From NCBI GenBank assembly GCA_009783695.1, contig WRCY01000015.1:1-42832 (forward strand): DNA of 42,832 bases, written 5' to 3'. This document shows, in pieces, positions 1 to 42,832 of the stretch. The translations under genes were made by a program, and so were the position numbers. The notes below the pieces were generated by a model that was given only the letters and a program-made list of their open reading frames with translations, was not told the origin of the DNA and did no database searches. Numbering within the stretch: position 1 is the stretch's first letter; each line of letters begins with the position of its first letter. The stretch comes from Oscillospiraceae bacterium (GTDB lineage Bacteria > Bacillota > Clostridia > Oscillospirales > Ruminococcaceae).

Positions 1-895
1 CGAACTGATTCTGATAATAAGACTGCAGGGTAAGCGGTATGGACTGTACCGAGGTTGACAAAAGATTCATGCTTCGCAGGAACATGTTGGTAAACAGCGA
101 ATCCGTCCACTGCCACACGAACGAGAACAGAAAACAGGAGGTAATAATCGCTCTTGCGTCGGGCAGCATTATACGGAAGAAAGTCTTAAGCTTTCCGCAG
201 CCGTCAACGTAAGCGGCTTCTTCAAGCTCCTTCGGTACGCCGCGGAAATACTGGCGCAGCATATAGATGTAAAGCCCGTTTTTAAGTCCCATGCAGGTCA
301 TGCTCATCATGAGATAAGGAACGGGGCTGTCAATCAGATTAAGCGGAGCGCCGGCGGTAAGCCGGAATATCCCGAAAATATCGAACATAGCAAAGTGCAG
401 ATAAAGCGAGGACAGTATCGTCTGCGGAGGAATAAGGATTAAAAACATTACGAACGTAAACCAGAGCTTCTTTAGCGGGAACTGGAACCTTGCAAAGCCG
501 TAGCCTACAAAAGTACAGGAGGCAACCTGCAAAATCCCGACGGCGAGCGCCATCAGAAAGGTTTTAAGCAGGGACGGGAAGAAGTCAAGGAGCGTCGCGG
601 TGAGCTCGTAGTTTCCCAGCGTGAACTCGCGCGGGATATTAATTACGGTCGAGTCGAACAAGTCCCGCTCGCTCATGAAGCTCAGGGAGAGCTTGTTGAG
701 CAGGGGCTGCAGAATAAGAAAGCAAAGCCCGAATAAAAGCAGGCCGCGAAGCACTACAAACACCCAGTGCCCGACATTTTTCTTAAAGAGATAGCCGCCG
801 GATTCACGGTTCCTTTTAAGCAGGGACTTGAAGTCCCGCTTGGGCGGCTTATATTTATTGCTCATCATAAAGGCAAGTTTTTCTTCGTTATTCAT
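1..895 (-). CDS. Carbohydrate ABC transporter permease, MalG-type (3' end outside window)
   Basis: The reading frame is open from an ATG at 895 down to the window edge (298 codons, no stop), so the C-terminus is missing. It encodes a polytopic CUT1-family permease. A cytoplasmic N-terminus rich in Lys/Arg is followed by hydrophobic segments, and the EAA loop (LEEAAYVDGCGK...LP, about residues 223-242) that contacts the ATPase is visible. In this family the MalG-type subunit pairs with a MalF-type subunit to form the membrane channel for a sugar or oligosaccharide. The start codon overlaps the last 8 bases of the upstream permease gene, which indicates translational coupling. This is the second MalG-like protein in the locus. 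The substrate cannot be told from sequence. Confidence 0.9.
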   Translation of the reverse strand, partial: MNNEEKLAFMMSNKYKPPKRDFKSLLKRNRESGGYLFKKNVGHWVFVVLRGLLLFGLCFLILQPLLNKLSLSFMSERDLFDSTVINIPREFTLGNYELTATLLDFFPSLLKTFLMALAVGILQVASCTFVGYGFARFQFPLKKLWFTFVMFLILIPPQTILSSLYLHFAMFDIFGIFRLTAGAPLNLIDSPVPYLMMSMTCMGLKNGLYIYMLRQYFRGVPKELEEAAYVDGCGKLKTFFRIMLPDARAIITSCFLFSFVWQWTDSLFTNMFLRSMNLLSTSVQSIPLTLQSYYQNQF

Positions 896-1844
896 AGTAG
901 TAAACCCTCTTTGAAATTATTCCCGCAATGACGCCGACTAAGGAAATTACAATCAGGAAGTATGCCCATGCCATAGCCGAGCTGAAACCGTAGTCCATTC
1001 TGCTGATTTCGGTTGTAACTTTCAGCATGACCGAGTTATCCGAGCTTACGAAGTAGTCTATTACCGAGTACACCACGTTTACAAGAATCAGCGAGCTAAT
1101 CATCGGGAACGTAATCTTCCAGAAGCTCTCCCACGCGGTCGCGCCCTCGATTTTAGAAGCCTCGAACATGCTGGGTGAAATCGTCTGCAAACCGGAGAGG
1201 AAGATAATGATTTGCATGCCCGAAACAAGCGCGATGTTATAAATTTGATTTACAATATGTAAAACATAGAAAAGAAATTCGTCCATCATTCCGCCAGAAA
1301 GGAGCAGTTCCTCAAGCACGCCGGTGATTCCGGTGGAAAGCGCGTTGCTCTCCTGGATTAAATCGCGGTATTCGCTGAGCAGGCCGGAGCTTGTTTCCAG
1401 CCCGAGCATGACGCCCGCCGAAAGAATAACCGGCAGGAAAAACACTGAGCGAACAATACTTCTGCCCTTGAATTTCTGATTGATTATAAGCGCAACGAAG
1501 AACGCAAACACGATAGTCGCAGGCACGTTGAACGCCATTTTGAGCAGCTCTTCCGTGAGCAGACGGGTAAATTCGGGGTCGTCGAAGAATACGCGGTGCA
1601 GGTTTTCGAGCCCCGTGAAAGTCATAACATATCTGCTCTGCTCCAAATCGGGCACGACACTGCTGAAAACCATCCGCAGCGACTCGAGTATCGGCAGGAA
1701 CATGAAAACTAAAAACCCTAAAATGAAAGGCGAGATAAAGAGGTAGCCCGCGATTGCATTCTTTGTCGCGAAAGTAAAGTCATGATATTTTTGAGCTAAG
1801 AAGTTACGCTTCTTCTGTTTTTTTTCATTAATCAGCTCTGCCAC
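888..1844 (-). CDS. Carbohydrate ABC transporter permease, MalF/UgpA-type
   Basis: This 318-residue inner-membrane permease of the CUT1 (MalF/UgpA/LplB) type has a charged cytoplasmic N-terminus, a first membrane segment near residues 31-50 and an EAA loop at about 228-246 (EASKIEGATAWESFWKITFP) for docking the ATPase. A periplasmic-side insertion at about 150-190 (SSGLLSEYR...LLLSGGMMDEF) is longer than usual for the type. It starts directly after the stop of the DUF5696 lipoprotein gene and overlaps the next permease by 8 bases, so the three genes form one transcription unit. No ATPase gene is present here. Related Firmicutes often share one MsmK-type ATPase among several such transporters (family knowledge). 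Confidence 0.92.
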   Translation of the reverse strand: MAELINEKKQKKRNFLAQKYHDFTFATKNAIAGYLFISPFILGFLVFMFLPILESLRMVFSSVVPDLEQSRYVMTFTGLENLHRVFFDDPEFTRLLTEELLKMAFNVPATIVFAFFVALIINQKFKGRSIVRSVFFLPVILSAGVMLGLETSSGLLSEYRDLIQESNALSTGITGVLEELLLSGGMMDEFLFYVLHIVNQIYNIALVSGMQIIIFLSGLQTISPSMFEASKIEGATAWESFWKITFPMISSLILVNVVYSVIDYFVSSDNSVMLKVTTEISRMDYGFSSAMAWAYFLIVISLVGVIAGIISKRVYYYE

Positions 1845-4457
1845 TTAACGTTCCCCCCTTAACACCAAATACTTTTTCGCTTCTATAATATATCCGTCAT
1901 ATGTGAAAGGGGCGCTGGACTTGTTCACAATCACCTGCACGCCGTTTTCATATTCGGTGAGGCTTACGCCGTTTGAAAGGATTATATAATCAGTGATGAA
2001 CTGATTATATATATCGCCCACCTGCTCGGTGAATTCCCTGTGCAGAGCTTCGGCGGTGTCAGCCCACATTGAATACTGGTTGGCGTAGAAAGTGGGGAAC
2101 TTGGAGGTTTGAAGCTCGATGGGGCTTTCGTCCATGAAAGCGAAGTGCAGTCCCGCTCCGGATTCAACGCTCCTCAGTATGTTCATCTCAAAGTTTTCAG
2201 CCAGGTTCATCGGGCGTCCGGCATAGGGAACGAGCCCGTGCAGAACGATTTGATAGAAAGGAATCTCCTCGTCTAAAATCCCGAAGCCCTGCCACGAAAG
2301 CGGAAAGTCGGTTATAAAGCTTGCGTAAGGCGCAGCGTAGGAATACCCGCTTTGAATCATCATGCGATTACCTGCCGCATACAGCTCTTGCAGCTTCTCA
2401 ACCTGCGTGTTCATCGCGCTCTCGCGGCTGACGAAGCGCTTCTCGTTATAATCGCCCGCCAGGTTATTGCCGATTGTGCGGAAAGCGACGTTTTCCGCGC
2501 CGAAGTCCGAAATCCTTGTCATGAAGCCGTCAATCAGACCCATCATATATTCGGGGCGCGCCATATTAGCTTTAGCTCCCCACCAGTCCATCTGACCGTA
2601 CCAAATGAAACTGTACGGATAAGTTTCGATGCGCTTGCGGTTTATGTACCGCGAGCCGTCACGGTTGAGATTAAAGCCGTTGAAGGGTTTGTTCTGACGC
2701 AGGAAAAGGAAGTCTGCTTCAAGGAAAACATTGGAATCATACTCGCTTACCGTGTTTATTAAGCTCTTGAAATCGCGGGTGCTTCCAAGGCGGGAAATAA
2801 GGTTTACGCTCGTCGGAATCTCGTGCAGTATGCTCTTGTTAAACCAGCCCACAAGCCTGTAGTCCACCTCGCCGAAGCTCCTGCTGTTCAAATCGCGGAC
2901 TATATCCGCCATCTGGTTATAGGTAGTCAGCGGGTACGGCCTTTCAACGGGAACGCCGAGCACGTGCTGGTTTTTAGTAACCGAGCCGATTATTTCAACA
3001 GCCACGGGCACTGCTGATACTTCCGCTTTTTCAAGATGCGGGTACTGCTCCATGAGATACTCGCGGTACCTTTCAGCCATGCCCATATAGCCGTTCCTGC
3101 TGCAGAACATATATCTCTGAACAATGCTCTCGCCCTCCGGCAGCGAGCGCTGGAACATCCAGACGTCGGTCGCGGACTTGCCGGAAATCTCGAGCTTTTC
3201 CCTGCTGATTAGCGTATAATCGGCGAAAACATTATTATATGTTCCGCTGTCCGCCATGCCGGAAACACCGGCTCTGATAGTGGCGTAGGACGCGCCCTCC
3301 TCGATTATGCAGAGCATTGTATTACCGTTATTTTCAATCCCGAAGACAGGGAAGTGCGCCTTGGGGTCAAGGATAATAGCTTCGCGGTAAATAGCCTCAT
3401 CCCATCCGAAAACCCTGTTGCTGTACGGGCTTTGATTGCTTTTACCGTTGTTGAAGCTGATGAGCGCCCCGCTTCCGTCGGGGACAAGCATATAACCCTC
3501 ATCATCCGGTCCGCCCGCTCCGAAGAAAGGCAGAACGCGCAGGTCGATGGGCGGGTATTCGCCCCTGTATTGAATTTTGTCGTAAGGAACCCGTACATTA
3601 AAGCCGTAGTCGTCAAGCTCAACATATATCGAAATATTAAAGACAGGCTCGGTTACCTGAATATCACGCTCATAAAACTCAAGGTCGTTATAATAATCCT
3701 GCGGCGTGTAGCCGTACTCCCCGAACAATTCCTCAGCCTGCTCCTTGAGGAAGCGGCGCAGGTCCGGGCTCATTACCCAGATTTGGGTGTTTTCGAGATT
3801 CAGCGGACGCTCGGGCGTGCAGTCCTCGTTTGAATACAGTGCTATCAGCTCTTCTCTGTTGTCGTGTGAGCCGAGCCTGTTTATATCGTAAACCCTGTAA
3901 AAAACATTCCGCAGCCTGTTAACAACGTCGGCGGGCATATCGGCAGTGATTTCTTTCATTCTCCAGTCGGGCACGGCCTTCGGAACATGGTAAACGCGCT
4001 CTATGTTGCCGATTGTAAAATGCACGGCGAAGCCGTTGTCTTTGCCGTTTTCATCCTGAAGAATCTCATATTCGTAGAATTCTTTCATGACCGAGAAGTC
4101 ATGGCTGTCGAGCAGCGTCGTGTTACCCTCTATGGTGGAATAGTTCACCACGAGCAGCGACTGCATTACGCTCTGCGTAAGACCCACCGCGCTTGCCGCC
4201 GCGTCGGCGGGACCCGAAGTCCACTCGGCGCCGGTAAGCTTGTCGTCGATGACAAAGAGGGTCGTGCGCGGGTCGAACGACAGCTTTAAAAACTCATTCT
4301 CAAAAACATATTTATCCGGCCCGCCGTAATCCAGCGGGAACGAGCGGATTTCTATGTGCATATCGCCGCTGCCGGATGGCGCGCAGGCGGCAAAAATAAG
4401 CGTTATGAATATAAGCGCCAATGCCGCAGACAAAATTCTTTTCATAAATATTTTCAT
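1845..4457 (-). CDS. Large lipoprotein, DUF5696-like
   Basis: 870 residues with an N-terminal lipoprotein signal (hydrophobic stretch, then IFAAC with Cys25), so it is probably anchored on the outer face of the membrane. I recognise it as resembling DUF5696 proteins, which in Firmicutes occur beside CUT1 permeases, YIP1 and NHL/TPR proteins. The central part (about 480-800) has the alternating pattern of a possible TIM-barrel hydrolase (for example GWFNKSIL, DYNEKRFVSRES, FHFAFMDES-type ends), but no catalytic pair can be assigned. A role in handling the carbohydrate brought in by the flanking permeases is inference. The ATG at 4457 is the one carried by the upstream leader element. A second in-frame ATG lies four codons later, so the true N-terminus is M1 or M5. 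Confidence 0.75.
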   Translation of the reverse strand: MKIFMKRILSAALALIFITLIFAACAPSGSGDMHIEIRSFPLDYGGPDKYVFENEFLKLSFDPRTTLFVIDDKLTGAEWTSGPADAAASAVGLTQSVMQSLLVVNYSTIEGNTTLLDSHDFSVMKEFYEYEILQDENGKDNGFAVHFTIGNIERVYHVPKAVPDWRMKEITADMPADVVNRLRNVFYRVYDINRLGSHDNREELIALYSNEDCTPERPLNLENTQIWVMSPDLRRFLKEQAEELFGEYGYTPQDYYNDLEFYERDIQVTEPVFNISIYVELDDYGFNVRVPYDKIQYRGEYPPIDLRVLPFFGAGGPDDEGYMLVPDGSGALISFNNGKSNQSPYSNRVFGWDEAIYREAIILDPKAHFPVFGIENNGNTMLCIIEEGASYATIRAGVSGMADSGTYNNVFADYTLISREKLEISGKSATDVWMFQRSLPEGESIVQRYMFCSRNGYMGMAERYREYLMEQYPHLEKAEVSAVPVAVEIIGSVTKNQHVLGVPVERPYPLTTYNQMADIVRDLNSRSFGEVDYRLVGWFNKSILHEIPTSVNLISRLGSTRDFKSLINTVSEYDSNVFLEADFLFLRQNKPFNGFNLNRDGSRYINRKRIETYPYSFIWYGQMDWWGAKANMARPEYMMGLIDGFMTRISDFGAENVAFRTIGNNLAGDYNEKRFVSRESAMNTQVEKLQELYAAGNRMMIQSGYSYAAPYASFITDFPLSWQGFGILDEEIPFYQIVLHGLVPYAGRPMNLAENFEMNILRSVESGAGLHFAFMDESPIELQTSKFPTFYANQYSMWADTAEALHREFTEQVGDIYNQFITDYIILSNGVSLTEYENGVQVIVNKSSAPFTYDGYIIEAKKYLVLRGER

Positions 4458-4530
4458 TAAGTCCTTTCTTCACAAACAAATTATGAAAACATCGTTTTCC
4501 CGGATTTAATTATTTTTGCTTTCAAACTTT
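4455..4530 (-). promoter_or_regulatory. Hairpin-SD leader element, copy A (before the DUF5696 gene)
   Basis: On the minus strand this reads TTTGAAAG..., a core GGGAAAACGATGTTTTC (6-bp palindromic stem), outer arms AAAT/ATTT, then GTGAAGAAAGGACTTAATG, where AAAGGA is the Shine-Dalgarno and the terminal ATG is the gene's start. It has the same layout as the other copies in this window. It fills most of the 83-base gap between the YIP1 and DUF5696 genes. Confidence 0.85.
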
Positions 4531-4540
4531 ATAACTCCAA

Positions 4541-5212
4541 TTAATATAATCTGAACGTTATTTCCCTGACAAGACTGATAAAATACATAACCGAATCGCT
4601 GATAAGACTAAAGAAAAGCATAAATATGAACAGCATAAACCCGATTCCGAAAATCGAGAGGATACTGGAGCCGACCGCTTTGAGCATGGTGTAGTCGTGA
4701 ATTTGCATCATAGCCACAAGCACGAGCATGACCGACCATATCATCGAAATCACAAGCATGGTTTGGTAGAGCGCGCGTTCGTCGTAGGATATAAACTGGC
4801 TTATGACGATGCCGGCTGCGTTGCAGATTATTGCAGGGGTGAACGCGTAGACGGTTGCGATGTAAACGTCGGACAGCCTGCCCTTGCCGTTCATAAGCGT
4901 GGTGAAAGACCAGTTGGCAACGCTCCAAAGCACAATCGGCAGTATAATCGAGCCGATTGCGTACAGCGCGTTGAAATACTCCACGTTTACATATTCGCGC
5001 AGAACATGGAACTTAGTAAGCGTGAGCCTTAAAACCTCGATGATTGCGTAAAGTGCGAGCATGATATTGGCGGAGGCGACGCTCGCTTTATTCTCGCGGG
5101 TAAGACACCAGAAGCCGTCCGCCGGATGGAATATGCAGTAAAGCGAATACCGCAGCTCAGCCCCGAGCCTTTTGTATGTATCTTTCTGTTTCAGAGAGGC
5201 AAAAGTCATCAT
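4541..5212 (-). CDS. YIP1-family membrane protein
   Basis: 223 residues with a soluble N-terminal stretch (about 1-45, including a YSLYCIFHPADGFW motif typical of bacterial YIP1 proteins) followed by about five hydrophobic segments between residues 45 and 215. It is an integral membrane protein with no enzymatic motif. Its start (ATGATG at 5212) overlaps the TGA of the upstream NHL-TPR gene by 4 bases, so the two are translationally coupled. Families of this kind recur beside DUF5696 and NHL/TPR proteins in Firmicutes carbohydrate loci, which suggests a membrane platform or accessory to the transporter. The molecular role is unknown. Confidence 0.82.
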   Translation of the reverse strand: MMTFASLKQKDTYKRLGAELRYSLYCIFHPADGFWCLTRENKASVASANIMLALYAIIEVLRLTLTKFHVLREYVNVEYFNALYAIGSIILPIVLWSVANWSFTTLMNGKGRLSDVYIATVYAFTPAIICNAAGIVISQFISYDERALYQTMLVISMIWSVMLVLVAMMQIHDYTMLKAVGSSILSIFGIGFMLFIFMLFFSLISDSVMYFISLVREITFRLY

Positions 5213-6708
5213 GCGCCCCCCTTTCTTCTTTTACGGAATTTAAATAAGATTCTAAGCGCTCTTGTAACAACCCACAGCGAAATCAATATAACAACAATTG
5301 TTGTTATGTTCGCTTCTATCCATTCCTTACGGTAAAGCTGGAATGCTTTTCCGTAGCTCTCCCGGTCGTGCTTTGCCTCGTAATACTTCATGGCGTCCCG
5401 GTACTGTTCGTTTCTCAGTGCGGCTCTGCCTTTGCCTATGTAAGCGAGCTCATAGTTGCCGTTCAGCTTCAGAACCTCGTCCCACATTGCGGCGGACTCA
5501 TCATAGCGTCCGGCATAATAATAGTTGATTGCCTGGTCAATATAGCTGCCGTACTGAGTAAGATTGAAGCGGGTAACGACCGCCGTGCGCGCATCAAGCA
5601 CGAAGAGGGAAGTCCCCATCCTGTCAATCGCAATCGGGTCCTGGAAGCGCCCCTCCATGTTACCGCGTCCGCCGAAGACGTAGAGCATGTTGCCTTGGAA
5701 GTCATAGGCGAAAAGACGCCCTCTGTTGCGGTCTAAGCAGATGTAGCCGTCGTTTTCAAACGTAACCACGTCGACAAACCTCGACGGGCCCGAAACGCCG
5801 CCCAGATTCCCCCAGAACCAGTCTCCGGCAGGCTCCGCAAGACCGAACATGCCGTTGCGGATTAATATATCCGTACCTACGGCGTTAAGCCGGCGAATAG
5901 GGTCGGCTTCAAACGGGTTGCCGGTAAATGTGCTGAGCGTTGCATAAACGAACCCCTCATGGTCGAGAGCGACGTTATTATACTCGGTCGGCACAAAAAG
6001 TTCCATCTGCGAACGCTGGGCAGCGGTGGAAATCATCTTCCAGAAGTAGTCGTAAAGGCTGACCTGAACCTGCGACGCGCCCATGAAACCGTTAAAAGTA
6101 CCGTCGATGTTGTATTCCATGAGCCCCTTGTTGATGTGGCGAGCCTGAATAAAGACGCGGTTTGAGTGGTCCACGACGAGCTTCATGGGAAGAAAATCAA
6201 TGCTCTGGTCATAGCTTTTGTCTTCAGGTTTTATTATGGAGTTAATGTAATTCCAGTCGCGGTCAAGGCGGAGCACACGGTTATTGTCGGTGTCGGCGAT
6301 AAAAATCTCGCCGTTGCGGTTTTCAAACAAATCGTGAGGCTTGTTAAGCGGGCTCGGCTGACCGTTAATCACAACGTATTCAACAACTTTAACTAAGCTG
6401 TATGAATCGGCAGACTCATCATATTCGAGCAGCACGATACGGTTATTGTCGGTATCGCAGACATAAATGCGGTTGCCGCGGATATAGAGCCCCTGCGGAT
6501 TTAAGAAGTTACCGATTCCGAAGTCGTTCCCTGTGAGCTGCGCGGAAACGTAATAAGGGTCAGGCATGGCGACTTCTTCACCCCAGAAGGTGTAATTGTA
6601 TGTATAGTTGGAGGGCCCCGCGCCCGTATCCGTGCCGATTGCCGATACGGGCAACGCGGTTAAAAATGCAAAAATAAGCATTAGTATAACTATAAATTTT
6701 ATCTTCAT
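5209..6708 (-). CDS. Secreted NHL-repeat/TPR protein with C-terminal membrane anchor
   Basis: 499 residues from the ATG at 6708, which is preceded by GAGGTGG at good spacing (the in-frame GTG at 6720 lies inside that Shine-Dalgarno and is unlikely to be the start). An N-terminal signal peptide (KFIVILMLIFAFLTALPVSA) is followed by five or so NHL-type beta-propeller blades, with repeated IYVCDTDNNRIVLLEYD / IFIADTDNNRVLRLDRD motifs. A TPR-like helical pair follows near residues 395-455 (YYAGRYDESAAMWDEVLKL). A membrane segment near 470-485 comes next, then a Lys/Arg tail. The propeller and TPR would face outside. Such a protein probably serves binding or assembly for the neighbouring transporter (inference). 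It is co-transcribed with YIP1. Confidence 0.85.
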   Translation of the reverse strand: MKIKFIVILMLIFAFLTALPVSAIGTDTGAGPSNYTYNYTFWGEEVAMPDPYYVSAQLTGNDFGIGNFLNPQGLYIRGNRIYVCDTDNNRIVLLEYDESADSYSLVKVVEYVVINGQPSPLNKPHDLFENRNGEIFIADTDNNRVLRLDRDWNYINSIIKPEDKSYDQSIDFLPMKLVVDHSNRVFIQARHINKGLMEYNIDGTFNGFMGASQVQVSLYDYFWKMISTAAQRSQMELFVPTEYNNVALDHEGFVYATLSTFTGNPFEADPIRRLNAVGTDILIRNGMFGLAEPAGDWFWGNLGGVSGPSRFVDVVTFENDGYICLDRNRGRLFAYDFQGNMLYVFGGRGNMEGRFQDPIAIDRMGTSLFVLDARTAVVTRFNLTQYGSYIDQAINYYYAGRYDESAAMWDEVLKLNGNYELAYIGKGRAALRNEQYRDAMKYYEAKHDRESYGKAFQLYRKEWIEANITTIVVILISLWVVTRALRILFKFRKRRKGGA

Positions 6709-6720
6709 TAAAATAACCAC

Positions 6721-6759
6721 CTCATTGTCAATTGTACATTGTTAATTGTCAATTGTTCG
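6721..6759 (-). repeat. ACAAT-type short repeat at a gene 3' end
   Basis: Immediately after the stop of the permease gene the minus strand reads CGAACAATTGACAATTAAC and then further ACAAT units up to the Shine-Dalgarno of the NHL gene. It is the same ACAAT-rich repeat seen after the genes ending at 13081, 16119 and 36591, always in the sense direction and touching the stop codon. Confidence 0.7.
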
Positions 6760-7611
6760 TCATTCCTTAATACCGGAGTTTGCCATTGTTTCGATAATAT
6801 TGCTCTGCGCACTGATGAAAACAACAAGCGGCACAATCATTATAAACATCGTGACCGCGGCTCCCACGCCCGCCCTCTGTACGCCGCCGCCGATGATTTG
6901 CCCCAGCGCGTACGGCAGGGTTTTCAACTCCTCCGAGAAGATGAAGTTGGTGGCGCGGGCGTTCCACAGGTTCTGAACCGAGAACACCATAACGGTAAGC
7001 CATGCGGGTTTTATTGTCGGCATAACTATGCGCCAGAAAATAGAAAGCTCCTTTGCGCCGTCTATTTTCGCCGCCTCAATAAGCGTCATCGGAACCGTAT
7101 CCATGAACTGCTTGAGCAAAAAGAATCCAATCGGCATAGCGATTGCGGGAACTATTACCGCAAGGTAGGTGTCAACCCAGGTGAGCCGGTTCATAATCAA
7201 AAAGTTCGGGATTGCGGTAACGTGCGGAGAGAAGAGGAGCGTAATAATTACAACCTTAAAGAAAAGCCTGCTGCCGGGGAATTTGTACTTCGATACCACA
7301 TACGCGCCCATCGAAGCGACGATGATATGCGCGAAAGTGCCCGCCGCTGTAATGAACACGGTGTTGAATATGTAACGGGAGAAAGTAATCCTCGACCTGC
7401 TCATAATCGTGAAGAGGTCGTAGAAGTTATCCATTGTCGGCTGCTGCACAAAAAGCCTCGGCGGGAACAGGAAGATTTCGTTCAGAGGCTTGAACGCGTT
7501 ATTAATCGCGAACACAAGCGGGAAAGCGAAGAACGCCCCGAATAAAATCAGCACTAAATATACAACTATGTTTCCGCCGATTGAACGGGTTTGCCGAATT
7601 CCGGTTTTCAT
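6760..7611 (-). CDS. Carbohydrate ABC transporter permease, MalG-type
   Basis: 283 residues of the MalG/UgpE/LplC type, with six predicted membrane segments and the EAA loop near residue 190 (IEAAKIDGAKELSIFWRIVMP). It is the partner of the MalF-type permease encoded just upstream, and the pair would form the channel for the substrate delivered by the large binding protein. The start is the ATG at 7611, 12 bases after the AAAGGA of leader-element copy B1. The 157-base gap to the upstream permease is filled entirely by two tandem leader elements, which is unusual for a tightly coupled pair of subunits. Confidence 0.92.
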   Translation of the reverse strand: MKTGIRQTRSIGGNIVVYLVLILFGAFFAFPLVFAINNAFKPLNEIFLFPPRLFVQQPTMDNFYDLFTIMSRSRITFSRYIFNTVFITAAGTFAHIIVASMGAYVVSKYKFPGSRLFFKVVIITLLFSPHVTAIPNFLIMNRLTWVDTYLAVIVPAIAMPIGFFLLKQFMDTVPMTLIEAAKIDGAKELSIFWRIVMPTIKPAWLTVMVFSVQNLWNARATNFIFSEELKTLPYALGQIIGGGVQRAGVGAAVTMFIMIVPLVVFISAQSNIIETMANSGIKE

Positions 7612-7769
7612 ATTTTCAATAAGTCCTTTCTTCAGAACAGGAAATTGTTAGTATCGTTTTCCCCGATTCAATAGTTTTTATTTCAAACATTTTTTCAATA
7701 AGCCCTTTCTTCAGAACAGGAAATTGTTAGTATCGTTTTCCCCGGTTCAATAGTTCTAATTACAAACAT
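7612..7769 (-). repeat. Two tandem hairpin-SD leader elements (copies B1, B2)
   Basis: Two units 79 bp apart, nearly identical. Each has GGGGAAAACGATACTAAC, where the inner GTTTTC arm is lost. GGAAA can instead pair with TTTCC, and GAAC in B2 (CCGG variant) with GTTC. The block CTGAAGAAAGGACTTATTG follows. B1 ends at the permease start. B2 lies behind it and directs no gene of its own. Confidence 0.85.
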
Positions 7770-7773
7770 TGTG

Positions 7774-8706
7774 CTACTTTCCTATGCGGTTAATGCCCTT
7801 TTGAATGTACTTATTGCAGATAATCATAATAAGGAACAGTATTGTGGCGATTGCGGAGGCGTAGCCCATATCGAAGCGCAGCGAGCCGTAGTCAACCAAG
7901 TGATTTACAATCGTATGTACGGCGTAGTCGGTACTGGGGAAGCCGCAGAGCTCCCGCGTTACGTCAGCCACGCTGAACGACTGCGTAATCGCCATTACCG
8001 CACCGAATAAAAGCATACCTTTCATATTGGGCAGCGTGATGAACCACAGCTCCTGCCAGCGGTTGCGTATGCCGTCGATATACCCCGCCTCATACTGTGA
8101 GCGGTCAATCGTGTGCAGCCCCGCAACGAATGATAAGAAGCCGTTACCGAGGCTCATCCATAATATGACTATTAAAATAACAGGCATCATGAACGTGGGG
8201 TCGGTGAGGAAGTATTTGGGCTGTCCGCTGATGAGGCCCATGTTGCGTCCCATGGCGTTAATGTACCCGTACTGGTCGCCGCTGAATATAAGCGACCAAA
8301 TCATGAAAACGTTTCCGGAAATCGTGGGCGCGTAGAAAATAAGCACTGCGAAAGCGCGCAGAAACCTCGGCAGCCCGTGAATAAACCATGCAAAAATGAA
8401 CGCCATCAAATAGCCTACAGGACCCGTTATAACCGCCATGAGCAGCGTGTTGGTAACGGCTTTGAGGAACACGTCGTCGCCGAGCAGCAGGTTAGTGTAG
8501 TTCTGCAGCCCGACGAATTTCGCCGGTTCAAATATATTATAATAAGTAAAGCTGTACCAGATGGAAATCGCGACCGGCAGGATGAAGAACGTTATAAAAA
8601 CTAACGCATAGGGGAGCAGGAACAGATAATAGGTTCTGCTCATTTTTATATCGTAACGGAACCATTCCCATCGTTCCTTGAGGGTCATTGCGCGGCTGTT
8701 TTCCAT
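7774..8706 (-). CDS. Carbohydrate ABC transporter permease, MalF/LplB-type
   Basis: 310 residues from the ATG at 8706. The longer frame starting at 8730 would translate the Shine-Dalgarno region as KKGLIEN and is rejected. It is a six-segment CUT1 permease with an N-terminal cytoplasmic stretch (LKERWEWFRYDIKMSRTYYLFLLPY, typical of the LplB/UgpA branch) and an EAA-type loop near residue 205 (YEAGYIDGIRNRWQELWFITLP). It is the first permease after the solute-binding protein and pairs with the MalG-like protein encoded next. The gene is preceded by three tandem leader elements. Confidence 0.92.
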   Translation of the reverse strand: MENSRAMTLKERWEWFRYDIKMSRTYYLFLLPYALVFITFFILPVAISIWYSFTYYNIFEPAKFVGLQNYTNLLLGDDVFLKAVTNTLLMAVITGPVGYLMAFIFAWFIHGLPRFLRAFAVLIFYAPTISGNVFMIWSLIFSGDQYGYINAMGRNMGLISGQPKYFLTDPTFMMPVILIVILWMSLGNGFLSFVAGLHTIDRSQYEAGYIDGIRNRWQELWFITLPNMKGMLLFGAVMAITQSFSVADVTRELCGFPSTDYAVHTIVNHLVDYGSLRFDMGYASAIATILFLIMIICNKYIQKGINRIGK

Positions 8707-8917
8707 ATTTTCAATAAGTCCTTTCTTCACGGGCGGGGAATGAAAGCAACAGTTTCCCCGATTCGGTAATTCGTATTTCCAACCCTTTCATTAAGCCCTT
8801 TCTTCACGGGCGGGAAATGAAAGCAACAGTTTCCCCGATTCGGTAATTCGTATTTCCAACCTTTTCATTAAGCCCTTTCTTCACGGGCGGGGAGTGAAAG
8901 CAACAGTCTCCCCTTAA
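8707..8917 (-). repeat. Three tandem hairpin-SD leader elements (copies C1-C3)
   Basis: The unit length is 77 bp. Each copy reads CGGGGAAACTGTTGCTTTC and then TTTCCCGCCCGTGAAGAAAG, so a stem CGGGGAAA/TTTCCCG is possible in place of the GAAAAC/GTTTTC stem. The third copy is cut short at its 5' side and abuts the stop codon of the solute-binding-protein gene. C1 supplies the ribosome-binding site of the permease at 8706. Confidence 0.85.
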
Positions 8918-11911
8918 TTAATCTGCCGTTGTATTCAAGCCGAATTCCCGGCGCTTGCGCGTGAGCTCGTCGTTGATTTGACGGGTGTATTCAAGCAGGG
9001 TTTCCCGCATATCCACCGAGTCATTGATAACTCTGCGCACGGCGTTGACTATATGCCGTCCCGCATAATAACCTCCGGGAACCTCCGGTATGCCGACGAC
9101 CCAGTCCCACTGCGCCTCGAGCGTTGCGTTGTCGCGGGCGTTCCAGCCGAGCTGACGGAAAGCAACCTGGTTTGCCGTCTGATAGCGCGCCGCCGTGCCC
9201 ATAATCGCTTCAAGCTCGCGTCCGAATGTCAGCTGCGTATCCGAGCCCGCCCACCAGCGCATGAACTCCCATGCCTTTGCAGGGTCTTTCGCGTTACTGA
9301 GAATCATCGAGGCCTGCCCCCAGCTGGCAGTAGACCTGTCAATTTTACAGCAGCAGACCCACATTTCCGCGGTAAAGACAAGGCAGGATTCATCAAGACA
9401 GCAATCATGGCCGCGGCAGGGCGTATCAACTTTAAGCGTGCCCGGGAGCAGGTCAAACTGCCAAAGCCCTCTGATTTCCGGTGCAAAAACCTGCAGCACG
9501 TTAAACAAATCGTAATCCGCGAAGCCCAGCGGCATTTCGCCTGAGCGGAAGCGGTTGGCGAAGTTGTAGTGCAGGGGAGCTTTATAATGTGTGAAGAACT
9601 TGGTGTAAGCGTCAAATGCAGACACCGCCTGCTCGCTGTCGAACAGGGAGCGCGAGCCGTCCGGGGTGTAGAGCGCGCCGCCGCGCTGCAACAGCTGCGA
9701 GAAGAAGTTAGAAAGGTCGGGTATAATTTGTTCGCCTATCCTGCGTTCGACCGACGGAATCCCGATGCTGAGGTTTTTGTTCTGCAGCACGGGGAAAGCG
9801 GCAATGACCTCGTCCCAGGTGTTGGGCGGGGAAAGCCCCACCTCCGCAAGAATGTCGGTGCGGTAGTACATTACGCCGAAGATTTGCGTCTGCGGCATAC
9901 CGAAAATCCCGCCTCTGTACGTAAAAGGCACAAACGCGCTTTCGTGGTATTCGCTCGCGACTTCGTTGAACCCCGCGAAACGGGTAAGGTCGGCGGCGGC
10001 ATTACGGAAAGCATAGTTCACGGGGTCGTTATTGTTGACGGTCAGCGCGACGTCGGGACCCGTTCCCGCAACGACGGCGGGCATGAGCGCGTCCATAGCA
10101 ACTAATTTTAAGTTAACAAAATTATTGGTATTGGGCGTATAAGTTTCGTCAATCATCGCTTTGAGGACGATACTCTGGTCGCGTCCGCTGAATATCCAAA
10201 CCTCTGTTACATCGCTGCCGTCGTATACGTTGCCTAAGTTATTATAATCAATAAAGAAAGTGGCAAGGAACGAACGGACCTCATGCACTGCGGACTGGAA
10301 GAAAGTTTCCTTGACTATAGGTGGCGGGCTGTTTTTATCGGTCACGGCAATCCAGTCGATGTCGAGCGGCGATGCGTTAAGGCTGACAAGCGACGTTCCG
10401 ACAGCGGCGATATTATCCTTGAAGACAATTACGCCGCGCGGGATATTATGCGGTTTGTCTACGAACCGCTCAAGCTGCGACGCCATTGTCTGCAGCGCGG
10501 CAATTTCGGGGCTCATCTGCCCCGAGTAGGCGATGATTTCGTCCATGAGCTTGTATAAGTAGCGCGCTTCAAACGCGATTTTATCCATTATATCGGGGTA
10601 AAACTCGTCTATGCGGTAGTCGCGCCGCGGGTCGGGCTCAGGTCCCGTAAGCACGAGAATCTGCCTGTAAATAGCGTTTAGGCGGAAAATGCTTTCCTCA
10701 AGCTGCGCGAGTATCCCGGAGAGGTCGCCGAGCGTAACTTGTAATCTTATGGTGTGTGTGCCGGCTTCAAGCGGGAAGTAAAGCTCGTTGCCGTCGTCGT
10801 CCGCCGGCGTCACAAGCTGCCACGAATTGTTAAAGTAAAAAGGAATAGCCGCCACCTCTGCGCAGGGAATCTGCCCGTTAATGAACAGCGCACGGTTGGA
10901 AACTATTCCGCGGTTGGAATTCTGCCGAGCCTTAAAAGAAAAGGTATAGAGCCCGTCCTCGGGCACTTCAACTTCCCATTCAATCCATTGCCCGGGCACG
11001 CGCCAGCGCTCGCCGCCGATTGCGTTAAGCACAATCGTGGTCACACTGTACGGTTCGGTGGTGGCGGACGATGTGTCAAAATACGGGAAAAGAGACGGTG
11101 ATGAGCGAAGCGAAGAATCCTCGCCCTGTCTTATAAAAGGAGCGCTCATGCCTCCTGTAAACTGCGATAAATCGTAGCCGGCGAGGTATTCATTGTAAGG
11201 GGGCAGCTCGCGTATGGGAACGAGCTCGAAGTTTTTAATGGCGACCGGCTCGTTTATGGCGCGCAGGGTAATCGTGTTCACGCCCGCCTCAAAATAGAAG
11301 CGGTAGGGCTCGGTGAAGTATCCTTGGCTGTCCGTGAAAAACGCGGATTCCCATTTCGGGTATTCGATTTGGCTCGGGCGGATTTCATTTCCCTGGTTGT
11401 CGCGCTTGATGCCGCCGGGCGCATCGCCCCAGATTCTGTAAAAGGTAATAAGGTCTGCCCCGAGGAAAGGAATCTCGCCGTTGATGTAAACAGCGCGCTC
11501 AATATCAATCCCGCGGGAAGCGATGGGAAAATAATTAAACCTGAGGTTATACAGTCCCGCTTCAGGGACGACGACTTCGTACTCCACGAAGCTGTATTCG
11601 GTGGTTACAAGCGCTGCGCCCGCCCCCTCGTAGTTTTCGACCACGGCAACGCCTATTGCCGTTTCCTCGTTAAAGGCGGCAATGTCGATGGCAACGCCCG
11701 TGCCGGGTAAAGAGGTATTTTCATGTGCGTCTAAGAAATGGAAGTATGTATTTCCGCGGCTCGAAGGCGGCGAGGTCATATCGTAACCGGCATATTTGTG
11801 GTAATAGCTGCCCACATCTCCTCTTGTTAGTATAAAAACAACCATCACGACAAGCAAAGCCGCGATGACTCCTATGGTTGTATATTTTTTCTTAGCAGGG
11901 TCTTGATACAT
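8918..11911 (-). CDS. Very large extracellular solute-binding protein with N-terminal carbohydrate-binding-like modules
   Basis: 997 residues from the ATG at 11911, chosen because GAGG lies at proper spacing before it (the frame is open to 11929). Order: membrane anchor (KYTTIGVIAALLVVMVVFIL); two similar beta-sandwich-like modules (each with ..EVEVPE.GLY.F.F....RGI..RA.FINGQIP), at about 75-235 and 250-400; a helical stretch (400-500); then a family-1 solute-binding fold (about 540-990; NTWDEVIAAFPVL, KAWEFMRWWAGSDTQLTFG). Ordinary family members have 400-550 residues. A seven-cysteine insert at about 830-855 (CRGHDCC...CCC) interrupts the binding fold. It is first in its operon and presumably captures a polysaccharide or oligosaccharide for the permeases downstream. 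Confidence 0.88.
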   Translation of the reverse strand: MYQDPAKKKYTTIGVIAALLVVMVVFILTRGDVGSYYHKYAGYDMTSPPSSRGNTYFHFLDAHENTSLPGTGVAIDIAAFNEETAIGVAVVENYEGAGAALVTTEYSFVEYEVVVPEAGLYNLRFNYFPIASRGIDIERAVYINGEIPFLGADLITFYRIWGDAPGGIKRDNQGNEIRPSQIEYPKWESAFFTDSQGYFTEPYRFYFEAGVNTITLRAINEPVAIKNFELVPIRELPPYNEYLAGYDLSQFTGGMSAPFIRQGEDSSLRSSPSLFPYFDTSSATTEPYSVTTIVLNAIGGERWRVPGQWIEWEVEVPEDGLYTFSFKARQNSNRGIVSNRALFINGQIPCAEVAAIPFYFNNSWQLVTPADDDGNELYFPLEAGTHTIRLQVTLGDLSGILAQLEESIFRLNAIYRQILVLTGPEPDPRRDYRIDEFYPDIMDKIAFEARYLYKLMDEIIAYSGQMSPEIAALQTMASQLERFVDKPHNIPRGVIVFKDNIAAVGTSLVSLNASPLDIDWIAVTDKNSPPPIVKETFFQSAVHEVRSFLATFFIDYNNLGNVYDGSDVTEVWIFSGRDQSIVLKAMIDETYTPNTNNFVNLKLVAMDALMPAVVAGTGPDVALTVNNNDPVNYAFRNAAADLTRFAGFNEVASEYHESAFVPFTYRGGIFGMPQTQIFGVMYYRTDILAEVGLSPPNTWDEVIAAFPVLQNKNLSIGIPSVERRIGEQIIPDLSNFFSQLLQRGGALYTPDGSRSLFDSEQAVSAFDAYTKFFTHYKAPLHYNFANRFRSGEMPLGFADYDLFNVLQVFAPEIRGLWQFDLLPGTLKVDTPCRGHDCCLDESCLVFTAEMWVCCCKIDRSTASWGQASMILSNAKDPAKAWEFMRWWAGSDTQLTFGRELEAIMGTAARYQTANQVAFRQLGWNARDNATLEAQWDWVVGIPEVPGGYYAGRHIVNAVRRVINDSVDMRETLLEYTRQINDELTRKRREFGLNTTAD

Positions 11912-11934
11912 AAAATCGAACCTCATCATAAAAA

Positions 11935-11998
11935 TACAGAAAAATTTGCCTTGAGTTTCCCCGTTTCAAATGTGGAAACTCAAAAAGAGCTTTCTGTA
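11935..11998 (-). promoter_or_regulatory. Strong leader hairpin before the solute-binding-protein gene
   Basis: There are nested inverted repeats. The inner one is TTGAGTTTCC (11951-11960) with GGAAACTCAA (11974-11983), the outer one TACAGAAA (11935-11942) with TTTCTGTA (11991-11998). In the transcript they form one long stem just before the ribosome-binding site, followed by a U-rich stretch. It could act as an attenuator or mRNA stabiliser, or be an operator for the AraC-type regulator. These cannot be told apart from sequence. Confidence 0.55.
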
Positions 11999-12017
11999 AA
12001 AAATACAGTTAATTTAT

Positions 12018-12046
12018 ATTATACACTCTAATTTTGTTTCTCACTA
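12018..12046 (-). promoter_or_regulatory. Probable promoter of the carbohydrate-uptake operon
   Basis: On the minus strand a perfect -10 (TATAAT, 12023-12018) has no good -35 at 17 bases (TAGTGA). A strong -10 with a weak -35 fits a promoter that needs an activator, here plausibly the divergent AraC-type protein. AT-rich sequence from about 12045 to 12125 is where operators would lie, but I see no clear paired site. Confidence 0.45.
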
Positions 12047-12125
12047 ATCATATATTGCTAAAATTTGCGAAATAAATATTCCGCAATAATTAAAAATTTA
12101 CCATAACGCAATAATCGCGAAGTGC

Positions 12126-12154
12126 TTGACAATTTTTGCTCAGTAAGGTATTAT
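12126..12154 (+). promoter_or_regulatory. Promoter of the AraC-type regulator
   Basis: TTGACA (12126-12131), 17-base spacer, TATTAT (12149-12154). Transcription would start near 12161, giving a leader of about 40 bases before the ATG at 12200. Confidence 0.75.
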
Positions 12155-12199
12155 ATAGACATACCCTAATATTATTAATATAGAGAAAGCAGAACGCTT

Positions 12200-13081
12200 A
12201 TGATAAAAAAGCTTGAGGGAACTCTTGAAACAATTGATTATGAAGAACAGTCGCTCTTTATAATGCATCACAACACAACAACCGAGAACTACCCCAAACA
12301 CTGGCACAGCGCGGCTGAAATAATAATGCCGATTGCAGGCTGCTATGATGTAATAATTGGCGAGACTGTTTATCACCTTGAAGAGTATGATATAATTGTA
12401 ATACCGACCGGCGATATGCACGAAATTCATGCGCCGAAAGCCGGCGGTGAACGGATAATCCTGCAGTTCGACCTGACACTGTTAAAATCTGTCAAGGGGC
12501 TGGGAGGCGCGTCGTTTATTTTCTTCAAGCCGTGGCTGATAACGCCCGGTATTGAAAGCACGGCGGAGCTGCACGGGGTTTTAAAGCCGCTTCTGCTCGA
12601 AGCGCTCGGCGAATATAAAGAAAAACAGGAATATTATGAGGCGAGCGTGACCGCGAAAATTGTCAATGCCGCCGTCTTTATGGCGCGCAAGCAGAAGGAG
12701 GAATTCCCCGGCGTTTTCTCCGACCAGCTCATGAAAAGAAAGGTGCACATTGTTAATTTTAACCGCTGCATCGAATACATAAACCAGCATTACAGGGATG
12801 ATTTGCCGCTTGAGTATGTCGCGAAAATAGCGGGCTTCAGCAAGTTTCATTTTACCCGCTGGTTCAAGCAGTTCGCGGGTGTTTCTTTCTACGAGTATCT
12901 GACGCAGGTGAGGGTTCGGGTGGCGGAATCGATGCTTGCGAACTCGGAGGTTCCTATTACCGAAATCGCGCTTGAATCCGGCTTTCAGAGCATAGCGACG
13001 TTTAACCGCGTCTTTAAGTTCACTAATAAAATAACGCCGACGGAGTACAGAAAACAATTGGCAGCTCACAGTGAACAATGA
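12200..13081 (+). CDS. AraC-family transcriptional regulator with N-terminal cupin sensor
   Basis: 293 residues. The N-terminal half (about 15-110) has the cupin-type pattern of AraC sugar sensors (HWHSAAEIIMPIAG, DIIVIPTGDMHEIHAP). The C-terminal ~100 residues hold two helix-turn-helix motifs of the AraC/XylS DNA-binding domain (LPLEYVAKIAGFSKFHFTRWFKQFAG and ITEIALESGFQSIATFNRVFK). It is divergent from the carbohydrate-uptake operon and probably activates it when the sugar is bound (inference from context and family). The last codons (..HSEQ) lie inside an ACAAT-type repeat that overlaps the stop codon. Confidence 0.92.
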   Translation: MIKKLEGTLETIDYEEQSLFIMHHNTTTENYPKHWHSAAEIIMPIAGCYDVIIGETVYHLEEYDIIVIPTGDMHEIHAPKAGGERIILQFDLTLLKSVKGLGGASFIFFKPWLITPGIESTAELHGVLKPLLLEALGEYKEKQEYYEASVTAKIVNAAVFMARKQKEEFPGVFSDQLMKRKVHIVNFNRCIEYINQHYRDDLPLEYVAKIAGFSKFHFTRWFKQFAGVSFYEYLTQVRVRVAESMLANSEVPITEIALESGFQSIATFNRVFKFTNKITPTEYRKQLAAHSEQ

Positions 13082-13095
13082 ACAATTATTGAGCC
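13070..13095 (+). repeat. ACAAT-type repeat overlapping the AraC gene stop
   Basis: AGTGAACAATGAACAATTAT spans the stop codon (TGA at 13079-13081). It is the same family as the repeats at 6721, 16120 and 36498. Confidence 0.6.
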
Positions 13096-13112
13096 GCCTG
13101 CTGCGGATATAT

Positions 13113-13185
13113 TAAAAATAATTACTGTTAAAACGGGGAAAACGATACTTTCGTGTCGCGTTAGTTAAAAAGGACTTAATGAAAA
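13113..13185 (+). repeat. Orphan hairpin-SD leader element (copy D)
   Basis: ACGGGGAAAACGATACTTTC, then AAAAAGGACTTAATGAAAATG. It has the form of the other leader elements but no gene follows. The ATG opens only a 17-codon frame that ends before the tRNA gene, and the next plus-strand gene has its own promoter and Shine-Dalgarno. It may be a relic of a lost gene or a freshly inserted copy. Confidence 0.75.
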
Positions 13186-13224
13186 TGTCCGCAAAGCGGA
13201 CACTAAAATTGTGTATTATTAATT
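13183..13224 (+). repeat. Short hairpin module, first of two copies
   Basis: TGTCCGC-AAA-GCGGACA (13186-13202) is followed about 11 bases later by ATTATTAATTG. A second copy with the same layout lies at 16185-16226. Confidence 0.55.
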
Positions 13225-13231
13225 GTTTGTA

Positions 13232-13304
13232 AGCTGAGAATCGGACTCGAACCGACGACCTGCTGATTACGAATCAGCTGCTCTACCAACTGAGCTATCC
13301 CAGC
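13232..13304 (-). tRNA. tRNA-Thr (anticodon CGT)
   Basis: A full cloverleaf can be drawn on the minus strand. The acceptor arms GCTGGGA/TCTCAGC pair with one G-T. The D-arm is GCTC..GAGC, the anticodon stem GCTGA/TCAGC around the loop TTCGTAA (CGT reads ACG, Thr), and the T-arm GTCGG-TTCGAGT-CCGAT. It is 73 bases with the discriminator base, and CCA is not encoded. It is flanked by a leader-element relic on one side and a promoter for the opposite gene on the other. Confidence 0.95.
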
Positions 13305-13315
13305 AAAAATTGTTA

Positions 13316-13344
13316 TTGCATAAAAAGTAAAACCATGCTATAAT
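13316..13344 (+). promoter_or_regulatory. Promoter of the SipW-like gene
   Basis: TTGCAT (13316-13321), 17-base spacer, TATAAT (13339-13344). Transcription would start near 13351, about 65 bases before the proposed start codon. Confidence 0.75.
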
Positions 13345-13417
13345 ATACGCAAAATACATTTTACTATAAATTTTTTGATTTGTCAATAAAGAATTTTAAA
13401 GCAAGGAGGAAATAGCC

Positions 13418-14587
13418 ATCGAACTTAAAAGAAAACCAGCTGAACTGCTGATTCGCATGCTTTGCGGCTTCCTTGCTGTTTTTACTTTGTTTATGCTGAC
13501 TGTGTCGCTCGTATTCTCGTTCGGCGGGGACGCGCCGAGCCTTTTCGGGAGCAACGTTTATATAGTCAAAACCGATACCGTGGACTTTTTGAAGCCGGGC
13601 ACAGCGCTTTTCACGCAGTCCGTGCCATTTAACGAAATCCACCCGGGCGACATCGTGGTTTTTAGCGGGCAGGGAAATAACAAGACGGGGCTTGCTGAAA
13701 TCGAATCGGTCGGAGAGAGCGACAACGTTTACAGGTTTGAGGCGATTGGCGAAAGCGGCGCGGAAATAACGCTGACAGGGAGTCAGATTGTCGGGCGCGC
13801 CACGCAGTACAGCGACTTCCTCGGCATGGTTATCGGTTTCGCAAAATCGCCGACTGGCGTAATGGCAATAGCTGTAATCCCGTGCATGATTATATTAATT
13901 TTTGAAGCCTCTAAGGCTATTTTCAGGGTTTTCCGCGGCAGCGACGAAATAAAACCCGTAAAGAAGCAGAACGAAATCCCGACCTATGTTCCGCGGCAGA
14001 AAATTTCGGGCAGAACCGCATTTAATGAAGAAAAACCCGACGACAGCACCGAAGACGACTATGGCAGAATGCTTGCGGAAATCGCAGAGAAAGACGCCGG
14101 CTTCGCAGATGAAGAAGAATTCCCGCTTTTCAAGCAGCCGGCATCAAAATCAATCAGTATCGGAAAACCAAATCCGCCCCCGGTACACAGAACTGCGCCG
14201 TTGTCACAGAAGCGTCTGAACCAGGCAATCGCCGAGATAAACGCACGTAAAACGCCTGAAAATACAGGGCGCATAACCGACCGATTTTCTTTTGACAAGA
14301 CGGATGAAGTGGTAACGGTCACACCGGCGGGAAGCGCCGCAGGCAACAGCTCCTCAGCTTATGAAGCCGGGCAGCTGAAGGAAATAAAGACGGCTCCCGT
14401 GTCTGCGGGAGCGGTTGAAAATGTCAGGCGCTATACCCCTAAAAAGCCCGCACAGACAGGGCGCGCATCATCGCAGGCGACTTCAATTCCGAGCCTTGAC
14501 CGGCTGCTGCGCGAGGACGACCCCGAGGTTGAGAACGCACGGTATAATATCGAGGATATATTATTTTCAATAGACAGAAAAAAGTAG
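13418..14587 (+). CDS. Membrane protein with a degenerate SipW-type signal-peptidase domain
   Basis: 389 residues if translation starts at the ATC at 13418, which is 8 bases after a strong AAGGAGG (13403-13409). The first ATG (13457) has no Shine-Dalgarno and would delete the Lys/Arg-rich N-terminus (ELKRKPAELLIR) that a first membrane helix needs. After the first helix comes an external domain of about 90 residues resembling SipW-type signal peptidase I (HPGDIVVFSGQ, then GSQIVGRA), then a second helix (about 130-155). A 220-residue low-complexity cytoplasmic tail ends the protein. The catalytic Ser of the SGSMEP box is not present (TDTVDF instead), so it is probably not a protease. Its function is unknown; an envelope scaffold is possible. 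Confidence 0.75.
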   Translation: MELKRKPAELLIRMLCGFLAVFTLFMLTVSLVFSFGGDAPSLFGSNVYIVKTDTVDFLKPGTALFTQSVPFNEIHPGDIVVFSGQGNNKTGLAEIESVGESDNVYRFEAIGESGAEITLTGSQIVGRATQYSDFLGMVIGFAKSPTGVMAIAVIPCMIILIFEASKAIFRVFRGSDEIKPVKKQNEIPTYVPRQKISGRTAFNEEKPDDSTEDDYGRMLAEIAEKDAGFADEEEFPLFKQPASKSISIGKPNPPPVHRTAPLSQKRLNQAIAEINARKTPENTGRITDRFSFDKTDEVVTVTPAGSAAGNSSSAYEAGQLKEIKTAPVSAGAVENVRRYTPKKPAQTGRASSQATSIPSLDRLLREDDPEVENARYNIEDILFSIDRKK

Positions 14588-14633
14588 GGGCGAACTGCGT
14601 TTATCCGGATAGCAATATTTGATGAGAAGTTAA

Positions 14634-14778
14634 AACATAAAAGCAAATTGCACTAAAACGGCGAAACGGAACTTTTCATTTTTATTTAATACAAAAATGA
14701 AAATGAAAGGCTTAAAATAAAACAATTGAATCGGAAAAAATTACTTTCATGATTTGTTTGTGAAGAAAGGATTTAATG
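14634..14778 (+). repeat. Two hairpin-SD leader elements (E1 degenerate, E2 intact)
   Basis: E2 (about 14711-14778) reads AACAATTGAATCGG, a weak core, ATGATTTGTT, then GTGAAGAAAGGATTTAATG. Outer arms AACAA/TTGTT and ATC/GAT can pair. E1 (about 14634-14712) is an eroded copy (GCGAAACGGAACTTTTC, then GAAAGGCTTAA). E2 provides the ribosome-binding site and ATG for the M23 peptidase gene. Confidence 0.75.
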
Positions 14779-16119
14779 GAAATTAAAATGAAAAAGAGAA
14801 AGTACATACGGGTTGCGGTTCTCGCTATGACAGTCTGCATGATGCTTGCGTTTGCGCCGGCGGTCGGAAGTTCGGGGCGGACGGAATCGGATATCAACGC
14901 GGAAATCAAAGCCAATGAACAAAAAGCCGAGAGGCTCGCGGAGGAGCAAAGAGAACGCGAAGCGGAAATCGCGGCGACACAGGGCGACAGAAATCAATCG
15001 CGCCAGAGGGAAGTTTTGGTTGAGCAGAGTATAGCCGCCGTAAACGAGCGTATAGCTATACTTAACGCCAACATTGTGCTTCAGCAGGAAGCAATCGCCA
15101 AAAAGGAGGGTGAAATAGAAGCGCTTGAGCAGCGTATTTCGGACGCGGAGCGCGAGATTGAGCTGCGTGAGCATAAAATCGCCCTGCTCGAGGCCGAGAA
15201 CGAGGAAAACTTAGAGAAATTCGGACTGCTCGTCAAGAACAACTACATGACGGGCTCGCTCGGAATGGTGGATATTCTGCTTGATTCCGGCGACTTTTAC
15301 GAGATGATTGTCCGCGCCGATGTTCTGCAGAAAGCAGCGGAAAGAAACACCGACTTCATGAACGATTTGCTTGCTGCGATTGAGGCGCAGGAGCGTGAAA
15401 TAGAGGAGCTTGAGGAGCTGAAGCTCAGCCTTCAGGCAAATATTGAACTTTGCGAGCAGGAGAAAGACGCGCTTGAGCTTGCGCTCGAAAAGCTAAACGA
15501 GGACATGGCTGAGCTCGAGCGTGAAATGGACGGGGAACAGGAAAGACTGCGCGTTTTAGCGGGAGAAACAGCGGTTTTGCAACAGCAAATCGACGGCATG
15601 TACCGGCAGTTTAACGCTACGAACGAAGAGCTTGAAGAACTCGAAAAAATGATTTCGCAGCTCATAAAAGAGCTGCAAAACTTAAACAGACCTAATTATT
15701 CGGGCGACGGCTTTGTCTGGCCGGTAGATGAGAAGTTTCAGCGAATCACCTGCGGCTTCGGCTGGGACGCGGGGTGGAGCCGCTGGCATCGCGCCATTGA
15801 CATAGGAAACGCCGGAATCAACGGCGCAAATATCTACTCAATCCAGTCGGGGACGGTTATAGTCGCGGTCGAAAGCAACTCGAGAAGCGGCTACGGCTCG
15901 TATGTGGTCGTTGACCACGGCGGCGGCTACACCTCGCTTTACTCGCATATGCAGTTCGGCTCGGTGCGGGTTTCGGTCGGGCAGGAGGTTAAGGTCGGGC
16001 AGGTGCTCGGGCTTGTCGGCTCGACGGGGCTTTCGACGGGACCTCACCTGCACTTTGAAATCCGCGTGAACGGCGAAGCGAGGAATCCGCTGGATTACAG
16101 CTATTCGTATGTCGGGTGA
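14776..16119 (+). CDS. Secreted coiled-coil M23 peptidase (EnvC/NlpD-like murein hydrolase)
   Basis: 447 residues. A signal peptide (about 1-34, VAVLAMTVCMMLAFAPAVG) is followed by a very long coiled coil (about 35-300, rich in Glu/Lys heptads) and a C-terminal M23/LytM domain (about 315-445). The metal-ligand motifs HxxxD (WHRAIDIGN) and HxH (GPHLHFEIR) are both intact, so it should be an active zinc endopeptidase that cuts peptide crosslinks in peptidoglycan. The coiled coil suggests control by an FtsEX-like or other membrane partner, as in EnvC/PcsB (family knowledge). The ATG at 14776 belongs to the leader element. An in-frame ATG four codons later is the alternative. Confidence 0.92.
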   Translation: MEIKMKKRKYIRVAVLAMTVCMMLAFAPAVGSSGRTESDINAEIKANEQKAERLAEEQREREAEIAATQGDRNQSRQREVLVEQSIAAVNERIAILNANIVLQQEAIAKKEGEIEALEQRISDAEREIELREHKIALLEAENEENLEKFGLLVKNNYMTGSLGMVDILLDSGDFYEMIVRADVLQKAAERNTDFMNDLLAAIEAQEREIEELEELKLSLQANIELCEQEKDALELALEKLNEDMAELEREMDGEQERLRVLAGETAVLQQQIDGMYRQFNATNEELEELEKMISQLIKELQNLNRPNYSGDGFVWPVDEKFQRITCGFGWDAGWSRWHRAIDIGNAGINGANIYSIQSGTVIVAVESNSRSGYGSYVVVDHGGGYTSLYSHMQFGSVRVSVGQEVKVGQVLGLVGSTGLSTGPHLHFEIRVNGEARNPLDYSYSYVG

Positions 16120-16160
16120 CGGACAATGGACAATGAACAATGGACAATGAACAATTTTCG
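16120..16160 (+). repeat. ACAAT-type tandem repeat after the M23 gene
   Basis: Directly after the TGA stop come repeated GGACAAT / GAACAAT units (for example GGACAATGAACAAT twice). The stop-codon context TGACGGACAAT matches TGACGAACAAT after the permease ending at 6760. Confidence 0.7.
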
Positions 16161-16184
16161 AATTGCTTGCGGCGATAATTTTCA

Positions 16185-16226
16185 AAATATCCGTGAAGCG
16201 GACACAACAATTATTCATTATTAATT
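16185..16226 (+). repeat. Short hairpin module, second copy; overlaps the SpoIID gene end
   Basis: ATCCGT-GAA-GCGGAC, then ATTATTAATTG, as at 13183-13224. The right half lies inside the convergent SpoIID-like gene and encodes its last residues (INNE). Confidence 0.55.
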
Positions 16227-17188
16227 GCCGCGATAGTAATATTTGTATAATAATAGTTTAAAATATCATCGCAGGTATGTCCGCGGCGCGCCATGTAATC
16301 CGCGCCATACTGGCTGAGCCCCACGCCGTGCCCGTGCCCCCATGTCGTCACGACGAAAGCACTTCCGTTATATGTAATCTCGAACGCTGCGGAGCGCAGA
16401 TTAAGAATCCGCCAGAGGTCGCCGCCGGAAAGCGTAAGGTTCCTTGCGCTGACCGCCGAGACGTAGCCGATGCTGTCGGCGGAATAATCCGTGAACCATC
16501 TTGCATAATCGAGCGGCATGATTATTTCAGGGTCAAAGCCCAGCAGAACGTCACGCATCTGCGAGGCTGAAATCTCGTTTGTATTTACAAAGCTTGTGAA
16601 CTCCCTGCACCAGTCGCTCGGAACGCGCTCAAGGTACGGGAAGTCGAGCCCCCAGATATAACGCGCCGTGTTGGTCGCGCCGGCGGAAACGCTGTGATAC
16701 ACAGCATAAATCGGCTCGCTCTCGTAAAGTATGACGCGGGTTGCGCCGTACTCGGCGGCTTCTTTAATTTTGGCGAGATAAATATCATATTCAATCCCGT
16801 AATAATCGCGTGCCTGCTCTTCGGTGAAAAAAGGCTGGCAGGTTACGCTGCTGTTTGAAAAATCCGCACCGTTTATTTCCGGCATCGGGAAGCTTTTATT
16901 GTTAAGAGCGAGGCGAAGCGCGTAAGTATGCGCGGCGACGGCCTGAGCTTTTAGCGCTTCTGCGTGATACCCGGGCGGAATCTGCGCAAAAAGGCAGCCG
17001 ACGAGGTAATCCGCCGCGCCGATTTCGATTATTTCCCCGCTTTCCGTGAGAAAGACGCGGAAAGTGTTCTGCGCTTCATATTCCGATACCTGCGAAGCTC
17101 CTCTTGCCGGGAAAGCAGAGTTCCACAAAAATGGCACGAGAAACAGCAAAACCGCAAAAATGAGCAGAATAATGATGATATTTTTCAT
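16211..17188 (-). CDS. SpoIID/LytB-family protein
   Basis: 325 residues from the ATG at 17188 (the extended frame from 17218 only translates the leader element). An N-terminal membrane anchor (KNIIIILLIFAVLLFLVPFLW) is followed by the SpoIID domain (ALKAQAVAAHTYALRLA, WGHGHGVGLSQYGADYMARRGHTCDDILNYYY). SpoIID proteins are lytic transglycosylases that thin septal peptidoglycan during engulfment. The Glu that follows the VxGV/C.. strand in active members (consensus A-E-M-P) is here Gln69 (FAQIPPGY), so activity is doubtful. The neighbouring M23 enzyme is convergent, recalling the SpoIID-SpoIIQ context, but it is not SpoIIQ-like in its coiled-coil part. Confidence 0.88.
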   Translation of the reverse strand: MKNIIIILLIFAVLLFLVPFLWNSAFPARGASQVSEYEAQNTFRVFLTESGEIIEIGAADYLVGCLFAQIPPGYHAEALKAQAVAAHTYALRLALNNKSFPMPEINGADFSNSSVTCQPFFTEEQARDYYGIEYDIYLAKIKEAAEYGATRVILYESEPIYAVYHSVSAGATNTARYIWGLDFPYLERVPSDWCREFTSFVNTNEISASQMRDVLLGFDPEIIMPLDYARWFTDYSADSIGYVSAVSARNLTLSGGDLWRILNLRSAAFEITYNGSAFVVTTWGHGHGVGLSQYGADYMARRGHTCDDILNYYYTNITIAAINNE

Positions 17189-17264
17189 ATTTTCATTAAG
17201 TCCTTTCTTCACAAACAAATCATGAAAACAGCGTTTTCCCAGATTCAGTCGTTTTGTTTAAAAA
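17186..17264 (-). promoter_or_regulatory. Hairpin-SD leader element, copy F (before the SpoIID-like gene)
   Basis: On the minus strand: AAACAAAACGACTGAATC, core GGGAAAACGCTGTTTTC, ATGATTTGTTT, then GTGAAGAAAGGACTTAATG. The arms AAACAA/TTGTTT and ATC/GAT are complementary. The element's own ATG opens a three-codon frame (ATG AAA ATA TGA) whose stop overlaps the gene's ATG. Confidence 0.85.
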
Positions 17265-17314
17265 TTTATCTTTCTTTTCACATAATTTTCAGTTAGTGCC
17301 GCTTACAATTTTCC

Positions 17315-17343
17315 TTGACTTGTCCGCTGAAATGTACTATAAT
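17315..17343 (+). promoter_or_regulatory. Promoter of the membrane-protein gene at 17390
   Basis: TTGACT (17315-17320), 17-base spacer, TATAAT (17338-17343). The -35 context TTGACTTGTC is shared with the promoters at 30713 and 42076. Confidence 0.8.
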
Positions 17344-17389
17344 TAATATGCCTGTCCCGCTTTAAATATGTTAGAGGAGTTCTTGTTGT

Positions 17390-18271
17390 ATGAATCAAGC
17401 GAAATTTCCGAGCAGTTTCCTTGTAATATTTTTTATCGCGGCTGTAGTGGCGGCGGTTATTATTAGATATGTGCAGTTTGCCGCCGATGTTATTGATTTT
17501 AACACGGGCTTTTTTTATCATTATGCGGGTGCTTTGAAATCTTTGCACTACATTGCGCTCGCCGTGATTGGAGCAGGTCTTATTACTTTAAGCATAATTG
17601 AAAGAAAGCGCAAGACGCGGTTTTTCACCAAAAAGCTCGGCCATTTCGACGACAGCGACACCGCAATTTGCGGAATTATGCTGCTGCTTGCCGCTTTTGC
17701 AGTGGTCTACACGGCAATAAATACAGGACTGCCGAATCTCGGTGCCGCGGAGGTTCTGACGGTTTTCCTCGGGGCGGCGGCGTATACATTTTCGGGCGGC
17801 GTCCTGTTGTTTAAGAAAAGAGCTTTCCCGTCTGTCGGAATAGCGTTTCTGGCACTTTCGGGATATTATGTGATACGGCTCGTGGTGATTTTCCTCGGCA
17901 ATCATATAATTCTCAGTATGTCAGAGCAGCTTGTAATGCTGATTTTTACAATAGCGGCCGCGCTTTTTTATCTTTCGGCGGGGAGGATGTTTATGCGGGT
18001 CGAAAGTAAAACCACGCGGGTAAAGACCTGTATTTTTGGATTCTTTGCGGCTGTTGTCGCCGTATCGGAAATAACGGCAAAAATAATTTTTATGTTCGGC
18101 TCGCCCTCGGTTACGCGGTATAATCTGCAGTTGTCCGTCTCGGAGTTTATCGCGCCGGATATGCTTTTTGCCGCTGAAACGATTGCGATTTTGGCATTCA
18201 TTCTGACTATGATAAAGACGAAGCACGACAGGCAGCAGCGGAAAAGCCGCAGAAAGGCGGAAAGCAAGTGA
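17390..18271 (+). CDS. Polytopic membrane protein of unknown function
   Basis: 293 residues with about seven or eight hydrophobic segments (near 10-25, 50-65, 90-105, 120-135, 145-165, 175-195, 210-230, 255-275) and basic loops, ending in a Lys/Arg-rich tail. I do not recognise the family. A Shine-Dalgarno-like AGAGGAG precedes the ATG. The stop overlaps the GTG start of the following lipoprotein by 4 bases, so the two are co-translated and likely work together at the membrane. Confidence 0.7.
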   Translation: MNQAKFPSSFLVIFFIAAVVAAVIIRYVQFAADVIDFNTGFFYHYAGALKSLHYIALAVIGAGLITLSIIERKRKTRFFTKKLGHFDDSDTAICGIMLLLAAFAVVYTAINTGLPNLGAAEVLTVFLGAAAYTFSGGVLLFKKRAFPSVGIAFLALSGYYVIRLVVIFLGNHIILSMSEQLVMLIFTIAAALFYLSAGRMFMRVESKTTRVKTCIFGFFAAVVAVSEITAKIIFMFGSPSVTRYNLQLSVSEFIAPDMLFAAETIAILAFILTMIKTKHDRQQRKSRRKAESK

Positions 18272-19599
18272 GGCTCGTATTAACTCTGCTGTTTACCGTT
18301 ATGCTTTCGGGCTGCGCTTTCGGGGCTGTTGAGGACATGCTGTCGCCGCCGAGGCTCACCGACGAGCAGCAGGCGATTTACAGTGCGCTTGCCGACAGCA
18401 AAGGAACAGGCTTCAACTTAAAATACCCGCGGACAGGCGAGCACCGAAGCGCGTTTGTGATTTACGGCGAAAATGAAGATGCAGCGATAGTTTTTTATGA
18501 GATTTCGGGAATAAATGTCGAGCGTGCGCTCCTTATGAATTTTCTTTATAAAGACGATAGCGGCAGGTGGGAGTCACGGTATGAAATTCCGATACGCGGC
18601 ATTGAAATAGAAAGCGTCGGGTTTGTCTCTTTCGGTGAGGAAGCCGAGGAGAGCATACTGCTCAGCTATTCGGTCGGGCAGGGCGAGAAGAAGTGCATGG
18701 TAATCAGCCATGTCGCAAGCAAGCCCGTGAGCCAGTTCGATGATATTTATTCGTTTATGCACGTTGATTATTTTTTCGGCAGGGACTACAGCGAGCTGCT
18801 GATAATTAAAAACGACCGCTCCGGCACCTCGGCTGCCGCAACGTTTTATACCTACCTCGGCGGGCAGCTGTTCCGCTCGGCGCAGTGCGAGCTTGACCCG
18901 TCGGCGGGCGAGTATACCGGTGTCATGCAGGGAGAGGCTATAGAGGGCGTACCCGCGCTTTTCATTAACCACCGCAAGTATGACAGCGCGGACAGTTACG
19001 GCACGGATTTGCTTTTTTACCGCGGAAACAGGTTTGTGAATCCCGTTGTCATAAACACCGATAATCCCGACAGAGTCCTGCGCAGAACCGGCGCTGTTAC
19101 CGAGCTCGCGAATCCGCGTGACGTAGACGGCGACGGTATAATTCTGCTCCCGTCAAGCACGGGTGAATTCCCGGGGTATGCTCATTTGCCGCCGCAGGAG
19201 AAGCTGCGGCCCGTGATTTGGCGGACGTTGATGGGTAACAGTTTAGTTGACAGGTATCATTCCTATTATACCGAACGCTTCGATTTCGTGTTTCTTCTCC
19301 CGGGCAGATGGCTGAACACTGTTACGGCGGCAGTGAACATTGATGCAGGCACAGTCAGCTTTTACAAGGCGGGAGCACCGATAGAGGAAGCGAATGAGCT
19401 GCTGCTCGGTATACGAATTTATGATGTAAATTCGGACGGGGAAGAGCCGCTGTCCTGGCAGTGGGACTTCTTTAGGGAGGGGTGGGAAAACGGCTTGAAA
19501 TACTACACGCGCAGAGCATCCCCCGACAATCCGCTTGCGCTGACCGATGAGGAGCTTGAAAATGCGTTCAGAATTCTAAGTGAAACAGGTATTAATTAA
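18268..19599 (+). CDS. Lipoprotein of unknown function
   Basis: 443 residues starting at GTG 18268, which overlaps the previous stop (GTGA). A lipoprotein signal is clear (LVLTLLFTVMLSGC, lipobox LSGC with Cys16). The body has no recognised catalytic motif. Two Asp-rich segments (DVDGDGIILLPSS and DVNSDGEEPLSW) resemble calcium-binding loops or the acidic turns of beta-propeller/VCBS-type repeats, so a repeated beta fold outside the cell is plausible. It is followed after 3 bases by recG. Confidence 0.72.
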   Translation: MRLVLTLLFTVMLSGCAFGAVEDMLSPPRLTDEQQAIYSALADSKGTGFNLKYPRTGEHRSAFVIYGENEDAAIVFYEISGINVERALLMNFLYKDDSGRWESRYEIPIRGIEIESVGFVSFGEEAEESILLSYSVGQGEKKCMVISHVASKPVSQFDDIYSFMHVDYFFGRDYSELLIIKNDRSGTSAAATFYTYLGGQLFRSAQCELDPSAGEYTGVMQGEAIEGVPALFINHRKYDSADSYGTDLLFYRGNRFVNPVVINTDNPDRVLRRTGAVTELANPRDVDGDGIILLPSSTGEFPGYAHLPPQEKLRPVIWRTLMGNSLVDRYHSYYTERFDFVFLLPGRWLNTVTAAVNIDAGTVSFYKAGAPIEEANELLLGIRIYDVNSDGEEPLSWQWDFFREGWENGLKYYTRRASPDNPLALTDEELENAFRILSETGIN

Positions 19600-19602
19600 G
19601 CT

Positions 19603-21636
19603 ATGCTAAACAATAACATCACGAGTCTGCGCGGTATTTCAACAAAACGCGCCGCGCTTTATAAGAAGCTGGGTATAAACACCGTGCGGGACTTGATTTA
19701 TCACTTCCCGCGCGGTTATATTGATTTTACGCAGCCTGTGAAAATTAACAGCGCAAAGCTCGGTGAAGCCTGTGTGGTTAAAGCAGAGGTCATAAAAAAA
19801 CTAAAGCCGATTTACACCGCGAACCGGCTGAGTATTTATAAAGCTGTACTCTCTGACGGCGAAAGCGAATTCATCTCGGTATTTTTTAATTCGGAGTACA
19901 GCTTCAATAAGCTTCTGCCCGGAAAAACTTATCTTTTCTACGGCAAGGCAGGCGGGAGCGAGCTGCTCCGGGAAATCACATCGCCTATTTTTATAGAAGA
20001 AAACGCTGAAAATCTGCTTGTTCCTCGGTACCGCTTAACGGCGGGGCTGACGCAGGTCATGATTGCGAACAACCTGAAACTGATTCTGCCGTCTTATGAC
20101 GAGGAAGACATATTGTCACAGGACGTTTTAGAGGAGTTTGGGCTTTTTGATAAAAGAACGGCGATTCAAAAAATCCACTTCCCGCCGTCGCTTGGCGAGT
20201 CGGAAGCGGCGAAGCGGCGGCTCGCGTTCGAGGAGCTGCTGATTCTGCAGCTCGGCATGACCATGCTCAAAAAGCGCAACCGCAAGCTCACTGGTACGCT
20301 GATGAAAGCGCAGGATTTAAGCACGTTTTACGCCGCACTGCCGTTCGAGCCGACGGGAGCGCAAAAGCGCGCAGTTGGGGAAGCGGTATCGGATATGCAA
20401 AATACGACACCGATGAATCGCCTCTTACAGGGCGACGTCGGCAGCGGCAAGACGATGGTTGCCGCCGCGCTGTGCTATTTCGCGCACAGGAACGGCTTCC
20501 AGTCGGTGTTCATGGCGCCGACGGAGCTGCTTGCCGCCCAGCATGCAAACACGCTTCATAAATTTTTAGAGCCGCTCGGAATCAGCGTCGTTTTGCTCAC
20601 CGGTTCGCTCTCAGCCGCTGAGAAGCGCGAGGTGAAAGCGCGCATTGCAAGCGGCGAGGCAAGCGTTATCGCCGGTACGCAGGCGCTTATTCAAAAGGGC
20701 GTGGAGTTTCAAAGCCTCGGCTTTGTCGTTACGGACGAGCAGCACCGTTTCGGCGTGAATCAAAGGGGAATCCTCGCTTCAAAAGGCGAAAACCCGCACA
20801 CGCTCGTCATGTCCGCAACGCCCATTCCGCGGACGCTGGCGCTTATTATTTACGGCGATTTGGACATTTCACTGCTTGACGAAATGCCTGCAGGGAGAAT
20901 CCCGATTAATACGTACTCTGTGGACACGAGCTTCCGCGAGCGGCTTTATAAGTTTATCCTGAAGCAAGCGGCGCCCCCCATAAACGGGCAGTCATATATT
21001 GTCTGCCCGGTAATCGGCGACGAAGAAAGCAATCTGAACGAAAAAGCCTATGCCGTGAATTATTATAATGAGCTTAGCAGTACGTTTTTGCGCGATATAA
21101 ATGTCAGGCTGTTACACGGGCGAATGAAGCAGGCGGAGAAAGACGCTGTTATGGAGGGCTTCAAAAACGGCGAGATTACCGTGCTTATTTCCACCACAGT
21201 GATTGAGGTCGGCATTGATGTTCCCGCCGCTACTGTTATGTTAATCGAGGGGGCGGAGCGGTTCGGCCTGTCGCAGCTGCATCAGCTGCGCGGGCGCGTC
21301 GGGCGCGGGGAAAAGCAGTCATACTGCATACTTGTTACCGACAGCGACAGCGCGTACACGAAAGCACGGCTTGAAACCATGACTAAAACTTCAAACGGCT
21401 TTGAGGTAGCGAACGAGGACCTGAAGCTGCGCGGGCCGGGCGACTTTTTTGGGGAGAAGCAGCACGGCCTGCCGGAGCTTAAAATGGCTGACTTAAGCGG
21501 TGATGTTTCTTTGGTGAATGAAACGAGGGCGCTGGCGGAGCGGCTGCTTGACAGAATTGACGAGCCGGAGCACGCAGGGCTTAAAGCAAGGATTAACGAG
21601 CTGTTTTCGGGGGTGAGCGAGCATGGATTCAATTGA
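19603..21636 (+). CDS. recG: ATP-dependent DNA helicase RecG
   Basis: 677 residues, normal length for RecG. It has an N-terminal wedge/OB region (about 1-230, including GISTKRAALYKKLGINTVRDLIYHFPRGY), Walker A (GDVGSGKT), a DEQH-type box (TDEQHRFGVNQR), motif III SATPIPRTLAL, and the C-terminal helicase half with QLRGRVGRGEKQSYC and the RecG-specific GPGDFFGEKQHG. The enzyme reverses stalled replication forks and acts on recombination intermediates. It lies 3 bases after the lipoprotein gene and overlaps rsmE by 14 bases. Confidence 0.97.
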   Translation: MLNNNITSLRGISTKRAALYKKLGINTVRDLIYHFPRGYIDFTQPVKINSAKLGEACVVKAEVIKKLKPIYTANRLSIYKAVLSDGESEFISVFFNSEYSFNKLLPGKTYLFYGKAGGSELLREITSPIFIEENAENLLVPRYRLTAGLTQVMIANNLKLILPSYDEEDILSQDVLEEFGLFDKRTAIQKIHFPPSLGESEAAKRRLAFEELLILQLGMTMLKKRNRKLTGTLMKAQDLSTFYAALPFEPTGAQKRAVGEAVSDMQNTTPMNRLLQGDVGSGKTMVAAALCYFAHRNGFQSVFMAPTELLAAQHANTLHKFLEPLGISVVLLTGSLSAAEKREVKARIASGEASVIAGTQALIQKGVEFQSLGFVVTDEQHRFGVNQRGILASKGENPHTLVMSATPIPRTLALIIYGDLDISLLDEMPAGRIPINTYSVDTSFRERLYKFILKQAAPPINGQSYIVCPVIGDEESNLNEKAYAVNYYNELSSTFLRDINVRLLHGRMKQAEKDAVMEGFKNGEITVLISTTVIEVGIDVPAATVMLIEGAERFGLSQLHQLRGRVGRGEKQSYCILVTDSDSAYTKARLETMTKTSNGFEVANEDLKLRGPGDFFGEKQHGLPELKMADLSGDVSLVNETRALAERLLDRIDEPEHAGLKARINELFSGVSEHGFN

Positions 21637-22387
21637 TATAAGATTTCCGCGGTTTTTTATCGATGCCGGAAACGGTTTGAAAGCCGGTGATACAGTCATG
21701 CTCGGCGGCGACGACGCAAAACATATCTGTACGGTTTTACGTATGAAAGCAGGGGAAAAGGCTCTGCTTTGTAACGGCAGCGGGCTTGAGTATCCCGCAG
21801 AGATTATCCGGGCGGAGAAGAATCACGCCGAATTCAAGGTTATGGCAGTACGCGAAAATGACAGCGAGCCGAAAGTATACCTGCGCCTGTTCCAGTGCGT
21901 GCCCAAAGGCGACAAGCTCGATTATATCGTGCAAAAAGCAACAGAGCTCGGCGCTTTAGAAATTATTCCCGTGATTTCAAAGCGATGTGTTTCCCGTCCT
22001 ATTTCCGATAAAAAAATTTCGCGGCTTCAAAAAATTACCGAAGCGGCGGCAAAGCAGTCGGGGCGCGGAAAAATCCCGCTCGTGCATGAATTTACAAGTT
22101 TTAGCGACGCTTTAAAACTTCATAAAAAAGAAAATACGGGTATAATATTTTATGAGAACGGCGGCGAACGAGTTAACACGATTTTTGAGAAGAGAAGCGA
22201 TGTCGGGCTTGAAGATTTTGCGGTAGATGTGTTTATAGGCAGCGAGGGCGGATTTGAACCCATGGAAATAGAAGCGGCAGCTGCTGCGGGGTTTATCCCC
22301 GCGAGCCTCGGCAAGCGAATCCTGCGCACGGAGACGGCGCCGGTTGCCGCGCTTGCAGTAATAATGAATTTGACAGGCGAAATATAA
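21623..22387 (+). CDS. rsmE: 16S rRNA (uracil1498-N3)-methyltransferase RsmE
   Basis: 254 residues, a typical SPOUT methyltransferase. It has an N-terminal PUA-like part (FPRFFIDAGNGLKAGDTVMLGGDDAKHICTVLRMK) and a C-terminal SAM-binding knot with the signature GSEGGFEPMEIEAA and LGKRILRTETAPVAAL. The middle has the usual YIVQKATELGALEIIPVISKRCV. It methylates N3 of U1498 in 16S rRNA. Its start lies inside the end of recG. A 6-bp stem (GTTCCG/CGGAAC, 22393-22416) follows the stop but has no T-run. Confidence 0.95.
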   Translation: MDSIDIRFPRFFIDAGNGLKAGDTVMLGGDDAKHICTVLRMKAGEKALLCNGSGLEYPAEIIRAEKNHAEFKVMAVRENDSEPKVYLRLFQCVPKGDKLDYIVQKATELGALEIIPVISKRCVSRPISDKKISRLQKITEAAAKQSGRGKIPLVHEFTSFSDALKLHKKENTGIIFYENGGERVNTIFEKRSDVGLEDFAVDVFIGSEGGFEPMEIEAAAAAGFIPASLGKRILRTETAPVAALAVIMNLTGEI

Positions 22388-22418
22388 AAATAGTTCCGTG
22401 AAATCTTTCGCGGAACGG

Positions 22419-22447
22419 TTGACAAGCAAATGAGTTTATGGTATTAT
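22419..22447 (+). promoter_or_regulatory. Promoter of the small acidic membrane protein
   Basis: TTGACA (22419-22424), exactly 17 bases, TATTAT (22442-22447). Transcription would start near 22454, downstream of the first in-frame ATG (22430), which supports the start at 22481. Confidence 0.8.
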
Positions 22448-22480
22448 TATACAAATGACGAAAAAGGACGGGCTTTGAAT

Positions 22481-22699
22481 ATGAGTAAAGGTTTGGGACT
22501 ATTAATTTTAGGCGGCTTGGCTGTTATAGGCGGTGCGATTTTCGCCGCGCTTTTAATTAGGAATAAGCTCGCAGGCGACCGCAACATCGACTTCGATGAC
22601 TTTGATGATTTTGACCTTATTGACGATGAGGATTTTGAGCATTTTCTCGATGAGAGTAAAATCACTGTGGAAACAGTAAAAGAGGAAGAAGCGGAATAG
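22481..22699 (+). CDS. Small membrane protein with acidic tail
   Basis: 72 residues from the ATG at 22481. One membrane segment (GLGLLILGGLAVIGGAIFAALLI) is followed by a strongly acidic tail (DFDDFDDFDLIDDEDFEHFLDE...). The longer reading from 22430 starts before the expected transcription start and is rejected. It has its own promoter and a terminator-like hairpin, so it is a single-gene unit. The family is not recognised; small proteins of this form are common beside envelope genes in Clostridia. Confidence 0.75.
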   Translation: MSKGLGLLILGGLAVIGGAIFAALLIRNKLAGDRNIDFDDFDDFDLIDDEDFEHFLDESKITVETVKEEEAE

Positions 22700-22703
22700 T
22701 TTT

Positions 22704-22731
22704 AAGGCGGGGTTTATAACAACTCCGCCTT
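22704..22731 (+). terminator. Hairpin after the small acidic protein gene
   Basis: AAGGCGG (22704-22710) pairs with CCGCCTT (22725-22731), followed by a weak T/A stretch. It is terminator-like. Confidence 0.5.
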
Positions 22732-22745
22732 ACTTAATAGATTTA

Positions 22746-23064
22746 AGCTTGAAACAAAATCCCTGTGAACCGGGGAAAACGTTGTTTTCATTTCCCGCTC
22801 GTGAAGAAAGGGCTTAATGAAGACAAGCTTGAAATAAAATCCCTGTGAACCGGGGAAAATGTTGTTTTCATTTCCCGCTCGTGAAGAAAGGGCTTAATGA
22901 AGACAAGCTTGAAACAAAATCCCTGTGAACCGGGGAAAACGTTGTTTTCATTTCTCGTTAGTGAAGAAAGGACTTAATGAAAGATAAATTCTTAAACAAA
23001 ACGACTGAATCGGCGAAAACGTTGTTTTCATGATTTGTTAGTGAAGAAAGGACTTAATGAAAAC
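22746..23064 (+). repeat. Four tandem hairpin-SD leader elements (G1-G4)
   Basis: There are four units of 80, 80, 80 and 79 bp. G1-G3 read GCTTGAAACAAAATCCCTG, CGGGGAAAACGTTGTTTTC, TTTCCCG, then GTGAAGAAAGGGCTTAATG. G4 belongs to the other sequence class (GACTGAATCGGCGAAAAC, ATGATTTGTTAG) and is the one that carries the ribosome-binding site of the GtrA-like gene. G1 and G2 differ only at a few bases, so the amplification looks recent. Confidence 0.9.
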
Positions 23065-23454
23065 ATGAGAATAACAAAAAAATATAGAGAGCCCGCGCTG
23101 TATGTTTTTTTCGGCGGGCTGACGACGCTGGTGTCGGTTGCGGTACAGTTCGGCGCGGATTATCTCGGCGCAAATGTTGCACTCGCGACTACAATTTCGT
23201 GGGTTTGCGCGGTTGCGTTTGCGTATGTTTGCAATAGACTGTTTGTTTTTAAAAGCAAGGCGCACTGGCTGAAACAAGCCATCACTTTTTACGGCGCACG
23301 GCTCGCGACTTATTTCCTTGAACTCGGATTTATGCTTGTGACGGTTGAAGTGCTGCTGTTTAATATGCACGCAATGAAACTCACAGCGCAGGTTTTTGTG
23401 CTGACGGGGAATTATCTGTTAAGTAAGTTTTTTATATTTCGTAAAGGCAAATAA
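23065..23454 (+). CDS. GtrA-family membrane protein
   Basis: 129 residues from the ATG at 23065 (an upstream TTG frame only translates the leader element). Four membrane segments and the GtrA signature are visible (YVFFGGLTTLVSVAVQF, CAVAFAYVCNRLFVFKS, NYLLSKFFIFRKGK). GtrA-like proteins are thought to move lipid-linked sugars across the membrane for cell-surface polysaccharide or teichoic-acid decoration (family knowledge). It is a single gene here, preceded by the largest tandem array of leader elements in the window. Confidence 0.92.
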   Translation: MRITKKYREPALYVFFGGLTTLVSVAVQFGADYLGANVALATTISWVCAVAFAYVCNRLFVFKSKAHWLKQAITFYGARLATYFLELGFMLVTVEVLLFNMHAMKLTAQVFVLTGNYLLSKFFIFRKGK

Positions 23455-23519
23455 CCCAATAATAAACTGAATAGCAAAAATGTATTTTAAAATATTATTA
23501 AAAGGAACTTAATAAGAAT

Positions 23520-23849
23520 ATGAACATACAGATTTTCGGAAAGAATAAATGCTTCGACACAAGGAAAGCCGAGCGGTATTTTAAAGAGCGCGGAATTAAA
23601 TTTCAAGCCGTTGATATTTTAGATAAGGGGCTCAGTAAAGGCGAGCTGAACTCTGTAATCGCTACAGTCGGACTTGACGCACTGGTATCTGAAAAAGCCG
23701 ATGAATACCATCTTTTTAAGTGCTTGACGCCCGAAGCGAAGCCGGAAAAGCTGCTTGAATGTCCGAGGCTGTATAAGACGCCCGTTGTGCGTAACGGCAG
23801 GCAGGCGACGGTAGGGTATAAGCCCGACGTCTGGAAGAAGTGGGACTAA
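23520..23849 (+). CDS. ArsC/Spx-family thioredoxin-fold protein
   Basis: 109 residues with the ArsC/Spx/YffB pattern: a start KNKCFDTRKAERYFKERGIKFQAVDI with a single Cys at the thioredoxin active-site position (no CxxC), and YKTPVVRNGRQATVGYKPDVWKKW at the C-terminus. It could be an arsenate-reductase-like oxidoreductase. A regulatory Spx role is less likely because the CxxC switch is missing. An eroded AAAGGAACTTAATAAG before the ATG recalls the leader element. Its 3' end overlaps the convergent folA gene by 4 bases. Confidence 0.88.
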   Translation: MNIQIFGKNKCFDTRKAERYFKERGIKFQAVDILDKGLSKGELNSVIATVGLDALVSEKADEYHLFKCLTPEAKPEKLLECPRLYKTPVVRNGRQATVGYKPDVWKKWD

Positions 23850-24331
23850 GCTTTTACATACTCGCAGAATCTATATTCCAATCCGTTATGAACTTTGGTT
23901 TCAGACTCGGATTTAAGAACCCATTCACTCTTTTTGTCAACATTCGGAAAAGTCCTGTCTGCTTCTGCGCAGGCGTTAATTTTTGTGATGTAGGCGCGGG
24001 TACAATGGGGAAGAAACATTTCATACACCGACTGCCCGCCGATTATGAATACGTCGGCGGGATTATGCTTTGCGGCTTCGGCAAGCACCTGCTCCGCCGA
24101 CTTGCACACAATTGCCCCCTCTGCGTCAATATCCTCATGCGAGAGGATTATATTCGTGCGGTTTTTGAGCGGTTTTGAACCGGGCAGCGATTTAAACGTA
24201 GCAAGCCCCATAATAACTGTTTTACCATCGGTGACCCTCTTGAAATGCTGCATATCATCGGGGATTGAATAAAGCAGCTCGTTATTGCACCCGATTCCCC
24301 AGTTGTTGTCAACTGCCACGATTACATTCAT
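23846..24331 (-). CDS. folA: Dihydrofolate reductase
   Basis: 161 residues, normal for DHFR. It has the N-terminal strand and substrate loop (MNVIVAVDNNWGIGCNNELLYSIPDDMQHFK), the NADPH-binding KTVIMGLATFKSLP, and FIIGGQSVYEMFLP. It reduces dihydrofolate to tetrahydrofolate, replacing the cofactor oxidised by thymidylate synthase, whose gene lies just upstream in the same direction. The start at 24331 follows leader-element copy I1 (AAAGGACTTAATAAAAATATG). Confidence 0.95.
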   Translation of the reverse strand: MNVIVAVDNNWGIGCNNELLYSIPDDMQHFKRVTDGKTVIMGLATFKSLPGSKPLKNRTNIILSHEDIDAEGAIVCKSAEQVLAEAAKHNPADVFIIGGQSVYEMFLPHCTRAYITKINACAEADRTFPNVDKKSEWVLKSESETKVHNGLEYRFCEYVKA

Positions 24332-24490
24332 ATTTTTATTAAGTCCTTTCTTTACCTTATTCGGGATGAAAACAACGTTTTCCCCGATTCAACACGTTTG
24401 ATTTTTAAGTTTTTATTAAGTCCTTTCTTTACCTTATTCGGGATGAAAACAACGTTTTCCCCGATTCAACATATTTAAATTTAAAACTTG
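24332..24490 (-). repeat. Two tandem hairpin-SD leader elements (I1, I2)
   Basis: Two near-identical units 77 bp apart. On the minus strand: GTTGAATCGGGGAAAACGTT, GTTTTCATCCCGAATAAGG, then AAAGAAAGGACTTAATAA. Outer arms TCGGG/CCCGA can pair outside the GAAAAC/GTTTTC stem. The usual GTGAAG is replaced by GTAAAG and the element ATG by ATA. Confidence 0.85.
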
Positions 24491-24499
24491 AGTACTTCT

Positions 24500-25327
24500 T
24501 TAAACAGCCACGGGTATTTTTATTTTAAACTCATGGGTTTCATAATTCTCCAAAGCAAAATCATCCGCCTTGAACTTATAAAAATCCGAAACATCGGGGT
24601 TGATATGAAGCTTCGGTGCGGGGAGAGGCATTTTTGTTATAAGCTCTTTTACGAGCGGCACATGCCGGTCGTAGATATGAGCGTCTGCGATAACGTGAAT
24701 CAGCTCGCCCGCTTTAAGTCCGCTCACCTGTGCAAACATATGCAGAAGAACCGCATACTGGCAGACATTCCAGTTGTTAGCGACAAGAAAATCCTGCGAG
24801 CGCTGGTTGAGTATACCGTTTAATTTGCCTTGCGTGACATTGAGCGTAAGGCTGTACGCACAAGGGTATAAGCCCATTTCGTACAGGTCGGCGTGGTTGT
24901 AGATGTTGGTGATTATTCGCCTTGAGGCGGGATTGTGGTTTAAATCATAAAGTACGCGGTCAACCTGGTCAAACAGCCCCTCACTATACCTGTGTTTAAT
25001 ACCGAGCTGATAGCCGTAGGCCTTGCCGATACTGCCGTTCTCGTCCGCCCATTGATTCCATATCTTTGAGCCGAGCTCATTTATATTATTCGATTTCTTC
25101 TGCCAAATCCAGAGGATTTCGTCAATGCAGCTCTTGAACGCGGTTCTGCGCAGAGTCAGGGCGGGGAACTCGGCGGATAAATCGTAGCGGTTAATTATGC
25201 CGAATTTTTTTACGGTATGTGCGGGCGTGCCGTCCTCCCACCTGGGACGGACGCTCTGGTCAGTATCCCACACGCCGCTCAAAATATCACTGCAGTTTTC
25301 TATGAATAACAAATCCGCCTTGCTCAT
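24500..25327 (-). CDS. thyA: Thymidylate synthase ThyA
   Basis: 275 residues, folate-dependent ThyA type. Its features are the dUMP-binding Arg region (SRRIITNIYNHADLYEMGLYPCAYSL, with the catalytic Cys in YPCAY), QRSQDFLVANNWNVCQYAVLLHMFAQ, and HVIADAHIYDRH. The variant sequence around the active site (PCAYSL rather than PCHxxx, YDRH rather than YxNH) is of the clostridial branch. It makes dTMP from dUMP with methylene-tetrahydrofolate. Its ATG overlaps the stop of lysC by one base (TGATG), so it is translated together with aspartokinase. folA follows downstream. Confidence 0.95.
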   Translation of the reverse strand: MSKADLLFIENCSDILSGVWDTDQSVRPRWEDGTPAHTVKKFGIINRYDLSAEFPALTLRRTAFKSCIDEILWIWQKKSNNINELGSKIWNQWADENGSIGKAYGYQLGIKHRYSEGLFDQVDRVLYDLNHNPASRRIITNIYNHADLYEMGLYPCAYSLTLNVTQGKLNGILNQRSQDFLVANNWNVCQYAVLLHMFAQVSGLKAGELIHVIADAHIYDRHVPLVKELITKMPLPAPKLHINPDVSDFYKFKADDFALENYETHEFKIKIPVAV

Positions 25328-26649
25328 CAGCTTCCGTCCTCCGCAAGCATAAACATATCGTAGATAACCCGAATCGCCTGTTCAAAATCGTCCTCGTTCA
25401 CGCCGATGATGATATTGATTTCCGACGAACCCTGGTCGATTGTGCGCACGTTAATCTTATTATGAGCGAGTGCTGCAAAAATGCGCGCGGCGGTTCCGCG
25501 CCTCTCCCTCATTCCGCGCCCGACAACGGCAATAAGCGCAAGATTATGCTCAATATCCATGTGCCCCGGGCGGGCGACTTTAAGAATTAAATCGGGCAGG
25601 TTCGGGTGTTTTTCCAAAACACCGCTGCCCACGACAATCGACATGGTGTCAATGCCGGTCGGGATATGCTCGAAGTTCACGCCCTCGGTTTCAAACAGCG
25701 TCAAAATCCGCCGCAGGAATCCGATTTCATTGTTCATCTCGTCTTTCTCAATGTGAATGACGCTGAAGTTTTTTCTGCCTGCGATACCTGTAATAACCCG
25801 CGCGGGGTCGCTGTCGGCGCTCGGGGTAATCATTGTGCCGTGAGCACGGGGCTCGTTGGTATTTTTTATATTAATCGGAATTTTCGCCTCGCGCACGGGA
25901 AAGATTGCATCCTCGTGCAGAACGCCCGCTCCCATGTACGAGAGCTCGCGCAGTTCGCGGTAGGTGATTGTTTCGATGCCCGCGGGATTTTCCACAATGC
26001 GCGGGTCGGCGACAAGAAAGCCGGAAACGTCCGTCCAGTTCTCGTAAAGGCTCGCACCTATTGCTTTTGCGACGATTGAGCCTGTGAAGTCGCTTCCGCC
26101 GCGTGAGAATGTCTTGATAGTACCGCAGGGCTTTGCGCCGTAGAAGCCGGGCAGAACAGCGCGCTTATAACCGCCGAGAATCATCGAAAGCGACGCGTCC
26201 GTGAGGTCGGCGTCGAAAGTCCCGTCGGGTTTGAAATGCACGGCTTTGGCTGCGTCCACAAAGTCGTAACCTATAAAATTCGCGAGAATTAAACCGCTCA
26301 GGTATTCGCCGCGGCTTGCGGCGTAATCTCTGCCGCTTTTCTTTTTAAAACTTTCGATTATCCTGTCATATTCGCCGTCAAGACTGATTGTAAGCTCTAA
26401 GTCCGATATAATCTCGTTAAATCGGGCGGCAATCGGGCGGAATTCCTTTAGGGCGTCGCCGCCTCCGAGAACCGCGTCGTAGCAGGCGTAAAGCATATCT
26501 GTGACCTTTGTGTCCGCGCCGAAGCGCTTGCCGGGGGCTGAAGGAACCACGTACCGCCTATGCTTGTCGCTATGAATAATCTCTGCAACTTTTCTGAACT
26601 GGTTAGCGTCAGCGAGCGAGCTGCCGCCGAATTTTACTACTTTTGCCAA
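25327..26649 (-). CDS. lysC: Aspartate kinase
   Basis: 440 residues. The N-terminal kinase domain begins with KVVKFGGSSLADANQF and contains FSRGGSDFTGSIVAKAI and the TYRELRELSYMGAGVLHEDA segment. Two C-terminal ACT regulatory domains follow (about 300-440; VIHIEKDEMNNEIGFLRRIL and LIAVVGRGMRERRGTAARIFAALAHNKINVRTIDQGSSEINIIIGV). It catalyses the first step of Lys/Thr/Met and diaminopimelate synthesis and is normally feedback-inhibited through the ACT domains. Pairing with thyA in a one-base-overlap unit is unusual. Confidence 0.95.
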   Translation of the reverse strand: MAKVVKFGGSSLADANQFRKVAEIIHSDKHRRYVVPSAPGKRFGADTKVTDMLYACYDAVLGGGDALKEFRPIAARFNEIISDLELTISLDGEYDRIIESFKKKSGRDYAASRGEYLSGLILANFIGYDFVDAAKAVHFKPDGTFDADLTDASLSMILGGYKRAVLPGFYGAKPCGTIKTFSRGGSDFTGSIVAKAIGASLYENWTDVSGFLVADPRIVENPAGIETITYRELRELSYMGAGVLHEDAIFPVREAKIPINIKNTNEPRAHGTMITPSADSDPARVITGIAGRKNFSVIHIEKDEMNNEIGFLRRILTLFETEGVNFEHIPTGIDTMSIVVGSGVLEKHPNLPDLILKVARPGHMDIEHNLALIAVVGRGMRERRGTAARIFAALAHNKINVRTIDQGSSEINIIIGVNEDDFEQAIRVIYDMFMLAEDGS

Positions 26650-26673
26650 TATATTCTCCTCCGCTAATGTTTA

Positions 26674-27456
26674 TTAGTCGTCAATCGCTCTTAAAAATTC
26701 AACCCATTCATCATAAATTGAAATCTCATCTTTACCAAACGCTTCATTAAAATTATTTGTTTCAGCAAGAATCAGCACATTATCCCAACCATATATTTTG
26801 TCAAGATATTCAATATAAGTATATGAAAATGGATAACCGCCGATATTTGAAAATGTAATCGGATTTGACACCCTCGTTTGTTTTAACGTCGGGATATGCC
26901 ATTGTAACGGATTAAATCCCCATTCCTGCGGATTCTGGTTTGACAAATACCCCGCAAGCCCCTCGTTAATCCATAATGGCATATTACTGTTCAGCACATA
27001 GTTGTATGCGTGTATTATTTCATGCACAGAAGTTTCATATTTAATGCTGTCGTAACTATGCATACCGGGGTCAACAGGCGAGGTCAGCATTGCTCTCGTA
27101 CCGCGGTTGTCACCGACATACCAGTCCAAATTTAAAAGCAGCGCTGTTAATCCATACTTTTTAGTTTGGAAAGTCTTTTGACTATCATAAATATACAAAT
27201 CAACGCCTTGCGGCAATTCAAATCCAAGTGCGCGGGCAACGCGTTCGCTTTCGACCTCAACCCATTCAAAAACGTCCCTTGCCGCCGCTTCTTCTTTCTC
27301 GTAATATACCGTTATCCATTCCCCGTCAATCGATTTCATGTCACTTGTTTTAAGACTTAAAGTCGGAATAAAACTCAATATGAACAGTAAAATCAAACTG
27401 CCTGTTGAAAACAATATTATTTTTAACAGCTTCTTTTTGGTTTTCTTTTTTTCCAT
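26674..27456 (-). CDS. Membrane-anchored putative zinc metallopeptidase
   Basis: 260 residues from the ATG at 27456, preceded by AGGAAG. A frame extending to a TTG at 27528 runs into the -35 box and is rejected. A Lys-rich N-terminus and one membrane helix (LLKIILFSTGSLILLFILSFI) anchor it. The external domain has HEIIH and, 15 residues after the second His, NEG (LWINEGLAGYLS), the zinc site of a gluzincin-type peptidase (Peptidase_MA-like). The substrate is unknown. Its codons are richer in A/T than its neighbours, which hints at a different origin. Confidence 0.78.
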   Translation of the reverse strand: MEKKKTKKKLLKIILFSTGSLILLFILSFIPTLSLKTSDMKSIDGEWITVYYEKEEAAARDVFEWVEVESERVARALGFELPQGVDLYIYDSQKTFQTKKYGLTALLLNLDWYVGDNRGTRAMLTSPVDPGMHSYDSIKYETSVHEIIHAYNYVLNSNMPLWINEGLAGYLSNQNPQEWGFNPLQWHIPTLKQTRVSNPITFSNIGGYPFSYTYIEYLDKIYGWDNVLILAETNNFNEAFGKDEISIYDEWVEFLRAIDD

Positions 27457-27470
27457 ATAACTTCCTATAA

Positions 27471-27519
27471 TATAAATTCTATCACTCCCGGCAGTATAAA
27501 TTATATCACATCCGGCAGT
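27471..27519 (-). repeat. Direct repeat in the metallopeptidase promoter
   Basis: Two copies of about 24 bases, ACTGCCGG..GTGATA.AATTTATA, lie head-to-tail at 27519-27495 and 27494-27471. The first covers the -10 box and the second the transcription start, as expected of a repressor operator pair. The regulator is unknown. Confidence 0.5.
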
Positions 27520-27528
27520 TTTTGGCAA
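27500..27528 (-). promoter_or_regulatory. Promoter of the metallopeptidase gene
   Basis: TTGCCA (27528-27523), 17-base spacer, TATAAT (27505-27500) on the minus strand. It separates this gene from rnr, whose stop is only a few bases upstream. Confidence 0.75.
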
Positions 27529-27532
27529 GTCT

Positions 27533-29623
27533 TTAAATTACAGCAAAATCAATCATACCCAGCGCGACGTTTGCGTTCTCACAGCGGACACGAACCCTGT
27601 CGCCGAGCGCGTACCGCTTGCCGGAAAGCTGCTCGGTAAGGCTGATGTTGTCGTCAGCGGCAAGGACGCCCAGGCTCTCGCCGCTCACCCGTCCCTCGAC
27701 TGTATTGGGCAGCATAACGAAAAAGCCGCTCTGCGTAACGCCCGAGATAATCCCGTCAAACTCCCCGCCGATATGTTCCTGCATATATTCCGCCATGAAA
27801 AACTTTTCGCAGTCGCGCTCGGCATTGACAGCGCGCAGCTCGGCGTGCGAGGATTTAATTCCCGCTTCATGAACGAACTTATTATACCGCTTCGCGACAG
27901 CCGATTTATCATTATTTCTAATATAATCGCTCAGGATTCTATGAATGATTAAATCGGGATAACGCCGGATAGGCGAGGTGAAATGCGCGTATTCCTTCAT
28001 CACGAGCCCGAAGTGACCCAGAGGCTCGTCCGAATATTTTGCCTTCATCATCGCGCGGAGCACGAGCGTGTTTATAATCCCCGCCTTTTCCGTGCCTCGC
28101 GCCTTTTCGATAATCCCTGCAAGGTCGGAAGCCCCCCGGCCTTTTAAAACATATTCTGCGCCGATTACAGCGAGGGTGTCCCGCAGTCCGTCAAGCTTTT
28201 CAACAGTCGGCGCCTCGTGAACGCGGTAAACAAAAGGAATGGCGGCTTCCATTGCAAGCTTTGCCGCACAGTTGTTCGCTGCGAGCATGAATTCCTCAAT
28301 TATGTTTTCGGAAACGCCGCCCTCGCGCTTTTTAACGTCGATGCATTTGCCGCTCTCGTCGCAGATAATTTTAGTTTCAGAGGTTTCAATGAACGGCGCG
28401 CCTCTGTCTTTGCGGTTTTGCCTGAGTTTTTCAGAAAGCTCCCGCATGAGCGGCAGACTGTCCGCAACCTCTGCATATTTTTCGTTCCTTTCGCCGGCAA
28501 GGATTGCGTTGATTTCCGAATAAACGCCCTGCAGGCGTGATTTTATTACGGTTTTCTCAAACTTGAAAGAGGTGATTTCGCCGCTGCCTTTCAGTTCCAT
28601 CAGGCATGAGAACGCGAGCCGGTCGGTTTTCGGGTTGAGTGAACAGATGCCGTTGGAAAGCTCTTTCGGCAGCATCGGCACTACCAAATCTGCGATATAA
28701 ACGCTTGTCCCGCGTTCGAGCGCGTCCTTGTCCAAGGCGCTGTTTTTTAGCACGTAATGCGAAACGTCCGCGATATGCACGCCGAGCTTATAACCTGTTT
28801 TAGTTTTTTCGATGCTGATTGCGTCGTCGATATCCTTGGTGTCTGCACCGTCGATGGTGAAGATGATTTCATCGCGCAAATCCAGACGGGATACGATTTC
28901 GGATTCCGATATTCCTTTGTCGGAGATGATTTTTGCGCTGTCCTTTGCTTCTTTTGAGAATTCAACGGGTATGTTTTTCTCGTCGATATACGCGCTCACG
29001 CAAACCCGCGCACTGCTTGCGTTTCCGTAGACGGACGTTATGTTTGCGGTATGTTCGCTATGCCGCTCGCCGCGTTCAGACAGCGAAAAGCTGACCTTAT
29101 CGCCCTCGCGCGGCTTAAAGCCGCCGTAGCCGCGGATTTCAATCGGCTCGCCCGAGAAGCTGCCGGGCAGAATGAAAAGCCCGCCGCCCTCCTTGACAAT
29201 CATACCCGTAAGGGTGTTTTTGCTATGCTCCTCGACAAGCACGACCTCCGCACCGGCACTTAGATTTTCGCCGCGCTCGCGGCTGGTGACCCGCGCAATC
29301 ACGATGTCGCCGGGCACGCTGCCGAGCAGCTTCTTGCCGGGGACGAAGAATTCTTCGCCGACTTCAAGGCATTTTATAAAACCGTGCGCCTTAAAAACCC
29401 GCATTACTTCTGCTTTGAAAAAGTCTTTTCCCGCCAGCTTCCAGCCTCTTTTACACTGGCTGATAAGTCCTTTGCGCGACAAATCGTTCAGCGCGGGTTT
29501 AAGCTCGGTAGTTTTTTTCGCGCCGGTGTTTTTCATAAGAGCTGAAGAATTAAGCGGTTTATCTGCGCTGTAAAGCGTGCGGATTATTTTGTCGGTGAAT
29601 CTTTTTTTCATATCTATTTTCAT
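27533..29623 (-). CDS. rnr: Ribonuclease R
   Basis: 696 residues. It has an N-terminal winged-helix part (about 1-65), cold-shock-like OB domains (to about 230), the RNB catalytic domain with the metal-binding TIDGADTKDIDDAISIE and IADVSHYV, and a C-terminal S1 domain (GGEFDGIISGVTQSGFFVMLPNTVEGRVS). It is a 3'-5' exoribonuclease for structured RNA, including trans-translation clean-up. In Firmicutes rnr usually follows secG directly; here the gap of about 550 bp holds the hairpin island. The N-terminal MKIDM comes from the leader element's ATG. Confidence 0.96.
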   Translation of the reverse strand: MKIDMKKRFTDKIIRTLYSADKPLNSSALMKNTGAKKTTELKPALNDLSRKGLISQCKRGWKLAGKDFFKAEVMRVFKAHGFIKCLEVGEEFFVPGKKLLGSVPGDIVIARVTSRERGENLSAGAEVVLVEEHSKNTLTGMIVKEGGGLFILPGSFSGEPIEIRGYGGFKPREGDKVSFSLSERGERHSEHTANITSVYGNASSARVCVSAYIDEKNIPVEFSKEAKDSAKIISDKGISESEIVSRLDLRDEIIFTIDGADTKDIDDAISIEKTKTGYKLGVHIADVSHYVLKNSALDKDALERGTSVYIADLVVPMLPKELSNGICSLNPKTDRLAFSCLMELKGSGEITSFKFEKTVIKSRLQGVYSEINAILAGERNEKYAEVADSLPLMRELSEKLRQNRKDRGAPFIETSETKIICDESGKCIDVKKREGGVSENIIEEFMLAANNCAAKLAMEAAIPFVYRVHEAPTVEKLDGLRDTLAVIGAEYVLKGRGASDLAGIIEKARGTEKAGIINTLVLRAMMKAKYSDEPLGHFGLVMKEYAHFTSPIRRYPDLIIHRILSDYIRNNDKSAVAKRYNKFVHEAGIKSSHAELRAVNAERDCEKFFMAEYMQEHIGGEFDGIISGVTQSGFFVMLPNTVEGRVSGESLGVLAADDNISLTEQLSGKRYALGDRVRVRCENANVALGMIDFAVI

Positions 29624-29695
29624 TAAGTCCTTTCTTCATAAATGAATCATGAAAATAACACTTTCTCCGATTCAATTGTTTTATTTTCAAACTTA
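29621..29695 (-). promoter_or_regulatory. Hairpin-SD leader element, copy J (before rnr)
   Basis: On the minus strand: AAAACAATTGAATCGG, core GAAAGTGTTATTTTC, ATGATTCATTTATG, then AAGAAAGGACTTAATG. Outer arms GAATC/GATTC pair perfectly, where other copies have ATC/GAT. Confidence 0.85.
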
Positions 29696-29705
29696 TGTTC
29701 CTTTT

Positions 29706-30053
29706 TATATAGTCGTTTAACTTAAAAAGCATGAAATGCTTTTTAAGTTCGATGCGCTTTGCGCATCGGTTGGCTCTGCCGACAAACGCCGCATGAAATC
29801 GTAACTTCCGCACCTGCGGCGCGGTATTCGCCCAGCGAGCGAATGTAAGAAACAGCTTTGCTGTTTCTTACGTTAAATGATTATAATAAATTAATTTCAA
29901 AAATGCTTCGGCATTTTTCAAGATGCGGCATTTGCCGCATAAGCCGCGAAGCGGCTTAATTCGACTGCATAGCCGATTGCGCGCCTACGGTGCGTCAGAA
30001 AACGAGTTTGCTGTGAAAAATGCGAAGCATTTTTCAAGTTAATCGGCTATATA
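29706..30053. repeat. Palindrome island with terminal inverted repeats, between secG and rnr
   Basis: A 348-bp non-coding block. Imperfect terminal inverted repeats (TATATAG.CG.TTAACTT, 29706-29730 and 30029-30053) enclose about a dozen short hairpins, nearly back to back. They include 29719-29749 (14-bp stem, GAA loop), 29750-29768 (8 bp, TTT), 29845-29871 (12 bp, TTT), 29899-29918, 29923-29940, 29941-29957 (7 bp, GAA) and 30014-30036 (10 bp, GAA). ATAGCCGATT (29969) also pairs with AATCGGCTAT (30041). No credible gene is present. It may be a non-autonomous mobile element or a structured RNA. Confidence 0.75.
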
Positions 30054-30133
30054 ACAAATGTAATAAGTTTTGTGGTTTGCCCGGCCGTCTGTGACGGAAG
30101 AGCGGGTAAAAAGCGTGCGGTTCTTATAAAAAT

Positions 30134-30162
30134 ACGGGCATAACTGTAAAAGCTACGCCCGT
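30134..30162 (-). terminator. Terminator of secG
   Basis: On the minus strand ACGGGC...GCCCGT is followed by ATTTTTAT. The other strand also has a T-rich tail, so it could work both ways. It separates secG from the hairpin island and rnr. Confidence 0.65.
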
Positions 30163-30178
30163 TTGTTTTTGATTTGCT

Positions 30179-30574
30179 TTAGTCATGGTCGCAGTCGTCA
30201 CTGTGGATATGCCCGTTCTCCGCTTCAAATGAGTCTGCAAGGAAAGCGTCCCAGTCAAAATCGTCCATATCGGCCGGAAGCTCAATCCCCGTGCCGGAAT
30301 CGCCGGGAGCATCGCTTGCGCCGCCTCTGAAGTAAATCGCGAAAACGTTCACCACAAGAGTAACGATGAAGAACAGGATTGCTGCCGTTCTGGTTGCCTT
30401 TGCGAGCCGGGCTTCCTTGGAGCGGCCTGAATTCTTCTGATAGAAGCTGTCGCCGCCGCCGCCCGTGAGCGTTTGCGACATGCCTTTCTTTGAATCCTGC
30501 ATGAGCACCATAACTATTATGAAGATGCAGGATAATATTAAGCAAATTGCGCTTACAATTTCAAGAGTTCCCAT
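30179..30574 (-). CDS. secG: Preprotein translocase subunit SecG
   Basis: 131 residues. The SecG core is clear: first membrane helix (IVSAICLILSCIFIIVMVLMQDSKKG), the glycine loop (LTGGGGDSFYQKN), and a second helix (AILFFIVTLVVNVFAIYF). SecG assists the SecYE channel. Usual SecG proteins end near residue 75-80. This one has about 45 more residues, very acidic and ending in HIHSDDCDHD, which could bind a metal ion. A GAGG precedes the ATG. Confidence 0.93.
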   Translation of the reverse strand: MGTLEIVSAICLILSCIFIIVMVLMQDSKKGMSQTLTGGGGDSFYQKNSGRSKEARLAKATRTAAILFFIVTLVVNVFAIYFRGGASDAPGDSGTGIELPADMDDFDWDAFLADSFEAENGHIHSDDCDHD

Positions 30575-30695
30575 ATTTTACCTCATTCCTTTACGATATT
30601 GAGAAGATACAAGAATTGTTTTCTTCTCATAATAGATGTCATTTTATGTTTAAAATACCGTTCCTTTTTTACCGTTAATTGTTGACACGAAGTTC

Positions 30696-30724
30696 ATTAT
30701 AGCATAAAGTGGTTGACTTGTCAA
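30696..30724 (-). promoter_or_regulatory. Promoter of secG
   Basis: TTGACA (30724-30719), 17 bases, TATAAT (30701-30696) on the minus strand. Its -35 box abuts the -35 box of the divergent udk promoter. Confidence 0.8.
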
Positions 30725-30741
30725 TACCTTTATGTTAAAAT
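30713..30741 (+). promoter_or_regulatory. Promoter of the uridine-kinase-like gene
   Basis: TTGACT (30713-30718), 17 bases, TAAAAT (30736-30741). Transcription near 30748 would include leader-element copy K and the 161-bp insert in the 5' leader. Confidence 0.75.
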
Positions 30742-30770
30742 AATAGGGAATGAATTTTTCTTAGCATTTA

Positions 30771-30838
30771 AAGTTTAAAATAAAAATCGTACTAAGGAAA
30801 ACGTTGTTTTCATTTCGGTTTTGTAATGAAAGGACTTA
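30771..30838 (+). promoter_or_regulatory. Hairpin-SD leader element, copy K, interrupted
   Basis: AAAATCGTAC, core GGAAAACGTTGTTTTC, TTTCGGTTTTG, then AATGAAAGGACTTA, where it breaks off at 30838. AAAATCG and CGGTTTT pair (one G-U). Its start-codon side resumes after the insert near 31002. Confidence 0.8.
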
Positions 30839-30999
30839 GGCACCCTCCGAAAACCTCCGCCGCACTATCGCAGCACAGCTTTATCCGTTATTCTGTACAA
30901 AAATACTCGTTAATACACAAAGCATTACCTGCGTTTTTTGTGCAGAAGCGCGAACAAATCTGCACCACGCTAATACAGCGTAGGTTTTCGGAGGGTGCC
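30839..30999. mobile_element. 161-bp inverted-repeat element inserted in leader copy K
   Basis: The ends carry a perfect 18-bp inverted repeat (GGCACCCTCCGAAAACCT at 30839 and its complement ending at 30999), flanked by TTA on both sides. No coding capacity is present. The right end contains GGAGGG. It has the form of a MITE. It separates the Shine-Dalgarno of the leader element from the udk start codon. Confidence 0.7.
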
Positions 31000-31012
31000 T
31001 TACTTAATAATT

Positions 31013-31924
31013 ATGAGAATTATACCTATTAAAAGCATAAATAAGAACGCGGCTGAACCCGAGGGCTTCGTTAATTTTTCCGAGGAGGAGTATCGTCTTG
31101 GGATTGTCGATGCCGCGCTCGGCGTTATAAAGGCAAACAAGAGCGGCGAAAGGCCGATTGTACTGATTACAGGCCCGTCGGGCTCGGGTAAAACCGTTAC
31201 CGCTCACAGGCTCCGCGCGGAGCTTTGCGCTCTCGGCGCGCCGACGCATATAATATCGATGGATAACTATTTCAAGCCGCTGAAAGGCGGCACGGACGGC
31301 GTTGACCTTGAATCGCCCGACCGCGTTGACAGCGGGCTTTTCGCACAGCAGGCGCAAAAAATACTCAGCGGCCGGGAGGTTGTGCTGCCGGTTTTCGATT
31401 TTACGAAGCAAGACAGAGGCTGGGGTAAAAAGTTCAGGCGGGCAGAAAATGAAATCATCATTTTCGAGGGTATACATATGCTTAATCCTGCTGTTTCCGG
31501 CTGTCTGGCGGGGAACGCGAGTTCGGTGTATGTAAGTGTCCGTACGAGGCTCAAAAGCGCGCTCGGTCATTCGCTTCATCCCTCGAAAATAAGACTTATG
31601 CGGCGTTTTGTGCGGGACAAGCTGTTCAGGGCGCGCACGTTCTTCCAGACTATGGAGCATTTCAATAACGTTCAGCGCGGCGAAAAGCTTTATATAATGC
31701 CTTACAAAAAGTATGCGGAGTTTGATATAGACACGTTTGTGCCGTATGAAACCAATGTTTACAGGAAGCACATTTTCACCGAGCTTGCCGCTGCAAAGAA
31801 TAAAAATAATTTCATCTACGAACTGCTGATGTTTTTGGAGGAACTGGAAGATGTTGACGATAAGTTTGTGCCGGAAGAATCGCTTGTGCGGGAGTTTATC
31901 GGCGGAAATACTTTAATGTATTAA
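31013..31924 (+). CDS. Uridine kinase-like P-loop kinase
   Basis: 303 residues from the ATG at 31013. Removal of the 161-bp insert would put AAAGGA 10-15 bases before this ATG. A GTG at 30995, inside the insert's right end, is an alternative start. Walker A (GPSGSGKT), the uridine-kinase/PRK lid and substrate segments (ISMDNYFKPLKGGTDGVDLESPDRVD and ENEIIIFEGIHMLNP) are present. Family members phosphorylate uridine/cytidine or related nucleosides. It is longer than E. coli Udk (about 210) because of an N-terminal extension and a C-terminal domain, as in the Firmicutes variant with that architecture. No neighbour explains its substrate. Confidence 0.85.
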   Translation: MRIIPIKSINKNAAEPEGFVNFSEEEYRLGIVDAALGVIKANKSGERPIVLITGPSGSGKTVTAHRLRAELCALGAPTHIISMDNYFKPLKGGTDGVDLESPDRVDSGLFAQQAQKILSGREVVLPVFDFTKQDRGWGKKFRRAENEIIIFEGIHMLNPAVSGCLAGNASSVYVSVRTRLKSALGHSLHPSKIRLMRRFVRDKLFRARTFFQTMEHFNNVQRGEKLYIMPYKKYAEFDIDTFVPYETNVYRKHIFTELAAAKNKNNFIYELLMFLEELEDVDDKFVPEESLVREFIGGNTLMY

Positions 31925-31954
31925 ATTGTTTGAAAAAACGGAATATTTTTTTAC

Positions 31955-31983
31955 TTGAAAAAGTGCGAAACTTGTCGTATAAT
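31955..31983 (+). promoter_or_regulatory. Promoter of the CoA-dehydratase-activase-like gene
   Basis: TTGAAA (31955-31960), 17 bases, TATAAT (31978-31983). The leader RNA from about 31990 would carry element L and a 161-bp insert. Confidence 0.75.
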
Positions 31984-32013
31984 GACATTGTATATAAAAC
32001 AAAAATTGAAGAG

Positions 32014-32086
32014 TTAGTTTAAAAATAAACACAATTGAATCGGGGAAAACATTGTTTTCATTGTTCGTTTGTGAAGAAAGGACTTA
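32014..32086 (+). promoter_or_regulatory. Hairpin-SD leader element, copy L, interrupted
   Basis: AAACACAATTGAATC, core GGGGAAAACATTGTTTTC, ATTGTTCGTTTG, then GTGAAGAAAGGACTTA, broken at 32086. Arms AAAC/GTTT and CAA/TTG pair. The missing TTAATG part is found at 32248-32253 after the insert. Confidence 0.85.
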
Positions 32087-32247
32087 GAACATACATTCAA
32101 TAACACTCAACACTCATATTTTGACACATTTTGCGCCACTTTTTGTTAAATTTTCTTGAAATAAACAAATTATTTCTGTGAAAATTTGCCTTAATTGACA
32201 CAAAACTCGCCTAAAATTTGAGTATTTCGGTTATTGAATACAAGTTC
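32087..32247. mobile_element. 161-bp inverted-repeat element inserted in leader copy L
   Basis: The ends match as an imperfect 18-bp inverted repeat (GAAC..  ..ATTCAATAAC against its complement at 32230-32247), flanked by TTA direct repeats (32084-32086 and 32248-32250). The internal sequence is A/T-rich, non-coding and unlike the insert at 30839, yet of exactly the same length and position. Removing it and one TTA restores GGACTTAATGG. Confidence 0.65.
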
Positions 32248-32250
32248 TTA

Positions 32251-35200
32251 ATGGAAATAATAATGAAATTAATAGGTCTTGATGTTGGCTCAACGACAGT
32301 AAAAATCGTTGTGCTTGACGAGGGCGGAACACTAATACATAGCAAGTATCAGCGGCATTATTCGGATATAAAGAAAACCCTCGCGGAAGTGTTGAACGAG
32401 GGGCTCGCAGCCGCCGGCGGCGACAGAACTGCGCGAATTGCGATTACCGGCTCGGGCGGCATTAACGCCGCGAGCTGGCTGGGTCTGCCTTTCGTGCAGG
32501 AGGTCAGCGCGGGTGCGGAGGCGATTCGTAAGTTTATTCCCGAAACAGATGTTGCTATTGAGCTCGGCGGCGAGGACGCAAAGATTACATATATAACGGA
32601 CGGAAAAGTAGATGAGCAGCGCATGAACGGTACCTGTGCCGGCGGCACGGGCGCGTTCATCGACCAGATGGCGGCGCTGCTGAACACGGACGCTGCGGGG
32701 CTTAACGAGCGCGCAAAGGATTTTGATACTATTTATCCGATTGCCTCAAGGTGCGGGGTTTTCGCCAAGAGCGACATTCAGCCGCTGCTCAACGACGGCG
32801 CGCGTAAGGCGGATATTGCGGCTTCTGTATTTCAGTCGGTCGTGAACCAGACTATCAGCGGGCTTGCGTGCGGCAAGCCGATTCGCGGGAAGGTTGCATT
32901 TTTGGGCGGCCCGTTGTTTTACCTTTCGGAATTAAGAAAGCGTTTTGAGGAAACGCTGAAACTAAATTCGGAAAGCATGATTTTCCCCGGCAACGCCAAT
33001 CTTTTTGTAGCGATGGGCGCTGCGGTGTCAGGCTCTGCGCTGGAAACCGCGCTCGATGAGCTGAAAGCGCGCGTGGCACGGCTTTCGGAGGTGGAGGTCC
33101 ACGAGGTTGAGCGGCTTGCACCTTTATTTGAAAGTGAAACAGAGCGCAAGGAATTCATTATTCGCCACGCGAAGGATATAATCCCCGAAGCGTTGCTCAG
33201 CGAGCAGAGCGGCGCCTGCTATCTCGGCGCGGACATGGGCAGCACGACTACAAAAGCTGTGCTGATTAATAAGGACGGCGAAATAATTTTCTCGCATTAC
33301 GACAACAACATGGGCGACCCGCTTAAATCCGTAATGGGGATTTTGAAAGAGATTTATGCAAAACTTCCCGAATCCGCTCATATAGCAAAGGCCTGTGCGA
33401 CCGGCTACGGCGAGCATTTGGTGAAAGCCGCGCTCGGCATTGACTACGGTGAAATTGAAACGATGGCGCATTATAAAGCCGCGCGGCGGCTGCTCCCCGA
33501 CGTTGAATTTATTCTCGATATCGGCGGGCAGGACATGAAGTGTATGCAGGTGAAAAACGGCGAAATCGAATCGGTTCTGCTGAACGAGGCATGCTCTTCA
33601 GGCTGCGGCTCGTTCATAGAAAACTTCGCGAACGCGCTGGACATGACGTCTGCCGAGTTTGCTAAAATAGGTTTAAATGCTGCGAGCCCCGTTGACCTCG
33701 GAAGCCGCTGCACGGTCTTCATGAACTCGCGCGTCAAGCAGGCGCAGAAAGAGGGCGCGAGCGTCGCCGATATTTCGGCGGGACTGTCGTACTCGGTGGT
33801 GAAGAACGCGCTGTTCAAGGTCATAAAAATCCGCGACAGCAGGGAGCTCGGCAAGAGCATAATTGTACAGGGCGGAACGTTTCTGAACGATTCGGTGCTG
33901 CGCGCATTTGAAATGGTGACAGGGCGGGAGGTTTTCCGCCCGGACAAGGCGGGGCTGATGGGCGCGTACGGCGCGGCGCTTACTGCGCTTGAGCGCGACG
34001 ACGAGCAGGGCTCAGGCATTGCGGACTTGGAAAAGTTAGAAGCGCTGACTATAAAGAAAACCACGGCGCGCTGCGGGAAATGTGCAAACAACTGCCTGCT
34101 TACCATCAGTAAGTTTAATGACAATTCGCGCTACATAACCAACAACAGGTGCGAGAAAGGCGATACGGCAAGCAAAAAGAAAAGTGAAGAACTGCTTCCC
34201 GACCTGTACGAGTGGAAGTATAACAGGCTTTTTGATTATTATAAACCGCTCGCAGAGGATAAGGCGAAGCGCGGCGTAGTCGGGATTCCGCGGGTACTGG
34301 GAATGTTTGAGAACTACCCGTTCTGGTTCAGGTTCTTCACTGAGCTCGGCTACAGCGTGAAGCTTTCGCCTCATTCAAGCCGTGAAATATACGACCTGGG
34401 CATGGAAACTATGCCGTCCGAGTCTGTCTGCTACCCCGCGAAGCTCGCGCACGGGCATGTTTACGCGCTCCTTAACGACGGGGTGAAGTTTATATTTATG
34501 CCCAGCCTGCCTTATGAAATGGACGAACGCAGCATTACAGGCGGCGACAATCATTATAACTGCCCAGTAGTCGCGACTTACGGCGAGGTGCTCAGAAACT
34601 GCGTTCCCGAGTTCCGCGAGCATAAAATAAACTTTATGAATCCGTTTCTGCCCATTTACGACAGGGAGCGGATGGCGGAGCGTCTGGTTGAGGAGCTCGA
34701 GCCGCTCGGAATCGGCGGTGCGGAAATCGGCGCGGCTCTCAGTAAAGCATATACAGAAGACGAAAAATTTAAAAACGATGTCCGGCGCAAGGGCGAGGAA
34801 GTGCTCGGTTTATTGCGTAAAACCGGCAGAAAAGGCATAGTGCTTGCGGGACGCCCCTACCACGTTGACCCGGAAATAAACCACGGAATCCCGCAGATGA
34901 TAAGCGGCTACGGCTTTGCGGTGCTGACTGAGGACAGCGTCGCTCACCTGGAGAGTGCAAAACGCCCGCTTAGAATTGTTGACCAGTGGATGTATCACAC
35001 GCGGCTTTATTCGGCGGCGGCGCTGTCCGGGAAAACACCGGAGCTTGAGATGGTGCAGCTGAACTCGTTCGGCTGCGGGCTGGACGCCGTCACGACCGAC
35101 CAGGTGCAGGAGATTATCCAGGGGCACGGCAGGGTTTACACCACGCTCAAAATTGACGAGGTGAATAACCTCGGCGCGGCGCGGATACGCCTCAGGTCAT

Positions 35201-36591
35201 TGGTTTCCGTAATTGAGGAGCGCGAGCGCAAGGGTAAAAACGACCCCGAAAAGTATGACGGTTATAAAAAACCACCGAAATTCACGCAGGAGATGCGCAA
35301 GAATCATACTATTTTGGCGCCGCAGATGTCGCCGATACATTTCGAGCTTGTCGAAGCCGCGTTCCGCTACTGCGGGTATAACCTTGAAATCCTCAAGGAC
35401 TGCGGCAAAGACGCGGTTGATGCGGGGCTCAAGTACGTCAACAACGACTCCTGCTACCCCGCGATTCTGACAGTCGGGCAGTTCATGTCCGCGCTCGAAA
35501 GCGGCAAATACGACTTAAACAGCACGTCGCTGATGATTACGCAGACGGGCGGCGCGTGCCGCGCGACGAACTATGTCGGGCTGTTAAAAAAAGCGCTCGC
35601 CGACGGCGGTTACGGGAATATTCCGCTTATATCGCTGAATTTTGTCGGGCTTGAAAAACAACCGGGCTTCAAAATCACGGCGAAGCTGGCTGTGCGCGGG
35701 TTCATGGCGGTGATTTACGGCGACGTGCTTTGCCGCTGCCTGTACCGCACGCGTCCTTACGAAATGGAAAAAGGTTCCGCAAACAGGCTTTACGAGCAGT
35801 GGAACAGGAAGCTTCGCGAAGATTTAAAATCCATGAACCTGCGTAAATACAAAAAAAATATCAGGCAGATAATAAGGGATTTCGATGAATTGCCGGTGTT
35901 TGATATTAAAAAGCCGCGGGTCGGCTTGGTCGGTGAAATCCTCGTAAAGTATCATCCTGTCGCCAACAACAACGTAATAGATTTAATCGAAAAAGAGGGC
36001 GCGGAGGCTGTAGTGCCGGATTTAATGGGTTTCATCTACTACATATGCGACCACGCCAACTCAAAAGCCGAGCTGCTTACGGTTTCAAAGAAGCGTAAGA
36101 TTTTGTCAAACCTTGCAATCAAAGGCTTCGAGTGGCTGGAGAAGTCGTATTTAAAGGCTTGCGAGGGCACTAAGTTCGGGACGTTCATGAAGATTTCCGA
36201 GATGAGGAAGCTTGTTGACGGCATAGTTTCGACAGGTAACATAGCGGGCGAGGGCTGGTTCCTTTCGGCTGAGATGATTGAGCTCATACACAGCGGCGTG
36301 AATAACATAATCTGCATGCAGCCGTTTGCCTGCCTGCCCAACCACGTCACGGGCAAGGGCATTATCGGCGAACTCAAGCGCCGAAACCCCGAAAGCAACA
36401 TAGTAGCGATTGATTACGACCCGGGGGCATCGGAGGTAAATCAGATTAACAGAATAAAACTAATGCTCGCGCAATGCGACGTACAATGCGACGTACAATG
36501 TACAGTTGACAATGAACAATTGACAATTAATGCGGAATTGACAAGTGATGAGAAAAATGATATAATAGAAAAAGAGCTTATCACAACATAA
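32251..36591 (+). CDS. Giant acyl-CoA dehydratase activase-related protein (two BcrAD/BadFG domains, DUF2229, HgdB-like)
   Basis: 1446 residues from the ATG at 32251 (ATG at 32263 is the alternative). Order: ASKHA ATPase domain 1 ([18 protein letters not shown], cluster-type Cys in [10 protein letters not shown]); domain 2 ([28 protein letters not shown]); a Cys-rich segment ([23 protein letters not shown]); DUF2229; and a C-terminal region resembling the HgdB dehydratase subunit. In 2-hydroxyglutaryl-CoA dehydratase, HgdC-type proteins give one electron to the dehydratase at the cost of ATP through a 4Fe-4S cluster. The fused Firmicutes form is of uncertain substrate. The last 40 residues ([22 protein letters not shown]...) are repeat-derived. 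Confidence 0.9.
36480..36540 (+). repeat. ACAAT-type repeat inside the end of the giant gene
   Basis: GCGACGTACAAT twice, then TTGACAATGAACAATTGACA and related units, all translated in frame. They add about 20 residues and a low-complexity tail to the protein. Confidence 0.7.
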
Positions 36592-36647
36592 ATTACATTA
36601 TAACCAACCCCGGGCGAACCGGAGATGAGCAGAAACGCAAAACAGCG

Positions 36648-36719
36648 CAATTAAACCCGGGTGAATCGGGGAAAACGAAACTAATCAAAATAATTTTGTT
36701 AAGAAAGGACAAAGGTAAA
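36648..36719 (+). promoter_or_regulatory. Diverged hairpin-SD leader element, copy M (before the SPFH gene)
   Basis: TGAATCGGGGAAAACGAAAC, then TTAAGAAAGGACAAAGG before the ATG. The inner right arm is lost. A partial second copy (GGGCGAACCGG, 36611 on) lies upstream. Confidence 0.6.
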
Positions 36720-37640
36720 ATGGCAGAAATTAAGTTTTCAACAGGTGGCGGCAATAACATGAATATCGACGGAAAGTCGACAAAAAAGTGGACGATTATA
36801 ATTTTAATCGTAATCGGCGCGGCAATTCTGCTTTTTAATTGCTTTGCAATTGTAGAAGAGGGTTACATCGGCGTGAGATACCGTCTTGGCGCAGTAGTTC
36901 AGGACGACCTTGTGCCCGGGCTTAACTTTAAGATTCCTTTTATCGAAGAAATCAGAATGGTTGAGATGAGAAATCAGATTTACACGTTTGAGGGAGATGC
37001 GTACACGCGCGACACGCAGCGGGTTAATAATCTGAGAATCAAGCTGACCTACCGCTATGACCCGAACTTTATGACCGAGCTTATTCAGCGTGTCGGTATT
37101 ATAAATATTGAAGCGCGTTATCTTGTTCCGCACGTTCAGAAAATTTCACGCGACACTATCGGCAGAACCAACGCGGAACGGCTTGTTCAGTCGCGCGGGG
37201 ATATACAGTTTGAAATACAGGAAACGCTTGAGCGGGAGCTTGCGCCTTTCGGGATTATCGTGACTGCGGTTGCAATTGAAAATATCGCTTTTGAATCGGA
37301 ATTTGAAGAATCCATTCAAAGAAAAGTAATCGCCGAGCAGGACGCGCTCCGCATGGAAAATGTAACCGTCATGCGTGAAGAAGAAGCCAAGCAGGTGGTT
37401 ATTGCCGCTGAAGCGAGAGCGGAGAGCGCGATTATTGAAGCGGAAGCCGAAGCGCGCGCAATCGAGATGATTCAGCAGCAAATCGCGCAGAACCGCGAGT
37501 ATATCGAGTATCTTAAAATTGTCCAGTGGAACGGCATACTGCCGCAGGTCATCGGAGATGGCGTAAACCCGTTCGTAGTGCTCGGCAGTGAAAACATACC
37601 GGCACAAAGACCGGCACAAACTCCCGTTGAGCAGCAGTAA
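36720..37640 (+). CDS. SPFH/prohibitin-family membrane protein
   Basis: 306 residues from the ATG at 36720. One N-terminal membrane segment (WTIIILIVIGAAILLFNCFAIV) is followed by the SPFH (band 7) domain (EEGYIGVRYRLGAVVQDDLVPGLNFKIPF) and a long helical, Ala/Glu-rich stretch (EEAKQVVIAAEARAESAIIEAEAEARAIEMI). Such proteins form ring-like membrane assemblies that modulate proteases or lipid domains. It is followed at once by pcrA (stop and ATG adjacent), an arrangement that implies co-transcription. Confidence 0.92.
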   Translation: MAEIKFSTGGGNNMNIDGKSTKKWTIIILIVIGAAILLFNCFAIVEEGYIGVRYRLGAVVQDDLVPGLNFKIPFIEEIRMVEMRNQIYTFEGDAYTRDTQRVNNLRIKLTYRYDPNFMTELIQRVGIINIEARYLVPHVQKISRDTIGRTNAERLVQSRGDIQFEIQETLERELAPFGIIVTAVAIENIAFESEFEESIQRKVIAEQDALRMENVTVMREEEAKQVVIAAEARAESAIIEAEAEARAIEMIQQQIAQNREYIEYLKIVQWNGILPQVIGDGVNPFVVLGSENIPAQRPAQTPVEQQ

Positions 37641-39842
37641 ATGGACTTAAATAACATCAACGATAAGCAGAAGGAAGCCGTGCTCCGCACCGAGGGAGCA
37701 GTGCTCATCATCGCGGGGGCAGGCAGCGGCAAAACGACAGTCCTCTGTTACCGAATCGCGCATATTATAAAGCAGGGGCTTGCACCTCCCTGGCGGATAT
37801 TAGCAGTAACTTTCACAAACAAGGCGGCGGCTGAACTTAAAAGCCGCCTTCTTGCTATGGAAATAGAAAATGCCGGGGATATTTGGGCGGGGACGTTCCA
37901 CTCGACCTGCGTAAAGATTTTACGGCGCGGGATTGACCTCATCGGCTTTAAAAGCAACTTCACAATTTACGACGCGGACGACAGCCTGCGGGTGATTAAG
38001 GCGTGCATGTCCGACCTTAACATGTCGGACAAGTCGTGGAATCCCAAACAGATTCAAGGCGTTATTTCAGGAGCGAAGGACAAGCTGCAGCTCCCCGAAG
38101 AGTTCAACGTTTACAGAGACGGCAAGCCGGACTATATGCTTGAAAAAATCGGGGCGGTATACGGCTCGTATCAGAAGCGGCTCAAAGCCGCGAACGCGCT
38201 TGACTTTGACGACTTGATTATGAAGACGGTCGAGCTGCTTGAAACTGCGCCGGAAGTGCTTGACAAGTGGCGGCGGCAGTTTAAATACATAATGGTTGAC
38301 GAGTATCAGGATACCAACCATGCGCAGTATAAGCTGATTTCGCTCTTGGCGGGCGGCAATGCGGCTTCAACGGGCAAATCACAGGGAAACTTGTGCGTTG
38401 TGGGGGACGAAGACCAGAGTATTTACAGGTTCCGGGGCGCGACTATTGAAAATATCCTCTCGTTTGAAGAGGAGTTTAATGCGCACACAGTTAAGCTTGA
38501 GCAGAATTACCGCAGTACAGAAACGATTCTTGAAGCGGCGAATGCAGTTATCAAAAACAACACGCAGCGTAAAAATAAAACGCTCTGGTCGAAGCTCGGT
38601 GAGGGCGAGAAAATTGAAATCCGGACGTTTTTGAGCGAAAAGCGCGAAGCCGATTTTATAAAAGAAACTGTCATGAACGGCGTAGCGGACGGCAAGAAAT
38701 ATTCTGATTATTTAGTGCTTTACCGCATGAACGCGCAGTCGCGGACGGCCGAGCTTGCGCTGGCGGCATCGGGCATACCATACAGGATTATCGGCGGCGT
38801 GCGCTTCTATGAGCGTAAGGAAATCAAGGATATACTTGCGTATTTAAGCGTCATTGAAAATCCCGGCGACATTGTGCGGCTGCGGCGGGTGATTAACGTC
38901 CCTAAGCGCGGAATCGGCGATGCTACTCAGGCCGAGGTTGAAAATATCGCACTGGGGCTGGGAATAACACCGGTTGAAGTCATGGAGCGGGCGGCGGAAT
39001 TCGGCACGCTCGTAAAGAAAGTAAAGCCCCTTACGGCACTTGCGGCAATGTTTAAGGATTTGGGCGACAGTGGACGCTATCTGCCCGATTTAATCGATGA
39101 CATCTGCGAGCAGAGCGGATACCTTGAAATGCTTAAAAACGAGGGCGACGAGGGAGAAGTGCGGCTACAGAATATAGCCGAGCTTAAATCTGCTGCGATT
39201 AGCTTTTGTGAGGATAATATTGATGCAGGTTTGCCGGAGTTTTTAGAGCAGGCGGCGTTAATCGCCGACATGGACAGCTTTGAATCGGGCGAGGAGCGGG
39301 TTGTGCTCATGACGATGCACTCGGCGAAAGGCTTGGAATTTGATACGGTGTTCATAGTCGGCGCGGAGGAGAACATTTTCCCGTCTTACCGCAGCGCAGC
39401 CGACCCGCTCGAAGTCGAGGAGGAACGGCGGCTCGCCTATGTTGCGATTACCCGTGCGAAAAGAAAGCTTTACGTCACCAACGCCAAAGAAAGGCTGCTG
39501 TTCGGGCAGACGCAGCGCAACCGTATTTCGCGGTTTATAAAGGAGATTCCGCCGGAGCTGACAATTACGGAAACCGAGGATATGCCGATTTTTGTGAAGC
39601 CTGTGCGCGCCAAGCCGGATTTTACGCAGATAAGCGGCTTCGACAGGAAGCGCAATGCGCAAAATACGCCGAAGCAGGATGTTACCTATGCGGACGGCGA
39701 ACGGGTAAGACACAGGATTTTCGGCGAGGGCACGATTATAGACGTGAGTCCGATGGGCGGGGACTCTCTGCTTGAGATTATATTCGACAAGGTGGGGACG
39801 AAGAAAATCATGGCGAACTTCGCGGGGGTTGTAAAAATATAA
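37641..39842 (+). CDS. pcrA: UvrD/PcrA-type DNA helicase
   Basis: 733 residues, superfamily-1A helicase. It has the Q motif (LNNINDKQKEAVLRTEGAVLIIAGAGSGKTT, Walker A AGSGKT), motif Ia (VTFTNKAAAEL), DEYQDTN (motif II), GDEDQSIYRFRGA (III), QNYRSTETIL (IV), MTMHSAKGLEFDTVFIVGAEENIFP (V) and EEERRLAYVAITRAKRKLYV (VI). The C-terminal ~60 residues (VTYADGERVRHRIFGEGTIIDVSP) are the Tudor-like domain that binds RNA polymerase in PcrA. It unwinds 3'-5' in repair and clears transcription complexes. Slightly shorter than B. subtilis PcrA. Confidence 0.95.
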   Translation: MDLNNINDKQKEAVLRTEGAVLIIAGAGSGKTTVLCYRIAHIIKQGLAPPWRILAVTFTNKAAAELKSRLLAMEIENAGDIWAGTFHSTCVKILRRGIDLIGFKSNFTIYDADDSLRVIKACMSDLNMSDKSWNPKQIQGVISGAKDKLQLPEEFNVYRDGKPDYMLEKIGAVYGSYQKRLKAANALDFDDLIMKTVELLETAPEVLDKWRRQFKYIMVDEYQDTNHAQYKLISLLAGGNAASTGKSQGNLCVVGDEDQSIYRFRGATIENILSFEEEFNAHTVKLEQNYRSTETILEAANAVIKNNTQRKNKTLWSKLGEGEKIEIRTFLSEKREADFIKETVMNGVADGKKYSDYLVLYRMNAQSRTAELALAASGIPYRIIGGVRFYERKEIKDILAYLSVIENPGDIVRLRRVINVPKRGIGDATQAEVENIALGLGITPVEVMERAAEFGTLVKKVKPLTALAAMFKDLGDSGRYLPDLIDDICEQSGYLEMLKNEGDEGEVRLQNIAELKSAAISFCEDNIDAGLPEFLEQAALIADMDSFESGEERVVLMTMHSAKGLEFDTVFIVGAEENIFPSYRSAADPLEVEEERRLAYVAITRAKRKLYVTNAKERLLFGQTQRNRISRFIKEIPPELTITETEDMPIFVKPVRAKPDFTQISGFDRKRNAQNTPKQDVTYADGERVRHRIFGEGTIIDVSPMGGDSLLEIIFDKVGTKKIMANFAGVVKI

Positions 39843-39848
39843 AAACAA

Positions 39849-39871
39849 GCCGGCTTTTTTAAAAAGCCGGC
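39849..39871 (+). terminator. Terminator of pcrA
   Basis: GCCGGCTTTTT / AAAAAGCCGGC, an 11-bp perfect inverted repeat with a one-base centre, followed by GTTTTT a few bases on. It can act in both directions. Confidence 0.75.
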
Positions 39872-39876
39872 CTGCG

Positions 39877-39900
39877 TTTTTCAAGTTAATCGACTATATA
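39877..39900. repeat. Solo end of the palindrome-island element
   Basis: TTTTTCAAGTTAATCGACTA plus TATA matches the right terminal repeat of the island at 29706-30053 (one base different over 24). No second end is near. It may be a deletion remnant. Confidence 0.65.
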
Positions 39901-39973
39901 ATACTAATATCCGATAAAACAATGACAAGATTTGCAAAGCTGTCGATGTTTTAATTGGATGTTAATATAAGGT

Positions 39974-40354
39974 TTAATAATCCTTGTCGTTCCTTGCATT
40001 TATGAATGATACAGGAATCAATGCAATGTAAAGAACAAGCTTTGTCCAGAGGAAAATCGTGAACCTCAGAACACCTTCGTACTCAACCTCCGTCCAAATC
40101 ATAAAGATGATTACCGAAAGAAGCCCTGCAATGGATACAATGCCCGAAAAGACGGACTTGTTTTTAAGAAATGACACGATAAGCAGCACGACAGGAATAA
40201 TCAACAGCACGAAAACGAGCGGCTTGCTGTTGTCAGTGCCTATTTCCCAGCCGGAAAAGCCGTCGTCGAAGCCTGTTAGGGAGCCGCAGCTGACCAGCGG
40301 GAAGAAAAACAGCAGGATAAGCGCGAGTGCACCGATTTTTATGAACATTCTCAT
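39974..40354 (-). CDS. Small lipoprotein-like membrane protein, unknown
   Basis: 126 residues from the ATG at 40354, preceded by GAGG. The longer frame (to 40420) begins inside the -35 box of the promoter. A signal with a lipobox-like LVSC (Cys near 17) is followed by three hydrophobic segments (VFVLLIIPVVLLIVSFL, VFSGIVSIAGLLSVIIFMIW, FTIFLWTKLVLYIALIPVSFI). The family is not recognised. It is a single-gene unit with its own promoter. Confidence 0.7.
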   Translation of the reverse strand: MRMFIKIGALALILLFFFPLVSCGSLTGFDDGFSGWEIGTDNSKPLVFVLLIIPVVLLIVSFLKNKSVFSGIVSIAGLLSVIIFMIWTEVEYEGVLRFTIFLWTKLVLYIALIPVSFINARNDKDY

Positions 40355-40391
40355 TACATTACCTCGTTTCTTGATTTTATTTGCTTTCCAT

Positions 40392-40420
40392 ATTTTATCA
40401 TATATTCTGTATAATGTCAA
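40392..40420 (-). promoter_or_regulatory. Promoter of the small lipoprotein-like gene
   Basis: TTGACA (40420-40415), 17 bases, TAAAAT (40397-40392) on the minus strand. Confidence 0.75.
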
Positions 40421-40455
40421 GAAGTAGTTTTATGAAAAAATGCGTCTTTTTTTAT

Positions 40456-40479
40456 CACCATTTGTAAGACTTGTGCATA
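40456..40479 (+). promoter_or_regulatory. Possible mother-cell (sigma-K/E type) promoter
   Basis: CACC (40456-40459), 16 bases, CATA (40476-40479, context GCATATGCTGA). This loosely fits the late mother-cell consensus and lies about 75 bases before the coat-like gene. No sigma-A promoter is visible there. Confidence 0.35.
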
Positions 40480-40551
40480 TGCTGAAGCAGTGGAGATTGG
40501 CGAAAGCTGTCGAAACTGACAGAATATTAGCGAAAGTGAGGAAAAAAGCAA

Positions 40552-40860
40552 ATGGGTTGTGAAAGATTAAACGGTTGCGGAGATAGACGGGAGTTCAACT
40601 GCCCTAATAACAGAAGGGTAATTAACCACCGTCATATAGTCAATCACAGGCATGACGAGATTCACGAATACGATATTATTCATCAGCATGACCATCATAT
40701 TTTTGATGTAGTCAGAGTTCGTGAAGAGCACAGGCATCATGACCACAGAAGGCATAGACCTGATTATTGCAGAAATAATGATAACTGCGAAATAGTCAAC
40801 AACGGCGGCACAGTCGAAGACCGCGGCGACAGCGAAGGCTTTGAAAACAACTGTCAGTAA
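40552..40860 (+). CDS. His-rich CotD-like spore coat protein
   Basis: 102 residues, very rich in His, Arg, Asp and Asn, with paired HxH motifs (VINHRHIVNHRHDEIHEYDIIHQHDHHIFDVVRVREEHRHH) and several Cys. The pattern resembles CotD-type inner coat proteins and their clostridial relatives. It has no signal peptide or membrane segment. A GAGG precedes the ATG by about 10 bases, and a strong terminator follows. Metal binding (zinc, copper) is possible. The assignment rests on composition and motif spacing only. Confidence 0.6.
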   Translation: MGCERLNGCGDRREFNCPNNRRVINHRHIVNHRHDEIHEYDIIHQHDHHIFDVVRVREEHRHHDHRRHRPDYCRNNDNCEIVNNGGTVEDRGDSEGFENNCQ

Positions 40861-40871
40861 TGTCTTAAAAG

Positions 40872-40904
40872 AGACAGGAGCGGGGTTAACACCCGCTCCT
40901 GTCT
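40872..40904. terminator. Bidirectional terminator between convergent genes
   Basis: AGACAGGAGCGGG / CCCGCTCCTGTCT, a 13-bp perfect stem with a 7-base loop. The minus-strand gene's stop codon (TAA, 40888-40886) lies in the loop, so the stem codes for that protein's last residues. Confidence 0.8.
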
Positions 40905-41416
40905 AATTTTCTAAGCAGCCGTGAAAACGGAACGATTAAAATTCCTGCAGTAAAATTGCTGATGGCATAGCCTATATCGGTGGGCAGCCCCGCGGCGACC
41001 CAGACGATGGTTTGCTTCAAAGTCAGCCCGAACATAGCCGCCTGGACCGGCGCGTACAGCACACCGAATGACAGCCCGAACAGCCCGCACAGCACCGCAT
41101 AAACCGGGACGAGCGCTTTTCGGGGAAGCTTTGATTCCAGCTTTCCCGCGAGCATGAAAATTCCCCAGAGCGGAAGCCATATGTACAAATAAGGCAGGTT
41201 CCACGGAAAGAAGCCGTAATACACCAGGAAAAGCAGAACGTAGACATAAATCGGAATCAATGCACGCCAGCGGTAAGCCAGCGTAATCGTGGCTATAAAA
41301 AACATAACGAGCTGCACGCCGGGAATCCCGTATAAAACTATTTGCGATGCAAGGATTATGGTTGCGAGCATGGCAAATACTGTTAAATCACGAAGCTTCC
41401 GTGTAGATGAACGCAT
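40886..41416 (-). CDS. ECF transporter S-component-like membrane protein
   Basis: 176 residues with five or six membrane segments, a short basic N-terminus (MRSSTRKLRDLTVFAMLATII) and ECF S-component-like features (PGVQLVMFFIATITLAY, GLPTDIGYAISNFTAGILI). Such proteins bind a vitamin and work with a shared EcfA-EcfT energy module (family knowledge). It starts inside the end of the DUF4430 gene (29-base overlap), after AGAGGG. The probable cobalamin riboswitch in front of the pair points to a cobalamin or corrinoid substrate. Confidence 0.8.
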   Translation of the reverse strand: MRSSTRKLRDLTVFAMLATIILASQIVLYGIPGVQLVMFFIATITLAYRWRALIPIYVYVLLFLVYYGFFPWNLPYLYIWLPLWGIFMLAGKLESKLPRKALVPVYAVLCGLFGLSFGVLYAPVQAAMFGLTLKQTIVWVAAGLPTDIGYAISNFTAGILIVPFSRLLRKLDRSGC

Positions 41417-41762
41417 AAATTACGCCCTCTTTTACGGCCGTGCCGCCTGCCCCGACCACAGACATCTCGCCGTCAGCATAAAACGCCCACCAGTAGCCGT
41501 CCAAAACATAATCGGCTCTTACGCCGAGGACGACCGTTACAAACTCCGCGCTATTGGTAAAGCCCGCTTCAAATAAAGCCGGGCCGACAAACGCCTCGGT
41601 TGTCGTGATTTCATGTTCGGTGATGCTGCCGTCAATATCGACGACTTCCAGCACGAACTTCTTTTCCGAGTTATCGGGTTCTTGTCCGTTACAGCCTGCC
41701 ACGCCTGCCGCAATCAGCATGGTCAGGAGCAGCGACAAAATAAAAATTGCACTTCTTTTCAT
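41388..41762 (-). CDS. DUF4430-domain lipoprotein (putative cobalamin binding)
   Basis: 124 residues. The lipoprotein signal ends in VAGC (Cys24). The remainder matches the DUF4430/transcobalamin-like pattern: ITEHEITTTEAFVGPALFEAG, YVLDGYWWAFYADGEMSVVGAGGTAVKEGVIYAFIYT. DUF4430 domains bind or are related to cobalamin carriers (transcobalamin C-terminal domain). It is co-translated with the ECF S-component and sits directly behind a cobalamin riboswitch candidate, so it is probably a surface-bound corrinoid-capture protein. AAGGAG precedes the ATG. Confidence 0.85.
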   Translation of the reverse strand: MKRSAIFILSLLLTMLIAAGVAGCNGQEPDNSEKKFVLEVVDIDGSITEHEITTTEAFVGPALFEAGFTNSAEFVTVVLGVRADYVLDGYWWAFYADGEMSVVGAGGTAVKEGVIYAFIYTEAS

Positions 41763-41849
41763 TTTGTGATTCTCCTTAAATATTTTATTATGTTTGTAAG
41801 GACGAACACTGTTCGTCCGCTGTCGAGCGGCATAGCCGGTTTCGCGGCT

Positions 41850-42000
41850 GTTAACTGCCTTATGGGTAAAGTCTTCCGGCTTAAAGCTATGTGATTTTCA
41901 CCTTCTCAGCTTACGCCAATGGCTTTCGGGGCTTTTGCGGTAAGCCCTATAGAAAATCAAACACTTTTACGGCGGCGAACCCGCGCAGGATTCGTCTTAA
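41850..42000 (-). ncRNA. Probable cobalamin riboswitch
   Basis: On the minus strand: GCCATTG (41923-41917; consensus GCCACTG), a GC-GTAA-GC hairpin, TGAGAAGGTGAAAATCAC, then AGCCGGAAGACTTTACC (41881-41865), which fits the B12-box pattern AGYCRGGARACC. This is the order of the conserved core of cobalamin riboswitches. Several stems (GGACGAAC/GTTCGTCC near 41800-41818, CCGCT/AGCGG) follow before the ribosome-binding site of the DUF4430 gene and could be the expression platform. Repression by cobalamin is the usual outcome (family knowledge). Confidence 0.72.
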
Positions 42001-42058
42001 ATCTTGTTTAACAAAATTCAAGACCCACCTGACTTCCTTTTTCCCGTACTCAAAAGAA

Positions 42059-42087
42059 ATCGTATCATATTTTCGTTGACTTGTCAA
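42059..42087 (-). promoter_or_regulatory. Promoter of the riboswitch-DUF4430-ECF unit
   Basis: TTGACA (42087-42082), 17 bases, TACGAT (42064-42059, four of six -10 bases) on the minus strand. Its -35 box abuts that of the divergent CNNM promoter. Confidence 0.55.
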
Positions 42088-42104
42088 CTGTTTTCGGTTA
42101 TACT
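42076..42104 (+). promoter_or_regulatory. Promoter of the CNNM-type gene
   Basis: TTGACT (42076-42081), 17 bases, TATACT (42099-42104). The predicted start of transcription is at or beside the ATG at 42111, so the mRNA may have no leader. Confidence 0.75.
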
Positions 42105-42110
42105 GTAAGC

Positions 42111-42832
42111 ATGACAAAAGATATTGCTTTGATTACGTCGATGCTCGTGCTTTCCGCTTTCTTTTCGCTGAGCGAAACAGCATTTACGTCTGTGTCGCGG
42201 ATTAAACTGAAGTATAAGGCGGACGGCGGCTCCAAGAAAGCAAAAACCGCTCTCGCCGTGCTTGAAAAGTACGACAAGGCGCTTTCTACGATTCTTATAG
42301 GCAACAACGTGGTGAACATTCTGCTCACCGCGCTTGCGACCGTGCTCATTCTGCGGACGCTGCCGAGCGAAATCGCCGAGCATTACGGCGTTTTAATCAC
42401 TACTGTCAGCGTGACGTTTCTGACGCTTACATTCGGGGACATACTGCCCAAAACCATCGCGCGAATCAAGGCGGAGAGCTTCTGTCTTGCGTTCGGCGGG
42501 TTTTTGCGGATAATTATAATAATACTGACGCCGTTCTCTGCTGTGTTTCTGTTTTTTCAAAAACGATTGACAAATGCCCTCACCAAAGGAAAAGAAAAAG
42601 CCGTCAGCGTGACGGAGCAGGAGCTTATTCATTTCATTGAGGAGATTGAGGACGAGGGGGTTCTTGAGGAGCAGGAATCGAATCTGGTGCAGAGCGCGCT
42701 CAACTTCGACGAAACGACAGCCGGGCAGATTCTCACGCCGCGCGTCAGCATCGTGGCAGTGTCGGTGAATGAAGACATAAACAAGGTTCGCGATGTATTT
42801 TTAAGCGAGGAGTACTCACGGATTCCCGTTTA
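42111..42832 (+). CDS. CNNM/HlyC-CorC-type membrane protein (3' end outside window)
   Basis: 240 codons without a stop to the window edge. The N-terminal CNNM (DUF21) domain is clear: SAFFSLSETAFTSVSRIKLKYKADGG, IGNNVVNILLTALAT, and FLTLTFGDILPKTIARIKAE. The start of the cytoplasmic part follows (SVTEQELIHFIEEIEDEGVLEEQESNLVQSALNFDETTAGQILTPRVSIVAV), which leads to CBS domains. The family exports or senses Mg/Co ions; it was once annotated as hemolysin. There is no Shine-Dalgarno before the ATG. Confidence 0.93.
   Translation, partial: MTKDIALITSMLVLSAFFSLSETAFTSVSRIKLKYKADGGSKKAKTALAVLEKYDKALSTILIGNNVVNILLTALATVLILRTLPSEIAEHYGVLITTVSVTFLTLTFGDILPKTIARIKAESFCLAFGGFLRIIIIILTPFSAVFLFFQKRLTNALTKGKEKAVSVTEQELIHFIEEIEDEGVLEEQESNLVQSALNFDETTAGQILTPRVSIVAVSVNEDINKVRDVFLSEEYSRIPV

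Follow-up and report, generated by a model that had tools for sequence, protein, structure and literature searches.

The repeated block of about 80 bp described here is quite probably a mobile element, inserting at translation starts and bringing its own ribosome-binding site. It was found in a stretch of 42,832 nucleotides (the window) from an uncultured Oscillospiraceae bacterium whose close relatives come from termite guts, and was followed through the host's own draft genome (G000, 94% complete) and related genomes, the named relatives being MAGs. A literature search of titles and abstract openings returned no description of this repeat.

Copies and their position relative to genes

When up to three mismatches are allowed, the core GGGGAAAACGNTGTTTTCAT matches the window 13 times, where shuffled sequences lead one to expect 0.03 matches. 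A profile HMM finds 20 copies, which form 12 clusters and occupy both strands; 19 reach E<=1e-3. This agrees with the initial annotation, which had counted about 20 dispersed copies on both strands and whose layout and tandem period of 77-80 nt also hold. The copies and two promoter-like sites are listed below with nhmmer E-values.

4452..4529, minus: element before DUF5696 gene (1845-4457, minus); E 3.1e-16; DUF5696 by Pfam
7614..7690, minus: element, gene-proximal of pair, before BPD permease gene (6760-7611, minus); E 9.4e-15; Pfam
7693..7769, minus: element, distal unit of BPD permease pair; E 2.2e-13
8708..8785, minus: element, gene-proximal of triple, before second BPD permease gene (7774-8706, minus); E 1.5e-17; Pfam
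8786..8864, minus: element, middle unit of triple; E 2e-17
8862..8913, minus: element, distal unit of triple, matching model positions 30-81 only; E 1.1e-9
13112..13184, plus: element without adjoining called start codon, opposite-strand tRNA downstream; E 1.5e-12
14640..14690, plus: weak copy, probably decayed, upstream of the 14712 copy; nhmmer E 0.007 only
14712..14781, plus: element before M23 peptidase gene (14776-16119, plus); E 1.2e-8; Pfam
17191..17264, minus: element before SpoIID-domain gene (16211-17188, minus); E 8.1e-17; Pfam
22745..22821, plus: element, unit 1 of four-unit array before GtrA-like gene (23065-23454, plus); E 3.8e-19; Pfam
22825..22901, plus: element, unit 2 of GtrA-like array; E 2.3e-18
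22905..22982, plus: element, unit 3 of GtrA-like array; E 4.2e-20
22992..23062, plus: element, unit 4, gene-proximal, of GtrA-like array; E 2.6e-16
24334..24411, minus: element, gene-proximal of pair, before putative folA (23846-24331, minus), site empty in G023; E 2.4e-14
24411..24489, minus: element, distal unit of putative-folA pair; E 2.2e-14
29618..29693, minus: element before rnr (27533-29623, minus); E 2.6e-13
30713..30741, plus: promoter-like hexamers TTGACT-17-TAAAAT upstream of the 30772 copy, also in G023; sequence comparison
30772..30838, plus: element, 3' part broken by a palindromic insertion; E 1.6e-9
31955..31983, plus: promoter-like hexamers TTGAAA-17-TATAAT upstream of the 32016 copy, similar form in G023; sequence comparison
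32016..32086, plus: element in presumed leader of the 32218-36591 gene; E 5.8e-17
36648..36712, plus: element before gene 36720-37640 (plus); E 4.7e-8

Pfam assigns downstream genes to DUF5696, two BPD permeases, M23, SpoIID, GtrA and the RNB domain of rnr, confirming their initial labels. The block had been said always to point at a gene. Nine of the 12 clusters terminate no more than 7 nt from a predicted start; for those at 13112, 30772 and 32016 the distance to the next called gene is 272, 174 and 131 nt. Promoters had been reported before two copies, taken here as 30772 and 32016; since G023 has the promoter-like hexamers in its orthologous region as well, both copies very probably lie in a transcribed leader.

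In 434 kb of the host genome the profile finds 199 copies, 180 of them outside the window; core matches across the genome number 298, against none for the reversed control, and extrapolation to the whole genome gives about 700-1000 copies. Their position relative to genes is non-random, as the initial annotation implied: 196 of 199 copies are intergenic, 195 of 198 point at the next gene, most commonly ending one base before its ATG, and 170 of 198 are preceded by a codirectional gene. Of the 405 genes with a called upstream neighbour, 116 (about 29%) have a unit in the 150 nt that precede them. Tandem arrays reach four units, and neighbouring units have a mean identity of 85% (67 pairs) against 65% for random pairs. 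GAAGAAAGGACTTA and AATCGGGGAAAACG are strongly conserved, the arms variable. The gene ATG lies exactly 12 nt past AAAGGA in only 58 of 124 scored gene-proximal copies, and neat spacing between Shine-Dalgarno (SD) motif and ATG is favoured by the gene caller, which gave preference to starts preceded by an SD motif such as AAAGGA; this bias affects the orthologue alignments less.

Carriers are patchy: matches occur in 10 of 71 genomes of the genus, strong in seven, and the host genome is the sole carrier among 148 sampled genomes of the family. Model matches are confined to this genus among the genomes searched, a set outside which the mycobacteria lie, and a strict pattern gave no match in viral contigs. 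The carriers include G000, G012, G049, G006, G020, G052 and G056. Several species have a unit consensus of their own; copies are diverse in the host genome and near-identical in G012.

Insertion between Shine-Dalgarno motif and start codon

Insertion at the start codon is seen from orthologous sites filled in one genome and empty in another, where the alignments give the order old SD, unit, ATG. Among 73 orthologous starts compared with G023, 18 carry a unit in the host genome only, none in both, none in G023 only and 55 in neither; among 97 compared with G049, 26 are host-only, four shared, one G049-only and 66 without a unit. The genes for L17, S11, IF-1, SecY, L30, S5, L6, L14, L22 and L2 have a unit upstream in the host genome and none in G049, and the rnr site is empty in G023 (locus L085) and G012 (L086) and filled in G049 (L087). 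Similarity at the four shared host/G049 sites is mixed; in two pairs (0.82 and 0.76) it lies above the average between genomes, 0.68, and a few of the insertions may therefore be older.

Insertion in G012 is recent. Measured against the most typical copy, 22 of its 29 copies (25 loci) reach an identity of 95% or more and 26 reach 90% or more, a near-identical share that may be overstated because the loci were chosen among the best model matches. Near-identical copies precede different genes and have unrelated left flanks. The unit in its cleanest form runs from AAGTTTGAAAC to CTTAATGAAAAT, ends that show no terminal inverted repeats. No clear target-site duplication was seen in the flanks: left-flank bases vary, the right flank is nearly always TATG, and a 1-nt duplication is possible. 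Filled and empty orthologous sites together with near-identical G012 copies establish, at the level of sequence comparison, that the units are dispersed, apparently mobile insertions with a set orientation and insertion position; copy identity and the clean empty sites would favour gain over loss.

An SD motif is present in the last 20 nt of 22 of 24 G012 left flanks; in G023 the corresponding figures are 945 of 5000 for random 20-mers, 640 of 749 for the true upstream windows and 167 of 742 for windows set 60-40 nt ahead of starts. Median spacing from SD to junction is 6 in G012, against 8 from SD to ATG in G023 genes. Many copies have, at the 3' end of the unit, a mini-ORF, ATG AAA ATA TGA, whose stop overlaps the gene start as ATGA. 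For the 25 G012 copies with a canonical gene ATG, an ATG stands at the mini-ORF position in 23 and ATGA is formed in 22, against 369 of 674 ATG starts in G023 (Fisher p 0.0008). Mini-ORF start and TGA are both present in 29 of 58 canonical copies of the host genome (124 scored), so coupling is not universal, half of these copies being without the full mini-ORF.

We propose that the element enters in one orientation between SD and start codon, which would leave the old SD stranded upstream of the unit. The motif GAAGAAAGGA at the 3' end of the element would serve as a replacement SD, so that the gene is probably still translated; we take this motif to pair with the 16S end, the exact 16S tail pattern not being found in the 94% complete host draft. 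In many copies the mini-ORF would pass ribosomes to the gene through -4 coupling, a mechanism put forward for MIRUs. Landing between genes with initiation restored would make the element nearly harmless, translation of occupied genes presumably being preserved. Movement would be by a transposition-like process acting in trans, and most tandem growth is likely due to local duplication.

Three candidate movers were rejected because they have no match in the 94% complete G000 and do not track the carriers: Y1/RAYT (PF01797), matched in one of nine genomes searched (G020) and unmatched in 7 of 8 relatives; reverse transcriptase, in four of nine (G012, G049, G017, G023); and IS110 transposase, in five of eight (G006, G020, G017, G049, G052). 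A search for copies split around a gene gave 12 half-match pairings, mostly weak. Retro-transposition by 5' truncation was also rejected: with 15 half-matches per half in G049, 13 are paired, two 5'-only and two 3'-only, and in the selected G012 loci 30 of 30 are paired, which gives no 5'/3' bias.

Competing explanations

The initial annotation described a mobile 5'-UTR module with a structured RNA and its own ribosome-binding site; mobility and site are retained here and the structured RNA is not. RNAalifold gives no consensus pair on 51 host copies or on 159 copies from eight genomes, and in a tree-based covariation test of our own (not R-scape) the best covarying pairs, in host copies and in the 159 alike, are not helices, so that no covarying helix of the kind anticipated emerged and the structured-RNA reading was rejected. 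The outer arms, described as often complementary, are so in some copies and form no conserved helix. When halves are swapped between copies, folding is somewhat less favourable than with a copy's own halves (-7.40 against -8.34 kcal/mol; 137 copies, 0 of 20000 permutations). This leaves weak complementarity within copies; the outer arms alone give a weak effect (z -1.9), nearly equalled by a control region (z -1.7). This folding advantage would suit a structured regulatory RNA leader (riboswitch, thermometer or protein-binding) common to a regulon, as would the fixed 5'-leader position, the palindromic core and the promoter-like sites upstream of two copies. Such a leader is nevertheless improbable, given the missing pair and helix, tandem arrays of up to four units, and occupied genes that are unrelated and mostly unoccupied in relatives; at gathering score, moreover, Rfam matches in the window are a tRNA and a cobalamin riboswitch elsewhere, with none at the repeat. 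A DNA-binding or promoter site with the GAAAACnnnGTTTTC palindrome as operator would account for palindromic core and high copy number, but orientation is fixed, the end is tied to the start codon and a codirectional gene precedes 170 of 198 copies; of the 113 clusters after such a gene, 63 overlap its stop codon or begin no more than 25 nt from it, where a promoter would hardly fit, and this reading is very improbable.

That units, once dispersed, were adopted by the host and kept for raising or decoupling downstream translation is unlikely, if worth keeping in view. Two observations speak for it, the units before ribosomal-protein genes and the strong conservation of GAAGAAAGGACTTA and AATCGGGGAAAACG where the arms vary, but distal units are nearly as conserved as gene-proximal ones (SD conservation 0.884 and 0.913; singles 0.887), so that SD conservation is no proof of translational use; occupied genes also differ between species, and G023 orthologues manage without a unit. 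A purely local origin, in which leaders multiply by tandem duplication or replication slippage and no mobile element takes part, fits the higher identity of adjacent units (85% against 65%) and one G012 array that repeats the first 12 nt of its gene. It is refuted as a full account, since it cannot put near-identical units at unrelated genes in G012 or fill sites empty in relatives, and we give it hardly any weight.

Relation to known repeats and significance

By described features alone, the closest known kind to the mobile element proposed here is the mycobacterial MIRU. MIRU units are directly oriented and lie in gaps between codirectional genes, in copy numbers far below those of the present repeat; in size, orientation and intercistronic position, as reportedly given in the original 1997 account by Supply and co-workers, they resemble it. 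The units here likewise face the next gene (195 of 198), follow a codirectional one (170 of 198) and, from filled and empty sites, insert at the start codon. In the account of Supply et al. 1997 conveyed by PMC12548453, MIRUs are short, apparently mobile repeats inserting at start codons, and the passage concerned describes a -4 coupling between the MIRU ORF and the gene that is believed to keep the influence on expression small. In the present repeat ATGA is found in 22 of 25 canonical G012 copies, and mini-ORF start and TGA together in only 29 of 58 canonical host copies. Unlike MIRU, the repeat belongs to another phylum (Oscillospiraceae, not mycobacteria), carries a strong SD, has a mini-ORF of only 3 codons that is absent in many copies, and occurs in several species with a consensus in each.

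REP/BIME and ERIC are short, palindromic, intergenic and dispersed, and the mobility of REP is linked to Y1 (RAYT) transposases, whereas PF01797 has no match in the host genome or in 7 of 8 relatives. MITEs are small, non-coding and presumably moved in trans; the repeat differs in having no terminal inverted repeats and no clear target duplication. The pneumococcal BOX, RUP and SPRITE are introduced in PMC3049150 as interspersed repeats of small size, copies of which lie in operons or next to them, and, in its Table 1, are overrepresented between convergent genes. Compared with that description, copies here stand at start codons in one orientation.

A broader reading, plausible but tentative, is that the repeat represents an undescribed mobile class whose machinery recognises start sites (SD plus ATG, ATGA preferred), and that this portable ribosome-binding site has, in repeated bursts in related species, rewired initiation of many genes, ribosomal-protein genes included. 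The repeat is a natural experiment in genome-wide replacement of ribosome-binding sites, and as the same genes occur with and without a unit in related species, effects on expression and translational coupling are measurable. Which enzyme can aim at start codons is a puzzle whose answer is searchable, given copies that range from near-identical in G012 to diverse in the host genome. If a strategy like that of MIRU operates outside mycobacteria, it would point to an evolutionary solution of a general kind and not to a peculiarity of mycobacteria.

Copy number, position and arrays

According to the initial annotation, a block of 77-80 bp recurs about 20 times, in front of 11 genes. A profile indeed recovers 20 copies in the window (19 at E<=1e-3), grouped in 12 clusters, with 13 matches to the core pattern against 0.03 expected. 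In the whole source genome, a 2.23 Mb draft in 97 contigs, the core is matched 298 times and a reversed control not at all. A 434 kb sample, made up of the window plus 391.5 kb of the four contigs with the lowest numbers, contains 199 profile copies, of which 180 fall outside the window; extrapolation by length gives about 1000 copies genome-wide, extrapolation by core pattern (85 of the 298 matches inside the sample) about 700.

Genes were called with a simple codon-based caller of our own, whose start bonus for an upstream Shine-Dalgarno (SD) motif, including AAAGGA, favours neat spacing. On these calls coding sequence makes up 85% of the DNA, yet 196 of the 199 copies in the sample lie between genes; 195 of 198 are oriented toward the next gene, and the most frequent spacing under this SD-favouring caller places the unit's end 1 base before the ATG. 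A codirectional gene lies upstream of 170 of 198 copies; among 113 clusters following such a gene, 32 start at or inside its stop codon and 63 at most 25 nt from it. Of the 405 genes having a called upstream neighbour, 116 carry a unit no more than 150 nt upstream. In the source genome one to four units directly precede the genes for L17, S11, IF-1, SecY, L30, S5, L6, L14, L22 and L2, ten Pfam-checked genes selected because they bear units, while their orthologues in the same-genus genome G049 have none; of the 25 consecutively numbered called genes C1_55 to C1_79, 13 have a unit.

The 199 copies form 132 clusters (90 single, 23 double, 13 triple and 6 quadruple). Since neighbouring units share 85% mean identity (67 pairs) and random pairs 65%, most tandem arrays appear to have been built by local duplication; adjacent pairs at the low end of similarity are no closer than random ones and may stem from re-insertion. 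SD conservation is nearly as high in distal as in proximal units (0.884 versus 0.913), with the A of GGA as an exception (0.73 versus 0.94). On average, copies are 65% identical to one another in the source genome and 83% in G049. In one array of the same-genus genome G012 (locus L259) the gene's opening 12 nt recur between two units, resembling template switching. A unit in G049 (C6, 11241-11268) may represent a minimal form: it apparently lacks the hairpin core but retains the SD and the two ends.

Further features of the window are:

13054, 16109-16165 and 36488-36530, short ACAATG/ACAATT-type repeats (GACAATGAACAATGGACAATG)
13182-13225 and 16184-16227, two related hairpin-like repeats (GTCCGCAAAGCGGAC type), 82% alike
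30839-31003, palindromic MITE-like sequence of about 165 bp within the 3' part of the element copy at 30772 (+), TTA at each side
41849-42067, (-), cobalamin riboswitch (Rfam RF00174, 45.3 bits)

The palindromic sequence has no second copy in the samples from the source genome, G023 and G049. The ACAATG/ACAATT-type repeats give a raw count of 32 regex matches in 434 kb.

Comparison with relatives and landing site

By rnr, the named close relatives are Oscillospiraceae bacterium isolates Emb289, Pal332, Nt197 and Th196, which we take to be termite-gut samples. One paper links Emb289P3 to termite guts, and another, whose subject is a peatland bacterium, mentions Nt197P3. Loci were assigned to genomes, all of them drafts, by coordinate match (L085=G023, L086=G012, L087=G049, identical to G080, and L090=G052, identical to G058).

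G023 has one model match in the whole genome and none in the 814 kb compared; in G049, 414 kb contain 18 copies. Among 73 orthologous pairs with G023, 18 carry the element in the source genome alone, no G023 site is occupied, and 55 lack it on both sides; for the 97 pairs with G049, the numbers are 26 source-only, 4 shared, 1 G049-only and 66 neither. Alignment of GGGGAGGTAAAA-ATGGC in G023 with ACGGAGGTAA, two units and GTATGGC in the source genome reveals the footprint of an insertion. At two places (C3_28 and C4_1) genes overlapping in G023 are driven apart in the source genome, and the rnr site (29618..29693, -) carries a unit in the source genome and in G049 but none in G023 or G012.

The G012 set, chosen among the best model hits, comprises 29 copies in 25 loci with different genes downstream and unrelated left flanks; identity to the most typical copy is at least 95% in 22 and at least 90% in 26 of the 29, and below 80% in two. 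Orthologous sites filled here and empty in G023, together with near-identical G012 copies at different genes, bear out the proposal of a copied, apparently mobile module, and on these comparisons the element appears to be an insertion. An SD-like motif lies within the last 20 nt of 22 of 24 G012 left flanks, against a background of 945 of 5000 (19%) random G023 20-mers; the motif occurs in 167 of 742 (23%) windows 60-40 nt upstream of G023 starts and in 640 of 749 (85%) directly upstream. Its median distance is 6 nt to the G012 junction and 8 nt to the ATG in G023 genes. These left flanks, and a right flank that almost invariably reads TATG, place the element in the SD-ATG spacer, to which it brings its own GAAGAAAGGA SD.

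RNA structure

The structured 5'-UTR proposed earlier was not upheld. RNAalifold predicts zero pairs, whether on 51 diverse copies or on a non-redundant set of 159 from 8 genomes. Covariation, assessed by G-test with background correction and a tree-based null, gives no helix on 132 copies (best pair E=0.57) or on the 159-copy, 8-genome set (best pair E=0.125), both best pairs lying outside any helix. On these tests the element has no conserved RNA structure. Half-swapping of 137 copies runs counter to these negatives: folding is more stable for the intact copies than for the swapped ones (-8.34 versus -7.40 kcal/mol; 0 of 20000 permutations), a hairpin tendency that may be relevant to mobility rather than regulation.

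Taxonomic range, known repeats and translation

Model R1 (E<=1e-6) was scored on the top candidates per genome only (31 to 150), so that counts are floors and diverged families are possibly missed. It matches at least 10 of 71 genus genomes including the source genome, which is one of seven strong carriers (with G012, G080, G006, G020, G058 and G056); weak carriers are G055 (at least 3 matches), G003 and G023 (at least 1 each). Consensus sequences vary between species. Among the top candidates scored, the source genome is the only one of 148 family genomes from 123 genera with a match, and none of 16 genomes of other families has one.

A search of open-licence papers brought up no description of the element. 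BOX, RUP and SPRITE repeats are enriched between convergent genes, according to PMC3049150, unlike the element here. The nearest known kind is the mycobacterial interspersed repetitive units (MIRUs), described in the review PMC12548453, citing Supply et al. 1997, as seemingly mobile, inserting at start codons and carrying a -4 coupled ORF. The likeness, judged by description, lies in the same insertion strategy; the host differs, and the strong SD is apparently an addition.

In the G012 set, 25 copies have the gene ATG at the canonical position; the mini-ORF position reads ATG in 23 of these, and 22 show ATGA, where ATG-AAA-ATA-TGA runs into the start of the gene. ATGA occurs at 369 of 674 ATG starts of G023, taken as background (p 0.0008 against the G012 copies, copy dependence ignored), and in the source genome at 39 of 58 starts with the element versus 128 of 260 without (p 0.014, copy dependence likewise ignored). 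The layout of the units suggests that translation of the downstream gene would be preserved after insertion.
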